A stretch of DNA of 64,000 nt from Paenibacillus sp. JNUCC-31 (GTDB taxonomy: Bacteria > Bacillota > Bacilli > Paenibacillales > Paenibacillaceae), in the NCBI RefSeq assembly GCF_014844075.1, contig NZ_CP062165.1, forward strand, positions 1,364,001 through 1,428,000. The letters are read 5' to 3'. Every line of letters starts with the position of its first letter. Position 1 is the stretch's first letter. Shown piece by piece: positions 1-64,000 of the stretch. The notes under the pieces were generated by a model, which was given only the letters and a program-made list of their open reading frames with translations, did no database searches and had not been told where the DNA came from. The position numbers and the translations under genes were made by a program.

Positions 1-883
1 GATTAATGTAATCGATATCTTCTGGAGCTAGCCTCGCTTGGTCCAATGTCTCTCGAATAACCCTCATTTCTCCTTCGCACGAAGGGTTGGGATTGCGATT
101 GGCATCTGCCGAGACCGACCACCCAAGTATCTCAGCATAAGGTTTTCTGTCTCTCCTTGACATTAAGTCCGCTCGTTCAACAACTACTGCAGCACAATTT
201 TCACCATAAATAAATCCATCCCGATCGCGATCAAACGGCCTGCATGCTTTAGCGGGGATGTCTGCGTATTTATCGCTTCCCATAGCCCCCAATGCGCGGA
301 AACTTTGGCATTCCAAATACGAAAGATCCATCAACGCACCTATCGCAATACAGACATCGACTCGTCCAGATAAGACAGTCTCTGCCGCCTGGATAATAGC
401 CAGTTGTCCACTCGCTGATGCTCCACCAAGTGTGTAAGCGAAGCCTTGTATGCCGAACTGCTCAGTACATAGTCCGCATAGGTCGGAATCCATAAACGAA
501 AGTGCATACGATGGCCGAATAAACGGTACGTTGTCCACGTAACTTTCAAATGTCGTTACCAGTTCCCGCTGTTGAATGTTGGTTCCACCGATGATGAGAC
601 CAATGCGTCGTGGATTAATCTCATCCAGCGACGCATCTTGCCATGCTTCATAAAGTGTCGCGAGTGCCACTTGCCCAGACCATGAGGCGCTACGCAACGT
701 CCTCTTCCCAATCTTTTCAGGAAAAGAAAGAGAAGGAATTTCTGCACCTATAAAGCTGGTCCCCCGTTGCCTTCCAGGTCTTTTCATAACGTCGAACGTA
801 TTTCTGCCCTCTAGCATCGCAGTAGAAAACGCTTCTTGTCCCTGGCCAATGGCGGAGGTAACTCCAATGCCAGAGATGTGCAA
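1..883 (-). CDS. Decarboxylating ketosynthase of a beta-branching cassette (PksF-like), partial
   Basis: Partial gene running off the left edge; 294 codons are visible. A TTG start at 883-881 lies one base after the stop of the ACP gene, so translation is probably coupled. The N-terminus has the ketosynthase opening HISGIGVTSAIG, followed by the thiolase-fold core. At the nucleophile position the motif reads GGASASG (residues 153-159) where active ketosynthases have TACASG: Ser156 replaces the catalytic Cys. In PksF-type enzymes this substitution goes with decarboxylating malonyl-AcpK to acetyl-AcpK, the donor for an HMG-CoA-synthase-like beta-branching enzyme (established for the B. subtilis pks family). 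The neighbouring AcpK-like ACP and the Trp-flagged tandem ACPs of the large PKS support this role. The histidine motifs lie outside the window. Confidence 0.85.
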   Translation of the reverse strand, partial: MHISGIGVTSAIGQGQEAFSTAMLEGRNTFDVMKRPGRQRGTSFIGAEIPSLSFPEKIGKRTLRSASWSGQVALATLYEAWQDASLDEINPRRIGLIIGGTNIQQRELVTTFESYVDNVPFIRPSYALSFMDSDLCGLCTEQFGIQGFAYTLGGASASGQLAIIQAAETVLSGRVDVCIAIGALMDLSYLECQSFRALGAMGSDKYADIPAKACRPFDRDRDGFIYGENCAAVVVERADLMSRRDRKPYAEILGWSVSADANRNPNPSCEGEMRVIRETLDQARLAPEDIDYIN

Positions 884-884
884 G

Positions 885-1133
885 TTAATTGGAGGTATAC
901 TTTTCATATACGATTTCAGCCAACTCTCCGATATTTCTTGCTGAAGCAAGTTCCACACGAGGGATATTCAAAGACAGCGACTCCATCGTCATCGCGACAA
1001 TTTCTGCACGATCTATCGAGTTGGCTCCAAGATTGACTAGCTGATCTTCCTTTTGAAATTCATGCTGCTCCAACTCCGGTAATATTTCGCAAACATGGTT
1101 TACAATAATTTTAAAAATGTCTTGTTTATTCAT
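885..1133 (-). CDS. Free-standing acyl carrier protein, AcpK-like donor ACP
   Basis: An 82-residue protein, the size of a single ACP. The phosphopantetheine site is Ser39 in LGANSIDRAEI, which has the N-S-x-D-R character of AcpK-type donor carriers rather than the DSL core of ordinary PKS ACPs. ATG start at 1133 with GGGAGG seven bases upstream. It sits 16 bp after the giant PKS gene and one base before the Ser-type ketosynthase, the usual order of the acetyl-donor half of a beta-branching (HCS) cassette. It is expected to carry malonyl, then acetyl, to be condensed onto a beta-keto chain held by the tandem ACPs of the PKS. The pairing is inferred from family and context. Confidence 0.87.
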   Translation of the reverse strand: MNKQDIFKIIVNHVCEILPELEQHEFQKEDQLVNLGANSIDRAEIVAMTMESLSLNIPRVELASARNIGELAEIVYEKYTSN

Positions 1134-1149
1134 AAGAACCTCCCATTAA

Positions 1150-4100
1150 TTATAAATTCCGTAATATTTGCTGCGCTTGACCTGCTTTAATCGAACCACG
1201 ATACAACTGTTCCAGAACCTCATCCAAAGACTGAGTTGTCTCCGAAATGGCTGTTTCCTTCCCATCTTTGTCCAGTTCTTTCCTCACGAAGTCCGTAAAT
1301 TCACGCAACGTGGGGTAGTCATAGACTTTAGTTGCGGGTATGGAAGTACAATAACGTGTATTAATATCCTTAATCCATTCCACTCCAATGATAGAATCAA
1401 GACCCATGTCGATAAAGTTCATGTTCCTATCAATATCATCGCTATTCATATACAGAGCATCTGCCAAGCTATATGCCAGATCACTATCCAATAGATCCAA
1501 TCCTTTTTCGGAATTCACATGTGCGTTCTCTAGCTGAACGGCTTGTAACTCCGCACCAAAAGATACGTCGGAAATGAGCGCAGTTATATAGTTAGAAAAC
1601 TCCCGCAACGTGGGGTAATCATAGACTTTGGTAGCGGGTATAGAAATACCAAACTTACTGTTTATCTTTTGAATCCATTCAACGCCGATAATTGAATCTA
1701 GCCCCAGGTCGACAAACTTTCGGTCTGCATCGATATCCTTTGGATCTACGAATAGTGCGTAAGCTAGACCTTCAGTCAATTCTCGCAGAACCGTACTAGT
1801 CTGAGATTCACTTTTTTGCTCCCTCTCTAGTTGTTCGTTGTCTCGAACCGTCAAATCACCTGTTGGCACCAAAACAATCTGTGGCTTAGGCATTACGTTC
1901 TTCTCTTGCTGCCCAAGAGCAGTTTGGAGAGATGCCAGTGATATACCTTGCTGATGAGATTTCCCGACTGGGGGGCTCACATCCAAAACTGGCGCAGCGA
2001 TAGGATTAGCCTGTAATGATTCCACATTATTCAAAACTGGATCTGGCAGAAGGAATTTCTGTTTAGCAAATGGATAACTAGGTAGCCCACCTAATCGTCT
2101 GACCTCTCCTTGCTCGTACAACGCTTCCCAATGAATATCATTTCCTCTCACCCAAAGCTCAGCCAGCTTGCCAATTTTCCCTCCACCAGCTAATCTTTTA
2201 ACAAAATCTTGACCTTCTTCGGTGTCAGTAATCAGCATGCCTGTATTGCTTCCGACCTCACCTGCAAATCCCCCTTGCGGTAATGCACCTTTTCTGTCCA
2301 CATAGTGCTGCAACTGAGAGATCAGCATATCCCGGCTCGTGAATTCGAAAGCAAGTCGGGCTGCCATACTTTGCCTACCCACCTGGAAGGTATAGACCAA
2401 ATCTTTAATGGAGGTCTGCTCATTCTCATTCAGATAGTCAAGCAATTGTTTGGCATACTGCTGGAGCCCCTCTTTGCTCTCTGTGGATATCGGAAGTACA
2501 CCTACTTCCGACGCATATTTCACACGTGCAGGAGTTGTATATGATTCAATTACGACATGCGCATTCGTACCACTAAAACCGAATGAGTTGACCGCTGCCA
2601 TTCTGGAACCTTTAGAGTTGACCGGCCAATTGCTCAACTTCGTATTAACATAAACCGGACTGTTATCAAAATCGATATGTTCATTATTCACATTAAAATT
2701 AATAGATGGCGGTATTTGTTCATGCTGCATACTAAGAAGCACTTTGATTACATTTAAAACACCTGCCGCGGCTGTCGTGTGACCGATATTTGCCTTCAAC
2801 GAACCAATAGCACAGAATCGTTTCTTGTCGGTAAATTTAGCGAATGATTCAGTTAATGCATGCAGTTCTATCGGATCTCCCAGTTTCGTTGCCGTCCCGT
2901 GGGCTTCAATATACTGGATATCTTCCACATCAATCCCGTTCCGCCGATACACATTCTCCTGTAGCTGACTTTGGGACTGGAAGCTTGGTACGGTAATCCC
3001 CGACGTTTGACCATCCTGATTCGTGCCGCTGCCACGGATGACCCCATAAATATGATCGCCATCAGCCTGTGCATCCGCAAGTCTCTTCAATATAAGAACC
3101 CCTACTCCGTCTCCGACGACAATGCCATCGGCGTTTTGATCAAACGGCCGGCATTGACCGGTCGGGGATAACATGCCCGCATGCTGCATCGAGACAAACA
3201 TTCCAGGATGAGTATAGACAGTGATTCCACCTGCAACCGCCATATCGATATCTCCATTTATCAACTGCTTGCATGCCATGTCGATAGCAACAAGTGAAGA
3301 AGAACAGGCCGTATTAACAGCCATTGCTGCTCCCTTCAAATTCAAATGGTATGCGATGCGGGCAGCCAGTATACTCGTGTCGGTTCCAAGCATGGTGAAA
3401 TGGGAATAAGATTCCGAAGGTTGAGACAGACCCATAGCACCAATGATTGTGCCCACTTGCTTACCGTGTAGTTTCTCTGGCGTGTATCCTGCATCCTCTA
3501 GCGCTTTATAGCATTCCTCCAACAAAATTCGTTGTGATACATCAATAGCTCCAGCTTCCTTAGGCGATATTCTGAAAAATTTTGAATCAAACGAATCTCT
3601 ATTCTTCATAACACCGTACCTGTTAGCAAGCTTCTCTTTGGAACTTGAGCGGAGGAAAGCTTTCCAAGCATCGTTATTCAGATCCGAGACTGTTTCTTTG
3701 CCCTGACTGACAATATCCCAAAACTCGTCAGGCCCTTCAGCTCCAGCGCATCTGCAAGAAAGTCCAACAACTGCAATCTCATGATCTGATTTGTGAGCCC
3801 TCTTATCCACCTGGGGTTCCGACACTGCTTCTGCAATAACCGGCTCTGAAACAACTACTTCTTTCTTTGAAGAACGCTTAGGTAGCTGTCCTTCAACATA
3901 GGAAGCAAGCTCTTTTAGCGAGTTATATTCGAATACTATACTTGTCGGCAGTCGAAGGTCGAATTGTACATTGATCCCTTCTGTCAATTGGACAGCGTTA
4001 ACCGACCCAATACCAAGTTCAACAAATGTCTCATGCTCATCCAAATCTTCACGTTGTATGCCCAGAACCTCCTCAAATACGAGCATGATTTCCTCCTTAA

Positions 4101-7100
4101 TCGGACGGATATTGCTTTGTCCAACATTAGAGAAAGAAGAGTTTATGGTTGAGTTTACTTGATTATCAGGAACAGGTTTTGACATAGGGTAAGGAATATG
4201 ACCACTCGCAAGCATCTCTTTCAATGCAGCAGAATACGGCGTCTTGTTCTTGATTCTCGTTGCGTTATATGCGCTACACTCTTCCTTGCTCATTTGCGTT
4301 TCTTTCTTGAGTTTAAATAGGCAATAGCTGATCCAACCATTCTCCAACGATTTACTTTGGTTTGCATAATTCCTGTAGGTATCCCTCGTCACTTCTGGTA
4401 AACCAATCGTGTTTTGATCAACAAATGGATCATAAAGGAAATTTGCAATTTCCGGTGAGACGTCAATAATTTCATCAATAACAAGGTTGTGTTCCGAAAG
4501 TAATTCGATCCAGTCCTGAACGGTTGGAATGCTGATCTCCACCTTGGGATCAATAATGGCTCCCTTGAGGTTGCAGATATAATCCATTAGCAGTAATCTT
4601 CCATCTTTATTAAGCGAAGCGGAAATATTACTGAACAATCCATGCTTGTTACGAATATGAAAGCTAACCTCAATCCCAATAGCCAAATCATACTTATCCG
4701 GGAATGCATCCTTGGAGCTGTCTTTACAGAAGATGGTTGCCCTGTCCCTCAGGCCCTTCTGTTCAATTCGACGATTGCCAAGTTCAGCTTGTGCTGCAGT
4801 GATAGTAAATCCGTGTGTGCTTATGTGAGGATACATTTTAGCCACTTGAATTACATCCGTCCCATGTCCGCATCCGATATCTAAAAATGAACGCACACGT
4901 CTAAAATCTTCCTTGCAGAAGAGCACCTGTCTAAGCTCGATTTGTTTCGATCTCATCTGTTGCATTGCTTTCAAATTTTGATCTGGGAATAGAAACATTT
5001 CGCTCATAGAGAATCCGGGAACCTTCTCCTCAAAAGGACAAAACGTCAGATAATCCTCTGTGAACTCCCAACTGCTCTGCTTAGCCGCAAATGTGTAGAA
5101 CTCGATCGCTTTGTTACTATACTGGGTTTGCGGAGACAACATTTCTGCGCTCTGTTTGGTTTGGAATGCCGTCTTGAAACGACCTACCCAACAGCTCCTA
5201 CGGTTAAACGGATACGTCGGTAGCTTGGCCACTTTACGTCTTTGTTTACCTTGGTGCAGCCCCTGCCAAGCTATAGGATGACCGTTTACCCAATACTGAG
5301 CAATTGTCTCAATATCGTTTTTCATTAAAGCAGTTTTCAGAGTCTGATCAGGGGCAAGCGTTTTTTTAGTAATTTGATTATCCCCTTCATAACACGGTTC
5401 GGATATTTCCGCTTTGTTAAGCCATTGTTCTAATTGCTGTTCCAAGTGAGCTTGGTTTTGGGCTACAAAAGCCAACCTGCACGGCATAGCTTCACGGCCC
5501 ACCTGAAGTGTGTATGCAATGTTAGCCAAATTCACATTTGGGTTCCTTCTCAAATAGACGGCCCAGTCTGCTACGTATTCCACTAGTCGATCACGATTCT
5601 TGGCTGATAAGATGAATAACACCGATTCTTCGTTCAATATGGCATTCGGCACATCATCAGGAATATACTCTTCTACAATGATGTGAGCATTAACCCCACC
5701 TGCTCCGATACTTGTTATCCCAGCTCTTCGTGGAACTTCTACTCCAGCGATGGAAACACGTCTCCACTCTTCCAATGTGCGCTGAATACGGAATGGCATA
5801 GTATCGACATTAATATTCGGATTTACTTCTCCATGAAGCGATGTAGGCACCAAAGTTTGGTTTTGTAAGCACAGTACAACTTTCGCCAATTGAGACATGC
5901 CCGAAGCTGCCTCACAATGTCCGATAATCGGCTTTACAGAACCAATACTATACTTCTCATACTGCTCATTATCTTTCCGCAGCCCATAAGCTTTCGTTAA
6001 AGCGCTCATCTCGATAGCATCACCCATCTCTGAGCCACTAGCTGCAGCCTCTATATAAGTGACTGTGTTAGGATCGATACCGCATTGATTAAGTGCAGCT
6101 TCCATGACCGCTGCTTGTCGGCTCGGATCTGGCGTCGCATATCCGTTCGTCCGTCCGCTATGATTTACTGCAGTACCTCTAATCAATGCATGAATATGAT
6201 CTCCGTCTTTAATCGCCTCTTCATATGCTTTCAGCACAACAACGCCGACGCCTTCTCCGGGAACAAAACCTCTACCATTTCGACCAAACGCATCCCCTAC
6301 GGGACTGTCCGACATCAGTTGTCCTTTAGAAAGCTGAGCGTATCCAGATGGATGAACATATAAATTGACTCCCCCTGCAATGGCCATATCACCTTTACCC
6401 TGTCTGATATATTCACAAGCCTCGTGAATCGCCACTAACGAGGAAGAGCACATTGTATCAATCGGCATACTAGGGCCTTGGATATCTAAATGATAGGAGA
6501 CTCTGTTGACCATCGACGAGAATGAAGTTGCGGGTAATTGACGCAACGCCTCTGAGCCAAGCAGATTATAACCCTGTTTGGTAATCCCTCCGAATACACC
6601 CGTCCGTTGACGCGTATCTTCTGACAATGTTGTTGGAGCATATCCTGCATCCTCCAATGCCTTCCAGCACTCTTCTAAAAATAACCGTTCTTGAGGATCA
6701 ATTTCTTCTGCTTCACTTGGAGTCATATTAAAAAATTTCGGGTCGAATTGGTCGATAGCCTCTAAGAACGCCCCCCACTTTGAACAGCTTTTCCCTAAAA
6801 GTGCTGCTTCTTCTTTACTAGCAACGTAGTGGTCTCGCCAATCCCACCGGTCCAGAGGCACTTCTGTAATACAAGAATTGCCCTCAATCAATTTGTCCCA
6901 ATAAGCTTCAAGATTTTTGGACTGCGGAAAGCGACCGCTGATGCCGATAATGGCGACAGGTTGCTGCGTCTGCATTTGCGAGGATTGCGTTATTTGACCA
7001 ATTGACTGATCATTCACAACTGTCACTTCCTGCATAGCTTGTCTTGTGTGTGGGTAAGTCTCCACTAAGTAATCTGCCAGATCACCGATAGTTTGATATT

Positions 7101-10100
7101 CATAGAAAATCGTTTTAGAGAGCCCACCTACCCATAGCTCCAGTTTGTTATTTAAATCAGCAATCATAAAGGAATCAATACCGTAGTTTTCGAACCGTTC
7201 GTCTTCATCAATCTGAGCAACTTCCAACTTCGCAGCCTTGGCGAATATTGTTTTTAGTCGAAGTATTACCGATGCACGCGCTGGATCCGAAGCGTCTATG
7301 TTTATCGTTTCAGCAACAGGAGCATGAGCAAGTATCTTCAATTCGGGCTTACTGTTCCTCATGGATACCTCCTCCCCCTCTAATACGAGCATGTGATCGG
7401 CATCAAAAGCCAAAGCCATATATAGGGCCTCTAAGCCATTTTGCGTTTTCATTGGTTGAAGTCCGCTCTTCTGTTTCATGTGCGCCTTTTTTTGCTCGTC
7501 CACCTGCATTCCGCCTTCTTCCCAAAGCGGCCATCCGATGGAAATGGTTCGGCCATGCCGCTGTCCATCTTTCATAAGGCGGTTTCTATAACTGGAATAC
7601 GCATCCATGAAAGCGTTCGCCGATGCATAGTCGGCTTGCCCTTCATTTCCGAAAACGCCCGAAATCGAAGAGAACAAGACAAACCAATCTAGCTTCAGAT
7701 CAGCAGTTAATCGATCCAATATCACAAGCCCTTTGGTTTTCGGAGCCGTCACGGCCGTAAATTCCCCAACTGTTTTATTTAGAATATAACTGTCGCTTAT
7801 AACACCTGCACCATGCATAATGCCATCCAGTTTTCCAAAATTGGTTAGGATATAATTAATTAGCCTATTCGTTTCAACCTCTTCGGTTACATCAACTTGA
7901 TGGTACTCAATATAAAATCCCGATACTTTCCATTGCTCGAGACGAGCCATTAGGTTCTGCTGAGGGGTAGACCTCCCTGTTAGAATCAGCTTCGCACCGG
8001 GCGCCTTTGCCGCCATATCTTCAGCTAAAATCATACCAAGCCCGCCTGATCCTCCCGTAATGAGATAAACGCCACCATTTTTCCAAGGTAGCTCCTTGGT
8101 CGGGGGAGATCCAGCATCTTGCCATGCTTTAACGTAACGTTCTCCATTCTCATAACGGACGTGTTGATCAGCGGAATGCTTCCCGCTTTCCATTACTATG
8201 TGCGCTAGAATCTCTGCGTCTGGCCATTTATCAAGTTCGATAAGTTGACAAACCAGCTTCGGGTTCTCAAGTCTGGCCGTATGAAGTATTCCGGATAAAC
8301 CTGTAAATAATTGTTGCTCGCCGAAAACAGGAACGACAACTTGAAACAACACATTTTCTTTTGGTTTCTGGCGAATTATGCTTTGAAGCTCCTGCAGTAT
8401 CCGCACGCCATATTGTTGGAACCTATCGAATATATCTACCTGATCTGCGTGTAACTCATGGTAACTGACCCCATCCATGATAGACTTAAATGTCTTGCCG
8501 TCTAAGTCGTTAGGTTCGCATAGAAAGATCACATGCCCGTCATGACTGGATAAACGAATAGGTTCTACCGAACTTTCCTGCCAGTGCGGAAGAAGAAAAG
8601 CAGTGCTCAAGGATTCAACAGTAGCCGTAGATGTAAGCTGACGAACTAGGCTAACCTTCTCTTCCGGAACCCAGTACCGGTCCTTGGCGAATGGATATGT
8701 CGGCAGGCTCATTCGGCTCGGTTTATTCCCTGCATACAAGCCGTTCCAATCGACGGAAAGCCCCTTGCTCCAGAAGGCTAGCAGTTTGTCATATTTCCCT
8801 TTTTCCATCCATGCCTGTGCTACCGTTTGCCAATCTTCGTCCCCTCCGATCAGCGCCATTGCTTCTTTATCCTTCCTTGCCTGCCCTGTGTATAGGTCAG
8901 TATGCTCGTCTTTCCCTTCCACATAGCCATGCAATTTGTCCTTCAGTTCTTCCAACGAAGCTGCTGTGAAGCCCAGGCGCTCGTCCATCGCTTCTCTCCC
9001 GACTTGCAGGGTATATGCTACTCGCTCCAGTTCCGACTCACCAATGGCTCCGCGCTGGATCGCTTCAAGCAACAAGCGGGCTTGTTCGTTCAGACGCTCT
9101 GCGTTTTTGGCCGATAAGATAATGATTACCGGCTGTTCTCCTCTCACCGCTTTTACCGGGTTAGACGTTTGTGCTACATACTCTTCAATCACCACATGCG
9201 CATTTGCCCCGCCAAACCCAAATGAGCTTACACCTGCACGCCGTGGAATTGCGTTTCCTTCCTCATCTTCAAGTGCTTTCCACTCCTCTTCTTCCTGTAC
9301 AATATAGAACGGACTGTCTTTCAGTTGGATATAAGGGTTGATCGTCTCACAATGTAAACTTTTCACGAGCTTTCTATGCTTCATTTGTAACAGCACTTTT
9401 ATCACGCCTGCCACACCTGCCGCCAGCTCCAAATGTCCAATATTGCTCTTTACAGAGCCGAGTCCACATCTTCTTTCCGGTTGGTTTACTTCTCCCGTAT
9501 CTTGGTACAGCGTCTTGAAAGCCGACTTTAACCCGTTGATTTCAATCGGATCCCCCAGTGAGGTCCCCGTACCATGTGTTTCGATATATGTCACTGTTCC
9601 TGGATCGATTCCCGCTTGCCGATAGGCTGAAAGCAAGAGATCTGCTTGGGCTTTCGGATTAGGTGCAGTGAGTGACGCAGCCCGGCCCCCGTGATTTTCC
9701 GCGGTTCCGCGAATCACGCCATAGATGTGATCCCCGGAAGCCTCGGCTTCGCTCAGCTTCTTCAGTAAGAGCATGCCAACCCCTTCGCCTCTCACATACC
9801 CATTCGCTTCGCTTGAGAATGTCTTGCATCGCCCGTCCTCACATAACATTCCCGCTTTGCTGAAGCTGATCTGCAGCTCTGGCGATACGATTGTATTTAC
9901 GCCTCCGGCAATGGCCATTTCACAGTCACCACTCTGAATAGCTCTTACCGCACGGTGGATGGCGACTAGAGAACTGGAGCAGGCCGTTTCTATCGGTTCG
10001 CTCGGTCCGTGAACGTTCAGAAAATAACTCATCCGGTTCGGTCCGACAGAGGGAACCATTCCTGTAGAAGAATAACCTTCAATTGTAATATTCGCACGCA

Positions 10101-13100
10101 AGAGCAAATCGTTGTAACCACTTGCAGTGGTACCAGCAAATATTCCAGTATTGGTTCCAGACAAGCTTTGAGCTGAGTAGCCCGCATCCTCGATCGCTTT
10201 CCAGACATAGGTCATTAAAAGCCGCTGTTGCGGGTCCATAAGTTCTGCTTCTTTTGGCGAAATGCCAAAAAAGAGTGGATCGAATTCATCAACACCATTG
10301 ATAAACCCGCCCCACCGGCAGTTCATTTTATTCACTTCAGTCATAGGATCGCCATAATAAGTCCGCCAATCCCAGCGCTCTACTGGAATCTCGGAAATGC
10401 AGTCTTTGCCTTGAGCAAGGTTCTTCCAAAAGGCATCCACATCGTCTGCCATCGGGAAGATGCCACTGATACCTACGATTGCAATACCATCCTTACCGCT
10501 GTCTGATTGTTTCAACTTCTGGTCTGTAGCTGCATAAACCGAATCAACGCGACGTTTGTTTTCTCGTTTAAATCGAGGCTGCTCTGGATTAATCTTCGTC
10601 TCTTCAATTTGTTTAGATGCAGCAGCGGTAGCTTCCGCTTTAACATAAAAAAATGGAGTCAACTGAATGGAAAACTCACTAATCAAAAACGCCACATACT
10701 GTTGTATCGTCGGATATTCAAAAAACAGCGTAGGTGAAAGTTCCAGATTATACAACTGATTAAGTTTATTGGTCATCTGTGTGAACGTAATGGAATCAAA
10801 TCCGTAATCGGTTAATTCGGTCTCGGTATCGATATCGTTCGCATCTACTTTAAGCAAATTAGAAACGGACTGAACAAAAGCAGTCTTCACTTTCATAATC
10901 AATTCTTCATTCGTCGCTACACTACTAGCTGAAGCTGATGAACCGATTGTCTCGCTTACCACTTGCTGACGTATATTTAACTTCCCACTTTCGTCCAGCA
11001 GTTTTTGCTTGAACCGAACAGCATCGCCTGACACGATCATTATCTGATCTTTACTAGTGCTCCTTGCCCGTTGAAAGAACTCAAGACCGTCTGCCGTATT
11101 CAATGCCTTCATACCCCAGTGTTGGAACAAGTATGCTGCTCCTGCTTCATCGACCTGCATCCCGCCTTCCTTCCATAAGGGCCAGTTGATCGAGACCATC
11201 CGCGGTTGTTTACTCGAGGCATTTCGATACGTAACGTAGGCATCCATAAACGCATTGGCTGTGGCATAATCGGCCTGCCCCATATTGCCCAAAATCGCTG
11301 CGATGGAGGACAAAACAACAAAAAAATCAATTGGTTCTTCTCTTGCAGCCTCTTCCAAATTCAACAGACCAGTCACTTTCGGAGCTACTACATTTTTAAA
11401 TTCATCTGAGTTTTTGTTCATGATAAGACCATCACGAATGATTCCTGCTCCATGAATAATACCATTTAACTTTCCATATCTTTGGCGAATGCCTCGGACT
11501 AAATCCATAACCGCAGTTTTATGTGTTACGTCTACCCGCAGGTACTCGATTTTGGCTCCAAGCTCCTCAAGTTCCCTATGCTGAGCTTTCATTTGCAAAG
11601 AAAGCACCGATTTCCCGATCAGAACTATCGTTGGGCTTTTGCATTTGCTGACGATTTCTTTGGCAAATATGCGCCCCAGCCCACCATTACCACCCGTAAT
11701 CAGATAGACTCCGTTGTCCTTCCATGACACATCGGAATGTTCATAGATTGGATCAGCTTCTTTCCAATCACGAACCATCCTGGTGCCATTTTGATAGCGA
11801 ACAAAAAGATCTGTACAGTAGCTGTTTTCTTTTAATATCAGTACAATTCTATTTGCATCTTTCCAGTCATCCGTTTCAATTATCTGTCCGGCAAATCCCT
11901 TCCACTCCAAGGCGGCTGTTTTTAGCAGACTAGAAAATGCCGAATACAATTGCTTTTCATTATGAACAGGGACGACAATCTGCATAAAAGCGGATGTTTT
12001 TTCTGTAATGATAGCCTTTAATCGTTCAAAGAGTTGAACAGCATACTCTTCAAATCGTTGCCCGAGCTCTTGATGTCCAGATTGCAGAACAATGCATTCA
12101 GAATCCATCAACAAACGTGCAACCTTCTCATTAACTTGATCAGCCAACTCACACAATACAATCATTGAGTTTGTGCGTATTTCAGCTTTATCTCTGGTAG
12201 TAATGGGCTGCTCCCGCCAAGTCGGATACAACATAATCGCACTTGAAGATCTGGATGTTGTCTCGCCCGAGACAGCATTCATCCGCCTGCTCGTTAGCCC
12301 CTTCATGCTAACGCATATTGTTCCATCCTCGTCACAAAGCAATATCTCCATTTTCTCTACTTTATCTCCAGGCTGGCTTCCCTCACTATAACGGACATAA
12401 GCCCACATTGTGGAGGTACAACCACGGAGCAACTCCAATTCGTTTAAAGCAAAAGGCAAGATCGGGTTCATCCGGTCTTTGTCTACTAAAGTGCCTGCGA
12501 TATCTATATGGAACGCTAGAGTGAGCTGAAATGCAGCATCCATAACGCTCGGATGTAGAATGAATTGCTCTTGTGTGTCCATCACAGACTGTGGCAGAAC
12601 AAGCTTACCAACCAGATAGTCCTTACCCCTGTAGATGTGTTCAATGCCCTTGTGGGAAGGCCCATATGCAAACCCAAGTGCATGGAAATACTCATAGCAA
12701 TCACTGGACCGTAGCACATTTTCACTTTGGTTAATCAAGCTTTCAATATCCAACTTCGTGTATATAGTAGATTGATGGGAAATAGCAGAACCTTGTGCAT
12801 GGAGAATGGTATCCTCTCCATGCATACTATTATCACTAAAAATTCCGAAGGAGATATCTCCATTCTCTTCCGGATACAAACTTACATGTACTTGAATAGG
12901 TTCGTCTTCCAATACAAAAGGTCTGGACCAGATAATGTGCTTGAGTACAATATTCTCATGCCCTAAAGCTCTATTCGTGGCATGTTCGATTGCGATCCTG
13001 GCCATCTCCAGGTAGGCAACGCCTGGCAATACCCGTCGTCCTTGAACAACATGATCTTTCAAGAAGAATTCCTCTCCGTCGAAAGAGGAACTGTATCGTT

Positions 13101-15534
13101 GTTCATCAAGCGTAGAAGTATTTTGGTGAATTAACGGATGGAGCGTTGTCATTTCACGTCTAGTTCTTCTCTCTTTGGTTGAGTTTTGTACCGTAGGTGC
13201 CCAATAACGTTGCTTGCTAAAAGGGTAGACGGGCAATGGAACCCTAGATCTAGATTGATTCCTATGCAGGCGTTCCCATTCGGGATTAAACTGCCGACTG
13301 TACTGTGCAGCTAACTCATTCAGCATTTTCCGATACTGCTCTGGTGTTAATTGCTGCAAATCCTCCACTTCGGCATAATAAGCATCTCCTGACTCAGCCT
13401 CAATACCTGTATCGTTTAAATCATCTTCGTATGCAGCAATATCATTAAGTCGTTCGAGTAACTCATTAGTACTCTGTGCAACAACTGCCAAGCGGAAAGG
13501 GAAGTGGCTGCGCCCTTGTTGAAGAGTATATGCTATATCCGCTAATTCAAAATTTTCCGACTCTCGATGCAGCCACTCTATCATGTCTTCGACTTTTTGC
13601 TTTAACGCCACCTTCGTTTTTGCGGATAACGGAAACAGGTGAGCATCGATTGTTGTAACATCGTTCTGCCTTCTGACCTGTGTAGCTTCTTCAAGTATCA
13701 TATGGCAGTTTGTCCCGCTAAAACCAAATGAACTTATCCCTGCCCGTAATGGATACCCCTCCACAGGAGTCCAGTCCATCAGCTCCGTATTTAAATAAAA
13801 CGGACTTCCCTCAAAATCGATGTGCCGATTAGTTTGCTGCACATGTATGGTTGGCGGAATCTGCCTATGTTTCATGGCCATCAACACTTTAAACATACCT
13901 GCAATGCCTGCCGACATAATGGTATGTCCGAAATTCGGTTTGTGTGAACCTATGGCGCAGTATTGTTTTTTATCTGTAAATAGGGAAAATGCTTCACTTA
14001 ATGCTTTAACCTCAATCGGATCCCCCAATTTAGTGCCTGTTCCGTGGGCCTCGATGTAGCTAATGGTTCCGGGATCAATGTCGCTTTTTTCATAGGCCTC
14101 ACATAAAAGAGCTTTCTGAGAAAGCATACTTGGAGCTGTTATTCCTTTTGTTTTTCCATCCTGATTAATTGCACTGCCTTTAATTACACCGTAGATATGG
14201 TCACCATCCGCCATAGCACGCTTTAATGATTTTAATACTACGGCTCCAACACCTTCCCCAACAACGATGCCGTTGGCTGAATCGTCAAACGTCTTGCACT
14301 TACCGTCTGACGAAAGCATATTCGTCTTCGATGTCATGACATAAAATTCAGGTGAGCTAAGTATAAAAACACCACCGGCTACTGCAATCTCGGATTCCTC
14401 TTTACGAATGCTCTCGCACGCCAGATGGATGGCTACCAAGGCTGAGGAGCACGCCGTATCGATCGCAAGACTTGGCCCCTTAAAATTCATGAAGTAAGAT
14501 ATCCTAGCTGCCAATATGGCCATATCGTTACCTAAGAAAGTCTGTGAGCTTACGTCCTCGCCTTCCAATGTCCGTTCTTTATAATCGGAGCTTCTTCCGC
14601 CTACGAACACTCCGACTTTTTTTCCTGACAGTTGTTCGGATGAATATCCACTGTCCTCTACTGCCTTGTAAGTCTCCTCCAAAAATAACCGTTGCTGAGG
14701 ATCCATCCGTTCAGCTTCTGCTGGAGATATGTGAAAAAACAAGGGATCGAAGCTATCGACTTCTGACAACAGCCCTCCCCACTTGCTAACTGATCTATTT
14801 TCTTGCGCTGGATTCGAGTCATAATAGGATTGTTGCTCCCAGCCAGGACGGTTAATGACTTGAATGCAATCATCGCCTTCCTTCAAATGGTTCCAAAATT
14901 TATGAATGTTCTCTGATCCAGCATATCTACCTGAAATTCCGATGATTGCGATATCTGACTCTCGCACAACGCTTTCGGATGTATTGTTGCAATTAGCTTC
15001 CATATGGTCCGCTTCACTTTTTGCCTTTCCATAGGTATGTAAAATGTGTTCTGTTAGCATATCTATGTTGTCATAATCGTACATGACTTCAAATCCGAGA
15101 CCAATTTGTAGCTTACGATTAACCTCCTCAACGAACTCCACTCCCATTACAGAATGCACGCCCAATTCACCGAAGCTTGTTCTAGCGTCAGGTAGTTCGC
15201 CACTTGTTTCCTGAAGAAGGCTATTCAGAATCTGCTGCAATAACAAAGTCGTCTCTGGCTTGCTGGAAAGATCACTTCCTATATCAAGTGACCTCAGATA
15301 ATCAACGAGTGAGGAAATATCATTGTAATCAAAGATTAATTCAACACCTATTTGGGTGCCTAATCTTAAGTTGAGCGTTTCCACAAATTCGACAGCAACT
15401 ATAGAGTTGACACCAATATCTGAAAACGGAGCATCTAAGTTAAGCTCATTACTCTGTTCCCCCAACAAGGAAGCTAAAACATCTTTTAACTCTAACTCAA
15501 GCGCTCCACTTTCTGTTTTTGCGTCTATATTCAA
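1150..15534 (-). CDS. Trans-AT modular polyketide synthase, 4794 residues, four KS modules
   Basis: Domains in order: ACP1 (Ser44), ACP2 (Ser128); KS1 (about 195-620; Cys362, His497, His537); DH (797-1090; HVVQGRRVLP with His828, Asp999); KR1 (1105-1520; TGGNGGLG, Tyr1423); ACP3 (Ser1581); KS2 (1683-2120; Cys1852, His1987, His2034); KR2 (2310-2735; Tyr2636); ACP4 (Ser2788); KS3 (2860-3290; Cys3029, His3206, but Ala3164 where the HGTGT His should be); methyltransferase (3475-3745; LDIGCGHG); ACP5 (Ser3844); KS4 (3918-4335; Cys4077, His4212, His4252); ACP6 (Ser4614) and ACP7 (Ser4714), both DSIIGVEW; short helical tail. No AT is built in, so malonyl must come from the separate AT protein. TTG start at 15534 with GGGGAGG eight bases upstream, inside the end of the methyltransferase gene. 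The DH and both KRs look active, predicting an alkene from module 1 and a beta-hydroxyl from module 2. The product is unknown. Confidence 0.95.
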   Translation of the reverse strand: MNIDAKTESGALELELKDVLASLLGEQSNELNLDAPFSDIGVNSIVAVEFVETLNLRLGTQIGVELIFDYNDISSLVDYLRSLDIGSDLSSKPETTLLLQQILNSLLQETSGELPDARTSFGELGVHSVMGVEFVEEVNRKLQIGLGFEVMYDYDNIDMLTEHILHTYGKAKSEADHMEANCNNTSESVVRESDIAIIGISGRYAGSENIHKFWNHLKEGDDCIQVINRPGWEQQSYYDSNPAQENRSVSKWGGLLSEVDSFDPLFFHISPAEAERMDPQQRLFLEETYKAVEDSGYSSEQLSGKKVGVFVGGRSSDYKERTLEGEDVSSQTFLGNDMAILAARISYFMNFKGPSLAIDTACSSALVAIHLACESIRKEESEIAVAGGVFILSSPEFYVMTSKTNMLSSDGKCKTFDDSANGIVVGEGVGAVVLKSLKRAMADGDHIYGVIKGSAINQDGKTKGITAPSMLSQKALLCEAYEKSDIDPGTISYIEAHGTGTKLGDPIEVKALSEAFSLFTDKKQYCAIGSHKPNFGHTIMSAGIAGMFKVLMAMKHRQIPPTIHVQQTNRHIDFEGSPFYLNTELMDWTPVEGYPLRAGISSFGFSGTNCHMILEEATQVRRQNDVTTIDAHLFPLSAKTKVALKQKVEDMIEWLHRESENFELADIAYTLQQGRSHFPFRLAVVAQSTNELLERLNDIAAYEDDLNDTGIEAESGDAYYAEVEDLQQLTPEQYRKMLNELAAQYSRQFNPEWERLHRNQSRSRVPLPVYPFSKQRYWAPTVQNSTKERRTRREMTTLHPLIHQNTSTLDEQRYSSSFDGEEFFLKDHVVQGRRVLPGVAYLEMARIAIEHATNRALGHENIVLKHIIWSRPFVLEDEPIQVHVSLYPEENGDISFGIFSDNSMHGEDTILHAQGSAISHQSTIYTKLDIESLINQSENVLRSSDCYEYFHALGFAYGPSHKGIEHIYRGKDYLVGKLVLPQSVMDTQEQFILHPSVMDAAFQLTLAFHIDIAGTLVDKDRMNPILPFALNELELLRGCTSTMWAYVRYSEGSQPGDKVEKMEILLCDEDGTICVSMKGLTSRRMNAVSGETTSRSSSAIMLYPTWREQPITTRDKAEIRTNSMIVLCELADQVNEKVARLLMDSECIVLQSGHQELGQRFEEYAVQLFERLKAIITEKTSAFMQIVVPVHNEKQLYSAFSSLLKTAALEWKGFAGQIIETDDWKDANRIVLILKENSYCTDLFVRYQNGTRMVRDWKEADPIYEHSDVSWKDNGVYLITGGNGGLGRIFAKEIVSKCKSPTIVLIGKSVLSLQMKAQHRELEELGAKIEYLRVDVTHKTAVMDLVRGIRQRYGKLNGIIHGAGIIRDGLIMNKNSDEFKNVVAPKVTGLLNLEEAAREEPIDFFVVLSSIAAILGNMGQADYATANAFMDAYVTYRNASSKQPRMVSINWPLWKEGGMQVDEAGAAYLFQHWGMKALNTADGLEFFQRARSTSKDQIMIVSGDAVRFKQKLLDESGKLNIRQQVVSETIGSSASASSVATNEELIMKVKTAFVQSVSNLLKVDANDIDTETELTDYGFDSITFTQMTNKLNQLYNLELSPTLFFEYPTIQQYVAFLISEFSIQLTPFFYVKAEATAAASKQIEETKINPEQPRFKRENKRRVDSVYAATDQKLKQSDSGKDGIAIVGISGIFPMADDVDAFWKNLAQGKDCISEIPVERWDWRTYYGDPMTEVNKMNCRWGGFINGVDEFDPLFFGISPKEAELMDPQQRLLMTYVWKAIEDAGYSAQSLSGTNTGIFAGTTASGYNDLLLRANITIEGYSSTGMVPSVGPNRMSYFLNVHGPSEPIETACSSSLVAIHRAVRAIQSGDCEMAIAGGVNTIVSPELQISFSKAGMLCEDGRCKTFSSEANGYVRGEGVGMLLLKKLSEAEASGDHIYGVIRGTAENHGGRAASLTAPNPKAQADLLLSAYRQAGIDPGTVTYIETHGTGTSLGDPIEINGLKSAFKTLYQDTGEVNQPERRCGLGSVKSNIGHLELAAGVAGVIKVLLQMKHRKLVKSLHCETINPYIQLKDSPFYIVQEEEEWKALEDEEGNAIPRRAGVSSFGFGGANAHVVIEEYVAQTSNPVKAVRGEQPVIIILSAKNAERLNEQARLLLEAIQRGAIGESELERVAYTLQVGREAMDERLGFTAASLEELKDKLHGYVEGKDEHTDLYTGQARKDKEAMALIGGDEDWQTVAQAWMEKGKYDKLLAFWSKGLSVDWNGLYAGNKPSRMSLPTYPFAKDRYWVPEEKVSLVRQLTSTATVESLSTAFLLPHWQESSVEPIRLSSHDGHVIFLCEPNDLDGKTFKSIMDGVSYHELHADQVDIFDRFQQYGVRILQELQSIIRQKPKENVLFQVVVPVFGEQQLFTGLSGILHTARLENPKLVCQLIELDKWPDAEILAHIVMESGKHSADQHVRYENGERYVKAWQDAGSPPTKELPWKNGGVYLITGGSGGLGMILAEDMAAKAPGAKLILTGRSTPQQNLMARLEQWKVSGFYIEYHQVDVTEEVETNRLINYILTNFGKLDGIMHGAGVISDSYILNKTVGEFTAVTAPKTKGLVILDRLTADLKLDWFVLFSSISGVFGNEGQADYASANAFMDAYSSYRNRLMKDGQRHGRTISIGWPLWEEGGMQVDEQKKAHMKQKSGLQPMKTQNGLEALYMALAFDADHMLVLEGEEVSMRNSKPELKILAHAPVAETINIDASDPARASVILRLKTIFAKAAKLEVAQIDEDERFENYGIDSFMIADLNNKLELWVGGLSKTIFYEYQTIGDLADYLVETYPHTRQAMQEVTVVNDQSIGQITQSSQMQTQQPVAIIGISGRFPQSKNLEAYWDKLIEGNSCITEVPLDRWDWRDHYVASKEEAALLGKSCSKWGAFLEAIDQFDPKFFNMTPSEAEEIDPQERLFLEECWKALEDAGYAPTTLSEDTRQRTGVFGGITKQGYNLLGSEALRQLPATSFSSMVNRVSYHLDIQGPSMPIDTMCSSSLVAIHEACEYIRQGKGDMAIAGGVNLYVHPSGYAQLSKGQLMSDSPVGDAFGRNGRGFVPGEGVGVVVLKAYEEAIKDGDHIHALIRGTAVNHSGRTNGYATPDPSRQAAVMEAALNQCGIDPNTVTYIEAAASGSEMGDAIEMSALTKAYGLRKDNEQYEKYSIGSVKPIIGHCEAASGMSQLAKVVLCLQNQTLVPTSLHGEVNPNINVDTMPFRIQRTLEEWRRVSIAGVEVPRRAGITSIGAGGVNAHIIVEEYIPDDVPNAILNEESVLFILSAKNRDRLVEYVADWAVYLRRNPNVNLANIAYTLQVGREAMPCRLAFVAQNQAHLEQQLEQWLNKAEISEPCYEGDNQITKKTLAPDQTLKTALMKNDIETIAQYWVNGHPIAWQGLHQGKQRRKVAKLPTYPFNRRSCWVGRFKTAFQTKQSAEMLSPQTQYSNKAIEFYTFAAKQSSWEFTEDYLTFCPFEEKVPGFSMSEMFLFPDQNLKAMQQMRSKQIELRQVLFCKEDFRRVRSFLDIGCGHGTDVIQVAKMYPHISTHGFTITAAQAELGNRRIEQKGLRDRATIFCKDSSKDAFPDKYDLAIGIEVSFHIRNKHGLFSNISASLNKDGRLLLMDYICNLKGAIIDPKVEISIPTVQDWIELLSEHNLVIDEIIDVSPEIANFLYDPFVDQNTIGLPEVTRDTYRNYANQSKSLENGWISYCLFKLKKETQMSKEECSAYNATRIKNKTPYSAALKEMLASGHIPYPMSKPVPDNQVNSTINSSFSNVGQSNIRPIKEEIMLVFEEVLGIQREDLDEHETFVELGIGSVNAVQLTEGINVQFDLRLPTSIVFEYNSLKELASYVEGQLPKRSSKKEVVVSEPVIAEAVSEPQVDKRAHKSDHEIAVVGLSCRCAGAEGPDEFWDIVSQGKETVSDLNNDAWKAFLRSSSKEKLANRYGVMKNRDSFDSKFFRISPKEAGAIDVSQRILLEECYKALEDAGYTPEKLHGKQVGTIIGAMGLSQPSESYSHFTMLGTDTSILAARIAYHLNLKGAAMAVNTACSSSLVAIDMACKQLINGDIDMAVAGGITVYTHPGMFVSMQHAGMLSPTGQCRPFDQNADGIVVGDGVGVLILKRLADAQADGDHIYGVIRGSGTNQDGQTSGITVPSFQSQSQLQENVYRRNGIDVEDIQYIEAHGTATKLGDPIELHALTESFAKFTDKKRFCAIGSLKANIGHTTAAAGVLNVIKVLLSMQHEQIPPSINFNVNNEHIDFDNSPVYVNTKLSNWPVNSKGSRMAAVNSFGFSGTNAHVVIESYTTPARVKYASEVGVLPISTESKEGLQQYAKQLLDYLNENEQTSIKDLVYTFQVGRQSMAARLAFEFTSRDMLISQLQHYVDRKGALPQGGFAGEVGSNTGMLITDTEEGQDFVKRLAGGGKIGKLAELWVRGNDIHWEALYEQGEVRRLGGLPSYPFAKQKFLLPDPVLNNVESLQANPIAAPVLDVSPPVGKSHQQGISLASLQTALGQQEKNVMPKPQIVLVPTGDLTVRDNEQLEREQKSESQTSTVLRELTEGLAYALFVDPKDIDADRKFVDLGLDSIIGVEWIQKINSKFGISIPATKVYDYPTLREFSNYITALISDVSFGAELQAVQLENAHVNSEKGLDLLDSDLAYSLADALYMNSDDIDRNMNFIDMGLDSIIGVEWIKDINTRYCTSIPATKVYDYPTLREFTDFVRKELDKDGKETAISETTQSLDEVLEQLYRGSIKAGQAQQILRNL

Positions 15535-15537
15535 ATT

Positions 15538-16371
15538 TTAAACCTCCCCCACAGACATTTTCTCGCCAACGGCCATATAGAGCTGGCGAAGGATCGCATG
15601 ATCCTCACTCTTCACCACATTACGCCACTGTACTGAAATATCTGCTAACACTTTGCTAGGCAAAAAACCGTCACGCACTAGCTTTGACGGAATCCCAATC
15701 CCTTCCGATTTGAAAAACTTCTCATCTCCGACCACTTCGCTATGAGCACTTATGACTTCAAAATCAATATTTGAGAGTCCTCCTCTTTTCAAAATCAAGG
15801 GTAATTCTCTGCCTATTTTCGGGTTCCCCCCTTCTTGCGATCTGGATTGACAATATGCTTCATATAGCTCTCTTAACGAACCAAAAGAGGGGAAGGTCAT
15901 AATATGCATTTCAAAATCATTATCCACAAAAATAGCTTTCCCACCTGGCTTGATTATTCGGCAAATCTCACGCACAGCACCTACCGGATCAGGCAAATGC
16001 TCGAGCACGAGCCTAGTAATGGCAAAGTCAAACGAGTTGTCAGGGAACCCTGTCGTCATGATTGACCCTTGTACTATCTCATAACGATCAAACTGGTTCT
16101 CCTTCAAATATTGGGCGGCGTATTCCACTAGAATAGAATCAATTTCTAGAGCTGTTATATGGATATTAGGTAACGTTTTCAATAGATTCTCAGTCACAAA
16201 TCCCGGTCCCGAACCAAGCTCAGCGATTTTCATGCCATCTTCCAGACCGAATTCGACGTATCGCTTAAACTCTTTATCCCAAAACAAATCAACCTGAGCC
16301 TTTAAACGATTAATTTCTTTATCAATATTGCTTGCGATCGTACTAATCTGATAGGAACCTTGCGAACTCAT
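15538..16371 (-). CDS. Class I SAM-dependent methyltransferase, tailoring
   Basis: A 277-residue soluble protein with the Rossmann-fold SAM signature IAELGSGPGF near residues 49-58, an acidic ribose-binding ALEID strand, and the FPDNSFDF post-motif typical of UbiE/Methyltransf_11 proteins. ATG start at 16371 preceded by GGAGGG; the gene overlaps the stop of the alpha/beta hydrolase by four bases and ends three bases before the PKS start, so it is cotranscribed with the PKS. It probably methylates an oxygen or carbon of the polyketide or a released intermediate. Substrate and atom cannot be read from the sequence. Confidence 0.85.
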   Translation of the reverse strand: MSSQGSYQISTIASNIDKEINRLKAQVDLFWDKEFKRYVEFGLEDGMKIAELGSGPGFVTENLLKTLPNIHITALEIDSILVEYAAQYLKENQFDRYEIVQGSIMTTGFPDNSFDFAITRLVLEHLPDPVGAVREICRIIKPGGKAIFVDNDFEMHIMTFPSFGSLRELYEAYCQSRSQEGGNPKIGRELPLILKRGGLSNIDFEVISAHSEVVGDEKFFKSEGIGIPSKLVRDGFLPSKVLADISVQWRNVVKSEDHAILRQLYMAVGEKMSVGEV

Positions 16372-17168
16372 AATTTGCCCTCCACCACTTTCAATTTTTC
16401 TTGCAAAAAAGTAGCAATCTTATCGGCAGCTTGTTTCCAGTTTGGATCCAACATCATATCATGACACATATCAGCAAAAATGATCGGTTCAACATGATAA
16501 GCTTTACCTAGGTGTCGAAGTGATTTTTCCGCAAAAAGGTTATCACTCTGAGATCCAATAATAAGAAGCGGTACCTGAACAGGAAAAATTCGCGGCACAA
16601 TTCGCCTGCACATTTCCATACCTACTCTGTTAGATTCGGGTTGGAGAAGTGCAGCGAAACGAACTGTCTGTTCATCACTTAATCTATTATTGAACAATAG
16701 AGGGTATGGAAATTTTTTGGTACTTGTTTGATTAAAGGCGTTTAACTGAAACATCCATCCTGTTTTCTTTAGAAATAATCTCATTAAAGAACCAAGCATA
16801 CCGTTCGGTGGGACAGATGAAAGTAATACAGCGGCTCTTATCGTTTCTGGCGCTGTATGCATAATTTGTTGCACGATTGCCCCGCCCATAGAATGACCTA
16901 TTAGAATCGGCCTTTCGTTCATTTGGCCAATCGCTGTGACACAATCCTCTTTGTAGTCGCGGAGTGAATACGAATGCAGTTTATCACGCCCTTCGCTATG
17001 ACCATGTCCACGCAAACTGATCGCATAGCATGAAAATCCAAGGGCGGAGAAGTAAGGTATAAAATATTCCTCCCAACACCATGCCCCGTGGTAAGCTCCG
17101 TGTATGAACAGAATAGGTGGAAGCATTCCTGTATTTTCATTACGCTTAGATATCATTTCGATCTTCAT
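16368..17168 (-). CDS. Alpha/beta hydrolase, possible type II thioesterase-like editing or release enzyme
   Basis: A 266-residue alpha/beta-hydrolase-fold protein. The oxyanion strand reads FIHGAYHGAWCW, the nucleophile elbow is GHSMGG with Ser93, the acid is probably Asp209 (GSQSDN) and the base His236 (MCHDMM). No signal peptide is seen, so it is cytoplasmic. Its ATG overlaps the TGA/TAA end of the AT-AT-ER gene by one base. Stand-alone hydrolases in PKS operons may unload stalled acyl-ACPs, release or cyclise the product, or hydrolyse a modified form. The acyl-hydrolase-type first AT of the neighbouring protein may already cover editing, so a post-PKS role is equally possible. Confidence 0.82.
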   Translation of the reverse strand: MKIEMISKRNENTGMLPPILFIHGAYHGAWCWEEYFIPYFSALGFSCYAISLRGHGHSEGRDKLHSYSLRDYKEDCVTAIGQMNERPILIGHSMGGAIVQQIMHTAPETIRAAVLLSSVPPNGMLGSLMRLFLKKTGWMFQLNAFNQTSTKKFPYPLLFNNRLSDEQTVRFAALLQPESNRVGMEMCRRIVPRIFPVQVPLLIIGSQSDNLFAEKSLRHLGKAYHVEPIIFADMCHDMMLDPNWKQAADKIATFLQEKLKVVEGKL

Positions 17169-20100
17169 TAAACAAGGCTCCCTGTTTTAAATGCGTTGAT
17201 ACGTGCATTAACGAGTGCAGCTGTCTCCCTCATCATGGTAATGCCAATCTCGTCCACATGACGGTTTCTCCAACTCTCCATCGCTGTTCCCTTAACCCAC
17301 TGGTTAAAGGATCCTAGTGCAGGACCACAATGTATTTGAAAATCAACCTTATGTTCCAATTGGCCACTCATAGCAAGTCGTGTTGAATGTCCAAAGTACC
17401 ATCGGAAAATCAAAGCCATTTTGTGTTTGGTATTTCGCTCAGCTTTCTCAATTTCTTGTGGAGGTTGATAATCTAGAACTTCCTGATACACTTCTTCAAA
17501 CGAACGATTGAAATATTTCTCTTGAAGCAACCGCTTCGTTTTTTCATCTATCTCATCAATGGAATTGTACTGCTTATAGAGCTCATACAGCTTATTAGCC
17601 CGTACAGGAAAAAATAATCCCTTCTTCAGTACTTGTACTTTTGCTCCGATCTCGAACATATCGCCTGCTGGTGCATACGCAGTATCCTGTACATTAGCCT
17701 CCTGCAGTAAATCTTTTGCCGCATCACTTGTATCTGCCTCAATAGTGCATTGGTTGATGGAACCTGTCACGATAAAGTCTGCACCAAGCATAAACGCAGC
17801 CATTGCAGCAACCGGAGTACCTATCCCCCCCGCTGCACCAACCCTAATCCTTTTACCATAACCATATTTCTTCATCATCTCATCGCGAAGCAATGTGATC
17901 GCCGGCATTAATGCGTATGCTACACCTGAATCTGTGTGTCCCCCAGAATCAGCTTCCACACATATGTCGTCAGCCATAGGTACTTTGCTCAACAGTCTAG
18001 CTTCAGTAGCCGTGATTTTATTGAGCTCAACAAGCTTATCAACCATTCTCTGCGGTGCTGGACTTAGGAAAGCTTCCGCAACCTCTGGTCTTGATAATTT
18101 AGCGATGATTCGATTTCCAATGCTGATGCCTCCGAATGCTGTTTCCGTCAACCCTTTTGCTCTGTAGATGATCAAAGATGGAACAATGCCCATAAAGGCG
18201 GAGGCTTCAATATTTTTTATACCGTACTTTAAAAATAAGGATATCGTATGTTCCTCTGCCGACGGATCGGACGGGTTATGAAGTAGGTTCATCCCGTACG
18301 CTTCTCCTTGGCTCAGCTCCTTTTGAATCGACTGGATACTTCGTTCAATCCGGTCTAGACGAAGTCCCCCGGTACCATAAAATCCAAGCATTCCGGCTTT
18401 AGCTACACGTATAACCATTTTTTCGGAAGCGATGCCGCGGTACATTGCACCTGTGACATAAGCATACTTAAGACCATAATCCTCCTTAAATTGCTTATCA
18501 CCCAATGACTCGCCTGTGACCAGACCTTCTACAATTTCGGTGTTGTTCGTGCCGGTAACCTTTTCCGTCATCTTATCTGTAGTCACACTTGAGACAGGAA
18601 CGATGGGCGTTGCTTCTTTCCGTATGTAGCCTACCAACTTGGTCAGCACGTTACCAGGTCCAACTTCTGTGAAATCGACTTCACCCAAACCAAGTAAATA
18701 GCGAATAGTGTCATTCCACTTTACTGGACTAACAATCTGTTTGATTAGATTGCTGCTGATATCTTCCTGCAAATAAGGTTGTGCGTGAACATTAGAAATA
18801 ACAGGAATAGACAGCTTGGAAAAGCTATGTTCAGCCATAAATTGTTCAAATTGTTGTTGGGCATCTGCCATATAACGAGAATGAAAGGCTCCACTCACAT
18901 TCAGTGGCACATACATTTTGGCCCCCGATTCTTCAAAAATCGACTGAGCCTGTGCAATATCATTCTTCTGTCCAGCAATAACAACTTGGGACGGTGCATT
19001 ATGATTGGCCACATCGATACCTGTCAGATGGTTCTCATGTAAAATATTACGCACCTGTTCGATGGTTAAACCAATAACCGCAGCCATTCCACCCACAGGA
19101 GCCTGGCTCATCAGCTCTCCACGTCTTTTGACCAGTTTTAAACCTGTTTCAAAGTCAAATGCTCCAGCGGCTAACAATGCGTTATACTCACCTAAACTGT
19201 GCCCAGCTACATAATCGGGCAATTGGTTCGTTTGCTCCACTTTTTTGTAAAAACTAAGCGCAGATACAACGTATAAAGCTACTTGCGTATATTGAGTTTG
19301 ACCTAATTGTCGATGCGGATCTAAGAGACAAAGTTCTTTTATGGAATACCCGAGAATTCGGTCTGCTTTTTCCGTCAAATCTCGATATTGATCAAACAAC
19401 TCTCCCCCCATACCTTTGTGCTGAGATCCTTGTCCAGGAAAAAGATATACATTCATTGAACTCCGCCCTTTCTTATTCGAATTGGTTTCAGATAGGCCAC
19501 TCAATTTTGCATATATTCGCTTATAATTGGCTTCATTACTTCCAAACGGTGTCATAATCGAATAACACTCCGATTGGGATTGTTCAGATAGTATCCTTTT
19601 GGCTAGATTAGTCAACGTTCCCGATGGGCCTACGTCAAGATAAACATACTCTGATTCTCTTTCCAGTAGACGGATAGCCTCTTCAAAATGTATTGGGCCT
19701 CGTACAACATCCCAAAAATAATTGTATGTAACCGTTTCCAATCGCTTCCCATAACGCGACGAAAGAAAGCCAATTTGTGATGGCCCTAATGTCTTAGTTT
19801 GGGTAGAAACGTTAAGTTGTTCCGCAGCATTATCAATCCATGAAGAATGGAATGCAAACCGTACTGGCAGCGTTTGGGTAATGATACTCTTAGCTGCTAA
19901 ACGTTGTTTAATGGCTTCAATATTCCTCGTCAAACCTGATAAAACAAAGTGTGTATCACCCGTTTTGGATGCCATCTCACATTCCATTTTGAGCTGCTGA
20001 TCGTCTTCATAGTGACTGTAACTGCCGAGTACCGCCAACATTTGTCCAGCCTGACAATGCGTTTCTATAGCCTTCGCATGGGCAAGTAACAAGTGAAGTG

Positions 20101-20449
20101 CATCAACAGGGGCTATCAAGCCAGCGACCGATGCAGCAGCGAATTCCCCTACACTACTTCCAAGAACACATTCTGGGATTATGCCATCCGCTATTAGTGA
20201 CTGAGCCATAGCGAATTCGACCATAAATATGGCCGGATGCGAATACAGTAGTCGATCAAATGGTTCGTCCTTGCGGTTGCTCTTGTCAAACATTCGAGAA
20301 ATCACAGATTCACCTATTTCCGCTTGTATCTGATCGTCGAGTACTTTCATCCAATAGCGGAAAGTTGAATTGTTCTCATACATGTCCTTGCCCATATGAA
20401 AGTATTGGGAACCTTGTCCGGAAAATAAAAATACTACACTTTTCCCCAT
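17168..20449 (-). CDS. Trans-acting acyl hydrolase-malonyl transferase-enoyl reductase fusion (AT-AT-ER)
   Basis: A 1093-residue tri-domain protein. AT1 (1-320) has GSSVGEF with Ser99 and AFHSSW with His201, the pattern of the acyl-hydrolase (proofreading, PedC/PksD-like) clade. AT2 (331-640) has GHSLGEY with Ser418 and GAFHSRYM, typical of the malonyl-CoA:ACP transferase that loads every module in trans. The C-terminal half (about 650-1093) is a PfaD/PksE-type FMN enoyl reductase with the signature EADSGGHTD. The layout matches MmpC-like AT1-AT2-ER proteins of trans-AT clusters. ATG start at 20449, overlapping the end of the metallo-hydrolase gene by 16 bp. The large PKS has no AT or ER, so this protein should serve it. 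Confidence 0.93.
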
Positions 20450-21144
20450 AATCCACTATCCCTTTTCCATGTTTGATTTTTCCGCATACGGAACTGAACA
20501 AAATGCTCTTGGTGTTCCAAAGCAAAATAAATATTATTCGTGAGCAAATAGCCCAGCATACGACTGCCAGGCTCTTCGCCGTAGGAATGCCCTGAGTATA
20601 TGCGAACCGATGGACGTACAATACGTTTAATTTTTTGAATACTTTCATACATCTGATGTGCAGATCCCCCAACTGTTTCACATGATCCACAGCCTTCGAT
20701 AAATACCGTATCTCCACAGAACAAACTTTCAGTTAGTAAATAGCATGTGCCTCCTAGCGTATGACCGGGCGTCAGCAAACACATGATTTGCGTCCCCCCT
20801 AACTGAATATGGTCAAAGTCATTTAGAGCATTTAGATTTTTACTTGAGAACTTGTAAAATTCTATTTCAATGCGGGACATATAAACCTGAGCTCCATAAT
20901 AATCAACCAATTCAGGTACCATATTGATATGGTCATTGTGGGAATGTGTTAACAAAATCATTGATGGAATAACGCCAAGCTCTTTACAAGCTGTTTTAAT
21001 CATTTGAGCATCCCACGCCGGATCAACGATTGCCGTTTGCCTGGTCATTCGGTCAACAATAATGTAAATATAGTTTATAAGGTGTGGAGGTCCTGCTTTT
21101 AACGTCGTAATTTCGTACGTCTTATTCTCGCTTATGTCAAACAT
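20434..21144 (-). CDS. PksB/BaeB-like metallo-beta-lactamase-fold hydrolase
   Basis: A 236-residue MBL-fold protein with the zinc motif THSHNDH (His67, His69, Asp71, His72), then [14 protein letters not shown] and YSGHSYG as the remaining metal ligands. It resembles glyoxalase II and the PksB/BaeB proteins that open many Bacillus trans-AT clusters, just ahead of the AT genes as here. Members are thought to hydrolyse acyl thioesters and may release blocked intermediates; its role in this pathway is inferred. The gene overlaps the PPTase gene by 13 bp at its 5' end and the AT-AT-ER gene by 16 bp at its 3' end. Confidence 0.87.
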
Positions 21145-21902
21145 AACCTTAGCCTCTCATTTAGTGTATTTAGGAACTGCGTGAAATCGATACATAATTT
21201 TTTGGGATAGGTTATCGAACACACATACATTCCGAAGATAACGGATACTGTCTGATATTGAGGAAAATGGGTAAACAAACTTCGTACTATTCCAGCATCC
21301 ACATCCACGGTTGTTGGTTTTTGAAGTTCATACAAAGAAAAACAGGTAGTCAGACCTGTTTTTAATACTTTAGATAAGGATTCCTTTGCAGTCCAGAACA
21401 TAGTAAGCGTTGCTTCTGTGGAAAACGGTAAGTCCTCGATGAAACCCTTCTCCCAATCAGTCAATTGCGATAAGAACAAGTCTATTCTAGTTGGGTCGAT
21501 TCGTTCGATATCGATTCCCATGGGTACCGCTTCAGGGAAGGCTAACGCTGCCCCGAGTTCGTCACAATGGGTGATGCTTACTTGCATATTTTGTTTATTT
21601 GGATGCACTACAATTGGGTGGTCCAATATTCCTCTATCGATCCAAATCTGATTTAAACGCCCCTCCCCAATCGCCCCGGAGAGCGAACATTTAGCAGCGT
21701 ATCTTCCTGCTAAATAGCTTTGCTTCCTTCTATCGGCAAGACCCTGATTTAGATAATCCAGCTCGTATGGATGCAAAATATCTACCACTTGTAGACTTTG
21801 AGTATAATTTGAGGAATAACACAAGCTAAAGCGGAAATAGCGCTGCTCACCCCTCTCAGTATTGGACCATTCATGTTCGACCAGTACAGGCAGTCGGACC
21901 AA
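21132..21902 (-). CDS. Sfp-type 4'-phosphopantetheinyl transferase
   Basis: The protein carries the Sfp signatures GIDIERID and FWTAKESLSK, whose acidic residues bind Mg2+ and the diphosphate of coenzyme A. It transfers phosphopantetheine to the carrier serines of the PKS and the free ACP. An in-frame TTG at 21932 would give 266 residues but has no ribosome binding site. The TTG at 21902 has AGAGGTGGGGGAG directly upstream (21905-21917), so the 256-residue form starting MVRLPVLVEHEW is preferred. It is the first gene of the PKS operon. Confidence 0.9.
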   Translation of the reverse strand: MVRLPVLVEHEWSNTERGEQRYFRFSLCYSSNYTQSLQVVDILHPYELDYLNQGLADRRKQSYLAGRYAAKCSLSGAIGEGRLNQIWIDRGILDHPIVVHPNKQNMQVSITHCDELGAALAFPEAVPMGIDIERIDPTRIDLFLSQLTDWEKGFIEDLPFSTEATLTMFWTAKESLSKVLKTGLTTCFSLYELQKPTTVDVDAGIVRSLFTHFPQYQTVSVIFGMYVCSITYPKKLCIDFTQFLNTLNERLRLCLT

Positions 21903-22092
21903 TTCTCCCCCACCTCTATTCTTCTTGTTCAACTCGAAATATGTGCTTAAAATCGGACAATATTTCCTCTTTTTATTTTACGTATAGTACTTTTATAGAA
22001 ACCAAAAATAAGCCATCAAGACACACCTTCCCCAGGTCGTCTGTAAGCTTATTACACACTACAACGTAGTAAATGACTATAAACGATTCATC

Positions 22093-22122
22093 CATTCAAC
22101 GTGCCGAAACAACGATTGAATG
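22093..22122 (-). promoter_or_regulatory. Leader RNA hairpin, candidate LoaP recognition element
   Basis: In minus-strand RNA, CAUUCAA pairs perfectly with UUGAAUG. The stem continues through a bulged U to CG/CG and UG/CA pairs closed by a UUUCGG loop. No U-tract follows, so it is not an intrinsic terminator. LoaP proteins bind a hairpin in the 5' leader of their target operon (established for the difficidin leader). Location, orientation and the adjacent divergent loaP make this the best candidate; the assignment is inference. Confidence 0.45.
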
Positions 22123-22131
22123 AAACAGATA

Positions 22132-22167
22132 ATTGTAACATTAAGGCAGATAGGTCAATATTGTCAA
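22132..22167 (-). promoter_or_regulatory. Candidate sigma-A promoter of the PKS operon
   Basis: On the minus strand a consensus -35 TTGACA (22162-22167) is followed after 17 bases by TTAATG. An overlapping alternative is TTGACC (22153-22158) with TACAAT (22132-22137) after 15 bases. Neither pair is ideal, so the exact -10 is uncertain. Initiation here would place the 22093-22122 hairpin within the first few dozen transcribed bases. Confidence 0.4.
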
Positions 22168-22448
22168 TTTCTTTTGGAATTCATAGGTAATAATGATCAT
22201 ATAAAAAAATACATTGAAATGAACTTTTACACTTCCTTTTCTTTCCTCCTAAGTATATAATGATCCAGTGTTGGTTTACAATTATCATTTTTGTAAATTT
22301 ATTTCAACATTTTTCGACATAGAATGATCTTTTTTTGAGAAGAATTATTTTTTTACAAAAAAACGTTATAACTTCATGTACAAATTTACATAGTCATGAT
22401 TTAATTGGATAAAACATCTAATTAATGGATGAGTAAGGGTGTTGAGGT

Positions 22449-23099
22449 ATGAAATGGTATGCACTCTCAGTACAAACAGGAGAAGAGAACAAAGCGAAGT
22501 TATTTTTACAAAACAAGTTTGACCAACATGTTTTACAATGTTTAGTGCCCAAACGTCTTGTTCCAGAGCGAAAAAATGGCGAGGTGTATCATGCAGTTAA
22601 ATTGATATTCCCTGGATATTTATTTATTAGAACCCACATGACATTCAAACTCTATTATGAGATAAAAAAAACACCTAGAGTGTTAAGTCTTTTGAGTTAT
22701 CTGAATCCTAAAGATCGGTGTTGTGATTGGAGCAAAAAGTCTATTTCGAACATGGGTGATTCCGTTGATGAAGATACTTTCTTCAAGAACGTGCCGGATG
22801 ATGAAATGAGTCAGATTCTCAAGTTGTTGGATGACAAGGGTATGCTGAGTTACTCCCAAGTTGTCGTTCAAGAGTCTGAAGTATTTGTTCAGTCTGGGCC
22901 ACTAACAGGGATGGAAAGCATGATCAAGAAAATTGATAAACGCAAAAAAAGAGCAAAGGTCTCCATCCATTTCTTGGATTCAGATAAAGTGATCGACGTC
23001 GGAATTGATGTGATTTCATCTCCGTCTATCACGGAACAATCACAAAATAATCGTTTAGGAGGAACAAGCATTGGCGGTTTTGAAAACAGCGGAAACTAA
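22449..23099 (+). CDS. loaP: LoaP-type NusG paralogue, processive antiterminator
   Basis: A 216-residue protein with an N-terminal NGN domain (MKWYALSVQTGEENKA, then FPGYLFIR, the NusG signature) and a C-terminal KOW domain from about residue 140 (FVQSGPLTGMES...KRAKVSIHFL). It is longer and more divergent than housekeeping NusG. LoaP proteins load on RNA polymerase at a leader RNA hairpin and suppress termination over long biosynthetic operons. This gene is divergent from a PKS operon of at least 22 kb and shares a transcript with the exporter, matching that role. ATG start at 22449, 10 bases after AAGGGTG. Confidence 0.88.
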   Translation: MKWYALSVQTGEENKAKLFLQNKFDQHVLQCLVPKRLVPERKNGEVYHAVKLIFPGYLFIRTHMTFKLYYEIKKTPRVLSLLSYLNPKDRCCDWSKKSISNMGDSVDEDTFFKNVPDDEMSQILKLLDDKGMLSYSQVVVQESEVFVQSGPLTGMESMIKKIDKRKKRAKVSIHFLDSDKVIDVGIDVISSPSITEQSQNNRLGGTSIGGFENSGN

Positions 23100-24294
23100 G
23101 CAATTAGGTCCAAAGAAAGCAGCTCTAAATTTTATATTCTTCACCATATTAATTGATTTTTTAGGTTATGGTATCATTGCTCCACTATATGCATTTTACG
23201 TATTGCAGTTCTCCACCTCAGCATTTATTATAGGTTTGCTAGCCACTTCATACGCTCTCATGCAGTTTATATTTTCACCCATTCTGGGGGCTTTATCAGA
23301 TCGATTCGGCAGGCGTCCTATCCTCTTACTTTCACAGCTAGGTGCAGCTATCGGGTACATTCTCTTTGCAACATCAGATCAGCTCTGGTTATTATTTGTC
23401 TCCAGAATGATAGCCGGCTTAACAGCTGGGAACATTTCAACAGCCCAAGCTTATATCGCCGATGTCACCTCCATTGAGAATCGTTCTAAAGGATTTGCCA
23501 TTTTTGGAGCCGCATCCGGGTTGGGTATTGTATTAGGTCCACTTATTGCTGTTGTCGCCGTAAAACATAGCCTTGCGTTACCCTCTTTGGTCGCAGCAGG
23601 ATTCGCACTGTTGAATTTAATTTATGGACTGTTTGTTTTACCAGAATCACATGTAAAACGGACAGCACGCTCGTTAACCATCTTTAATCCAATCAAAACA
23701 CTTGTAAAATATTTATCTATGCCACGTGTAAACATCATTACACTTGCCATATTTATGATGTACCTATGTTACCTTAGTATTCAGACCATTTTGGCACTAT
23801 TTGCGGTCGACCGCTTCGGTTATGGGCCTTCACAAGTGGCATACATTTTAACTTATGTTGGCTTTCTATCAGTCGTCTTTCAAATTGGCTTACACAAAGT
23901 CATTAACAAATTCCCAGAATACAAGTTGGGGGTTTCAGCCTTTATAATCATCGTTATGGGATACTTAGGCACAAGCTTTTCTTATAATCTATGGATGTTG
24001 ATTATATCACTGACCGTAACCTCTTTAGGTAATGCCATTGTACAAACCATTTTGTTGGGACGACTCTCTAGACTTGCTCCTGAAAGCGAGCAAGGTTCCA
24101 TAATGGGGGCATCTCAATCTATGAATTCACTTGCTGCCATTATTGGTCCAATTCTCGGAGGGCTGCTGTACCAATATTTTGGTGCAGGAGCACCTTATCT
24201 GGGCGCAGTCGTCTTCGCACTTATTGCACTCAGCTGTTTCACGTTCTCATTTAATAAGGTTGGCCAGACAAGTACAAATCAAAAAATGATTTAA
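23071..24294 (+). CDS. MFS drug:proton antiporter (DHA1/TetA-like), probable polyketide exporter
   Basis: A 407-residue integral membrane protein with about 12 hydrophobic segments. It has the major facilitator motif A GALSDRFGRRP after TM2 and a glycine-rich GAASGLGIVLGP in TM5, as in TetA-like antiporters. TTG start at 23071 with a perfect AGGAGG (23057-23062) eight bases upstream; the start overlaps the end of loaP by 29 bp. Co-expression with loaP next to the PKS operon suggests export of, and self-resistance to, the polyketide. Substrate specificity is inferred from position only. Confidence 0.88.
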   Translation: MAVLKTAETKQLGPKKAALNFIFFTILIDFLGYGIIAPLYAFYVLQFSTSAFIIGLLATSYALMQFIFSPILGALSDRFGRRPILLLSQLGAAIGYILFATSDQLWLLFVSRMIAGLTAGNISTAQAYIADVTSIENRSKGFAIFGAASGLGIVLGPLIAVVAVKHSLALPSLVAAGFALLNLIYGLFVLPESHVKRTARSLTIFNPIKTLVKYLSMPRVNIITLAIFMMYLCYLSIQTILALFAVDRFGYGPSQVAYILTYVGFLSVVFQIGLHKVINKFPEYKLGVSAFIIIVMGYLGTSFSYNLWMLIISLTVTSLGNAIVQTILLGRLSRLAPESEQGSIMGASQSMNSLAAIIGPILGGLLYQYFGAGAPYLGAVVFALIALSCFTFSFNKVGQTSTNQKMI

Positions 24295-24305
24295 GGAGAG
24301 ATCAA

Positions 24306-24689
24306 ATGGATAAAACGAATAATCTTAGTACAGTTAAGGAACATGATCTTGTTATTACACATCTTACCGGAAATATCTCTGTAGACGATGTAAACCACTG
24401 GTATGACGATTTCATTTCTGTTTGCCAACCATTATTGGATAATGGACAAAAATTCAAACTACTGGTTAACAGACTACCTTATCAAGCGGAGCACTTTACT
24501 GTCCAAAAGACTTGGAGAGAAAAGTTCTTTAATGATTCTTTACTCAAACAATGTAATGCCATTGCTTTTGTGATTGAAAGCGGGGACGTTATGAGTCATT
24601 TAAAAGAGACTTATACTTCCGAGAAGGTTCAATTTTTCAATGATTATTCAGAAGCTCATCAATGGATCACTAACTTTACTGCATCTTAA
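24306..24689 (+). CDS. Small STAS/SpoIIAA-like protein of unknown function
   Basis: A 127-residue soluble protein beginning 11 bp after the MFS gene with AAGGAGA as ribosome binding site, so it is third in the loaP operon. The alternating pattern (LVITHLTGNISVDDV, KFKLLVNRLPY, CNAIAFVIES, VQFFNDYSEAHQWI) resembles the beta-alpha repeats and final 'FxdxxeAxxWL' helix of the SpoIIAA-like STAS fold. A conserved phospho-serine is not obvious. STAS proteins bind other proteins or small ligands. A role in regulation or resistance tied to the cluster is possible but not shown. Confidence 0.7.
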   Translation: MDKTNNLSTVKEHDLVITHLTGNISVDDVNHWYDDFISVCQPLLDNGQKFKLLVNRLPYQAEHFTVQKTWREKFFNDSLLKQCNAIAFVIESGDVMSHLKETYTSEKVQFFNDYSEAHQWITNFTAS

Positions 24690-24734
24690 TATTAGAAACA
24701 AGGGAGATTGCCCAAGTCTCATCCCTAAGCTAAG

Positions 24735-24764
24735 GCCGTCGAGAAAGTATCGACGGCTTTTTTA
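24735..24764 (+). terminator. Rho-independent terminator of the loaP-MFS-STAS operon
   Basis: Perfect 8-bp stem GCCGTCGA/TCGACGGC with a 7-base loop followed by a run of seven T, 46 bp after the STAS-like gene. Confidence 0.9.
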
Positions 24765-24776
24765 TACTCAAATCCC

Positions 24777-24881
24777 TCAGCAATTACGTACTAACACTCG
24801 CCGATACATGTCATAATCAACCACATTCGCAGGCGGATGATTCATGCTGATATCCTGCCGTGTAAATGCATTTTTCCCCAT
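24777..24881 (-). CDS. Possible 34-residue small protein
   Basis: A short ORF encoding MGKNAFTRQDISMNHPPANV followed by VDYDMYRRVLVRNC. The ATG at 24881 is preceded by AAGGGGGAG at good spacing, better than chance would usually give. No family is recognised, it has no membrane segment, and it lies between the terminator and a transposase remnant, so it may be a leftover fragment. Its minus-strand stop touches the terminator of the loaP operon. Confidence 0.3.
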   Translation of the reverse strand: MGKNAFTRQDISMNHPPANVVDYDMYRRVLVRNC

Positions 24882-24941
24882 CGTCTCCCCCTTTCCTCTA
24901 GTAAAAATTAGCGCAGCTGAATTAACCATGGATTGTCAACA

Positions 24942-25250
24942 TTAAATCAGACAACTTTTTTTAAGGGCTACTTGACGATACTGAGCAGGCGTCATGTACT
25001 CCAGTGATCCGTGAATTCGGTACTTGTTAAACCAGTTGACGTAGTCGTATAATTCCAATTTCGAAATTGCATCTGGTAGATAAATTCCCTTTTCTTTGGG
25101 TATTAGAGAAAAGAGTTCCTGACAGACCCTGAAATGCCTTAGATTGATATTGCCCAGTGCTTGCTCCACTTTCCCTTTCTGATTGCCAGCACCAATCCCT
25201 GTAAACTTCACGCCTATACCCAAAAAAGCGGGCTTTTCGTCATGCCGCCG
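24942..25250 (-). pseudogene. IS3-family transposase (OrfB) C-terminal remnant
   Basis: The last 40 or so codons, ending at 24942, read YDYVNWFNKYRIHGSLEYMT followed by PAQYRQVAL. This is the characteristic end of the IS3/IS150 integrase-core transposase. The upstream codons to about 25250 do not continue the transposase convincingly, and the same open frame then runs antiparallel to nothing useful inside levB. No DDE triad, OrfA or clear terminal inverted repeat is present, so this is a decayed fragment. It lies between the PKS locus and the sucrose locus. Confidence 0.75.
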
Positions 25251-25251
25251 A

Positions 25252-26808
25252 TTAATCGAAATATTTAATCCGCAAGTTGCTAAATACTGCCGTCCCGCCT
25301 TCAGCATACAGCGTGATCCCGCGGTCACTCCATTTTGGAAAAATGACATTGGATAACACCAATGAACCATCATCAACGAAGACCTCGATACTGGTCTTGT
25401 CTACCAGAATCTTGAGATGAACCTTGTTCTTCTCGGGAGCAAATGCCGCCTGACTCTCCAAGTCTCGGCCACTCCTGTCAGGATTCCCGGTATAGGTCCG
25501 GTTCACATAGACATAGCCACCTTCTACATTGACGCCTGTATCCACATGTCGGCTCTGGTCGTTGGATTCACGAAGCCTTAAACCAATATTATTGATCTTG
25601 GTCCACGATATATCAGCCTCAAGCTGATATGAATCTCCCATCACATGAAGTGTATGAGATCCCTTGACTGTAATCGGTTTAAAGGCAGTCTCCGAGACCA
25701 CTGCCTGTTCCAGAGACTCAATCGGCCTTGAGATCAGTCGATACTGACCCGTTTTTGATGTAATAAGTTTAATTTCCCGAACAATCGAATCCATGCCGTT
25801 GTAACCTTCCTGGAGTGTCGGCGTATTGTTGGCATAGCTCCAGTTATTCATCCAGGCGAATGCGTAGCGGTGATCGGTTTTGTCACTGCTAGCCCCATCT
25901 TCAAATGTAATTCCTCCATACCAGTCGAAACCATAGTCGAGCCATTGTGGTTTATGAAGGTCGGGGACAAATTCTCTGCCATTAAAGCTTCCGGTCCAGT
26001 AAGCGTAGGTGTTGGGTTGCCCTGATGATCTGCCGTTGCCGCTTACGCCAAGCACCCATTTATAGGTGTCGTTATCTGCCCGCATCACAAATAGATCAGG
26101 ACATTCCACCAACCCTACGTTTTCCGTGAAGAAGCCGCCGGTATATCGCCAATTTTTCAGATTAACCGACTCATAGAACCCAATCTTCGTCCCTTCAGCC
26201 AGAGCCATAACCCATTTTTCGGATTGCTCATCCCAGATGATTTTAGGGTCTCTAAAATCCTTTTGTCCCGGATTCTTTATCACCGGTCGATCTCCATAAG
26301 GCTTAAATGTTTTCCCTTGATTGGTGCTGTACCATAAATATTGTTCCTGCTGTCCGCTGCTCGCAGAGGGCTGCGTCATAATCGCAACAATCGCTCCCTT
26401 GCCGAAGCCTGCTGTACCTGACTCATCTACAACCAATGAGCCAGACCATGGATCACCGTTCCGGTTCGTGTATTTGGGGATTGCCACTCCTTCATCCTTC
26501 CAATGAACCAGATCGACCGATGTGGCATGCCGCCATTCCGTACCATTGCCTGTGGGGTAATCACCATTATACAGATAATAATAGTGGTACTTTCCGTCCA
26601 GATATATCGGCCTTTGAGGATCATTCTTCCACTTGTCTGGCGTTGTAAAATGAAAGCTAGCTCGCAGGCTCGCGCCAGGAGAGGCTAATCCCGTATCCGC
26701 TGTAGGCCATGGGCTGTTGGTCAGGATCGGAATAACAGTGAAGGCAAGCGTGATCACACCACAGACAGCAGACCAAATGATTATTTTCCTTCTGATTTTG
26801 TTATTCAT
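25252..26808 (-). CDS. levB: Endolevanase, glycoside hydrolase family 32 (LevB-like)
   Basis: Hydrolyses levan outside the cell. The GH32 triad is present: DKWKNDPQ (nucleophile Asp63), FRDPK (transition-state stabiliser) and ECPDLF (acid/base Glu), followed by the C-terminal beta-sandwich ending in NLRIKYFD. The protein resembles B. subtilis LevB throughout, which also lies directly downstream of sacB. An N-terminal hydrophobic segment (about residues 8-30) serves as signal or anchor. The ATG at 26808 follows GAGGT and gives 518 residues; an in-frame ATG at 26844 lies in the upstream terminator and is unlikely. It is cotranscribed with sacB past a partial terminator. Confidence 0.93.
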   Translation of the reverse strand: MNNKIRRKIIIWSAVCGVITLAFTVIPILTNSPWPTADTGLASPGASLRASFHFTTPDKWKNDPQRPIYLDGKYHYYYLYNGDYPTGNGTEWRHATSVDLVHWKDEGVAIPKYTNRNGDPWSGSLVVDESGTAGFGKGAIVAIMTQPSASSGQQEQYLWYSTNQGKTFKPYGDRPVIKNPGQKDFRDPKIIWDEQSEKWVMALAEGTKIGFYESVNLKNWRYTGGFFTENVGLVECPDLFVMRADNDTYKWVLGVSGNGRSSGQPNTYAYWTGSFNGREFVPDLHKPQWLDYGFDWYGGITFEDGASSDKTDHRYAFAWMNNWSYANNTPTLQEGYNGMDSIVREIKLITSKTGQYRLISRPIESLEQAVVSETAFKPITVKGSHTLHVMGDSYQLEADISWTKINNIGLRLRESNDQSRHVDTGVNVEGGYVYVNRTYTGNPDRSGRDLESQAAFAPEKNKVHLKILVDKTSIEVFVDDGSLVLSNVIFPKWSDRGITLYAEGGTAVFSNLRIKYFD

Positions 26809-26826
26809 AACAGATACCTCGTTTGT

Positions 26827-26864
26827 AAAAAAAGAAAATGCCAATAGTTATCGACATTTTCTTT
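26827..26864 (-). terminator. Attenuating terminator between sacB and levB
   Basis: On the minus strand AAAGAAAATG (26855-26864) pairs with CATTTTCTTT (26831-26840), the 3' arm running into a U-tract (26827-26833). The stem is AU-rich and sits inside the sacB-levB intergenic gap, so it likely reduces levB expression relative to sacB rather than ending transcription. Confidence 0.65.
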
Positions 26865-26889
26865 CTTTTAGATTCTCTGCGGAATTGGT

Positions 26890-28341
26890 TTATTCCACTG
26901 TCAATTGTCCTTGTGCCAGAATGCTGTCCTTCACTACGGATGTTTTGGATCCTTTGATATTCACCAGGAAACTTGGTGCGAAGGTAGAATGATGATCTTC
27001 AAACATTCCTCGGTTGGTCATATAACTAGTGATCACTACGTTGTTGCCTTGAACCTGCGGAATAGCAAAATGTGCGTAAGTCCAGGTAACATCCTTAGGG
27101 TCCAGATCTTGATGCAATACAAGTCCAGTACCATTCAATGGCTTATAAGGTCCGGTCAGAGAACCAGATACATATCCCAACATGTAGATATCTTCAGCAT
27201 CAACACCATCCACAACCATTTTGGCTCCTCTTGTATCCGTGAACAAATACCATTTTCCATTCAATTTAAAGATATTTGCGCGTTCAATTTCATCTGTTAC
27301 CGTATTGGATGCAATCAGCGGCTTCATCACTTGTTTTAAGGTATAGTCATCATTCAGTTCAATGATCCCCAAAGCGCCATTGGCTAAGGAAGCTAACTTT
27401 TTATTAGGGCTTTGCAGCAATTTCTCCCTCTCGGCCTGGAAGAACTTCTTGCTTCCTTCGTAGAAGGCTCTGTTATTGAATGCATCATCGCCCTGGTAGC
27501 CCGTCTCTGTTCCAGTATTGGCTTCGAAAACAAGGTATTTGTGACCCTTATCTTCAACGTAATGAGGATCTCTCAGCGTATGATTGTCGGAATAATCCCC
27601 ACCGCTGAAAGCCTGCTCCACGGTTTGATACATTTTGCCGTCACCATCAAAGATCGACTTGAAATCTTCAACACCCTCCACTTTGAGCGTGTCCTCTGTA
27701 AGTTCGGAGACATTGATTTGAGCAGTCGTCAGGGTTTGCTTGCCATAAAATCCGTTGGCCGGGTCCCAGCCATGACGATTGGTATAGAAGAGACGAATAT
27801 GGCCATCCGTAGTCAGCGTAGAAGAGCCGGACCATTCCTCTTCCTGGTGGTTCAGAATGGGGTCGTTCGGAACGTCCTTGTCGGTGTTTTTGAACACTCT
27901 CCCTGCATTTTTCCAGGCATCAATGGACGTGTCTCCTGCTTTTTTGTAGAACATATAGATGAATGTGTCTGATCCCCGATCCGGGTCACCCGCCAAACCA
28001 AAAACGATTTGATAACCATGATAGTCAGCTACAGTACCATCTGCATTTTGCAGTGGCCAGGTATCCCACACATCCATGTCGATGACATTACCCTTCTCAT
28101 CATATCCTTTTGCGGAAGGTAGATTTTGGATAGTAGATGCGTCAAACTGAGGAACTTTGAATTGTTCTTTGATTTGTTCCGCAGGGATTTTCAGGGCGTC
28201 TGTGCGTGTAATATGGGAGAAACCATAACTCTCTTTGTAGTCTGAACTTTCTTTTGCAAAAGCCGAAACTCCCCCACTTGCCAATAGTGCTGTTGCAAAC
28301 GTTACTGCTGTCGCTCTTCTCACAATCTTCTGGAAATTCAT
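26890..28341 (-). CDS. sacB: Levansucrase, glycoside hydrolase family 68
   Basis: Transfers fructose from sucrose onto growing levan, releasing glucose, outside the cell. A 483-residue protein with a Sec signal peptide (RRATAVTFATALLASGG, cleavage after AFA about residue 29). Catalytic residues by family alignment: Asp93 (VWDTWPLQN, nucleophile), Asp258 (LRDPH, stabiliser) and Glu353 in DEIERAN (acid/base). Length and motifs match B. subtilis SacB over the whole protein. ATG at 28341 with AGGGA upstream. Expression is governed by the RAT/terminator in its leader and the antiterminator gene just upstream. Confidence 0.97.
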   Translation of the reverse strand: MNFQKIVRRATAVTFATALLASGGVSAFAKESSDYKESYGFSHITRTDALKIPAEQIKEQFKVPQFDASTIQNLPSAKGYDEKGNVIDMDVWDTWPLQNADGTVADYHGYQIVFGLAGDPDRGSDTFIYMFYKKAGDTSIDAWKNAGRVFKNTDKDVPNDPILNHQEEEWSGSSTLTTDGHIRLFYTNRHGWDPANGFYGKQTLTTAQINVSELTEDTLKVEGVEDFKSIFDGDGKMYQTVEQAFSGGDYSDNHTLRDPHYVEDKGHKYLVFEANTGTETGYQGDDAFNNRAFYEGSKKFFQAEREKLLQSPNKKLASLANGALGIIELNDDYTLKQVMKPLIASNTVTDEIERANIFKLNGKWYLFTDTRGAKMVVDGVDAEDIYMLGYVSGSLTGPYKPLNGTGLVLHQDLDPKDVTWTYAHFAIPQVQGNNVVITSYMTNRGMFEDHHSTFAPSFLVNIKGSKTSVVKDSILAQGQLTVE

Positions 28342-28380
28342 TAGATGTATCCCTCTCTCTTGTCATTTTTTCCGGAAAAC

Positions 28381-28468
28381 AGAAAAAGACCTAAAAATCG
28401 TTAGGGTATGGTGGGTACACCGATCCCAACGGACTTTTAGGTCTTGCCTGCTTACCAGTAACAATCCC
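28381..28468 (-). promoter_or_regulatory. Ribonucleic antiterminator (RAT) and overlapping terminator in the sacB leader
   Basis: On the minus strand the sequence from about 28468 to 28440 reads GGGATTGTTACTGG then TAAGCAGGCAAGACC, which fits the RAT element bound by SacY/SacT/LicT proteins. Its 3' end overlaps the 5' arm of an intrinsic terminator: AAGACCTAAAA (28435-28445) pairs with TTTTTAGGTCTT (28385-28396), followed by a U-tract. Protein binding to the RAT stem-loop would block terminator formation and allow sacB expression, as in B. subtilis. Confidence 0.92.
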
Positions 28469-28580
28469 GACATATTCAACTGTCGATAACTATTCTATAT
28501 GGTCGGATCAAAATTTGGCTATAGATCGAAACTCCCGATTCGGATCAAGGACCAGGGACTCAGTTTATCAAGCATCATAA

Positions 28581-29426
28581 TCAATCTGAGGATGGATGAA
28601 GTCGATGATCTATCCGAATGATTTCCATGGCGATCACAACCAGTTGGCTTTCGGTAAAAGCATATCCATAATCCTCTTCAATCATTTCACCGATCTCGCG
28701 GGCCTGTGTATATGCTTCGGTAAAATTCATCTTTGCCATCGCTACAAGCTCCGGATTCAGTTCATTGCGAAGTCTGCCTGATTCATCCGTTTGCAGCATA
28801 TTCTCAAGCTGGGTCAAAAGTCGCTCATAGTTCGCAGACCGTCGATCCAGTACACCGGCAACTTGTCCTACACCTTCCGCGATATCCCTGATCATGGCCG
28901 TCTTTTCCGGAGCCTTATGGCGCATGCCCGCATTCTTCCAGGCCGTATGGATATGCATGGCGATATAACCCACCTCATCTTCCGGGATGACCACCTGCAA
29001 TTTCTCGTAGATCAAACGCTTGGCATGAAGCCCAAGCTGGAACTCTCTTGGATAGAGGATACGAATCTCCTCAAGCAGCGTATTCCGAATTTCGATTCCC
29101 TTGCCAATCCGCTCCAAGGCAAACGAGAGATGGTCTGCAAGAGCGATATGGATGTGCTCATGAAACGTAACACCAAGTGCTTTCTCGGCGAAAGTGATGA
29201 TCTGCTGGGTGACTGCAATTTCTTCTTCGGGCAGGGTCCCCAGTATTTCCTGAAGGTGGTTGTACTGCTTCGGATCAGTCATCACAAACACTTTTTCAAC
29301 AAGGCTTGAGTCTACAATATCATTTTTTCCTTTTTGGAAAACAACACCCGGCCCCATGACAATTTTCTCTTCTCCATGATCGTTAACCACAGCGGCGTTA
29401 TTGTTAAGTATTTTTTTGATCTTCAT
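28581..29426 (-). CDS. BglG/SacY-family transcriptional antiterminator
   Basis: A 281-residue protein: N-terminal CAT RNA-binding domain (1-55, MKIKKILNNNAAVV...), PRD1 (about 65-170) and PRD2 (about 175-281). PRD1 keeps both regulatory histidines, His99 and His158. PRD2 has lost both: Gln206 in the LLTQL position and Glu268 in IAMEI, where LicT has His207 and His269. PRD1 histidines are targets of the cognate EII (negative control); PRD2 histidines are normally targets of HPr. The gene lies 9 bp after the EIIBC gene and ahead of a RAT-controlled sacB, so it should sense sucrose through that EII. It is probably not subject to HPr-dependent stimulation. AGGAGA ribosome binding site. Confidence 0.92.
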   Translation of the reverse strand: MKIKKILNNNAAVVNDHGEEKIVMGPGVVFQKGKNDIVDSSLVEKVFVMTDPKQYNHLQEILGTLPEEEIAVTQQIITFAEKALGVTFHEHIHIALADHLSFALERIGKGIEIRNTLLEEIRILYPREFQLGLHAKRLIYEKLQVVIPEDEVGYIAMHIHTAWKNAGMRHKAPEKTAMIRDIAEGVGQVAGVLDRRSANYERLLTQLENMLQTDESGRLRNELNPELVAMAKMNFTEAYTQAREIGEMIEEDYGYAFTESQLVVIAMEIIRIDHRLHPSSD

Positions 29427-29435
29427 GTTAGTCTC

Positions 29436-30983
29436 CTATGCCTGTTCGTTAAGTTTATCAGCTTCTGGTCGAACATCGCGATCCACACCGAGCAGCAAGG
29501 TAACGGCAAAAGCCGTGGCCAGAGCAAGCACAAAACCTATCAGATAATGAACAAGATTCATCAACCCGGGCTGTACGATAAAAGCGATCATCGGCAATCC
29601 GGTTAGCCCAAATGAACTGGCGATAACCTGATGAAAAGCGACATATGCCCCTCCGGTGGCTCCTCCGGCAGCGGCACCCAGAAAGGGGCGCCCAAGTTTA
29701 AGATTCACACCATAGGTGATTGGCTCGGTGATACCGAACAGTGCGGTGATCGAAGCAGGCAATGCTATTTTCCTTAATGCTTTGTCCCGGGTTCTGGCAT
29801 ACACCGCAAGACCGGCTCCTGCTTGCGCGATATTCGCCATGGACCAGATCGGAAGCAAGAAATTAAAGCCGATATCCGGATTGGAGATCAGTCCAACTTC
29901 GACAGCCTGAATCCCGTGATGAAGACCGGTGATCACAATGGAGCTATAGACCCCTCCAAGCAGAAGGCCAAAATACAAGCTCCCATAGTTGAAGACGTGT
30001 TCCAGAATACTTCCGAGCGAGCGGCCCAAACCAAGAGCAAGGGGTTCAATAACCAGTACTGCAAGAGTGCCCGCGATGCTAAAGCTTAAGAAGGGAACGA
30101 GAAGAACAGCTCCGGATGACGGTATCCATCGCCGTAGTCCTTTCTCAACTATCGTTAACATTAGCGTCGCAAGAACGGTTGGGATTATGGCTCCCTGATA
30201 CCCGAATTGCGGTGACATGGGCAAAACTTGAGCAAAGACCGGATCTCCACCGATTTTGGTGAACGGAAGAATTCCCGGATGAGTCATGACAATCCCCACA
30301 GCGGCACCAAGCGCCGGGGTTCCCCCGAACCGCTTGGCCGTGTTGTATCCGAAGAGAACCGCCATCAGCTGGAACGCTGAGCCCGTCAGCAGTGACAGAA
30401 TCCGGAACCACATTTGGCCTGGATCACCCCACCCGAATGCCCCCGCAAGTCCCAAGAGACCCAACAGCAGTCCAGCCCCGACGAAGAGCGGAATAATGGG
30501 TACAACGATATCAGAAAAAAATTGGAATGCGTCCATCAACCTGTGTAACAGAGATCGTGAATGAAGCCCCTTATCATTGGATGACCTGCTAGCGGTAGAC
30601 ACGGACGGCAGTGTACAGGAGTCAGTATGGTTTTCTTCGTGTAGCCCTGATGTGAGAGGTCCATTCGGGCCGTCTTCTTTGGATATGGACGAAGCAGTTG
30701 ACTGAAGCATGCCATTCACCTGACGATTAACCTTTGAGACAAGAGCGGGACCAAGGATAATCTGCAATTGCCCAGCACGAATGTACACCCCTTGAATTTC
30801 CTGCATACCGTCAAGACGTTCTTGTTCCACCAGATCAGTGTTCTGCAATCGGAGTCGGAGTCGTGTCGTGCAATGGGTGCTTTCGATAATATTGTCCGTT
30901 CCACCAGACCATTCAATAAGTTGCATGGCTAATGCCCTAGCGGAACTACGCCCCGTTTTGACACTCCGGTCATCTTGCGGCAT
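29436..30983 (-). CDS. PTS sugar transporter EIIBC, probably sucrose-specific
   Basis: A 515-residue protein with an N-terminal EIIB domain (phosphocysteine Cys38 in STHCTTRLRL), a linker (about 95-165) and an EIIC membrane domain of the glucose/sucrose superfamily with the conserved GITEPITYGVNLKLGRP loop. No EIIA domain is fused or nearby, as in SacP/SacX, which borrow EIIA-Glc. Cotranscribed with the antiterminator that faces sacB, so sucrose is the likely substrate and this EII the likely kinase of PRD1. A strong GGGAGGAG precedes the ATG at 30983. Trehalose or another disaccharide cannot be fully excluded. Confidence 0.85.
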   Translation of the reverse strand: MPQDDRSVKTGRSSARALAMQLIEWSGGTDNIIESTHCTTRLRLRLQNTDLVEQERLDGMQEIQGVYIRAGQLQIILGPALVSKVNRQVNGMLQSTASSISKEDGPNGPLTSGLHEENHTDSCTLPSVSTASRSSNDKGLHSRSLLHRLMDAFQFFSDIVVPIIPLFVGAGLLLGLLGLAGAFGWGDPGQMWFRILSLLTGSAFQLMAVLFGYNTAKRFGGTPALGAAVGIVMTHPGILPFTKIGGDPVFAQVLPMSPQFGYQGAIIPTVLATLMLTIVEKGLRRWIPSSGAVLLVPFLSFSIAGTLAVLVIEPLALGLGRSLGSILEHVFNYGSLYFGLLLGGVYSSIVITGLHHGIQAVEVGLISNPDIGFNFLLPIWSMANIAQAGAGLAVYARTRDKALRKIALPASITALFGITEPITYGVNLKLGRPFLGAAAGGATGGAYVAFHQVIASSFGLTGLPMIAFIVQPGLMNLVHYLIGFVLALATAFAVTLLLGVDRDVRPEADKLNEQA

Positions 30984-31282
30984 GAATGCTCCTCCCTGTT
31001 ACTTAGCATTAAACGGACATCGAAGGACCGACGTCTATTATTGAAAGTTGATCTTCTTCAAAAATAACAATTCCGTCATTTATGGCAATATTACTATTGT
31101 GACCACTTCACTTTCCAAAATCAATGGTCAGTAAATACCACTACTCTGAGGACAATGACTCATCTTGGATCAATTATGAGGAACATCCGGTGGCTAGTGA
31201 GGAAAAGTGAAAACAAGGAGCTCGCATCAGACGGAGGTCACTGAGGAACTTATGCTTTTTGGGCAAGTTCAAGCAATAGACG
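30984..31282. other. Upstream region of the EIIBC gene
   Basis: About 300 bases without a gene. It should carry the promoter of the EIIBC-antiterminator pair on the minus strand, but I see no consensus -35/-10 pair and no RAT sequence, so control may differ from that of sacB. Confidence 0.35.
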
Positions 31283-31335
31283 AAAAAAATGCGTCACCTC
31301 ATCCGAATTTTCCGGAAGGTGTCGCATTTTTTATG
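31283..31335. terminator. Bidirectional terminator
   Basis: A long stem, ATGCG-T-CACCT-CAT-CCG against CGG-AA-AGGTG-T-CGCAT, is flanked by A-runs on the left and T-runs on the right, so it can end transcription on both strands. On the minus strand it ends the DHFR-like gene before the EIIBC promoter. Confidence 0.85.
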
Positions 31336-31386
31336 AGTTAACCTGATTAGCCCCGCCACTTCCGAAATGTTATTAGAGGAGCGGTA

Positions 31387-31941
31387 TCATTTTCTATCCA
31401 GCTGGTAGATTACTTGAACAACACCGGAAGTAAACGTTCTTGTATGAACCGTTTTCAAATTTATTCTCTGTTTCACATCAATAAATAACGGCTTCCCTTC
31501 TCCCAAGATAACAGGGTGAATGGATAATCTGAATTCATCAACTAGCCCTAAATTAATAAAAGTAGTAATAAGATTTGCTCCACCATATAACCAAATATCT
31601 TTACCCGGCTTATTCTTTAATTTAATTACTTCTTCAGTAATATTGTCATTAATGTAGATCGCTTTATTATCAGTCTCTTTTTTAGTCTTGGAAAACACAT
31701 ATTTCTCTTTCGTGTGAACCGTATCCCAAAACTCTTTCTCAGCATCAGTATTTTCACTATCCGGTGTAAATTCTCCCCATAAATCATAGCTTTTTCTTCC
31801 GTACAAAATAGTATCAATTTGATTCAGAAACGTATTAAACTCCATATCAGGATCCATGATGCACCAATCAACTTCCCCATTCTTCCCTTCAATATAGCCA
31901 TCTAAAGTAACCGCTAAATCTAAAATTATTCTTCGGTTCAT
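31387..31941 (-). CDS. RibD C-terminal/dihydrofolate-reductase-like protein
   Basis: A 184-residue cytoplasmic protein of the RibD_C (bifunctional deaminase-reductase C-terminal) family. The visible signatures are DLAVTLDGYIEG near the N-terminus, ILYGRKSYD, DIWLYGGANLITTFINLGLV and the closing HPVILGEGKPLF strand, which make up an NADPH-binding DHFR fold. Many Firmicutes have several YwjB/YyaP-like copies of unknown substrate; it is not the housekeeping folA. GAAAGGAGA ribosome binding site before the ATG at 31941. The gene is more AT-rich than its neighbours. Confidence 0.88.
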   Translation of the reverse strand: MNRRIILDLAVTLDGYIEGKNGEVDWCIMDPDMEFNTFLNQIDTILYGRKSYDLWGEFTPDSENTDAEKEFWDTVHTKEKYVFSKTKKETDNKAIYINDNITEEVIKLKNKPGKDIWLYGGANLITTFINLGLVDEFRLSIHPVILGEGKPLFIDVKQRINLKTVHTRTFTSGVVQVIYQLDRK

Positions 31942-32029
31942 AACTTACATCTCCTTTCGTTAATATACCCTCATTATAAATCCAAATCACGACAAATCCT
32001 GTCATAGTTAAGAATTGTTTTTTGTTAGC

Positions 32030-32488
32030 CTAAAGGGCCTTTGTGCTTTGGTTGGACGTTAGAAGGTCAAGCTCTCTTTTCGTTTCAGGATGAACCACTA
32101 TGCTCTCCGTTAGGTTTAGAGTAGTATCTTTTACTCTTTTCCCCCATTTTCTTGAAAAAGAGCGCCAATCACATACCATTTCGATGACATACTTCTTAGG
32201 CATGGGTAACGCCTCTTTTGTATTGGGGTTAATAACCCAGTACTCCCAATGGTGCTTATTTTTATGCTGATGACGAAGCCATGCGTATTTCCATTTCAAC
32301 TCGTCTTCTAAGGTTAACGGTATTCCAGAGTAAAACTTTTTAGCGTATGGAAAGAATTCAGCCGGTAAAAATTTCGACCAATCATGAATAATCCCCTGAA
32401 TATAGAGGCCTTCTTTCCAACATTCAATCAGTACATTCAGTTTATGATTAAGGATATACAAGAAATAATTCCAGTAAGCTTTTAGCAT
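32030..32488 (-). CDS. DUF5662-type protein of unknown function, behind a T-box leader
   Basis: A 152-residue soluble protein with several HxxxH-like features: GLYIQGIIHDWSKFLPAEF, AWLRHQHKNKHHWEYW and MVCDWRSFSRKWG. The conserved His-Asp and clustered His residues look like an HD-type or related metal site, but no activity is known to me. AGAGGAGG precedes the ATG at 32488. The only gene directly downstream of the T-box leader (32574-32854), it should be induced when one aminoacyl-tRNA is scarce. That is unusual for a gene that is neither a synthetase nor an amino acid transporter or biosynthetic enzyme. Confidence 0.72.
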   Translation of the reverse strand: MLKAYWNYFLYILNHKLNVLIECWKEGLYIQGIIHDWSKFLPAEFFPYAKKFYSGIPLTLEDELKWKYAWLRHQHKNKHHWEYWVINPNTKEALPMPKKYVIEMVCDWRSFSRKWGKRVKDTTLNLTESIVVHPETKRELDLLTSNQSTKAL

Positions 32489-32573
32489 GAATTAAACCTC
32501 CTCTCAAGATCAAACCTCATTCCTTTTGAAAAGAACCCATAATTCCGATGCTATTAGAATAGTACTGCTCTGA

Positions 32574-32854
32574 GAAAAAAAAAGAATCCCACCTCCAAGA
32601 ACAATGTCTTGGGGACGAGATTCGTCGTGGTGCCACCCCAGTTTACTAATCTGTCATCAGATTAATCTTATCGAGTACGGCATGACAATCATGCTTATAC
32701 TCTAGCTCTGTAACAGGAGCTCCTGTCACACCACCCCCTGAACAGCCTCAGGTTCCGATGTGATGCTCAGAGATTTGATTCAATAAGGTTCCCCTTACTC
32801 CTTTTCAGCTACCGGAGCTCTCTGTAAATGTACACCTTACCTACTCTTCTCATC
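32574..32854 (-). promoter_or_regulatory. T-box riboswitch leader
   Basis: Read on the minus strand, the leader starts with stem I (base GAUG at 32851-32854 pairing with CAUC at 32762-32765), an AGUA-like bulge (32841-32845) and AGAGAG. It then has the T-box core GGGGUGGCACCACG (32627-32640) and a terminator whose arms GAAUC-C-CCCCAAG and CUUGG-GG-GGGAUUC (32584-32623) run into nine U. The antiterminator bulge UGGC would pair with a tRNA ending GCCA, i.e. discriminator G73. The specifier region GAAUCAAAUC contains UCA (Ser), AUC (Ile) or CAA (Gln); G73 favours Ser over Ile. The terminator ends about 85 bases before the DUF5662 start. Confidence 0.9.
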
Positions 32855-32868
32855 ACTGCATTTGCCCA

Positions 32869-32898
32869 ATTTTACCAATCTGATATTGAGTTTGTAAA
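32869..32898 (-). promoter_or_regulatory. Candidate promoter of the T-box transcript
   Basis: TTTACA (32893-32898) and TAAAAT (32869-32874) are separated by 18 bases on the minus strand, placing the start about 8 bases before stem I of the T-box. Confidence 0.6.
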
Positions 32899-32924
32899 GA
32901 CAGCCGACTAATTAGCCGGCTGTC
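32899..32924. repeat. Inverted repeat abutting the T-box promoter
   Basis: GACAGCC (32899-32905) pairs with GGCTGTC (32918-32924), with further pairing inside (CT/AG). It directly touches the -35 box of the T-box promoter. It lacks a good U-tract on either strand, so an operator is as likely as a weak terminator. Confidence 0.5.
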
Positions 32925-33037
32925 TACTTGAGTTATCATTCAGAGTTCTATTGGGGACTCACGGCAATCTTATGCCTTTAATTTATTTGTAACGAAATCC
33001 CCATGAACGGGTCTTATATACGTAAGGTGGTGAACAA

Positions 33038-33529
33038 GTGGCCGATGTGGAACAAATCTACGAACAATATTTTCAGGAGGTATATTTATTTGCGTTGTCT
33101 TTAAGCAGAAATCAGCAGATTGCAGAAGAAATCACTCAAGAAACGTTTGTAAAAGCCGTGAAGAATATCGACCAGTTCAAAGGCAACTGTAAAATCAGCG
33201 TTTGGCTATGTCAAATCGCCAAAAATACTTATTTCACATACATGGACAAACAAAAACGTTTCGAACCGGGGCCCCCGCCTGACACCAGATCTGGCACCAG
33301 CCTCACGATGGAACAACAGCTGATCGACAAAACCGAAGCTTTGCGCATCCATAAGCTACTGCACAACCTTAAGGAGCCTTACAAGGAAGTGTTTACGCTG
33401 CGGGTTTTTGGCGAGCTGTCTTTTGACCATATCAGCCAGATCTTCGGAAGAACGGAAAGCTGGGCCAGAGTGACCTTTCACCGTGCAAGGAACATTATTC
33501 AAGACTTACTACTGGAGGAAAAGCCATGA
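33038..33529 (+). CDS. ECF-family RNA polymerase sigma factor
   Basis: A 163-residue sigma-70 relative with only regions 2 and 4. Region 2 is at about 10-75 (VYLFALSLSRNQQIAEEITQ, FKGNCKISVWLCQIAKN) and region 4 at about 100-155 (LKEPYKEVFTLRVFGELSFD and the helix GRTESWARVTFHRAR). GTG start at 33038 with AAGGTGG seven bases upstream. It overlaps the anti-sigma gene by four bases (ATGA), the usual coupled arrangement. A TGTAAC about 50 bp upstream could be part of an autoregulated ECF promoter, but the -10 is poor. Confidence 0.92.
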   Translation: MADVEQIYEQYFQEVYLFALSLSRNQQIAEEITQETFVKAVKNIDQFKGNCKISVWLCQIAKNTYFTYMDKQKRFEPGPPPDTRSGTSLTMEQQLIDKTEALRIHKLLHNLKEPYKEVFTLRVFGELSFDHISQIFGRTESWARVTFHRARNIIQDLLLEEKP

Positions 33530-34224
33530 ACAAACTATCCTGCGAGGTCGTTCGGGATTTGCTACCGCTGTATTACGATGAGGTATGCAGCGCTAACACC
33601 AAAGAAGTCGTTGAAGCTCACCTGGCTACCTGTGAAGCGTGTAAAGCAGCCTTGCACAAGCTTCAACTGAGCAGCAGCCTGCCTTTTGAGCTGATAGCGA
33701 AAAATAAATTGGAGAGCACGGGTCTGGCCAACTTCAAGGCGTATTGGCGGCGCTCAAAAAAAGCCTCGTTTCTAAAAGGCCTGCTGCTCGCGACAGCCGT
33801 GAGCGGAGCCTTATATCTCGGCTATGTCGGATTATTCCAATGGAATATTAACGAGGTTCCGGCCAGTGTCATTGAAGTCACGCAAGTCAGCCGGCTCCGA
33901 GACGGCAAAATCGCGTATCATGTGAAGATGACCGACGGTTACCGGGTGAATCAGGTGAATTACACATTGGAGGATGACGGGAATTTCTATATGACACCGG
34001 TTCGGCCTGTGATCAAATCCAAAAAATTTGCTGAGATCAGTCTTGCCAATATCTATAACTTCGTGGATCTCAATCAATTAAATGCCAACCGGAAGAACCC
34101 TGAAATCACCATTAAGGCCATTTATTACGGGCCCAAGGACAATGCGACGCTGCTCTGGAAGGAAGGCATGGAGCTGCCATCTGCAAGCGAGGAGGTTGAA
34201 GCACAATATGCGAATTGGGATTAG
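33526..34224 (+). CDS. Membrane anti-sigma factor with zf-HC2 domain
   Basis: A 232-residue protein. The N-terminal zinc-finger-like anti-sigma domain has CEVVRDLLPLYYDEVC and the HLATCEAC motif (His-x3-Cys-x2-Cys), which holds the cognate ECF sigma. One transmembrane helix follows at about residues 85-107 (GLLLATAVSGALYLGYVGL), then an extracytoplasmic sensor part of about 125 residues with no recognised domain. Translation is coupled to the sigma gene. The inducing signal is unknown. Confidence 0.88.
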   Translation: MNKLSCEVVRDLLPLYYDEVCSANTKEVVEAHLATCEACKAALHKLQLSSSLPFELIAKNKLESTGLANFKAYWRRSKKASFLKGLLLATAVSGALYLGYVGLFQWNINEVPASVIEVTQVSRLRDGKIAYHVKMTDGYRVNQVNYTLEDDGNFYMTPVRPVIKSKKFAEISLANIYNFVDLNQLNANRKNPEITIKAIYYGPKDNATLLWKEGMELPSASEEVEAQYANWD

Positions 34225-34302
34225 AAGCTTGTATTACCCAGAAGACGGCGTCGGGTACCTGCCCCCGAATAACCGCAAACGCGATTCAGGTCATTTTTCT
34301 GT

Positions 34303-34857
34303 TCAAACCGACAGGTTTCCGGCTACATGCTGATACTTACAGATATAGCTGATATATTCTTTGCCACTTTGGTTAATTTCTTCATCAGTGGCTTGAAATG
34401 AGGCACCAAAGACCGCAAAATACGGTAACGCTACGGCGCCAACATGATTGATGCTGGCTTTGAATGGCGTGACTACCTCATCTACAGTAAAGGACACTGA
34501 ACCATCCCGTTTGTAATTTTCCTTTTTATCACCAATGGACATGGCCAAGCCCAGCTTTTTCCCATGCAGTTTGTTACCTGCTGATCCGTACGCCCATCCG
34601 TAAGCAAAAACATCATCAAACCACTTTTTTAACAAAGGCGGATAGCTGTACCAATACAACGGAAACTGCAAGATGATATGATCATATGCTTCCAGCAACT
34701 TCTGCTCTCTGGACACATCGATGTTCCAATCCGGATACGCTTTATAAATCTCATGGATGGTAATACCGCTCGAGTGTTGCTCCAGTTCTTCTTTCCATCG
34801 CTGATTCACTCTCGAAACCTCCATATTTGGATGCGCCAAAATGACAAGTGTTTTCAT
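34303..34857 (-). CDS. Flavodoxin-fold NAD(P)H:quinone oxidoreductase (KefF/MdaB family)
   Basis: A 184-residue FMN-dependent two-electron reductase with KTLVILAHPNMEVSRVNQRW (the FMN phosphate loop), ILQFPLYWYSYPPLLKKWFD and the VFAYGWAYG segment typical of the family. The ATG at 34857 has AAAGGA eight bases upstream and is preferred over an in-frame ATG three codons earlier that overlaps the ribosome binding site. It is divergent from the HxlR regulator, which very probably controls it, as with azoreductase/quinone-stress pairs in Bacillus. Confidence 0.9.
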   Translation of the reverse strand: MKTLVILAHPNMEVSRVNQRWKEELEQHSSGITIHEIYKAYPDWNIDVSREQKLLEAYDHIILQFPLYWYSYPPLLKKWFDDVFAYGWAYGSAGNKLHGKKLGLAMSIGDKKENYKRDGSVSFTVDEVVTPFKASINHVGAVALPYFAVFGASFQATDEEINQSGKEYISYICKYQHVAGNLSV

Positions 34858-35056
34858 GATTACCATTCCTTTCTCGGTTCAGCTATAGGCTTTTTTTCGA
34901 ATATGGCCATTATCATATAAGCCTGTGCAAAAGAAAATACACACTCGAAAGTAAGATGGTTACTTCAAAGTGTGTATAGACTTCATCAGCCATGCTGTGA
35001 GAAAATGAATATTTATACCACATCATCAGGATGTAACTTGAACGAGGTGATATCTC

Positions 35057-35419
35057 ATGAAACAATATAATCTGGGGATCGAAGCGACCCTCGAAATCAT
35101 CGGCGGCAAATGGAAGGCGCTAATCATCTGTTTGCTAATGTCCGGCGTGAAAAGGACAGGCGAATTAGAGCGAAGTATTGACGGAATTTCTCAAAAGGTA
35201 CTGATCCAGCAATTACGCGAGCTTGAAAGGGACGGCCTTGTCAGAAGACATGTCTACCAGCAAATGCCGCCCAAAGTCGAATACAGCCTTACGGAGTATG
35301 GCGTTACCGCCAATAAGATTGTCGATGTGATGTGTGCATGGGGAAGGGAAAATATAGCATTAAGGCAACAACAAGGAGAAGAAATTATATTATCAGAAAA
35401 TAAAGAGCCTGCTTTTTGA
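35057..35419 (+). CDS. HxlR-family winged-helix regulator
   Basis: A 120-residue MarR-like winged helix protein with the HxlR hallmark ATLEIIGGKWKALIICLL, recognition helix GISQKVLIQQLRELERDGLV and wing PKVEYSLTEYG. The redox-sensing N-terminal Cys of YodB/HypR (usually just before the ATLxxIGGKW helix) is replaced: the segment reads MKQYNLGIEAT. Cysteines occur only later (LLIICLL-like helix and VMCAW). It is divergent from a quinone reductase and followed 46 bp later by an SDR, both likely targets. GAGGTGAT-type ribosome binding site. Confidence 0.9.
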   Translation: MKQYNLGIEATLEIIGGKWKALIICLLMSGVKRTGELERSIDGISQKVLIQQLRELERDGLVRRHVYQQMPPKVEYSLTEYGVTANKIVDVMCAWGRENIALRQQQGEEIILSENKEPAF

Positions 35420-35465
35420 GCGGGTACTCATAGACTGACATTTTGAGAAGAAGGAGCATTTCAAT

Positions 35466-36185
35466 TTGAAGAACTATCTTGTATTCGGTGCCAGCAAAGG
35501 ATTAGGAGATGCATTTGTCAGAGGTGTGCCTGAGCATGGCGATAAAGTCTGGGTAATATCTCGCACGAAACCTGATAACTTGAAGCTGAACGATGGCGTA
35601 GAACGAATATGGATACAGGCAGATTTGTCCGATCTCCATGCAGCCAAACTGATCAGCGATGCGCTTCAGAACGAAATACTGGATGTTCTCATTTACAATG
35701 TGGGCATTTGGGAAAAGGAGGGGTTCGAGGACCACTATACGTTCGATAACGATACCCCCGCCGACATCAGTAATCTGATTCATGTGAATATAACATCCGC
35801 TATTGTATGCATTCAGGCATTATTACCCCACCTCAGACAATCGACAGCTGGCAAAATCGTTCTGATCGGCTCGACTGCGGGTCTGAGCAATGCGAACAAT
35901 ACCCAGGTTTCCTTTGTGGCCTCCAAATTTGCCATTCGAGGGATTACAGAGGCCTTGAGAGAACATACAAGAAACGATGGAATTGCGGTTACGTGTATAA
36001 ACCCGGGAGAGCTTGCAGCCGAAATTCCGTTTAAAGATGGCATTGACCGCGCTCTTTCCGAATATAATGGTACACGCATCCCTCTACAGGATATCGTTTC
36101 TATCGTAAAATGCATCGTCAATCTGTCCAAAGCAGCCTGTGTAAAAGAAATTAACATTCCGGCCATAACGGATTTGAACGCTTAA
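35466..36185 (+). CDS. Short-chain dehydrogenase/reductase
   Basis: A 239-residue Rossmann-fold oxidoreductase. The cofactor loop reads VFGASKGLGDAF, with IYNVG in place of NNAG, and the catalytic Ser lies in VLIGSTAGLS. The usual YxxxK appears as SFVASKFA, with Phe replacing the catalytic Tyr and the Lys retained. That substitution may lower or alter activity. TTG start at 35466 with AAGGAG eight bases upstream. Probably cotranscribed with hxlR and ended by the terminator at 36251. Confidence 0.85.
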   Translation: MKNYLVFGASKGLGDAFVRGVPEHGDKVWVISRTKPDNLKLNDGVERIWIQADLSDLHAAKLISDALQNEILDVLIYNVGIWEKEGFEDHYTFDNDTPADISNLIHVNITSAIVCIQALLPHLRQSTAGKIVLIGSTAGLSNANNTQVSFVASKFAIRGITEALREHTRNDGIAVTCINPGELAAEIPFKDGIDRALSEYNGTRIPLQDIVSIVKCIVNLSKAACVKEINIPAITDLNA

Positions 36186-36250
36186 TTGAAAACCCACCGG
36201 GATTATAAATAATTCTCATGCAGATCAGTAAAAATTATACGATCAAAATC

Positions 36251-36287
36251 GGCAAAAAGCCCGTACACTAGCGGGCTTTTTGCCTTT
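36251..36287 (+). terminator. Rho-independent terminator after the SDR gene
   Basis: Stem GGCAAAAAGCCCG / GGGCTTTTTGCC with a short loop, followed by TTTTT. Confidence 0.9.
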
Positions 36288-36400
36288 TTATTATAGAATA
36301 TAAGGCTAAATTACTTCGAAGAATGAAAGGTTGGCAAGTATATACGACATCGGATCATTTGGAAGTTTCATTGTCCTGTTCACAGTCCATATCTGACAAG

Positions 36401-39400
36401 TCACTTTGAGGCTGTCATGTACTCCACCAGTGCTCGCAGGGAAAAATCGGAGGTTGAGCACAGCAGGATGCTTCCAGCTGACTGCGGCAGTGCTCCATCA
36501 TCATAAGGGTTACGCAGCACCAGATTCAGCAGCGGCTTAACCGCAGCCAAGGCCTCAGCCAGCGCCAGCTGGCCTGTGAATAGATGGGCATTAAGGGTGC
36601 CCTGGATCACAACGTCTGCATCAGCAGCTTTCTGTACCATGGACACGATCTGCTCGGCATCGGGCTTCATTGCACAATACCGGACCTCCACAATCAAACC
36701 TTCATCCTTCAACAGCGATTCCAGCCTGATTTCGGCAGAACCACTATTATCGGCCTGGGTCAGCTGCTCCTGCTGCGGCAGTATCAGCAAATATTTCAGC
36801 GAATCCTTGAGTGGGAGCAGGCCCTGCGGGTCCCGGCTGACTTTCACGGTCATACGAGCCAGCTTCAGTGCCGTTTTCTCCCACTGCTCTCTGGGAATCG
36901 GCTGTGCCGCTGCTCGGTACTGCAGGAATTGGTCATACAGCTGCCGAATACGAAGAACCGACTCGTCGATTCGTGCCTCGCTGATGCGCCCATCCCTTAC
37001 AGCGCCCAGAATACTCGCGATCACCCGATTCTGGAACTCCGGCGTATGGCACATCAGGATCATATCATTCCCCGCCTGAACGGCAAGCACACCTACCTCT
37101 TCCGGGCTGAAATGTTTGCGGATGGCCCCCATTTCAATATCATCGGTGCAGATTACCCCCGCAAAGCCCAGTTTTCCCCTTAGCAACTTCGAAGCAAAAT
37201 AGGGGCTGAGTGATGCTGGAAGTCCCCCGGATTCTGGAATGTTGGGAAACACCAGATGCCCCATCATGATTGAATCCGCTCCAGCTTCAATCGCCTCAAC
37301 AAAGGGAAGCAGCGGCCCCTCCATCAACTGTTCAAGCGTTAGTTCACATTCGGGCAGAACGATATGCGAGTCTCCGCTCACTTGCCCATGGCCGGGAAAA
37401 TGCTTTGCCGTCACAGCAACACCCGCTTCATGCATTCCCTGAATATAAGCTCGGCCGAAACCGGCCACCAGCTGCGGGTCCTCTCCGAAGGATCGAACGC
37501 CGACGACCGGATTATCAATATTCGTGTTCACATCCAGCACAGGTGCCCAGTTCATCGGAATGCCAAGCGAATGCAGCTCACTGCCGATCACTCTACCTAG
37601 CAAACGGGCAGCTTCCGGGTCTTCACTTAATCCGACTGCCCGGTTCCCGGGGATATAGGGGAAGAAGGATTTGAACTTGGACAAGGTGCCTCCCTCTTCA
37701 TCTACCGAAATATAATAGGGCAAAGGGCTGCCACTATCTTCGGCTATCCTCTGTACTTCTGCAAGCAATGCCAGCGTCTGCGGCTCACTCTCAATATTGT
37801 GTGGAAAGATGCCTATTCCGCCAAACGGGTGCTGCGACATTCTGCCGCGGAACTCCGGCTCGGCCCGAGTCGATGGCGTGCCAACTACGCACATCATCGC
37901 TATTTTGTCCTCCAGGCTCATTACCGTCCGATTGGCTGCTGGATGAATTACGTTCAGGCCCAATTCGTGATAAAGCGTTCGCTCCAGATAATCATGCAGA
38001 TAGAACCTGGATTTCACAAAATGCTCTGCCATATCAGAGGACTGGTAACGCTCCAGCGCTGCCTTCATCCGAGGGAGGACACCATCACGCCCGCGGCGAT
38101 TTCTCGTATAGTTGTTATGGAGTGAGCGCCACTCCGCATCGTCGCCGGGATACAGTTCCCAGCGGTAGGCATACTTATGGATCGCCCGCGAACGATCTGT
38201 CGCCACCTCAAAATCATGCATAATTGCAATCAGTTCCGCCTCTTCTTTATGCTCGCGCACTTCGTCCATCAGCTTCCAGATCACATCATAATAATCCTCC
38301 ACCCTGTAATTGCCCAGACGATTGTGTCCGGTAACCGGATCAATGCCATGAAACCGTTCCAGAAAACGGTCGATGAAACTTGCGGCATCCGCCTTGCGGT
38401 TCCAGGCCAAATCCGCATGCAGCAGCATGGGGTACCAGGTGGTTTCGAAAATACCATACGGAACACCGAGACTGAAAGGCCCCGTCCAGTTGGTGGCAAC
38501 CACGCAGTCCAGATCCAGCTTGTCGGCTGTCTCTGCCCATTGGAGTAGATTATCCGTCCGGTTCAAAAGCACCGGATAATTCTGATGCTCCGCCCAGTCA
38601 AAGCTGCGGACGGCTGGCGCTCCCATAATTTCAATGCCAAGCGACCTGAATTTGTTCGCATGCGAAGTGACCTCTGCTTCGATATTGCGACCGTTGTAGA
38701 TCCAGATCATCGCTGCACTTCGTTGATCCAGCTTAGCCAGTTCATCTGGCGGGCACTTATCCAGCATGTCATGCCAGAAAATCGGCTGTTTCCCCCGCTC
38801 TGCCGTAAATGCGATCAGCCGGTTTAAAAAGGCAATAAATGCCCTTTCCCTTATGCCTCCAAACTCGACTTTGCAGCGTTCACATTCGCATAGGCTGTAG
38901 ACCTCGTCACACCCGAGGTGGATATATCGCGAATCCGGGTGGGCGTCGATCATCTCCTCAAGTAAGGTGGTTATCAGCCCATAGGTCTCTGGATGTGATG
39001 GACAAATCTCCCCGGTAGACTGCTCTGTCTCGCGAAGATGCCGCCAACCTTCGTGGCGTAATACATATTCCAGATGTCCGAAGCTCTGCTGGAGTGGAAT
39101 AATCTCTATAAAGTGCTCATGGGCGGTCCGCTTCAGTTCTTCCAGCTGTGAGAGGCTTAACGCATGCTTCGGGTGTGCGAATTCCGGATGCGTGCGGAAT
39201 GGAAATTTATCCTCATATTCGACCAAAATCGCATTCGTCTTATAACGAGCGAATTCCGCCAAATACCCGATCAGCAGTTCCGGCTTCGAGAACGTCTGCC
39301 GCAGATCCAAATTCATTGCACGCACCGCTGTATCCGGCCAGTCTGTTATGGACAATGCCGGGATGTCTCCATCCGATCCACGCAGTTGTACCAGAGTCTG

Positions 39401-39898
39401 CAATCCGTAGAATAGACCCGCCGCATCCAGCGCGTAAACCTCTGCCCTTCGGGACGATACCTCCAACCGATATCCTTGTGCCCGCCCCGCAAGTCTGGCT
39501 GAATGTGTCTCGTCATTTCCGATGAATAAACTAACATCAGCGATGACCAGGCCCTTCTGTTGTACTCCCATAGCTTCAGGAGCTTCATGAACTGTTTGGA
39601 CTTCTTGAGGTTTAGGAGCTTCTTGTGCTTCTTGTGCTTCGTGGGCTTCTTGAGCTGCATGGACCTCATCGACTATCTGCTGCATTTGCTTCCCTGGCAG
39701 ACGTTCGATTACTAACAAATATCCTCTATCTATCCTGGAGCATGTATATTCCATCCCCGGAAATGCCCGTCGGCAATGAATTACCAATCTGGGTTCATCC
39801 TGCTCCATGAAAAGGCTCAGTCTTTCCTCGCCTTTCAGCCGCAAAGCGTCTCCCTCGGTCGCTGCAATCTGCTTCGGTTGTGGTATCAAGCTCTGCAT
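36401..39898 (-). CDS. Bifunctional intracellular beta-N-acetylhexosaminidase, GH20-GH3 fusion
   Basis: A 1165-residue two-enzyme protein. The N-terminal half (1-about 650) is GH20: a GH20b-like domain, then the catalytic barrel with the Asp331-Glu332 pair in HLGCDEV and the Trp-lined VVATNWTGPFS loop. The C-terminal half (about 656-1165) is a NagZ-like GH3 enzyme with KHFPGHG, the Asp843-Ser-His845 acid/base dyad of GDSH and the nucleophile Asp919 in CTDDIEMGAI. No signal peptide is present, so it acts in the cytoplasm on imported oligosaccharides. The ATG at 39898 follows GGGGGAG; an in-frame start at 39940 would overlap nagA. A Gln-Glu-Ala-rich repeat (80-110) interrupts the first domain. 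Last gene of the GlcNAc operon. Confidence 0.92.
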   Translation of the reverse strand: MQSLIPQPKQIAATEGDALRLKGEERLSLFMEQDEPRLVIHCRRAFPGMEYTCSRIDRGYLLVIERLPGKQMQQIVDEVHAAQEAHEAQEAQEAPKPQEVQTVHEAPEAMGVQQKGLVIADVSLFIGNDETHSARLAGRAQGYRLEVSSRRAEVYALDAAGLFYGLQTLVQLRGSDGDIPALSITDWPDTAVRAMNLDLRQTFSKPELLIGYLAEFARYKTNAILVEYEDKFPFRTHPEFAHPKHALSLSQLEELKRTAHEHFIEIIPLQQSFGHLEYVLRHEGWRHLRETEQSTGEICPSHPETYGLITTLLEEMIDAHPDSRYIHLGCDEVYSLCECERCKVEFGGIRERAFIAFLNRLIAFTAERGKQPIFWHDMLDKCPPDELAKLDQRSAAMIWIYNGRNIEAEVTSHANKFRSLGIEIMGAPAVRSFDWAEHQNYPVLLNRTDNLLQWAETADKLDLDCVVATNWTGPFSLGVPYGIFETTWYPMLLHADLAWNRKADAASFIDRFLERFHGIDPVTGHNRLGNYRVEDYYDVIWKLMDEVREHKEEAELIAIMHDFEVATDRSRAIHKYAYRWELYPGDDAEWRSLHNNYTRNRRGRDGVLPRMKAALERYQSSDMAEHFVKSRFYLHDYLERTLYHELGLNVIHPAANRTVMSLEDKIAMMCVVGTPSTRAEPEFRGRMSQHPFGGIGIFPHNIESEPQTLALLAEVQRIAEDSGSPLPYYISVDEEGGTLSKFKSFFPYIPGNRAVGLSEDPEAARLLGRVIGSELHSLGIPMNWAPVLDVNTNIDNPVVGVRSFGEDPQLVAGFGRAYIQGMHEAGVAVTAKHFPGHGQVSGDSHIVLPECELTLEQLMEGPLLPFVEAIEAGADSIMMGHLVFPNIPESGGLPASLSPYFASKLLRGKLGFAGVICTDDIEMGAIRKHFSPEEVGVLAVQAGNDMILMCHTPEFQNRVIASILGAVRDGRISEARIDESVLRIRQLYDQFLQYRAAAQPIPREQWEKTALKLARMTVKVSRDPQGLLPLKDSLKYLLILPQQEQLTQADNSGSAEIRLESLLKDEGLIVEVRYCAMKPDAEQIVSMVQKAADADVVIQGTLNAHLFTGQLALAEALAAVKPLLNLVLRNPYDDGALPQSAGSILLCSTSDFSLRALVEYMTASK

Positions 39899-39908
39899 CG
39901 CTCTCCCC

Positions 39909-41072
39909 CTATTCTCGGCTCTGTGGACTGATCCGACCATTCTTCCAACACTGTAAAACCCTCAACTTTCCCCCATCCAGATTGAAACTAACCACATCTG
40001 CAGGCGCTCCGACCTTAAGTCCAGCGGCCTGTTCAAGTCCAAGCAGCCGGGCTGGATGCACCGATGCACAATTCCAGACATCGGCAAGCCCAGACAGCCC
40101 CGCTTCCACGAGATAGCCCACCTGATCCGGCAGCATCATCGCCGAGCCAGCCAACAACTCCGGCTGGCCGGCAAGGTGCAGCCGACCTTCCGCCGTCAAT
40201 ACCACATCTCCGCCGATGTGAAGATGATAATAACCTGGCGGCATGCCGCTCAATGAGACTGCATCGCTGACCAGAATGGCGCGCCCCCCCTTCATCCGGA
40301 GAATCACGGCTAGTACGGACAGCGGAAGATGGTGACCATCCGCAATCATGCAGCCATACAACTCATCGGCCGCAAGCTGTTCCCACAGGTAGTTGGGATG
40401 GCGCGGAAGCGTCAGGTGCGTACCGTTACCAAGATGCGTGGACATGACAGCCCCTGCGGCGACCGCCTCCCGGATCTGCTCTGGCGTTGCTGCTGTATGT
40501 CCAATCGAGACCAAAATGCCGGATTCGCTGCAACGGTTTATAAATGCAGCCGCACCAGGCCACTCCGGGGAAAGCGTAATGATGCGAATCAACCCATCGG
40601 CAGCTTCCTGCCAACGACTGAGGGCCTCCCAATCAGGAGAAACAATATGCTGCTGCGGGTGTGCGCCGCGCGGGCCGTCCTCCCGCGAGAGGAACGGGCC
40701 TTCCAGATGAATGCCCGCAATTCCCTCGGCCGCATCCGGGTTCAGCCGAACGGCTTTCGCAATGGCGGAAGCCGCCTCAGCCAGCCGTACAGAACTGTTC
40801 GTAATTAACGTCGGACAATAGCTTGTAACACCTTGGCTTTGCAGCTTACGGGTTAGTTGCAATACCGTATCCGGACACAGCGGGGCTGTGTTCAGATCCA
40901 GCCCCCACCCGCCATTCACCTGTAAATCCACCAGTCCCGGTGCCAGCCAGGGCAGGCAATCTACGGAAAGAGCCCCTTCAAGCTCAGCAACCCCAGTGAT
41001 ACGTCCCTCTCCAACTGCCACCTCAATGGGCTTCCCGGTCCGATAGTGCCTCCCGATTATTGGCGCACTCAC
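39909..41072 (-). CDS. nagA: N-acetylglucosamine-6-phosphate deacetylase
   Basis: Removes acetate from GlcNAc-6-phosphate to give glucosamine-6-phosphate. Amidohydrolase-fold motifs: PGLVDLQVNGG (the Q-x-N variant of the metal site seen in E. coli NagA), the metal ligand Glu in IHLEGPF, SIGHTAA, STHLGNGT, DGHHLPL and the catalytic Asp in VSDAVS. The GTG at 41072 overlaps the nagB stop as GTGA and gives 387 residues; a longer frame would run into nagB and is rejected. Eleven bp separate it from the GH20-GH3 gene. Confidence 0.94.
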   Translation of the reverse strand: MSAPIIGRHYRTGKPIEVAVGEGRITGVAELEGALSVDCLPWLAPGLVDLQVNGGWGLDLNTAPLCPDTVLQLTRKLQSQGVTSYCPTLITNSSVRLAEAASAIAKAVRLNPDAAEGIAGIHLEGPFLSREDGPRGAHPQQHIVSPDWEALSRWQEAADGLIRIITLSPEWPGAAAFINRCSESGILVSIGHTAATPEQIREAVAAGAVMSTHLGNGTHLTLPRHPNYLWEQLAADELYGCMIADGHHLPLSVLAVILRMKGGRAILVSDAVSLSGMPPGYYHLHIGGDVVLTAEGRLHLAGQPELLAGSAMMLPDQVGYLVEAGLSGLADVWNCASVHPARLLGLEQAAGLKVGAPADVVSFNLDGGKLRVLQCWKNGRISPQSRE

Positions 41073-41851
41073 AGGCCGTAGGCTTCCCGGTCTGTGAACA
41101 TCGTGATTCCAGGATGGGTACGCAGGATGGTAGCAGGACATGCCGTGCTGATCGGATCATGTAAAGCTGCTGCAAGTGCACGCCGCTTGGATGCTCCCGG
41201 CACAATTGCGAACAGCTCCCTTCCAGCCATTAACGTTGGCACAGTCAGGGTCAACGCCTCTGCAGGCACGTCATCCAGATGGGCAAAGCAACCATCATTC
41301 ACTTGCTGGCAGCGGCAGGATTCGTCCAGCTCCACTGCTTTGACAACTCTTGGATCTTCAAAATCGGCAACTGGCGGATCATTGAAGGCAATATGCCCGT
41401 TTTCTCCGATCCCGAGGCAGACGATATCAATAGGAGCTTCACACAACAGGTTTCCATATCTTTGACTCTCCTGCTCCACATCTTGTAGCCCATCAAGCAG
41501 TTCCACCCGCCCAGGCTGCACGTGACTGAACAAACGTTCCGTTAAATATCGGCCAAAGCGCTGGGGAGCCGTATCCGCCAGACCGATATATTCATCCATA
41601 TGAAAGGCGCAGACCCGTGACCAATCAATGCCTTGCTCCCGTATCAGACCTGCATACAATTCATTTTGCGAAGGCGCGGCAGCGAACACTATGCGAACCT
41701 GGCGCTCTGAATCCTGAAGCAGCTGTCTTAATCGGGCAGCTACCGCAGCGGCAGCCGCTGCCCCCATCTGATCCCGGTCGACATAAACCTGTACAGACAT
41801 GCACTCAACGACGTGAGTTCCCATCGGTTTTATCAAGCCATTTCCGTTCAT
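41069..41851 (-). CDS. nagB: Glucosamine-6-phosphate deaminase
   Basis: Converts glucosamine-6-phosphate to fructose-6-phosphate and ammonia. A 260-residue NagB/RpiA-fold protein with the catalytic Asp in FHMDEYIG and the phosphate/base loop GIGENGHIAFNDP. ATG at 41851 with GAAGGAGG ten bases upstream. It is coupled to nagA through a four-base overlap. The conserved hexose-isomerase motifs are intact, though the N-terminus (about ten residues before MGTHVVECM) is longer than usual. Confidence 0.94.
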   Translation of the reverse strand: MNGNGLIKPMGTHVVECMSVQVYVDRDQMGAAAAAAVAARLRQLLQDSERQVRIVFAAAPSQNELYAGLIREQGIDWSRVCAFHMDEYIGLADTAPQRFGRYLTERLFSHVQPGRVELLDGLQDVEQESQRYGNLLCEAPIDIVCLGIGENGHIAFNDPPVADFEDPRVVKAVELDESCRCQQVNDGCFAHLDDVPAEALTLTVPTLMAGRELFAIVPGASKRRALAAALHDPISTACPATILRTHPGITMFTDREAYGL

Positions 41852-41892
41852 GCTTCGTTAACCTCCTTCAAGCTGTTTCTCTCCCGCTTTGT

Positions 41893-44169
41893 TCATTTGC
41901 CTGCATTTAGCATCAGCAGCGTTGCATGCGGCGAATCATGACCTGCTGCATAATAATAGCCGTTGTAACGGATTCTGCGTGGTTCAAAACCAACCTGCCT
42001 TCCCGGCCCAACTGCTTCCGAGCCAAGCGCTACACCTCCATCCACTCCGGTGATTCCGCTGATGTACCGTCCAGCAGCATAAGTGAATCTCCCCTCGACT
42101 CTCGCTCCAGCCAGTACTGCACCTGTATCGTAATCTCTAACTTTCAAGGTGACGGATGCCCCTGATCCGCCATAGACCAGATTCATGTCCGTTACAATCA
42201 TGGGCTTCAGTATGGTGCTACCTGTGGTCGCCGAAACTTCATCAGTGAGTGGCCCAATATTACCACGCAAATCGCGGGCTGCAATACGGTAGTAATATGT
42301 CGTATCCGGCAGCAGTCCCTTGTCCTGGTAATTCAGGGTGCGGGCGAATCCAACGATATCCGCAGCGACAGGCGTGAACCCCTGCACTGTACTTCGGTAG
42401 ATCACATAGCGTTCCACTTCCATGTTATCCGAAGCCATTCCATAATTCAGATGTACAGTCTGATAATCAGTGGCCTGAATAGACGGAACCCCTGGAAGGG
42501 CGGAAGGGGCCTCCTGGTCATCCGGCGCTGTCCACACTACACTACCTGGTCCCCAGTAAGAAGGAAGTGCCCGGTAGGAATCATAGTGATGGACAGCAAT
42601 ACCGCCGAAGCCGCTGCTCTGTCCGTAAGCTGCATACACTTTATCCAGTTCGGCTTCCATGTGGATGCGGCCTTCCTCCCAGAAAGTAATGCTCTCCGGG
42701 TCGCCGCTATTGGCAATATCCAGCGTTTCCACACCAATGACCACGGAGTGCGGCTTGCCGATCTGATCTGCGTATGCCAGTTCTCCAGCAGCTCCGGCAA
42801 TAATGCCAGCTGAACCATCTGCTGTATCCCGGTAGTCCATAATGGAGATATAGTCGGAGATATCCTGAACATGCTCAGACAGCCATTTGCTGGAGCCATT
42901 CCACACGATATTAGCCCCTTGGTCCGATGTGTCATACCACTTGGGCACAGCAGGACCGAACGGAAGCCGAATACCTGCGGTATCCCGGCGACTAATCATC
43001 TTTTGCAGACCATCCAGGTATTCCTTCTGTAGAAAATGGCTTGGATCTTTGAAGTCGGGAGAGATATACGGCTCAATATCCACATTAATACCGTCAAATT
43101 TCTCCGTATCGCCTGCCGCAAGGTTGTAATTGATCACCTGCTCCATTTCCTGCACGGCATGATGGTGATATTTCTCGTAAGCGCCCATATAGGCCGGTGT
43201 AGTGCTGCCTGCAATTAACGCATGCACCTGCAGATTTTTGCTGTGCGCCCAACTCACGAAAGAACGCAACTCCATTTCCTGCGCTTCCAGTGCATCGTAT
43301 CCGGCATAACCGCCCACTGCAAGATAAAGCGTCTGGACCGGTGTTTGGCCGAATGTCTGCGTATCCGTGATGAATGACTCCAGCACCTGGCGCGATTCAG
43401 GATTCAGCAGCAAGTTATAGCTCTCCGGCTCCCAGATCCACATGGCCCGCTCCTGTACAGGAAGAGGAACGGCAGTCTCATGCGTCCCGGTTCCAACCTG
43501 AGCATACACCGTCGGGCTATAACCATAACGCCCCGGGGCGCTGGCCGCTCTGGCCTCCAGACTGACCGTGCGATCGCCAAGTCCCGCCGTGTCCCAGGTG
43601 TATACATATGCAGGGCCCTGCTGAACAGCCTCTTCCCATGGCCCGCGGTTCACCCGAACCTCTACCCGCAGGATTGGAAGTGGCGAGCTGGTCTCGATCG
43701 ACACCTCTACCTGGCCGCTAAGAGATACGCCCTCAGATGGTCCGGTAATGGTTACAACGGGGACAGCACCTGCCGGGTTATTAACGGTAAGGATGGCAGG
43801 CACCCCCCACACCCCGTAGCGGGTTGACGTATCCAATCCACGGACCACCAGCTCCACCGTCCCGTTATAGCCTGAGGTATCCAGCATATAAGACCAGGTG
43901 CCGCTGTCATCCCCATCTGGATCATTTAATACCACTTCGAATTGAGCCGTTCCGTCCACAAACAGTCGAATGTCATACAGGTCGGTATAACTGCCCCCAA
44001 TTTCCACCAGCCCTCCATCCGACACGTAACCGCCCGCAGGCGCGTCCAGCGAGATTGAACCCGCTGCTTTTGCCTTGCCAGGTAAAGCTATTCCAATCGT
44101 CACCATACAGATCAACAGAAACAATCCCAGTCTGAATCCGGAGTACACACGCAGATGCTGCTTTTTCAT
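41893..44169 (-). CDS. Secreted multidomain protein with GH18-like barrel, Ig-like and FN3 domains
   Basis: A 758-residue exported protein: signal peptide (hydrophobic core about 13-30, AKAA cleavage near 36), two Ig/bacterial-Ig-like beta domains (about 37-225), a TIM-barrel-like region (about 238-550), an FN3 domain (about 568-655) and a C-terminal beta domain. The barrel carries FDGINVDIEPY with Asp359, Asp364 and Glu366, matching the DxxxxDxE catalytic signature of GH18 chitinase/ENGase-type enzymes. Given the downstream nag genes it probably cleaves an extracellular GlcNAc-containing glycan, releasing oligosaccharides for the ABC importer. The substrate (chitin-like, host glycan or exopolysaccharide) is not readable. 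Confidence 0.8.
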   Translation of the reverse strand: MKKQHLRVYSGFRLGLFLLICMVTIGIALPGKAKAAGSISLDAPAGGYVSDGGLVEIGGSYTDLYDIRLFVDGTAQFEVVLNDPDGDDSGTWSYMLDTSGYNGTVELVVRGLDTSTRYGVWGVPAILTVNNPAGAVPVVTITGPSEGVSLSGQVEVSIETSSPLPILRVEVRVNRGPWEEAVQQGPAYVYTWDTAGLGDRTVSLEARAASAPGRYGYSPTVYAQVGTGTHETAVPLPVQERAMWIWEPESYNLLLNPESRQVLESFITDTQTFGQTPVQTLYLAVGGYAGYDALEAQEMELRSFVSWAHSKNLQVHALIAGSTTPAYMGAYEKYHHHAVQEMEQVINYNLAAGDTEKFDGINVDIEPYISPDFKDPSHFLQKEYLDGLQKMISRRDTAGIRLPFGPAVPKWYDTSDQGANIVWNGSSKWLSEHVQDISDYISIMDYRDTADGSAGIIAGAAGELAYADQIGKPHSVVIGVETLDIANSGDPESITFWEEGRIHMEAELDKVYAAYGQSSGFGGIAVHHYDSYRALPSYWGPGSVVWTAPDDQEAPSALPGVPSIQATDYQTVHLNYGMASDNMEVERYVIYRSTVQGFTPVAADIVGFARTLNYQDKGLLPDTTYYYRIAARDLRGNIGPLTDEVSATTGSTILKPMIVTDMNLVYGGSGASVTLKVRDYDTGAVLAGARVEGRFTYAAGRYISGITGVDGGVALGSEAVGPGRQVGFEPRRIRYNGYYYAAGHDSPHATLLMLNAGK

Positions 44170-44237
44170 AAGCGAAGCCTCCTTTTTCCATTCGTTAATG
44201 GTCTAGGATTTCCGTGCCGTACCTTACGTGCATTCGC

Positions 44238-45797
44238 TCATTTCGCGCTCAGCTGTACATTCTGAACACGGTCATACGCCTCCTTATAGGTGTTTAGCAG
44301 CTGATCTACCCCAAGATTGTTAATCTCCTCGACATACTTCTCCCAATCCGCCAGACTCCGGGAGCCGGTCACAAATTTGGCAAAGCTCTCGTCACGGTGC
44401 TTCTTGATCGCCTGCCCGGTAATGGATATGATTTCGTTCTCCCCCTCAGTAAAAGCAGGTCTTGGCTGCATTGCGGGAGGATCATACTTCACCGCTTCTT
44501 CATAGGCATGTTTCAGGTCATCCGAGAACAGCGACAAATGGGCGTTGAAATCAATCCAGGTATAGGTCCCACTGGTCTGAAGCCCTGTTTTCTTGCGCAT
44601 TTCAATGACATCGTTATACTCCGGCTTGAACTTGATCGTATTGCCTTCCTTTACATAGGTCTCGCCCTCTACACCCCAGCTGCTGAGCGTACGACCTTCT
44701 TCGGAATAGAAAAAGTCCATGTACTTCATCACATCCTCAATATTCTTGGAGGTGGAAGCCACCGTCAATCCGCCTTCCATATAATGAAAATACGGATTCA
44801 GCTGTTTGCCGCCAGAGATGCCTGCCGGAGGGGCCAGGAATTGCATGTTGAATTCGGGATTCTCCTGCTGCATGGCATTGTTGAAGAAGTCAATTCGACT
44901 GATATAATCAATCGTTACGAATGATTTGCCGGTAGAGACCATATCCTGCCACTGCTTAGTTTGCAGTGATAAGAAGTCGGGTGGAACCAACCCTTCATCG
45001 TAAAAACGTTTCCACATTCCCACCATGGCCTTGTAGTTGTCTTCAGTCGGTCCATAGCGCCATTCCTTCTGGTCAAAATCATAGTAGGCACCCTCACCTG
45101 TTCCGTAGTTCACCGTCATATTGGCATTCATCTCATCCGGGATTTGGCCGTAGCGAATAGAGAGCGGATAGCTGTCCGGGTATTTCTCCTTCAGCGTCTT
45201 CAGCGCCGCATGCAATTCTTCATAAGTTGTTGGAACCTGGATGCCTTCCTTATCAAAAACATCCTTGCGGTACATCCAGATCATGCGGTTCGTCTCGCCA
45301 AAGCCCTGATTGGGAAACATATACATTTTGCCGTCGGCGGACAGGGCAGCCTTCGCCTCTTCGGGATATTCCTTCATCCATGCCTTCAGATTCGGCATAC
45401 TGTCCATATACTCCATCAGATCAACCAGTGCGCCCTGCTGACCAAACTTGTTCGAATCCTTGCGATTGGGCATATACATCAGATCAGGCAGCGCTTTGGA
45501 GGCAATCGCCAGATTCAGGCTCTCATCCAGCTTGCCGGAAGGTGTCTGCACCTCCAGCGTGACGCCGGTCTTTTCCTTCAACCAGCCCCAAATGGGCCAG
45601 CTTTTGGAATAGGGGAACGTGGCATTATTGTCCAGCAGCGCCGTGAATGTCTTTTCTGCCCCGGCGGAGTTATCGCTTCCCCCGATGGAGTTCCCCTTGG
45701 TATTCGTTTGCGGGTCGGCACCACTGCCGCCACTACACCCTGCAACCATCGTTACTGCAATCAGCAGGGGAAGTATTACCGATTTCCATTTGCCCAT
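44238..45797 (-). CDS. Lipoprotein oligosaccharide-binding protein of an LplABC-type ABC importer
   Basis: A 519-residue family 1 extracellular solute-binding protein. The signal peptide ends in the lipobox VAGC (Cys21), so it is lipid-anchored outside the membrane. The sequence has the LplA/YtcQ style, with KTGVTLEVQTPSG, LPDLMYMPNR and a C-terminal helix-rich part. Followed by the GH18-like and nag genes and preceded by the two permeases. The ligand is probably a GlcNAc-containing oligosaccharide, inferred from the operon. Confidence 0.9.
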   Translation of the reverse strand: MGKWKSVILPLLIAVTMVAGCSGGSGADPQTNTKGNSIGGSDNSAGAEKTFTALLDNNATFPYSKSWPIWGWLKEKTGVTLEVQTPSGKLDESLNLAIASKALPDLMYMPNRKDSNKFGQQGALVDLMEYMDSMPNLKAWMKEYPEEAKAALSADGKMYMFPNQGFGETNRMIWMYRKDVFDKEGIQVPTTYEELHAALKTLKEKYPDSYPLSIRYGQIPDEMNANMTVNYGTGEGAYYDFDQKEWRYGPTEDNYKAMVGMWKRFYDEGLVPPDFLSLQTKQWQDMVSTGKSFVTIDYISRIDFFNNAMQQENPEFNMQFLAPPAGISGGKQLNPYFHYMEGGLTVASTSKNIEDVMKYMDFFYSEEGRTLSSWGVEGETYVKEGNTIKFKPEYNDVIEMRKKTGLQTSGTYTWIDFNAHLSLFSDDLKHAYEEAVKYDPPAMQPRPAFTEGENEIISITGQAIKKHRDESFAKFVTGSRSLADWEKYVEEINNLGVDQLLNTYKEAYDRVQNVQLSAK

Positions 45798-45852
45798 AAG
45801 CTTCTCTCCCTTAATCTGAATTTGCGGTGCATTCCTTGTTTGCCTTTAAACT

Positions 45853-46722
45853 TTAGCCTTTGACCGCACCAACCATGGCTCCCTTGACGAAATACTTCTG
45901 TACAAACGGATAGATGACCAGAATCGGCAGCGTTGAAACCATGATGGTCGCATACTTGAGCGATTCCTCTACCACCAGGTTATCTCCTCCAATCGACGTT
46001 ACGTCGCCTGAGCTTGCACTTCCGGCCAGTACCAGATTGCGCAGCAGTACCTGGAGTGGAAACAAATCCGGAGATCTTAGATAGAGCAGCGGAAAGATAA
46101 AGTTGTTCCACATCCCAACGGCATAGAAAAGGGCAATCGTGGCAAAGGAAGCCTTGGACAGCGGCACAATAATCCGTATGAAGATACCAATATCATTCAG
46201 GCCGTCCATGCGGCCCGATTCCTCCAGTTCTTTGGGAATGCCTGAGAAGAACGTGCGCATCAGAATCAGATTCCAGGTGCTGACTGCCCCCGGGAGAACC
46301 ATGCCCCATATGGTATCCACCAGATTCAGGGAACGGACCACCAGGAAAGTCGGAATCATCCCGCCGCTGAAAAACATCGTAATGACAATCAGGATGGTGA
46401 AGGTATTGCGCAGCGCCATATCTTTTCTGGATAATGCGTAGGCTCCGGTCGAGGTGACCACCAGCGAGATCAGTGTGCCAAGCACGGTATAAATGATTGT
46501 ATTTCGGTAAGCCGTCCAGATTTGCGGATCTCCCAGCACCAGTTTATACATGCTCAGGTTAAATCCCTTGGGCCAGAAGGAAATATTGTTTTGCATGACG
46601 TTCACGTTGCTGCTGAGGGAGACGGCCAGCATATGAAGGAACGGATAGAGTGTGACCACAACAACGAGCAGCAGAATCAGGGATGCCACAACGTTAAACC
46701 AGGAAAATCGGAGTGATTTCAC
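45853..46722 (-). CDS. ABC importer permease, LplC/MalG type
   Basis: A 289-residue membrane protein with six predicted helices and the EAA loop ELEESGRMDGLNDIGIFIRI, which contacts the ATPase. GTG start at 46722 with AGAGGTG upstream; an in-frame ATG at 46755 would overlap the preceding permease and has no ribosome binding site. No ATPase gene is in the operon, so a shared MsmX-like ATPase encoded elsewhere is expected. Confidence 0.92.
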   Translation of the reverse strand: MKSLRFSWFNVVASLILLLVVVVTLYPFLHMLAVSLSSNVNVMQNNISFWPKGFNLSMYKLVLGDPQIWTAYRNTIIYTVLGTLISLVVTSTGAYALSRKDMALRNTFTILIVITMFFSGGMIPTFLVVRSLNLVDTIWGMVLPGAVSTWNLILMRTFFSGIPKELEESGRMDGLNDIGIFIRIIVPLSKASFATIALFYAVGMWNNFIFPLLYLRSPDLFPLQVLLRNLVLAGSASSGDVTSIGGDNLVVEESLKYATIMVSTLPILVIYPFVQKYFVKGAMVGAVKG

Positions 46723-46735
46723 GCCACACCTCTTT

Positions 46736-47704
46736 CTACCATAGACTGGTCTCACTTAATCGGCGGCTGAGCCAGTTGGCTGTATAGATGAAGATCAGAC
46801 TGATGACTCCCATGAATAAATCAATGGATGCACCATAGCTGAAGTTCCCCTGTACCATGCCCACCCTGTAGACATATGTGCTGATAATATCTGCCGTATC
46901 GTAGATGGCCGGATTTTGCATCAGGAAGACCTTCTCGAAGCCGATCTCCAGCACTTTGCCGATATTCAGTATCAGCGTTATAACGATGGCGGGAGATATA
47001 CCGGGCAGGGTGACATGCCAGATTTTGCGCAATCGGCTTGCTCCGTCCATATCCGCGGCTTCATACAATTGCGGGTCAATCGCCGTCAGCGCGGCCAGAT
47101 AAATGATGGTCTCCCAGCCGATGTGCTGCCAGATTTCCGACAGGACATAGATGCCCCGGAACAGCCCTGGCTCATTCATAAAATTAATGGGTCCAATGCC
47201 GATCCCTGCCAGCAAATTGTTAATCAGCCCTCCGGTCGGGGACAGGAACATAATGACCATACTTGCCACAATGACATTCGAGATAAAATGCGGCAGATAA
47301 CTGACCGTCTGCACAAAACGCTTAAATGCAGCCCTGCGTACCTCATTCAGCAGAATGGCCAGCAGGATCGGAGCCGGGAAGCCGAACACCAGCTTATACA
47401 GTCCCAGCAGAAACGTATTCTTCATCAGCGGCCAAAAATCGGGATTCTCCAGAAACATCCGGTAATATTTGAATCCCACCCAATCACTGGCCCAAATTCC
47501 CTTGAATAAATTGTAATCCTTAAACGTGATGACCAGACCAAACATCGGCGCATAGCGGAAGATCAAATAATACAGGAGGCATGGCAGGAATAGCAGCCAT
47601 AGCGCCTTGTTCCTGTTCCAGGTTCGGACCAAACGCGACTTCCGCCGAGGCGGCCGGTGCGCTTCCTTTTGTGGTTTGATTTGCATTACATCAGCATTAG
47701 CCAT
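46736..47704 (-). CDS. ABC importer permease, LplB/MalF type
   Basis: A 322-residue permease. The cytoplasmic N-terminus is basic (RPPRRKSRLVRTWNRNK), then six helices, with the EAA loop LYEAADMDGASRLRKIWHVT. The second of two closely spaced ATGs (47704) lies best behind AGAGGGGG. It is the first gene of the seven-gene GlcNAc-glycan operon (47.7 to 36.4 kb), divergent from the AraC-type regulator. Confidence 0.92.
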   Translation of the reverse strand: MANADVMQIKPQKEAHRPPRRKSRLVRTWNRNKALWLLFLPCLLYYLIFRYAPMFGLVITFKDYNLFKGIWASDWVGFKYYRMFLENPDFWPLMKNTFLLGLYKLVFGFPAPILLAILLNEVRRAAFKRFVQTVSYLPHFISNVIVASMVIMFLSPTGGLINNLLAGIGIGPINFMNEPGLFRGIYVLSEIWQHIGWETIIYLAALTAIDPQLYEAADMDGASRLRKIWHVTLPGISPAIVITLILNIGKVLEIGFEKVFLMQNPAIYDTADIISTYVYRVGMVQGNFSYGASIDLFMGVISLIFIYTANWLSRRLSETSLW

Positions 47705-47825
47705 CGGCATGCCCCCTCTTGCATAGATGATTGTACGTTGTTTTAATGATTGTACATGGACTTACATGTCAGCTTACTTCCCCCGGATTTCCGGGGTTGT
47801 TCTCCGAATTATAGTGATAAATCTT

Positions 47826-47840
47826 TAGAAAGCGCTATCT
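47826..47840. promoter_or_regulatory. Candidate cre site upstream of the GlcNAc-glycan operon
   Basis: TAGAAAGCGCTATCT differs from the CcpA cre consensus at one position and is nearly palindromic around CG. It lies between the divergent permease operon and the AraC gene, so carbon catabolite repression of the operon is likely. Confidence 0.6.
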
Positions 47841-47988
47841 ACATGTTATATAACTTTTCGCCTCTACTCCTTTTTTCCAGATATCCGCGTATAATTCAGT
47901 AAAAGTGTATATTGTTTGTGTCAGATTTATGCCGCTATGATAGGGTTAACCACTCGATCCGGGGCTGTACTTAAGGGGGAATATCATA

Positions 47989-50274
47989 ATGAAGGGACTG
48001 CTTACAAGCAAATTCGCGCTGGATGGACTGTTTGTCAAGCTAATGCTGAGCTTTCTCAGCGTCATCCTGATTTTGGCTTCATTTAACCTGTTCTCCCATC
48101 TGTACCTAAGCAACAAGGTCTATCAGGAGATGGTCAGGCAAAATGAACTGGGCCTTGCACAGACCGTTGAAGGGTATGAGAATCACTTCCGACTGACCCA
48201 GAATATGATTCTCGCCCTCACTCAATCGGATACCTGGACAGCTAACCTGGGCATTTTGAGCCATATTAAGGAGAACCGCCGTTACGATATTCCCGCAGAG
48301 GTCAAGTCAGACCTTTCCACGCTGTACGCCAATCCTTTTTTGCATATCGACAATTTCATTCTCTATTTCAAGCAAGAAGACTATGTACTGGAGAAGGAAG
48401 GCCTCAGCAGTGCCAGCGATATGTTCGGGAAATATTATTATAGTAAAGAATATCCGCCGGATTACTGGAAAACTCAAACGATGAACAACCAGTTCCTGAA
48501 AGTGATGCCTGCCGCAGCTTTCACTGAAAATACTCTTCATTCTTCACGCTCTCTCGGACAACTGATGCCTGTCATGATGAAGGCCATTCCTTACGAGGAT
48601 GTGTACGGGATTGTTATGCTGAACCCGCAGCGTATGCAGGATACGTATGGCGATGCCGGCAATAATCCGTTCTACATTCTGGACAATGAGGGGCACCCGC
48701 TCTTTACCACAGCGGAAGGGAATATGCAGAACCCTCAGCTTCCTGCAGATGGAAGCAAACATGAACGTATTGGAGATCAGTATTACTTCTATGAGAAAGG
48801 CAAGCAAACCGGGTTCATCTATGTCCGGGTCACCCAGGCGGCAGTAATTGCCGCAGAAATGCGCGGTATGCAGCTGCTGCTGGCTGTCCTGCTCGGCGCT
48901 GCTATTCTAATTAGCGTGCTCTCCTCCCTGTTTTTCAGTCTGCGATTGAATCAACCGCTTCAGCGCCTCATTGCCGCGTTTGACCGAAATTTGGACAGTG
49001 GGCCAGAAAAGTTGAGTGGTGTAAAGGAGTTCGCCATAATCGGTGAGCGCCTCAGTTCCATTCTGGAGAATAATCGCTACATTCAAAGTGACCTGGCGCA
49101 GAAAAACTCTCTGGTACGTCAGTATGCCTATACCCATAAAGTGAAGAACATTCCGCTCAGCTCCTATCTGGCGGATCTTGAGGATGTTCGGCAACCCGAG
49201 CAGCCCTACGTCTCCATTCTATTCAAGGTCGGCTTCAAGTCTCCGCCAGATGAATTCGATCAACATACCCTGTTATTGTGGAAACTGATTCAGAGCCTGT
49301 TCACCAGCAGCAAAAATAATAGCGTTGCACTTCAGCCCGAGCAGGATCAGCTGCTCCTGCTGCTGTTCGATCCTGGTCCACAGAGCGGTATACTGCAGGC
49401 GCTGGATACTCTGAAAGAATTGCTCGATACCGAAGAATCCCTCTACCTGACCATCGCGGTAAGTCCAGTGTATTCCGGGGAAATTCCATTTACCGATGCG
49501 TACAGCGATCTGTCCAAATTGTTGAAAGAGCGGAGACTGAATGGGGAAACACAGATTATTGTAGAGCCACGTGCTTCCTCCTCGAATGCCTTCCATGTGA
49601 AGGTGACTTATGGGGAGGAACTGCACAATCTGCTGCAATCTGGTAATGAGGAGGCTGTTTTCGCTTGGCTGGATCGCCAACTGGAGCAGTTGCAGCATAA
49701 GGATGCAGCCGCAGAGGACTTCCGCACGTTTGCAATCGGTATAGCAGAACAAATCGGCAAGACGGTTATGAAACTGAATTTGACGCACATCGAATTCGAA
49801 CTTCGCTCTTCTCCTCCGGGAGAAGCATTTGCTGGTTTCCATTCCGTTCAGCAGTACAGGAAATGGCTTCAGACGCTCGTTACACCGGTACTAATGGCCG
49901 TACGCAATCAGTTGGAAACGCGTGATCCGGTCATCAGCTTTGTGCTGGACTATTTGGACCATCACTATGGGGAAGATATTAATCTGAATATTGTTGCGGA
50001 TAAGTTGAATCTGACTTCGGGGTACCTTTCGAGTATTTTCAAGGAAAAGACCAACATCAACTTCAGCGAATATCTGAATAATCTGCGGACTGAGCGAGCC
50101 AAGGAGTTGCTTGTGAATGTCGATCTGCGAATTCAGGATATCGCCACACAAGTTGGCTATCAGAATGTCAACTCATTCATCCGCATGTTCAAGCGTCGGT
50201 ACGGGATGACCCCCGGAGAATACCGCAAGCGTCATGCGGGTGATGAGCCATTCATCTCTTCCAGCCATGGATAA
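47989..50274 (+). CDS. Membrane-anchored AraC-family sensor-regulator
   Basis: A 761-residue protein: TM1 (about 17-40), an extracytoplasmic sensor domain (about 45-285), TM2 (about 292-318), a linker, and a C-terminal AraC DNA-binding domain (about 655-750). The last holds the two helix-turn-helix units (LNIVADKLNLTSGYLSSIFK and IQDIATQVGYQNVNSFIRMF) and the PGEYRK end. This fusion of sensor and AraC domain typically sits beside LplABC-type importers in Paenibacillus and activates them. GGGGGA ribosome binding site. Confidence 0.92.
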   Translation: MKGLLTSKFALDGLFVKLMLSFLSVILILASFNLFSHLYLSNKVYQEMVRQNELGLAQTVEGYENHFRLTQNMILALTQSDTWTANLGILSHIKENRRYDIPAEVKSDLSTLYANPFLHIDNFILYFKQEDYVLEKEGLSSASDMFGKYYYSKEYPPDYWKTQTMNNQFLKVMPAAAFTENTLHSSRSLGQLMPVMMKAIPYEDVYGIVMLNPQRMQDTYGDAGNNPFYILDNEGHPLFTTAEGNMQNPQLPADGSKHERIGDQYYFYEKGKQTGFIYVRVTQAAVIAAEMRGMQLLLAVLLGAAILISVLSSLFFSLRLNQPLQRLIAAFDRNLDSGPEKLSGVKEFAIIGERLSSILENNRYIQSDLAQKNSLVRQYAYTHKVKNIPLSSYLADLEDVRQPEQPYVSILFKVGFKSPPDEFDQHTLLLWKLIQSLFTSSKNNSVALQPEQDQLLLLLFDPGPQSGILQALDTLKELLDTEESLYLTIAVSPVYSGEIPFTDAYSDLSKLLKERRLNGETQIIVEPRASSSNAFHVKVTYGEELHNLLQSGNEEAVFAWLDRQLEQLQHKDAAAEDFRTFAIGIAEQIGKTVMKLNLTHIEFELRSSPPGEAFAGFHSVQQYRKWLQTLVTPVLMAVRNQLETRDPVISFVLDYLDHHYGEDINLNIVADKLNLTSGYLSSIFKEKTNINFSEYLNNLRTERAKELLVNVDLRIQDIATQVGYQNVNSFIRMFKRRYGMTPGEYRKRHAGDEPFISSSHG

Positions 50275-50318
50275 CAGATACAGCAGCTTCTCCCCGCTCC
50301 TCCCTTCGGAAAATAAAA

Positions 50319-50350
50319 TGAACCCCCGCATGGCTTCATGCGAGGGTTCA
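50319..50350. terminator. Terminator shared by convergent AraC and GH43 genes
   Basis: TGAACCC-C-CGCAT/ATGCG-A-GGGTTCA hairpin. On the minus strand it is followed by TTTTATTTT, so it ends the GH43 transcripts; on the plus strand the U-tract is weak. Confidence 0.8.
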
Positions 50351-50382
50351 GCATTTCAAGAAGAAGGCGCTTAGCGCTTCAT

Positions 50383-52452
50383 CTACTCTACATGAAAATA
50401 ATCAAAATCGGCAAACCCTCCGGTGGACTTGGTTGCATAATTGAACAAAGCAAAGCGGTAGCCCATAAAGTGGGGCAACGTATAAGACATCTGTAGTGTG
50501 TTCCCAATCGATGTCCAATTGGTGCCGTTCAGACTATATGCAAAGTAGGCCTTGTCCGTTTGATTCGTAAAATCGCAGATCACTCGGAAATATACTTTGT
50601 TTTGGTTCAGCGGCACGGTTGCCACCTCGGTCATCGTCCCGGAGCCGACATTAGCCATGACGATGGATTTGGCATTCCCTGACATCTTCACGCCGACGAA
50701 GCCGTACCTGGCTTGAAAAGCAGCAAGACCGGCATAGTCGCCGTCCTTCATACCTGCCGTTTCCATGGCTGTAATGCCTGTACTTTTGGGCCCAAAGGTT
50801 CTTTGGGTCAGCGTATTGCGGGCCTCCAAAATACTTGAACTTGTTTTGCCTGTAGTTAGCCTCATGAAACCTGGGCGTTGGGTCAGCGACCAATTTACCG
50901 GGTCTGGATTGTGATTCCACTGCCAGAATTTCGCAAGGCTCGCGCTTGCCCCTCCAGGCGCAGCAGTCGTAGAGAAGGAAACATCATCCACGTAAAAATT
51001 CATGAGATCATTGCTTGCATCCGGGTTCGCGCTGTAAGGCGTCTCAAGGAATACAAAGGTCTGCGACAGGTCCGCACTAGCAGGGACGGTGTATGTTCCC
51101 TGAATGGTGCCCCATTGTCCCTTGGTCAGCGTTGCACTGCCCATAATGGATATACCCGTGTAGCTTGGACCATTTTGAATGCTGAGATTAAACGTTTTGC
51201 TTGCGGGTCCCGCTGTATATTTCACTTTTGCCGAAAAGGTATATACGCTGCCCGCCGTCACCTTGCCGGTAATTACTTGTTTCACACCGGCAGCCGTCTG
51301 TTGTCGGCCACTGACAAGCAGGCTTTTAGAACCTCCAGCATACTCTGAGGAGGTCGCTGCAATCGATGCCGTATTGTTGCTCGTCCATGGACTCAGGGTA
51401 GCATCTTCGAAACCCCCATTGACTATTAACTGTTGAACTGCGCCCGTGTCTGTACCTGATCCGGCATTAAATTCGTCAGAGCCATAAATCTTTTTCGCCG
51501 GATACCCCTCCACCGGAACATTCATCGTCAGCGGAACCTTGCCATTCACCCCAAACACAGGCCAGTTATCCGACCATGTTACCGGAACGAGATAAGGAAT
51601 ACGTCCGACTGCCCCGTTGTCTCTGAACAACAATCCGTACCATGAACCTGAAGCGGTGTCTACAATACCTCCCTGAGCAATGCCTGCATTCCTTAAAACA
51701 ACACGGCCTGTATAATTACCTGTCAAACTGTCTGCGCGATAGGCAATCTGGACACGTCCTTCTCCTGTAGGCCAGGCAATCAGGAAAATATAATACTTTC
51801 CGTTGATCTTCTGAATGTGGGCGCCTTCAGCCTTTACAATGAAATTCGAACCAGCCACACTGCTGGCATTCGGAATAAGGACCTGATTCAGGCCGCCCGC
51901 CTTGACAGCCGACGCCTCTGCATTAAGCTCAACAATACTGATATTGTCAGTACCATGCACCAGAAATGCCCGTCCGTTGTCAAAAAGCAGTGAAGCATCG
52001 TGATAATAACTGCCCAGTGTAGATATGGTCCAAGGCCCTGTCTCAATATTGGTCGTTTTGTAGATATAGGTTTTGCCCGTAGAGAGCGAGCCAAAGGCTA
52101 CGTAATAGATACCATTGTTGTATCTCAGACTGCTTGCCCAGGAGCCTCTCCCATATTCATTCTGACCGTTGTTCAGGAGATGAGAGTCGGTATTTGCGTA
52201 CGTATCATATACATAATTCACAATTTCCCAATTTACGAGATCGTATGATTTCATGATGGGCACCCCTGGACTCATATGCATCGTGGTGCTCGTCATATAA
52301 TACGCGTTGCCTACCCGAATGACGTCACTATCCGGAACATCGGCATGGATCACCGGATTACTGAACGTTGTAGCCGCCGAAGCGGGAGCAACTGGAGTCG
52401 CTATCACAAGCAGCGGGACAACCAGTAACAACATGCCTAGCCTTTTCCACAT
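50383..52452 (-). CDS. Secreted GH43 glycosidase (beta-xylosidase/arabinofuranosidase type) with CBM and C2 domain
   Basis: A 689-residue exported enzyme. Signal peptide about 1-26 (LLLVVPLLVIATPVAPASA). The GH43 five-bladed propeller (about 30-335) opens with NPVIHADVPDSDVI, whose Asp is the general base, and includes the blade motif YYHDASLLFD and the KAEGAHI segment with the probable catalytic Glu. A CBM4/9-like domain (LIVNGGFEDATLSPW, about 345-500) is followed by the GH43 C2 concanavalin-like domain to the end. The architecture suits removal of xylosyl or arabinosyl units from arabinoxylan. Downstream partner of the XynD-like gene, 72 bp away. AGGAGG eight bases before the ATG. Confidence 0.88.
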   Translation of the reverse strand: MWKRLGMLLLVVPLLVIATPVAPASAATTFSNPVIHADVPDSDVIRVGNAYYMTSTTMHMSPGVPIMKSYDLVNWEIVNYVYDTYANTDSHLLNNGQNEYGRGSWASSLRYNNGIYYVAFGSLSTGKTYIYKTTNIETGPWTISTLGSYYHDASLLFDNGRAFLVHGTDNISIVELNAEASAVKAGGLNQVLIPNASSVAGSNFIVKAEGAHIQKINGKYYIFLIAWPTGEGRVQIAYRADSLTGNYTGRVVLRNAGIAQGGIVDTASGSWYGLLFRDNGAVGRIPYLVPVTWSDNWPVFGVNGKVPLTMNVPVEGYPAKKIYGSDEFNAGSGTDTGAVQQLIVNGGFEDATLSPWTSNNTASIAATSSEYAGGSKSLLVSGRQQTAAGVKQVITGKVTAGSVYTFSAKVKYTAGPASKTFNLSIQNGPSYTGISIMGSATLTKGQWGTIQGTYTVPASADLSQTFVFLETPYSANPDASNDLMNFYVDDVSFSTTAAPGGASASLAKFWQWNHNPDPVNWSLTQRPGFMRLTTGKTSSSILEARNTLTQRTFGPKSTGITAMETAGMKDGDYAGLAAFQARYGFVGVKMSGNAKSIVMANVGSGTMTEVATVPLNQNKVYFRVICDFTNQTDKAYFAYSLNGTNWTSIGNTLQMSYTLPHFMGYRFALFNYATKSTGGFADFDYFHVE

Positions 52453-52524
52453 TCACATGGCCTCCTGATCATTTCATGGATTCATTGCATACATGCCGCG
52501 CTACCTTTCGGATCTAACCATGGA

Positions 52525-54432
52525 TCACAAGGAATACTCCATATAATCCACATACGCATCCCATGTCCCATTATCAGTGGTAACAACCAGTTTGACCTCC
52601 TGGGGTCCAGTTGCATGGGTGATGTTGGACAAGGTTTGAACGGTAGGCTGAGTTCCGGTGAAATAAAAGGAACCATGTGTTACGCCGCCAATCACCAGAT
52701 CCACTCTTGCTGTACTACTGTTGTTGGAGGCTCCACGGACCGAGAATTGATGCGTCGGATTGCCAAAATATTGATTATACGCCACAGCATCCTCATTGGC
52801 ATATAACGCTACCCCGTTGAAGGGGGAACTGATCGCTCCCGCATATGGACCACTAATCGTCATGCTCTCAGCCTCAACCTTGGTTACCGGATTGCTGGAT
52901 GTGTTGTTGCCGAACTGCCAGTAATCCAGATTGAACAGGTTAGCGCCGCCCGTACCCGTGAATACCAGATACAATCGGTGTACACCTGTGGCATTATTTA
53001 CGGTGGTTTGAACTTCCTTCCATGTTTGTGCACCGCCCGTTGGAGTTACATTAAGCGTGCCAACAAGCGGACCTGTCGCGCTGTCAAGACGAATTTCAAT
53101 TTTGCCGCCTACGGTTGAAGCGACATTGGCTTTGAAGGTACTAGCGCCAGCAGAACCAAAGTCTACGTTACCCAAAGCGATCCAGTCGCCATTATGAATA
53201 TTCGTGACATTCTGGTTGCTGAACGGTCCACCACTAGCCTGAGTCGCCTCGGTTGTAATTCCCGCCTGCCATCCAATCGTCTCAGCCTCCACCCGGTTAT
53301 ATGGGTTCAGATTGGTGATCTGCGAAATACCCGCCAGGTTGCCCTGCACCTCCTGAATTGTTCCATCGGCACTATGCACCAGCCTGTTGATATTCGGCGA
53401 ACGGTATCCCTTTCCATCACCATGCTGAGCTTTACTCACCGTTTGGGCATGGTACACGGTGTACCACTGGTTGTTGAAATTAAATACAGCATGGTGATTG
53501 TTCCCCCCAACACCGAAAAAGGCATACGGATTTTTCAAAAAATGACCTTTGTACGTAAACGGACCCATCGGATTGTCACTTACCATGTAACCAATCTCTC
53601 CAGCCGGATAGGCAGGCGGGTGTGTACCGGAAAAGTTAATACAGTACGAGTAATAATATTTGCCATTATACTTATGAATGCCCGAGTCCTCGAACAAATA
53701 CGGCGCATCAATCATGGTGGCACTTCCGACAACACTCGTCATGTTGTCTCCCAGTTTGAGAACACGGGCCGTTTGGGGATTTGCGATGGACGCCGGATCG
53801 GAATTATTTGGAATGCCTCCACCGACATACAGGTATCCCGTTCCGTTGTCATCAACCAGCACAGCCGGGTCAAAAAGCCATGTTACACCTGACATGCCAG
53901 GTGTACTGTGTGTTACCAGCGCCTTGCCAAGCGGGTCGCTCCACGGTCCAATGGGTGAATCCGCCGTAAGCACACCAATGCCTGATGCACTATTTGCAAA
54001 ATAAAGGAAGAACTTATCCTTTCCTGCTATATTTTTTTTGGTAGCTGCTGGAGCCCATGAGCCCCATGCCCATTTGGCAATGCCTTGACCATTATTGGCA
54101 TTATTGCTGCCTGCCACCGGAATGGCTCCATGGTCTGTCCAGTTCACCATGTCGGCAGAGGATATGACATGAACTTTGTTCAGCATGCTAAAGTCATTCT
54201 CTTTAACCGTACCATTACTGTTGTAGATATAGGCGTCACTTGACATGTAAATGTAAACTCGGCCATTGTGTACCAGCACACTGGGGTCAGCTCCCAGTTT
54301 ATGATCCATGAGCGGGTTCGCGTTTCCAGGAAGTTTCGCGAGAGGCTGATTCGCAGCATGGGCGAACCCCATAGGCAAACCACTGAATAACAAAACCAAT
54401 GCCAACAAAAATACCAATCGTTTTCGCATCAT
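52525..54432 (-). CDS. Secreted arabinoxylan arabinofuranohydrolase-like GH43 (XynD-like) with two CBMs
   Basis: A 635-residue exported enzyme. Signal peptide about 1-26. The GH43 domain (about 35-370) has HKLGADPSVLVHNGRVY (general base Asp), TWLFDPAVLVDDNG and LFEDSGIHKYNGKYY (acid Glu), and resembles B. subtilis XynD throughout. It is followed by a CBM6-like module (NRVEAETIGWQAGITTE, about 383-510) and a C-terminal CBM36-like calcium-dependent xylan-binding module (KVEAESMTISGPYA to DYMEYSL). Expected to remove arabinofuranosyl side chains from xylan. GGGAGG ribosome binding site. A perfect cre-like site lies about 225 bp upstream. Confidence 0.9.
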   Translation of the reverse strand: MMRKRLVFLLALVLLFSGLPMGFAHAANQPLAKLPGNANPLMDHKLGADPSVLVHNGRVYIYMSSDAYIYNSNGTVKENDFSMLNKVHVISSADMVNWTDHGAIPVAGSNNANNGQGIAKWAWGSWAPAATKKNIAGKDKFFLYFANSASGIGVLTADSPIGPWSDPLGKALVTHSTPGMSGVTWLFDPAVLVDDNGTGYLYVGGGIPNNSDPASIANPQTARVLKLGDNMTSVVGSATMIDAPYLFEDSGIHKYNGKYYYSYCINFSGTHPPAYPAGEIGYMVSDNPMGPFTYKGHFLKNPYAFFGVGGNNHHAVFNFNNQWYTVYHAQTVSKAQHGDGKGYRSPNINRLVHSADGTIQEVQGNLAGISQITNLNPYNRVEAETIGWQAGITTEATQASGGPFSNQNVTNIHNGDWIALGNVDFGSAGASTFKANVASTVGGKIEIRLDSATGPLVGTLNVTPTGGAQTWKEVQTTVNNATGVHRLYLVFTGTGGANLFNLDYWQFGNNTSSNPVTKVEAESMTISGPYAGAISSPFNGVALYANEDAVAYNQYFGNPTHQFSVRGASNNSSTARVDLVIGGVTHGSFYFTGTQPTVQTLSNITHATGPQEVKLVVTTDNGTWDAYVDYMEYSL

Positions 54433-54655
54433 TTACTTTTCCTCCCAATTTAGGTTGAATTCGTGTTAACGATATGAATCTTAATCACTCACCTCTTTTC
54501 TGTGCAGATTGCCTCCTGGAAAAGCGCTAGCATATATGGTTTAAGCCGAGCCGATCGCAACCTGTTTTGCAAGGTTTACCATGACTCAGACACCAACCCT
54601 TGATTAAACAGAAGATAGTAATCAGTCCAAATCATATAATTACTCCGGTTGTTTA

Positions 54656-54670
54656 TTGGAAACGCTTTCA
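54656..54670. promoter_or_regulatory. cre site (CcpA operator) upstream of the GH43 genes
   Basis: TTGGAAACGCTTTCA fits the cre consensus at every specified position. It lies in the 483-bp gap between the GH43 pair and the aminotransferase gene. The rest of that gap is AT-rich with no gene seen and no confident -35/-10 pair. Confidence 0.8.
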
Positions 54671-54918
54671 ATATGATAGAACAAGAAACATTCACCTCGA
54701 AGCGCAGAGTGTTTTATGTAATTAATTTCTATATATGTCATTTTATGTGATTATTTAAAGACATCATATCATACTTTATTCAAAATACAACCAATTCTCT
54801 TGCTTTATCCTCAAATTCTGATGTGATGTCGATGAAGATCCTCTCGTTCACTTCTCATTTGTCCTTTCTCCATTTATGATAGAAAGAGACTACTGGAGAA
54901 TCAGTTACGGAGGCTGTG

Positions 54919-56088
54919 ATGATGAAATCTGCTAAACGCATGAATTATTTTAAAGAGGGAATTTTCACCCGTTTGCTTGAGATGAAACGGCAACGACTGG
55001 AGAATGGCGAACCTGTCATCGATCTTAGTGTGGGCACACCCAATATTCCTCCGGCACAACATATTATTGACGCTTTGGTTGAAGCAGCAGCAGACACGCA
55101 GAACTATATATACGCCATCAATGATCAGAATGAGCTGCTGCGGGCTGTTAGCGAATGGTATCAAACAAGATACCAGGTACAGCTGAACCCCACGACCGAA
55201 ATCTGCTCATTGCTTGGTTCCCAGGAGGGATTGGCGCATATATCCCTGTCCATTGTTGATGAAGGGGATCTCGTGCTTGTTCCCGATCCCTGTTATCCAA
55301 TTTTCGCGGATGGACCCTTACTGGCTGGAGCTGAATTGTACTACATTTCGCAAAAGGAAGCGCACGGATATGTCATTCAACTTCAGGACATCCCGGAGGA
55401 TATCGCACACCGGGCCAAATTCATGCTGGTTTCCTATCCCAACAATCCCACTACCGCGATGGCACCGGAGCAGTTCTACCTCGATTTGATTGCATTTGCC
55501 AAGAAATATGATATTATCGTTCTCCATGACAATGCCTATAGTGAGCTTGTGTTTGATGGACGAGCGTGTGGAAGCTTCCTTTCGTTTCCCGGAGCGATCG
55601 ATGTGGGCGTGGAATTCAACTCCTTGTCCAAAACCTATGGGTTGGCCGGAGCGCGGATCGGCTTCTGTGTGGGTAACCCGGATATGGTATCCATGCTGAA
55701 AAAATTAAAGTCCAATATGGACTATGGCATGTTCCTGCCACTCCAAAAGGCTGCCATTGCTGCAATTACTGGAGATCAGACGGAAGTTGGACGGGTAAGA
55801 GCCATCTACGAGGAGCGCAGAGACGTCCTGTGTGAGGGCTTAAGCCGGTTGGGATGGAAGATCGCGAAACCTGAAGCTACGATGTTCATCTGGACACGAA
55901 TTCCTGCTCACTATGACACGTCAGAACAATTTGCCATGGACTTGGTCACCCGAGCAGGGGTCATCGTAACCCCCGGAAGTGCCTTTGGACCTTCAGGCGA
56001 AGGATACGTTCGTTTGGCATTGGTTCAGGATGTTGAGATGCTCCACCAGGCTATAAAGTTTGTGGAAGAATCCGGTATCCTAAACTAG
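54919..56088 (+). CDS. PLP-dependent class I/II aminotransferase
   Basis: An aminotransferase of about 389 residues, fold type I. Visible motifs: LSVGTPNIPP near the N-terminus, LGSQEGLAH, SYPNNPTTA (Asn binding PLP), HDNAYSE (Asp/Tyr on the ring), and the Schiff-base Lys in NSLSKTYGLAGARIGF. The family includes LL-diaminopimelate and PatA-like aminotransferases; the exact amino donor is unclear. GGAGG at 54909-54913 fits the tandem ATGs at 54919 and 54922; a GTG at 54916 is too close. It is monocistronic and followed by a terminator. Confidence 0.88.
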   Translation: MMKSAKRMNYFKEGIFTRLLEMKRQRLENGEPVIDLSVGTPNIPPAQHIIDALVEAAADTQNYIYAINDQNELLRAVSEWYQTRYQVQLNPTTEICSLLGSQEGLAHISLSIVDEGDLVLVPDPCYPIFADGPLLAGAELYYISQKEAHGYVIQLQDIPEDIAHRAKFMLVSYPNNPTTAMAPEQFYLDLIAFAKKYDIIVLHDNAYSELVFDGRACGSFLSFPGAIDVGVEFNSLSKTYGLAGARIGFCVGNPDMVSMLKKLKSNMDYGMFLPLQKAAIAAITGDQTEVGRVRAIYEERRDVLCEGLSRLGWKIAKPEATMFIWTRIPAHYDTSEQFAMDLVTRAGVIVTPGSAFGPSGEGYVRLALVQDVEMLHQAIKFVEESGILN

Positions 56089-56144
56089 TAATTTATACAA
56101 ACAAAACAACCGTATAATTGCAATTTATTTTACCGTTATAAAGC

Positions 56145-56172
56145 GAGCCATTAGGCTCTCTTTTCTTTTTTT
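56145..56172 (+). terminator. Rho-independent terminator after the aminotransferase
   Basis: GAGCC-ATTA-GGCTC stem-loop followed by a T-rich tract (TCTTTTCTTTTTTT). Confidence 0.75.
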
Positions 56173-56307
56173 GTGCCTTTATGCACCAAATTCGAATTGT
56201 TCATTATATCCTTCCCTCTCCATCTATCGAAAAGCAGCCCAAATTCCGACATATTACATAAGAGCTCATCAGCTCATTCATTACAGATTTCGGGGGGAGA
56301 TGGCAAC

Positions 56308-58368
56308 ATGTCACAGCTTGCAAAAAAGAGGGGCTTCAGATTATCAAGCATCGCTAACACTTTGTCCATGGTGTTATTAGTCATTATCGTTGTCGTCTTT
56401 TCTATTCTGGGAACGTTTATGTTCTCCAGTACCCGAAGCATCCTGATTAAGCAGCAGGAATCTATGCTTCAAACCAAGACACAAGCCATCGTCAGTGAAT
56501 TCGATGCACTATTTAAGGAAAAAGGTTCACTTGTTAAACAGATGTCTACAAATAATCTATTTAAACAATACATTGAAACGACGGAGCCCGGAACGGTAAA
56601 AACATCAGAATATGCCGCAGAGACGCAAGCCACATTGGCAGCCATTGTTGCGGCCGAACCTTCCTTTGCAGATGCGTGGGTAGCAGGGGTATCCGGCAAA
56701 GGATTCTGGTTCCAGAATGACGGAGTATCATCCGATTCCGCATTTGTTATCCAGGATCGTCCGTATTACAAACCGGCAGTTGCAGCAAACGGCTTGTATT
56801 ACTCCGATCCGTATGCAGATATTGCTTCGGGAAATGTACTCATGGGTATCTTCTACCCGGTTAAGAATGACAGCGGGGAATTAATCGGGTTTGTCGTGGC
56901 TGATATCGCCTTTAAAGACATTCCTGCCATTATGAAAAGCTACACGCTCGGAAGTACAGGGTATTCCATCCTAGCCTCCAAAACCGGAGATATTCTGTAT
57001 CACCCTGATCAGAATAAGGTGCTGAAGGAAAAAATTACGGATAGCCCGGGTGATCTCGGAGAAATCGGACAGAAAATGGTTGCTGGCGAATCCGGGGTAC
57101 AGCTGATTAATGATAATGGGGAAAATCGTTATATCGGATATGCCACCAGCAAAGATACGGGATGGTCGGTAGGCTTAACCATTTCCGAGAAAGAAGTCAT
57201 GGATGAATTACAAACCTTTACCACGATTACACTTGGCGGCTTCATTATTGCGGCGATTGTGCTCGTTGTCATGGCGTATATCACCCTTCGTTACCTGCTG
57301 AGATCCATACCGAAGCTGCTGGAGAAAATCAAGTTGATTGAAAACGGGGATTTAACGGTTCCGTTTGATAGCAAATCCAATAATGAAATCGGGCAAATTT
57401 CTCAGGGAATTCACCATATGGTGCAAAATATTCAGCGAATGCTGCAGATGGTTGGCAGCTCCGCCCAGGTCTTGAATCAGTCTTCTGACGACCTGCAATC
57501 CATTTCTTCCAGAACGGCTATAACGATGAATGATACAGCAACCGCCGTTAATGAAATCGCTAATGCAACCAATTATCAATCCATCGAAACCGAGAACATT
57601 TTACGCAAAACCGGAAACTTGTCTGGACAAATTGATGAAATTGCCAGCGATGCCCAAGCCATCGAGACGATGGTGCAGACTTCTGCCAAACAAAGCGAAA
57701 TGGGGCTTCATGTCGTGGAACAGTTGTCCAAATGGGCCGCAGAAAATCATCACTCCACACAGACCATGTCATCCATTATTCAGGATATTGATCTGAGCCG
57801 TAATGAAATATCCAGTTTTGTAGACACGGTTAAACAAATTGCTTCACAGACCAATCTGCTGGCGCTAAATGCTTCCATTGAAGCTGCACGTGCTGGTGAA
57901 CATGGCAGAGGTTTTGCTGTCGTCGCCGAGGAGGTACGCAAGCTTGCTGAGCAGACTGCACAGGCGACTGAAGAAATTAACAAAAAGGTACATGTGATAG
58001 AAGAGAAAACAAACGTATCCGTAGAGCATACTGCCCGAAGTTTGAACATTGCTGAAGAAAATGCCAAATCCGTAGAGAACACCAAACAAGTCTTCTTTAA
58101 CATTAACAAGGATTTGGAACATTTGAAATTGCGCATGATTCAGATCAGCAGCAACACTGCCAATATTCATAAGCATAAAGATGAGATTTTGCAAGCATTG
58201 GAGATCATTTCTTCCACAACTGAGCAGAACTCCGCTTCAACCGAAGAGGTTAGCGCGAGTACACAGGAACAACTGGATAGCATCGAACAGGTTGCGGATC
58301 TCTCCAAACAATTGAATCAGTTGTCTACGAAGCTACAGGAGGAATTAACCGAATTCAAGGTCGAATAA
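56308..58368 (+). CDS. Methyl-accepting chemotaxis protein with dCache-type sensor
   Basis: A 686-residue chemoreceptor. TM1 is at about 17-38 ([17 protein letters not shown]), then a periplasmic-type dCache domain (about 40-300) with the [20 protein letters not shown] ligand-pocket segment, TM2 (about 307-330), HAMP (about 331-385) and a methyl-accepting signalling domain. The hairpin tip reads [20 protein letters not shown] with adjacent [15 protein letters not shown], the highly conserved CheA/CheW contact. The ATG at 56308 has GGGGGGAG upstream; an open frame starting at 56173 lacks a ribosome binding site and runs through the preceding terminator. The ligand is unknown, possibly an amino acid. 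Confidence 0.93.
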
Positions 58369-58428
58369 TACCGTTTGGTAGAGGATAAGGAGTCACTCTA
58401 TTAAGCGTTACTCCTCAGCAATATCCCC

Positions 58429-58498
58429 CAGGTCTACAGGTGCACATGAGCTTCACGTTTGTTAATGTGAGCTTTACACACTGTAGACCTGTTTTTTA
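58429..58498 (+). terminator. Rho-independent terminator after the chemoreceptor gene
   Basis: An 11-bp stem CAGGTCTACAG/CTGTAGACCTG with a long, itself structured, loop, followed by a T-tract. It lies about 60 bp after the stop codon. Confidence 0.85.
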
Positions 58499-58570
58499 TT
58501 AGGTAAAGACTACATATGAGCAGGTGCAACCTCGCATAGTTGGACATGCAAACTGGCTTAACCATAAACA

Positions 58571-58624
58571 AAAAGGGTAACCGATAGGTCATGAGCATGA
58601 CATGACTTATCGGTTACCCCTTTG
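58571..58624 (-). terminator. Rho-independent terminator of the siderophore-uptake operon
   Basis: A near-perfect stem of about 18 bp, GGGTAACCGATA/TATCGGTTACCC extended by GTCATG/CATGAC, followed on the minus strand by TTTTTGTTT. Confidence 0.9.
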
Positions 58625-58675
58625 AAGCGAGAGTGGAATCAATCCCTTTCGAGACAGCCCCCTGAATTAACATCG

Positions 58676-60724
58676 TTATACGGACTTGCGCCAGTTGGAA
58701 CGATACATCAGATACAGGAAGTACGGCGTTCCAATGATTGCAATGAGTATGCCAGATGGGATCTCTGTTGGCGCCATGACCGTTCTGCCGATCGTATCGG
58801 CCAATACCAGCATGACTGCCCCCGCCAATGCGGATAAAAACATGGATCGTCTTAATTTATGTCCTGTCAACAGCCGAACCATATGTGGTGCAATCAGACC
58901 GATAAAACCAACGGTCCCTACACAAGCGACAGCACCTGCTGCCAGCAGCACCCCTGTCGTCATGGCCAATAATCGTGTACGGCGCACACTCAATCCAAGT
59001 CCTGATGCACTATTGTCGTCAAATACCAACAGTTCGAATCTGCGAGCGAGCCACCAAGCCACCGGAACCAGGATAACTAAAAATATACCGATCGTCCTCA
59101 CCTGATCCCAGGTACGGGCATAGGTACTTCCGGTCAGCCAGATATATCCGCTGCTGCCATATACCGCACCACGTACAATCAGAATCTGAATACCTGCTCC
59201 AGCAATGGCAGACATCGCGATCCCCAGCAATACAACCGCAGACGGGTTCAGCCCTTTCCTCCAAGAGAGGGAGAACACAACCACTGCGGCGATGGCTGCA
59301 CCGATGATTGCCGCTATGGGCAGCAAATATATCGGAAGACCGGGCAACAAAATGAGGACCATCATTGCTCCAAGCCCAGCACCAGAGGACACACCCACGA
59401 TTGAAGCATCTGCCAGCGGATTACGCACCGCCATCTGGATTAACACACCGCTGATCGCCAGTGCAGCACCCGCACCTGCGGCAACAAGCGTACGCGGAAT
59501 TCGAAGCTGAATCAGCGCGGAGAACAGTCCATCCGATTGGAACAGACTCGGCAACAGATCGGCGAACGGAATGCGCATGCCGCCAAACATCGTACTGAGC
59601 AAGATCAGCAGCACAGTTATAACCGAAAATAATACGGCCATCGGGCCGAATGCAAAACGACGTGAAGGCGCTCCTGTACTCATTGAAGCGGACATGCCCG
59701 ACCCGTTAGCTGTCTTCATGCGTGTAAGTACAAGCCAGATCAGCCACGGCGCACCAATGATCGCCATTACAGCCCCTGTCGGCAGCTCCATGCTGGAGTT
59801 ATGCACCATCTTGGCGAGTACGTCTGCACCAATCAGGAGCGCCGCTCCCCATATAAAAACACCGGGTAACAGTAATCGATTGGAACGTACACCACTCAAT
59901 CGAACCAGATGCGGTGCCACGAGTCCCACGAAGCCAATTGGCCCGATTACACTGACGATCACCGCTGCCAGCAATACCGCGATAATCAAACCACCGGCAC
60001 GAGCGAGTCCAACCTTTTGACCCAAAGAGGAGGCCGTGGATTCATCCAGCTCCAGCATATCCCACTGTCTGGACAAGATTAGCGCGAGAATGGTAATACC
60101 AATTACCCAAGGCCAAGCATAAGTTACGCCACTCCAATCATTCTGAACGAGTGTTCCCGAACCCCAAAGAAAAAGTCCCTGCGTTTCCATGGAGAAAAAA
60201 ATATGCAGTGCGCTTGTAAATGAACCAAGCACCATCGACACGATCATACCGGATAACGCCAGTCGAACGGGGCTGGATCTTCGTCCTCCGCCCATGAAAT
60301 AAGCTGCGAATGCCGCAAGCAACCCCCCAAGAGCTGCGAATAGAAAAGGCGACTGACTCAATACGCCCGGAAAGAGAATGGCTCCCAGCACCACGATAAA
60401 ATATGCTCCTGCATTAATACCCAGTGTGTCTGACGCAGCGAGCGGATTTCGAGTGATCGTCTGCAACAGCGCTCCCGCAACAGCTAGCGCCCCTCCCGAG
60501 ATAATACCAATTACCGTACGTGGCATGCGCAAATCCCAGATCATATTGTGCTCCAATGTATTCTGTCTGCCCGTAAGTGCGTCCCAAACGGTGTGCAATG
60601 AAATGGCTGCCTCTCCATAACAAAGGCTTACAAAAAAAAGCACGATGAGAGCGGATAGACCGCCCCCATATATGCTTATTGTGCGCCAGTTCATAGCTGG
60701 CTTTGCTCCCTGAACCGAACTCAT
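58676..60724 (-). CDS. Double-length FecCD-type siderophore permease (FhuB-like)
   Basis: A 682-residue protein made of two tandem FecCD permease units (about 1-335 and 345-682), about 18-20 helices. Each half repeats the family motifs: LRMPRTVIGIISGGALAVAG and LRIPRTLVAAGAGAALAISG, then TRNPLA/VRNPLA, and GPIGFVGLVAPHLVRL versus GTVGFIGLIAPHMVRL. It forms the whole transmembrane channel of a ferric-siderophore importer. It overlaps the binding protein gene by four bases. No ATPase gene is present; a FhuC-like or YusV-like ATPase elsewhere must energise it. Confidence 0.94.
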   Translation of the reverse strand: MSSVQGAKPAMNWRTISIYGGGLSALIVLFFVSLCYGEAAISLHTVWDALTGRQNTLEHNMIWDLRMPRTVIGIISGGALAVAGALLQTITRNPLAASDTLGINAGAYFIVVLGAILFPGVLSQSPFLFAALGGLLAAFAAYFMGGGRRSSPVRLALSGMIVSMVLGSFTSALHIFFSMETQGLFLWGSGTLVQNDWSGVTYAWPWVIGITILALILSRQWDMLELDESTASSLGQKVGLARAGGLIIAVLLAAVIVSVIGPIGFVGLVAPHLVRLSGVRSNRLLLPGVFIWGAALLIGADVLAKMVHNSSMELPTGAVMAIIGAPWLIWLVLTRMKTANGSGMSASMSTGAPSRRFAFGPMAVLFSVITVLLILLSTMFGGMRIPFADLLPSLFQSDGLFSALIQLRIPRTLVAAGAGAALAISGVLIQMAVRNPLADASIVGVSSGAGLGAMMVLILLPGLPIYLLPIAAIIGAAIAAVVVFSLSWRKGLNPSAVVLLGIAMSAIAGAGIQILIVRGAVYGSSGYIWLTGSTYARTWDQVRTIGIFLVILVPVAWWLARRFELLVFDDNSASGLGLSVRRTRLLAMTTGVLLAAGAVACVGTVGFIGLIAPHMVRLLTGHKLRRSMFLSALAGAVMLVLADTIGRTVMAPTEIPSGILIAIIGTPYFLYLMYRSNWRKSV

Positions 60725-61722
60725 TTGGTGATCGCCTCAACAACCCCGTCAACTAATACTTTGGAGGAGATCGGTCCACCAAATGTCCAAGTTGTACTAT
60801 CGAGTTGATAAATACGTTTATCCTTCACAAAGTTCAGTCCATTCCAAACCGAGTTATCTTTCATCGCTGTGCCAAAAACATCATCGTCTGGCTGTGTAAT
60901 ATAAATGAAGTTACTGTCCTGTACGGTCGACAGTGATTCAATTCCTACAGTGGAGAATCCATACCCTTCAACCTTGTCCGGCTGCCAATCGTTAACCATG
61001 CCGATTTTGTCCAATGTGCCGATGACGACCGAGTTATCGGTAAACATACGCAGACTGGCCGCATTTTGATATGTGAATGCCTGTGTCAGGGCAAAGTGGA
61101 AATTATCTTTACCGGCAGCAGCCAATTTTTCTTTGGCTTCTACATAATGCTGATCCAGTTCATCCAGCACTTGTTTCGCTTTGTCCTCTTTGCCAAGAGC
61201 AATTGCGATGTTATTAAATATATCTGTCATTTTGTCATAATTATAGCCATCGCCATCATAAGGGTCGAATTCAATCGTTGGTGCAATTGCATTAAGCTGA
61301 TCGTAAACAGCATTATTATTATCTGCATTAGCAATGATGAGATCCGGCTTCAATGCAGCAATCGCTTCCAGATTCGGCTCACTCCGTGTTCCAATATCTG
61401 TTACACTGTCATCCAGCGCTGCTTCGGGTGTTACATAGACTTTATAATTGGCGTTATCTGCATTACCTACTGGCTGAACGCCCAGTGCAACCACATCTTC
61501 GGTATATGTCCATTCCAGCGTAACCACACGCTCTGCCGGTTTGTCCAGCTTAAGCTCCCCGCGTTTATGCTTAACCGTTACCGGACCTGCTGTCTCTTCG
61601 GCCGGAGCACTACCGGAATCGGCATCCTGACTTGGTTCAGTAGTACTATTGGTTTTACCGCAACCCGCCAGAACCAGCACAAACGCCAGCATGATTAGAA
61701 GTCCGTTCAAGCTTTTTTTCAT
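60721..61722 (-). CDS. Ferric-siderophore-binding lipoprotein
   Basis: A 333-residue periplasmic-binding-type lipoprotein of the FhuD/BtuF class III fold. The signal peptide ends in the lipobox LAGC (Cys21). Motifs: RVVTLEWTYTEDVVALGVQP, LEAIAALKPDLIIANADN and the closing WTFGGPISSKVLVDGVVEAI. Start ATG at 61722 with GGGGAGAAAG upstream. The Fur box and promoter at 61756-61811 control it together with the permease. The specificity (hydroxamate, catecholate or citrate) cannot be told. Confidence 0.93.
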   Translation of the reverse strand: MKKSLNGLLIMLAFVLVLAGCGKTNSTTEPSQDADSGSAPAEETAGPVTVKHKRGELKLDKPAERVVTLEWTYTEDVVALGVQPVGNADNANYKVYVTPEAALDDSVTDIGTRSEPNLEAIAALKPDLIIANADNNNAVYDQLNAIAPTIEFDPYDGDGYNYDKMTDIFNNIAIALGKEDKAKQVLDELDQHYVEAKEKLAAAGKDNFHFALTQAFTYQNAASLRMFTDNSVVIGTLDKIGMVNDWQPDKVEGYGFSTVGIESLSTVQDSNFIYITQPDDDVFGTAMKDNSVWNGLNFVKDKRIYQLDSTTWTFGGPISSKVLVDGVVEAITK

Positions 61723-61755
61723 ATCTCTTTCTCCCCTGTTTATATGTATTTATAT

Positions 61756-61774
61756 GATAACAATTATCATTATC
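61756..61774 (-). promoter_or_regulatory. Fur box
   Basis: On the minus strand GATAATGATAATTGTTATC matches the 19-bp Fur consensus at 17 positions. It lies immediately downstream of the -10 box. A second weaker, AT-rich Fur-like stretch is at 61821-61841, upstream of the -35. Confidence 0.92.
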
Positions 61775-61782
61775 ACTTATGG

Positions 61783-61811
61783 ATTATCCTGTAGAATTGC
61801 GATTTTGTCAA
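61783..61811 (-). promoter_or_regulatory. Sigma-A promoter of the siderophore-uptake operon
   Basis: TTGACA (61806-61811) and GATAAT (61783-61788) with an ideal 17-base spacer on the minus strand; the Fur box overlaps the expected start site. Confidence 0.88.
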
Positions 61812-61876
61812 TTCAAAAGAGTTATTATTATCATTTATAATCGCTTCCCGTCACAATATGAGGAGTGAAAAATGAA

Positions 61877-61908
61877 AGAACCCGCGATCTAGGCGGGCTC
61901 TCCAGCGT
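61877..61908 (-). terminator. Rho-independent terminator after the CueP-like gene
   Basis: On the minus strand the hairpin AGAGCCCGC/GCGGGTTCT (61877-61901) is followed by TTTCATTTTTC. Confidence 0.75.
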
Positions 61909-62007
61909 ACAAGAAACATCCTGCTCTCCGATGGGAAAGATGGACTGGGTCCCATTATGGAATACAGGGATCATTCGAAGATATTCCGTATCTTCCCTTT
62001 CCGATAA

Positions 62008-62550
62008 CTAACTCAACTGCATCGTTGTAATGCATGTATTATCTTCTTCATATGTAGACAGCTGTGTCTCTGCGACCTTACCATCATGCACCACACGAAT
62101 GAGGTATGACTTATCCCTGGCTAACCAGAAATCCATAAAACCATTGGAACCGGCTTTTATCTCAGCATCTTTCATCAGCGTATTGCCTTCGGAGTCATGG
62201 ATCGTCACCATGAATTTCTTATTTTTCATTTCGCCCTGGCATCCGGTCAGGCTATGAATTGCACAAGGGTGAGTTTGCTCCACGTAAGGCGCAATGGAAA
62301 GAAAAAACTCATTTTCAGGCAAATCATAGGTTTTCGTTTCGTTATCCTTATCGGTAACCGTTAATTGAGTTGCGTTGATCGAGGCAGATTCCGGTGTCTC
62401 TTTGCCTGTGCTGATATCTTCTACCAATTTTCTAATATTGGGTGCTTCGGCGTTACCTGCCTCCTCCCTTCCCACATTACCAGTAATCAGATAGGCTCCC
62501 AGCACAATGACAACTACTAAACTGGCAATGATCCACATTTGTTTTTTCAT
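62008..62550 (-). CDS. CueP-family metal-binding protein, membrane-anchored
   Basis: A 180-residue exported protein with an uncleaved-looking N-terminal hydrophobic segment (about 6-24). The rest matches the CueP family: LPENEFFLSIAPYVEQTHPC, SLTGCQGEM, NGFMDFWLARDKSYL and the C-terminal NTCITTMQL. The conserved Cys and His residues (HPC, HSLTGC, TC) are the candidate metal ligands. Salmonella CueP is a periplasmic copper protein; the role in Gram-positives is less clear. It stands alone between the Fur-regulated operon and an intergenic gap. Copper binding is inferred from family. Confidence 0.85.
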   Translation of the reverse strand: MKKQMWIIASLVVVIVLGAYLITGNVGREEAGNAEAPNIRKLVEDISTGKETPESASINATQLTVTDKDNETKTYDLPENEFFLSIAPYVEQTHPCAIHSLTGCQGEMKNKKFMVTIHDSEGNTLMKDAEIKAGSNGFMDFWLARDKSYLIRVVHDGKVAETQLSTYEEDNTCITTMQLS

Positions 62551-62975
62551 CTGACGTTCATCTCCTCGTCCGTTTAGGTTTATTATAAGGGAGAACGTAC
62601 CATCATGGACTTAATCGACATGGAGTTCACCAGATATTCACATATCTGTATGTTCCATTCGCATCATGCTAGATGGTCATTGAGGCTCTATAAAAACTGC
62701 CAAAAACCGGCGATCGGGTCACGCCATTGTCCTACGTCAAATTTGGCATATAAGTACAGTGCTCCATAAGCTTGCACGCATAAGGGTATGGTCTCTTCCT
62801 GACAAATGTTGTACATATGGGCTACCGCTCGCACGATGGTGACATGGTAAGCCTACCATGGCATGTTCCTATCCAATCCTATATAATAATATAAATTCTG
62901 GAAATCAATTTGAACAAGTTGAATCAATTATACGTGTCTAACCCATTCTAACTTGAGGAGCAGGAGGAATTTCCA
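62551..62975. other. Intergenic region between cueP-like and uppS-like genes
   Basis: A gap of 425 bp. I see no gene. A TATAAT at 62882-62887 on the plus strand could be the -10 box for the uppS-like gene but has a poor -35. Short palindromes occur near 62845-62862. Confidence 0.35.
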
Positions 62976-63746
62976 TTGAAATGGCACCGTGTACATAAAC
63001 AAAAACCTAATGCTATACATTCCGTCGACTGGACCGGGCTGGTCCCGAAACATATCGCGATCATGATGGATGGAAATGGGAGATGGGCGACGAGAAGAGG
63101 GTTGCCCAGAAGTGCCGGACACTATGCAGGAATGCAGACGATGCGGGAAGTGATAAGCATGTGCCACAAAAACGGGATCACCTCTCTAACCCTATATGCG
63201 TTCTCTACTGAAAACTGGAAAAGACCCAAGGAAGAGGTCGACTACATCATTAGTCTGGTGGTCGAATTTGTACAGGATACAACGGTCCAGGAATTGAATC
63301 AGAATAATATTAAAGTTAATTTTATTGGCGATATCTCGAAATTCCCGGAAGAAACACAGGAAGCAATGCGCAACGTGGTGGAACTAACCCGGGCTAACAG
63401 CGGAATGGCTGTTTACTTTGCAATGAATTATGGAGGGAAAAACGATATTGTGCAAGCCATCAAAACGTACATCCAAGAAAACGTCGATGAACACAAAGAA
63501 ACCTCGGAAATCTCCGAGGCAGAATTCGAAAAATTTTTGTATACAGGCGAAAATCCTGCCCCGGATCTGCTGATCCGGACAAGTGGAGAGAAACGGCTAA
63601 GCAATTTTCTATTATGGCAAGCCGCCTATTCCGAACTATGGTTTACGGATGTGATGTGGCCGGATTTCAATGAACAATTGTTATATGAATCCATTCTGTC
63701 TTATCAGCAGCGCAAGCAAAGAGCATTAGACGATGTAACAAAATAA
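62976..63746 (+). CDS. Cis-prenyltransferase (UppS family), orphan copy
   Basis: A 256-residue undecaprenyl-diphosphate-synthase-family enzyme condensing isopentenyl diphosphate onto allylic diphosphates. The signature IAIMMDGNGRWA contains the catalytic Asp; LTLYAFSTENWKRP, IRTSGEKRLSNFLLWQ and ELWF are conserved substrate-binding parts. TTG start at 62976 with AGGAGG (62962-62967) eight bases upstream. The usual uppS neighbours (frr, cdsA, dxr) are absent, so this is probably a second copy with a different chain length, role or expression. Confidence 0.9.
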   Translation: MKWHRVHKQKPNAIHSVDWTGLVPKHIAIMMDGNGRWATRRGLPRSAGHYAGMQTMREVISMCHKNGITSLTLYAFSTENWKRPKEEVDYIISLVVEFVQDTTVQELNQNNIKVNFIGDISKFPEETQEAMRNVVELTRANSGMAVYFAMNYGGKNDIVQAIKTYIQENVDEHKETSEISEAEFEKFLYTGENPAPDLLIRTSGEKRLSNFLLWQAAYSELWFTDVMWPDFNEQLLYESILSYQQRKQRALDDVTK

Positions 63747-63774
63747 TTCATCTTTGTTCCTGCCGATCCTCAGC

Positions 63775-64000
63775 TCAGATAAGATTTTAACCAGGGTTGG
63801 ATAACAGGGAGAACGGTACTGGGTTGCATCGCTTTGGTGTGATCCATATCCTCCCCCTTGATGATTTCGACGGTCCAGCCGAAGTTTTCTAGAATTTTTT
63901 TATTCTTTTGCAGCCGTTCCGCGATATTCACTGTCACATTCCCAAACTTTTCACCATATACAATTGTATCTTTCTCACCTGCAAAAGTTAATCTCGGGAT
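63775..64000 (-). CDS. Alpha/beta hydrolase, C-terminal part
   Basis: A partial gene entering from the right edge; 75 codons are visible, ending at the stop 63775-63777. The last strand and helix of an alpha/beta hydrolase are seen: LTFAGEKDTIVYG, with the catalytic acid in the E-K-D turn, and IIKGEDMDHTKAM with the catalytic His, then the closing helix VLPVIQPWL. The nucleophile lies outside the window. Confidence 0.7.

Follow-up and report, generated by a model that had tools for sequence, protein, structure and literature searches.

Organization of the cluster

The left part of the window (the whole 64-kb stretch of Paenibacillus sp. JNUCC-31 DNA that was analysed) carries a polyketide synthase (PKS) operon on the minus strand and, diverging from it, genes for LoaP, an MFS exporter and a STAS-like protein (Table 1). 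An earlier annotation made from the letters alone (the sequence-only reading) had described a tightly overlapping operon running from the PPTase gene through the PKS to the start of a beta-branching cassette, and the gene order and overlaps in positions 1-24764 are as it claimed. The order of the divergent operon is likewise correct, while the STAS assignment within it is weak. The same reading took the cluster to be truncated. This holds for the window but not for the genome, where one contig carries the cluster to a left end at genome position 1313865, ~50 kb beyond window position 1. The complete trans-AT PKS/NRPS cluster thus covers genome positions 1313865-1388689 (about 74 kb of a single 7.55-Mb contig) and contains 15 KS domains, one NRPS module, two beta-branching modules and two split dehydrating bimodules. 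Six further PKS/NRPS proteins, the full beta-branching cassette, a DMP19-like protein and a C-fold acyltransferase are encoded leftward of the window. The NRPS module, the second beta-branching module and the remaining assembly line lie outside the 64 kb.

Table 1. Features identified at the locus, in window coordinates
Feature	Position	Strand	Basis or remark
Cassette KS-like decarboxylase	1..958	-	PF00109/PF02801; 329 bases more beyond the window
Free-standing acyl carrier protein, beta-branching cassette (AcpC-like)	885..1133	-	PF00550, 2.9e-7
PKS1: ACP-ACP-KS1-DH-KR-ACP-KS2-KR-ACP-KS3(0)-oMT-ACP-KS4-ACP-ACP	1150..15534	-	Pfam, motifs, own-HMM map
KS2 tract	8669..10475	-	94.1% over 1811 bp to KS13 of PKS5, blastn
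Putative Art28-like malonyl-ACP O-methyltransferase, predicted chain initiation	15538..16371	-	Identity to homologues, tree
Alpha/beta hydrolase, proposed Art9-like methyl esterase	16368..17168	-	PF00561
AH-AT-ER (acyl hydrolase - malonyl AT - FMN enoyl reductase)	17168..20449	-	PF00698, two stretches; TIGR02814
MBL-fold hydrolase, PksB/BaeB-like	20434..21144	-	PF00753; 50% to bacillaene-cluster homologue
4'-Phosphopantetheinyl transferase (PPTase)	21132..21932	-	PF01648, 2.8e-11
Candidate leader terminator, AATAAGCT...GGCTTATT-TTT	22004..22053	-	Between hairpin and first gene
LoaP-type UNCG-class RNA hairpin, PKS operon leader	22090..22125	-	Core TGTTTCGGCA at 22102-22111
LoaP antiterminator, divergent	22449..23099	+	NF033641, 204 bits (cut-off 125)
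MFS exporter	23071..24294	+	PF07690, 9.5e-54
SpoIIAA/STAS-like protein	24306..24689	+	PF11964, 25.7 bits (cut-off 25); weak

The protein labelled AT-AT-ER in the sequence-only reading is better described as AH-AT-ER, since the first of its AT-like domains shares 42% identity with the PksD-type acyl hydrolase from a bacillaene cluster and 25% with the AT of that cluster. Its enoyl reductase scores above the cut-off of the pfaD model TIGR02814 and has a GGHT motif; trans-ERs are described as carrying GGHT/I (PMC10921412). The MBL-fold hydrolase matches the SolJ model below that model's cut-off.

The assembly line

The domain order that the sequence-only reading gave for PKS1 was borne out, and its calls of a trans-AT cluster, a KS0, a beta-branching cassette and loaP are supported. 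Consistent with a trans-AT system, the PKS1-7 segments yield no AT match, the AT being supplied in trans by AH-AT-ER, and KS clades follow the upstream domains. Thirteen of the 14 matches to the RhiE-like KS linker (PF22336) in the genome fall inside the cluster. The KS tree included the PKS cluster of genome G543, which from its gene order and sizes we take to be bacillaene (bae/pksX). Nine of our 15 KSs pair, with good support, with bacillaene KSs of matching upstream domains, and 11 agree if the weaker group containing KS2 and KS13 is counted. Both clusters encode AH, AT, AT-ER and MBL proteins and HMGS/ECH/ECH, and both have split KS0/DH bimodules and a KS-DH-KR-MT-ACP module. Unlike the present cluster, bacillaene's begins A-PCP-C-A-PCP and follows a different module order; in the region of G543 examined there is no match to the free-standing methyltransferase (MT), and its bacillaene cluster holds no counterpart of the beta-branching decarboxylase.

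The chain can be tentatively read from these assignments. Modules 1-3 would contribute two ketide units, the last bearing a beta-methoxy group, with KS3 non-elongating and the MT of the O-type. The closest solved chains to the PKS1 MT domain are 6hp1 and StiD/StiE, which we take to be O-methyltransferases; of the beta-hydroxyl or methoxy group foreseen in the sequence-only reading, methoxy is therefore favoured over hydroxyl. The distinction between O-MT and C-MT types was drawn from solved relatives. The alkene foreseen at module 1 is rendered doubtful by the KS tree, in which KS2 does not group with KS10, the KS following conjugated-ene module 9, and a saturated (trans-ER) unit, or one of another kind, is no less likely. 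The KS2/KS13 group was considered as proof of trans-ER action at modules 1 and 12; this was reduced to a possibility, since the BaeN KSs in the same group may take alkenes. The portion of PMC10921412 consulted describes no KS clade for saturated substrates.

All parts of the beta-branching cassette are present: an ACP, a decarboxylating KS with GGASASG at the expected active-Cys position, an HMGS (75% identical to its bacillaene-cluster counterpart), two ECHs (69% and 57%) and tandem acceptor ACPs. KS5 and KS12, downstream of the branching modules, group with BaeL_K3. Modules 4 and 11, each KS-ACP-ACP, would be expected to receive beta-methyl branches from the ACP/decarboxylase/HMGS/ECH/ECH set. 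Modules 5-10 would form conjugated double bonds, two of them through split KS-KR-ACP-KS0/DH-ACP bimodules, with one unit carrying an alpha-methyl; modules 12-14 may add a saturated or alkene unit, then a beta-hydroxyl unit, then a beta-keto unit. PKS6 would incorporate serine, its A domain having serine-type specificity residues when read by eye against the known specificity code. PKS7 would add the last ketide, possibly reduced; its KR is a weak match, at 50.5 bits where the other KRs reach 120-180.

The terminal ACP of PKS5 has no serine (GFDP) and the PKS6 MT is without its N-terminal part and catalytic His, so module 13 is partly decayed. That the line as a whole is decaying and makes no product is nonetheless very unlikely: the PKS frames are open, at lengths up to 4859 aa, and module 13 retains a serine-bearing ACP in PKS6. 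All 15 KSs keep the active Cys (an automated motif search passed over KS4 and KS15, whose motifs diverge slightly). Loss of the first His is confined to KS3, KS6 and KS8, positions at which a KS0 would be predicted. The near-identical tracts within the line are, moreover, recent.

One of these tracts is shared by KS2 and KS13 and ends one residue past LPTYPFAKDRYW, an instance of the motif LPTYPFx5W. A 3.3-kb tract shared by PKS2 and PKS3 begins 27 residues ahead of LPTYPFx5W, and a third tract ends elsewhere. LPTYPFx5W delimits exchange units in the work described in PMC11260071; the natural tract resembles these in ending one residue beyond the motif, and differs in that only one tract end here sits at it. 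At 98.6% identity the PKS2-PKS3 repeat might be suspected to be an assembly artefact. This is scarcely credible, as both frames bearing it are open, the 41 differing codons (25 synonymous and 16 non-synonymous) lie along the block, the flanks and tails of the two copies differ, and the KS0/DH junction also occurs twice in the bacillaene cluster.

Chain initiation, release and the operon leader

The free-standing MT is 63% identical to a homologue from T. daqus H-18 and 67% to one from B. formosus, from a strain that is presumably the source of the assayed enzyme, and the tree places all three in one group. Art28 is described in PMC8302727 as starting aurantinin as a malonyl methyl ester, and its T. 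daqus H-18 and B. formosus homologues were assayed there and found active on malonyl-ACP. We propose that the MT is Art28-like and protects the malonyl starter as its methyl ester; the likeness to Art28 is drawn through these homologues rather than from the Art28 sequence itself. Other features of Art28-type initiation, an esterase gene and an N-terminal loading ACP, are both present, the likeness of the hydrolase to Art9 being one of neighbourhood and family. AH-AT-ER would load malonyl onto the N-terminal ACPs of PKS1, the MT would methylate the free malonyl carboxyl and thereby allow chain growth to begin, and the hydrolase would free the starter carboxyl after release. This starter logic, like the leader hairpin and the recombination tracts, had been overlooked in the sequence-only reading. 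The MT and the hydrolase both come from broad families, and the BioC model gives the MT only 45.6 bits against a cut-off of 185, as might be expected of late tailoring enzymes. We consider such a role unlikely in view of the grouping of the MT with enzymes assayed on malonyl-ACP, the hydrolase homologue that immediately precedes the MT at 14 of the 27 named loci, and the opening of PKS1 with ACP-ACP and no starter-loading domain.

The PKS proteins showed no thioesterase domain, which makes the stand-alone C-fold acyltransferase L012 the best release candidate; it may free the finished chain. By fold L012 is a condensation/PapA5-type acyltransferase; a PDB sequence search with it returned no match. 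The neighbourhood of one L012 relative (32% identity, genome G047), the only one looked at, showed no PKS within the 60 kb read. Protein L013 has no family match; a relative turned up in 33 of the 398 Bacilli genomes sampled, its own among them. Its fold resembles DMP19 weakly (E 0.053), so no pathway role was assigned to it.

The leader hairpin was found by folding and a core pattern, so that the motif was picked post hoc; a model built without the window's copy is independent of that choice, and its sole match in the genome is this hairpin (E 5.3e-7). Rules requiring a perfect stem did not report it, owing to bulges in the stem. The core is common to six other trans-AT leaders, and both sides are changed in four of ten pairs; one of five covariation measures, further pair types, lay within the ordinary range, its value being reached in 84 of 500 shuffles. 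Rfam gave two sub-threshold matches in the leader, taken as chance, and promoter-like matches were at chance level (two found, 3.0 expected). The candidate terminator stretch folds at -17.3 kcal/mol (RNAfold); a simple terminator scan of the leader reported none.

LoaP is the only one of two NF033641 matches in the genome to exceed the cut-off. Across the genus, LoaP occurs in 11 of 15 genomes with the hairpin and in 10 of 60 others (Fisher p 5e-5); 10 of the 21 LoaP genomes are without the hairpin and four hairpin genomes without LoaP. Among named loci, two of seven with LoaP have no hairpin (L065, L068). LoaP antitermination acts on the difficidin and macrolactin operons, which, as described in PMC12691694, resemble this one in LoaP, a UNCG-type leader hairpin and a very long PKS operon, the likeness to the dfn hairpin being by class and not letter by letter. 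We infer that the hairpin and LoaP form an antitermination switch of the PKS operon: LoaP would bind the hairpin and let RNA polymerase pass terminators, so that transcription would be gated in the leader.

Predicted product and related clusters

The sequence-only reading did not recognise the cluster as a known one, and no characterised cluster of the same order was found in the part of the open-access literature searched. To our knowledge, no known polyketide has this module order. Membership of an already characterised product family is quite unlikely, even though many blocks are common to bacillaene in the KS tree and Paenibacillus sp. NPDC056933 carries a 98% relative of L012. The start, too, is shared with aurantinin and with 12 more clusters tallied in PMC8302727, among them a cluster from Paenibacillus sp. 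Mc5Re-14. Against this, in the 27 named loci compared (up to 10 kb on each side), the best stretch to PKS1 is 31-55% identical in 22 and absent in five. The aurantinin (art) cluster of B. subtilis fmb60, known here by its description in PMC8302727, is proposed to join two chains into a tetracyclic, glycosylated product, whereas the present cluster has a single operon order with an NRPS module. A trans-AT PKS/NRPS cluster from a cave Paenibacillus (PMC7829367) was judged unlikely to be the same, its A domain being predicted to take glycine.

We consider it likely that the locus encodes a complete trans-AT PKS/NRPS line with a methyl-ester start, a methoxy- and branched polyene, serine and LoaP gating; its product is probably a methoxy-polyene that has yet to be described. 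The predicted product is a methoxy-hexaene with a carboxyl start and a serine-derived end. More tentatively, and at somewhat less than even odds, this would be a new scaffold: a hexaene primed by malonate methyl ester, with two beta-methyls and one alpha-methyl, serine, one more extension and release by L012, in which the KS tract is a recent natural LPTYPFx5W recombinant. The methyl-ester starter and RNA-hairpin antitermination each have precedents in related antibiotic clusters. Should the reading hold, the skeleton of an antibiotic-type polyketide would be predicted closely enough for a mass and UV search, LoaP and the hairpin would be a switch for turning the cluster on, and the KS tract would show a naturally occurring case of the recombination boundary used in PKS engineering.

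Extent and domain order of the cluster

Gene calls and domain matches recovered all the genes that the sequence-only reading had assigned to window positions 1-24764, in the order and with the overlaps that it described. Its label "AT-AT-ER" had to be replaced by AH-AT-ER, as the first domain shares 42% identity with the acyl hydrolase of a bacillaene cluster, versus 25% with its AT; PMC11775670 gives this arrangement for OzmM. The proposed STAS gene gave a SpoIIAA/STAS-like match, albeit a weak one (25.7 bits; cut-off 25). Truncation of the cluster holds at the window edge but not in the genome, a single contig of 7.55 Mb of which the window covers 1364001-1428000, where the operon runs on to the left of position 1 on the same strand. 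The full cluster, divergent loaP-MFS-STAS operon included, spans about 74 kb and contains 13 of the genome's 14 RhiE-like KS linkers. A DJ-1/PfpI gene lies on the opposite strand directly beyond L012, a stand-alone acyltransferase gene at the far end. The 14th linker lies within a 3980-aa frame (L092) that may belong to another PKS with features of the trans-AT type. Beyond the loaP operon, genes for a GH32 invertase, a GH68 levansucrase and a PTS EIIC protein are clustered in what is probably a sucrose/levan locus; further on, a single frame matches both GH20 and GH3.

Features of the cluster (in product order from PKS1 to L012) and other loci
Feature	Position	Size	Content
Full cluster	genome 1313865-1388689		
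PKS1	window 1150-15534	4794 aa	ACP-ACP / KS1-DH-KR-ACP / KS2-KR-ACP / KS3(0)-oMT-ACP / KS4-ACP-ACP
Beta-branching cassette		82, 428, 421, 258, 248 aa	small ACP; KS-like decarboxylase; HMGS; ECH; ECH
PKS2		1735 aa	KS5-KR-ACP-KS6(0)
PKS3		2164 aa	DH-ACP / KS7-KR-ACP-KS8(0)
PKS4		4859 aa	DH-ACP / KS9-DH-KR-ACP / KS10-DH-KR-MT-ACP / KS11-ACP-ACP
PKS5		2767 aa	KS12-DH-KR-ACP / KS13-KR-ACP; final ACP without serine (GFDP)
PKS6		2185 aa	truncated MT without catalytic His - ACP / KS14-ACP / C-A-PCP
PKS7		1223 aa	KS15-KR-PCP
L013	genome 1315234-1315773 (outside window, cluster end)	179 aa	
L012		441 aa	
Tract 1	PKS2 609-1714 / PKS3 1016-2121	3316 bp, 98.6%	linker-KR-ACP-KS0
Tract 2	PKS1 1687-2289 / PKS5 1546-2148	1811 bp, 94.1%	KS2 and KS13
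Tract 3	PKS3 475-920 / PKS4 499-941	1338 bp, 90.1%	
14th RhiE-like linker	genome 481118-481318		
GH32, GH68, PTS EIIC genes	window 25252-30983		
GH20/GH3 frame	window 36401-39940	1179 aa	
G033 hairpin	G033:C63:12709-12744		

We infer the product structure by colinearity. KS3 carries AASGS instead of HGTGT, which fits a non-elongating KS. For the module 3 MT the structural matches are chain 6hp1 (E 5.6e-126) and StiD/StiE chains, which we take to be O-MTs; for the PKS4 MT they are DisA and CurJ chains, presumably C-MT. The signature residues of the PKS6 A domain, read by eye, are D-V-W-H-F-S-L-I-D, which we assume to be a serine code. The beta-branching cassette is complete by domains, its HMGS being 75% and its ECHs 57% and 69% identical to their bacillaene counterparts.

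Ketosynthase phylogeny and near-identity tracts

A maximum-likelihood tree was built from all 15 KSs of the cluster and all 14 of a cluster in genome G543 that we take, from gene order and sizes, to be that of bacillaene. Nine of the 15 have upstream domains that agree with those of their tree partners. The two bacillaene KS0s from split bimodules are joined by KS6 and KS8, the KSs downstream of split DH-ACP by KS7 and KS9, and the KS downstream of the ACP-ACP module by KS5 and KS12 (all 100/100); KS10 and KS11 group with the KSs following KS-DH-KR-ACP and KS-DH-KR-MT-ACP, respectively (both 100/99), and KS15 with the two following C-A-PCP (99/99). KS2 and KS13 fall away from KS10, with BaeJ_K2, BaeN_K2 and BaeN_K3 (89/90; 100/99 including BaeR_K2), all three of which follow DH-KR modules; this separation may reflect a unit saturated by the trans-ER or another type of alkene. 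None of the 14 bacillaene KSs is a close partner of KS1, KS3, KS4 or KS14.

Three near-identity tracts lie inside the cluster, and kilobases over them have a G+C of 0.47-0.55 versus about 0.44 nearby. In tract 2 the first 150 residues show a nucleotide identity of 71-90% and those that follow one of 97-100%; it drops to 33% from one residue past LPTYPFAKDRYW, a motif proposed as a recombination site and used as a fusion site for trans-AT PKSs (PMC11260071). No other tract end coincides exactly with this motif.

LoaP and the leader hairpin

LoaP (204 bits; cut-off 125) is the sole match above cut-off in the genome. The 10-mer TGTTTCGGCA, found once in the window versus 0.25 expected, sits within a hairpin of the PKS operon leader. 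It occurs in 10 of 95 loci: L035 and L050 are without such a stem, L048 and L054 duplicate the DNA of L066 and L067, and in the other six the 10-mer lies in the leader of a trans-AT operon. Within the stretch covered, LoaP is present in 7 of 27 named loci, five of them with the hairpin (absent from L065 and L068); L067 has the hairpin, and its contig begins there. In a seven-sequence alignment 95.7% of cells pair, and both sides have changed in 4 of 10 pairs (3 of 500 shuffles as high). The covariation score was reached by none of 500 shuffles, the structure having been drawn from the same sequences; further pair types were ordinary (84 of 500 as high). A model built from the six other sequences found the window leader as its only match in the genome up to E 10 (E 5.3e-7).

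A survey of the genus (75 genomes; more stringent filters, at the cost of weak matches) gave 15 genomes with a hairpin match, 21 with LoaP and 11 with both (Fisher p 5e-5; 1.4e-4 without our genome). Four had the hairpin without LoaP at a search threshold of E 1e-25 (G021, G033, G040 and G064); the strong G033 hairpin (E 2.4e-6) may be an orphan target. In G029, G036, G067 and G068 the two lie on one contig about 48-56 kb apart, as might be the case were LoaP at the distal end of a long operon. Folding predicts a candidate terminator 3' of our hairpin. LoaP antitermination has been demonstrated for difficidin and macrolactin (PMC12691694), and our LoaP and leader hairpin fit that mechanism.

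Proposed chain ends and probable novelty of the cluster

The free-standing MT shares 63% identity with its homologue in Thermoactinomyces daqus H-18 and 67% with the one in Brevibacillus formosus (we assume the strain compared to be DSM 9885). PMC8302727 reports malonyl-ACP methylation by Thd235 of T. daqus H-18 and, for B. formosus, by Brf335 of strain DSM 9885. In a tree of 42 rows our MT lies inside a 26-member group with both, separate from 16 more distant MTs of its family (100/100); the group was gathered by a search seeded with our MT and three relatives, so that the split, unlike the inner placement, is partly by choice. In 14 of the 27 named loci the gene directly ahead of the MT is a homologue of the hydrolase. 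If the pair acts as Art28/Art9 do, the chain would start as a malonyl-ACP methyl ester, and the ester would be removed at the end.

Searched at E 0.001, the PKS segments gave no match to a thioesterase family. This, together with the acyltransferase-type fold of L012 and its conserved HxxxD, prompts the guess that L012 might release the product; a relative located outside any PKS weakens it. L012 has one relative besides itself, at 32%, among the 75 genomes, and a 98% relative is listed for Paenibacillus sp. NPDC056933. L013 gave no match in a family search; its AlphaFold model (pLDDT 89) appears nearest, though weakly (E 0.053), to the DNA-mimic DMP19 fold, and relatives occur in 33 of the 398 Bacilli genomes sampled, ours counted.

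The suggestion that this is not a known cluster stands over 27 named loci, 394 genomes of the family and the open-access papers listed. The best PKS1 stretch in the named loci (up to 10 kb per side; our species possibly absent) is at most 55% identical. An MT above 55% occurs in three further genomes of the family, on contigs of 3.7 kb (G018) and 18 kb (G206) and, in G284, with a different PKS of two large frames. No description was found in open-access papers among the matches listed. PMC7930024 places Paenibacillus among the genera holding trans-AT PKS families without a reported representative, so an orphan cluster here is unsurprising.
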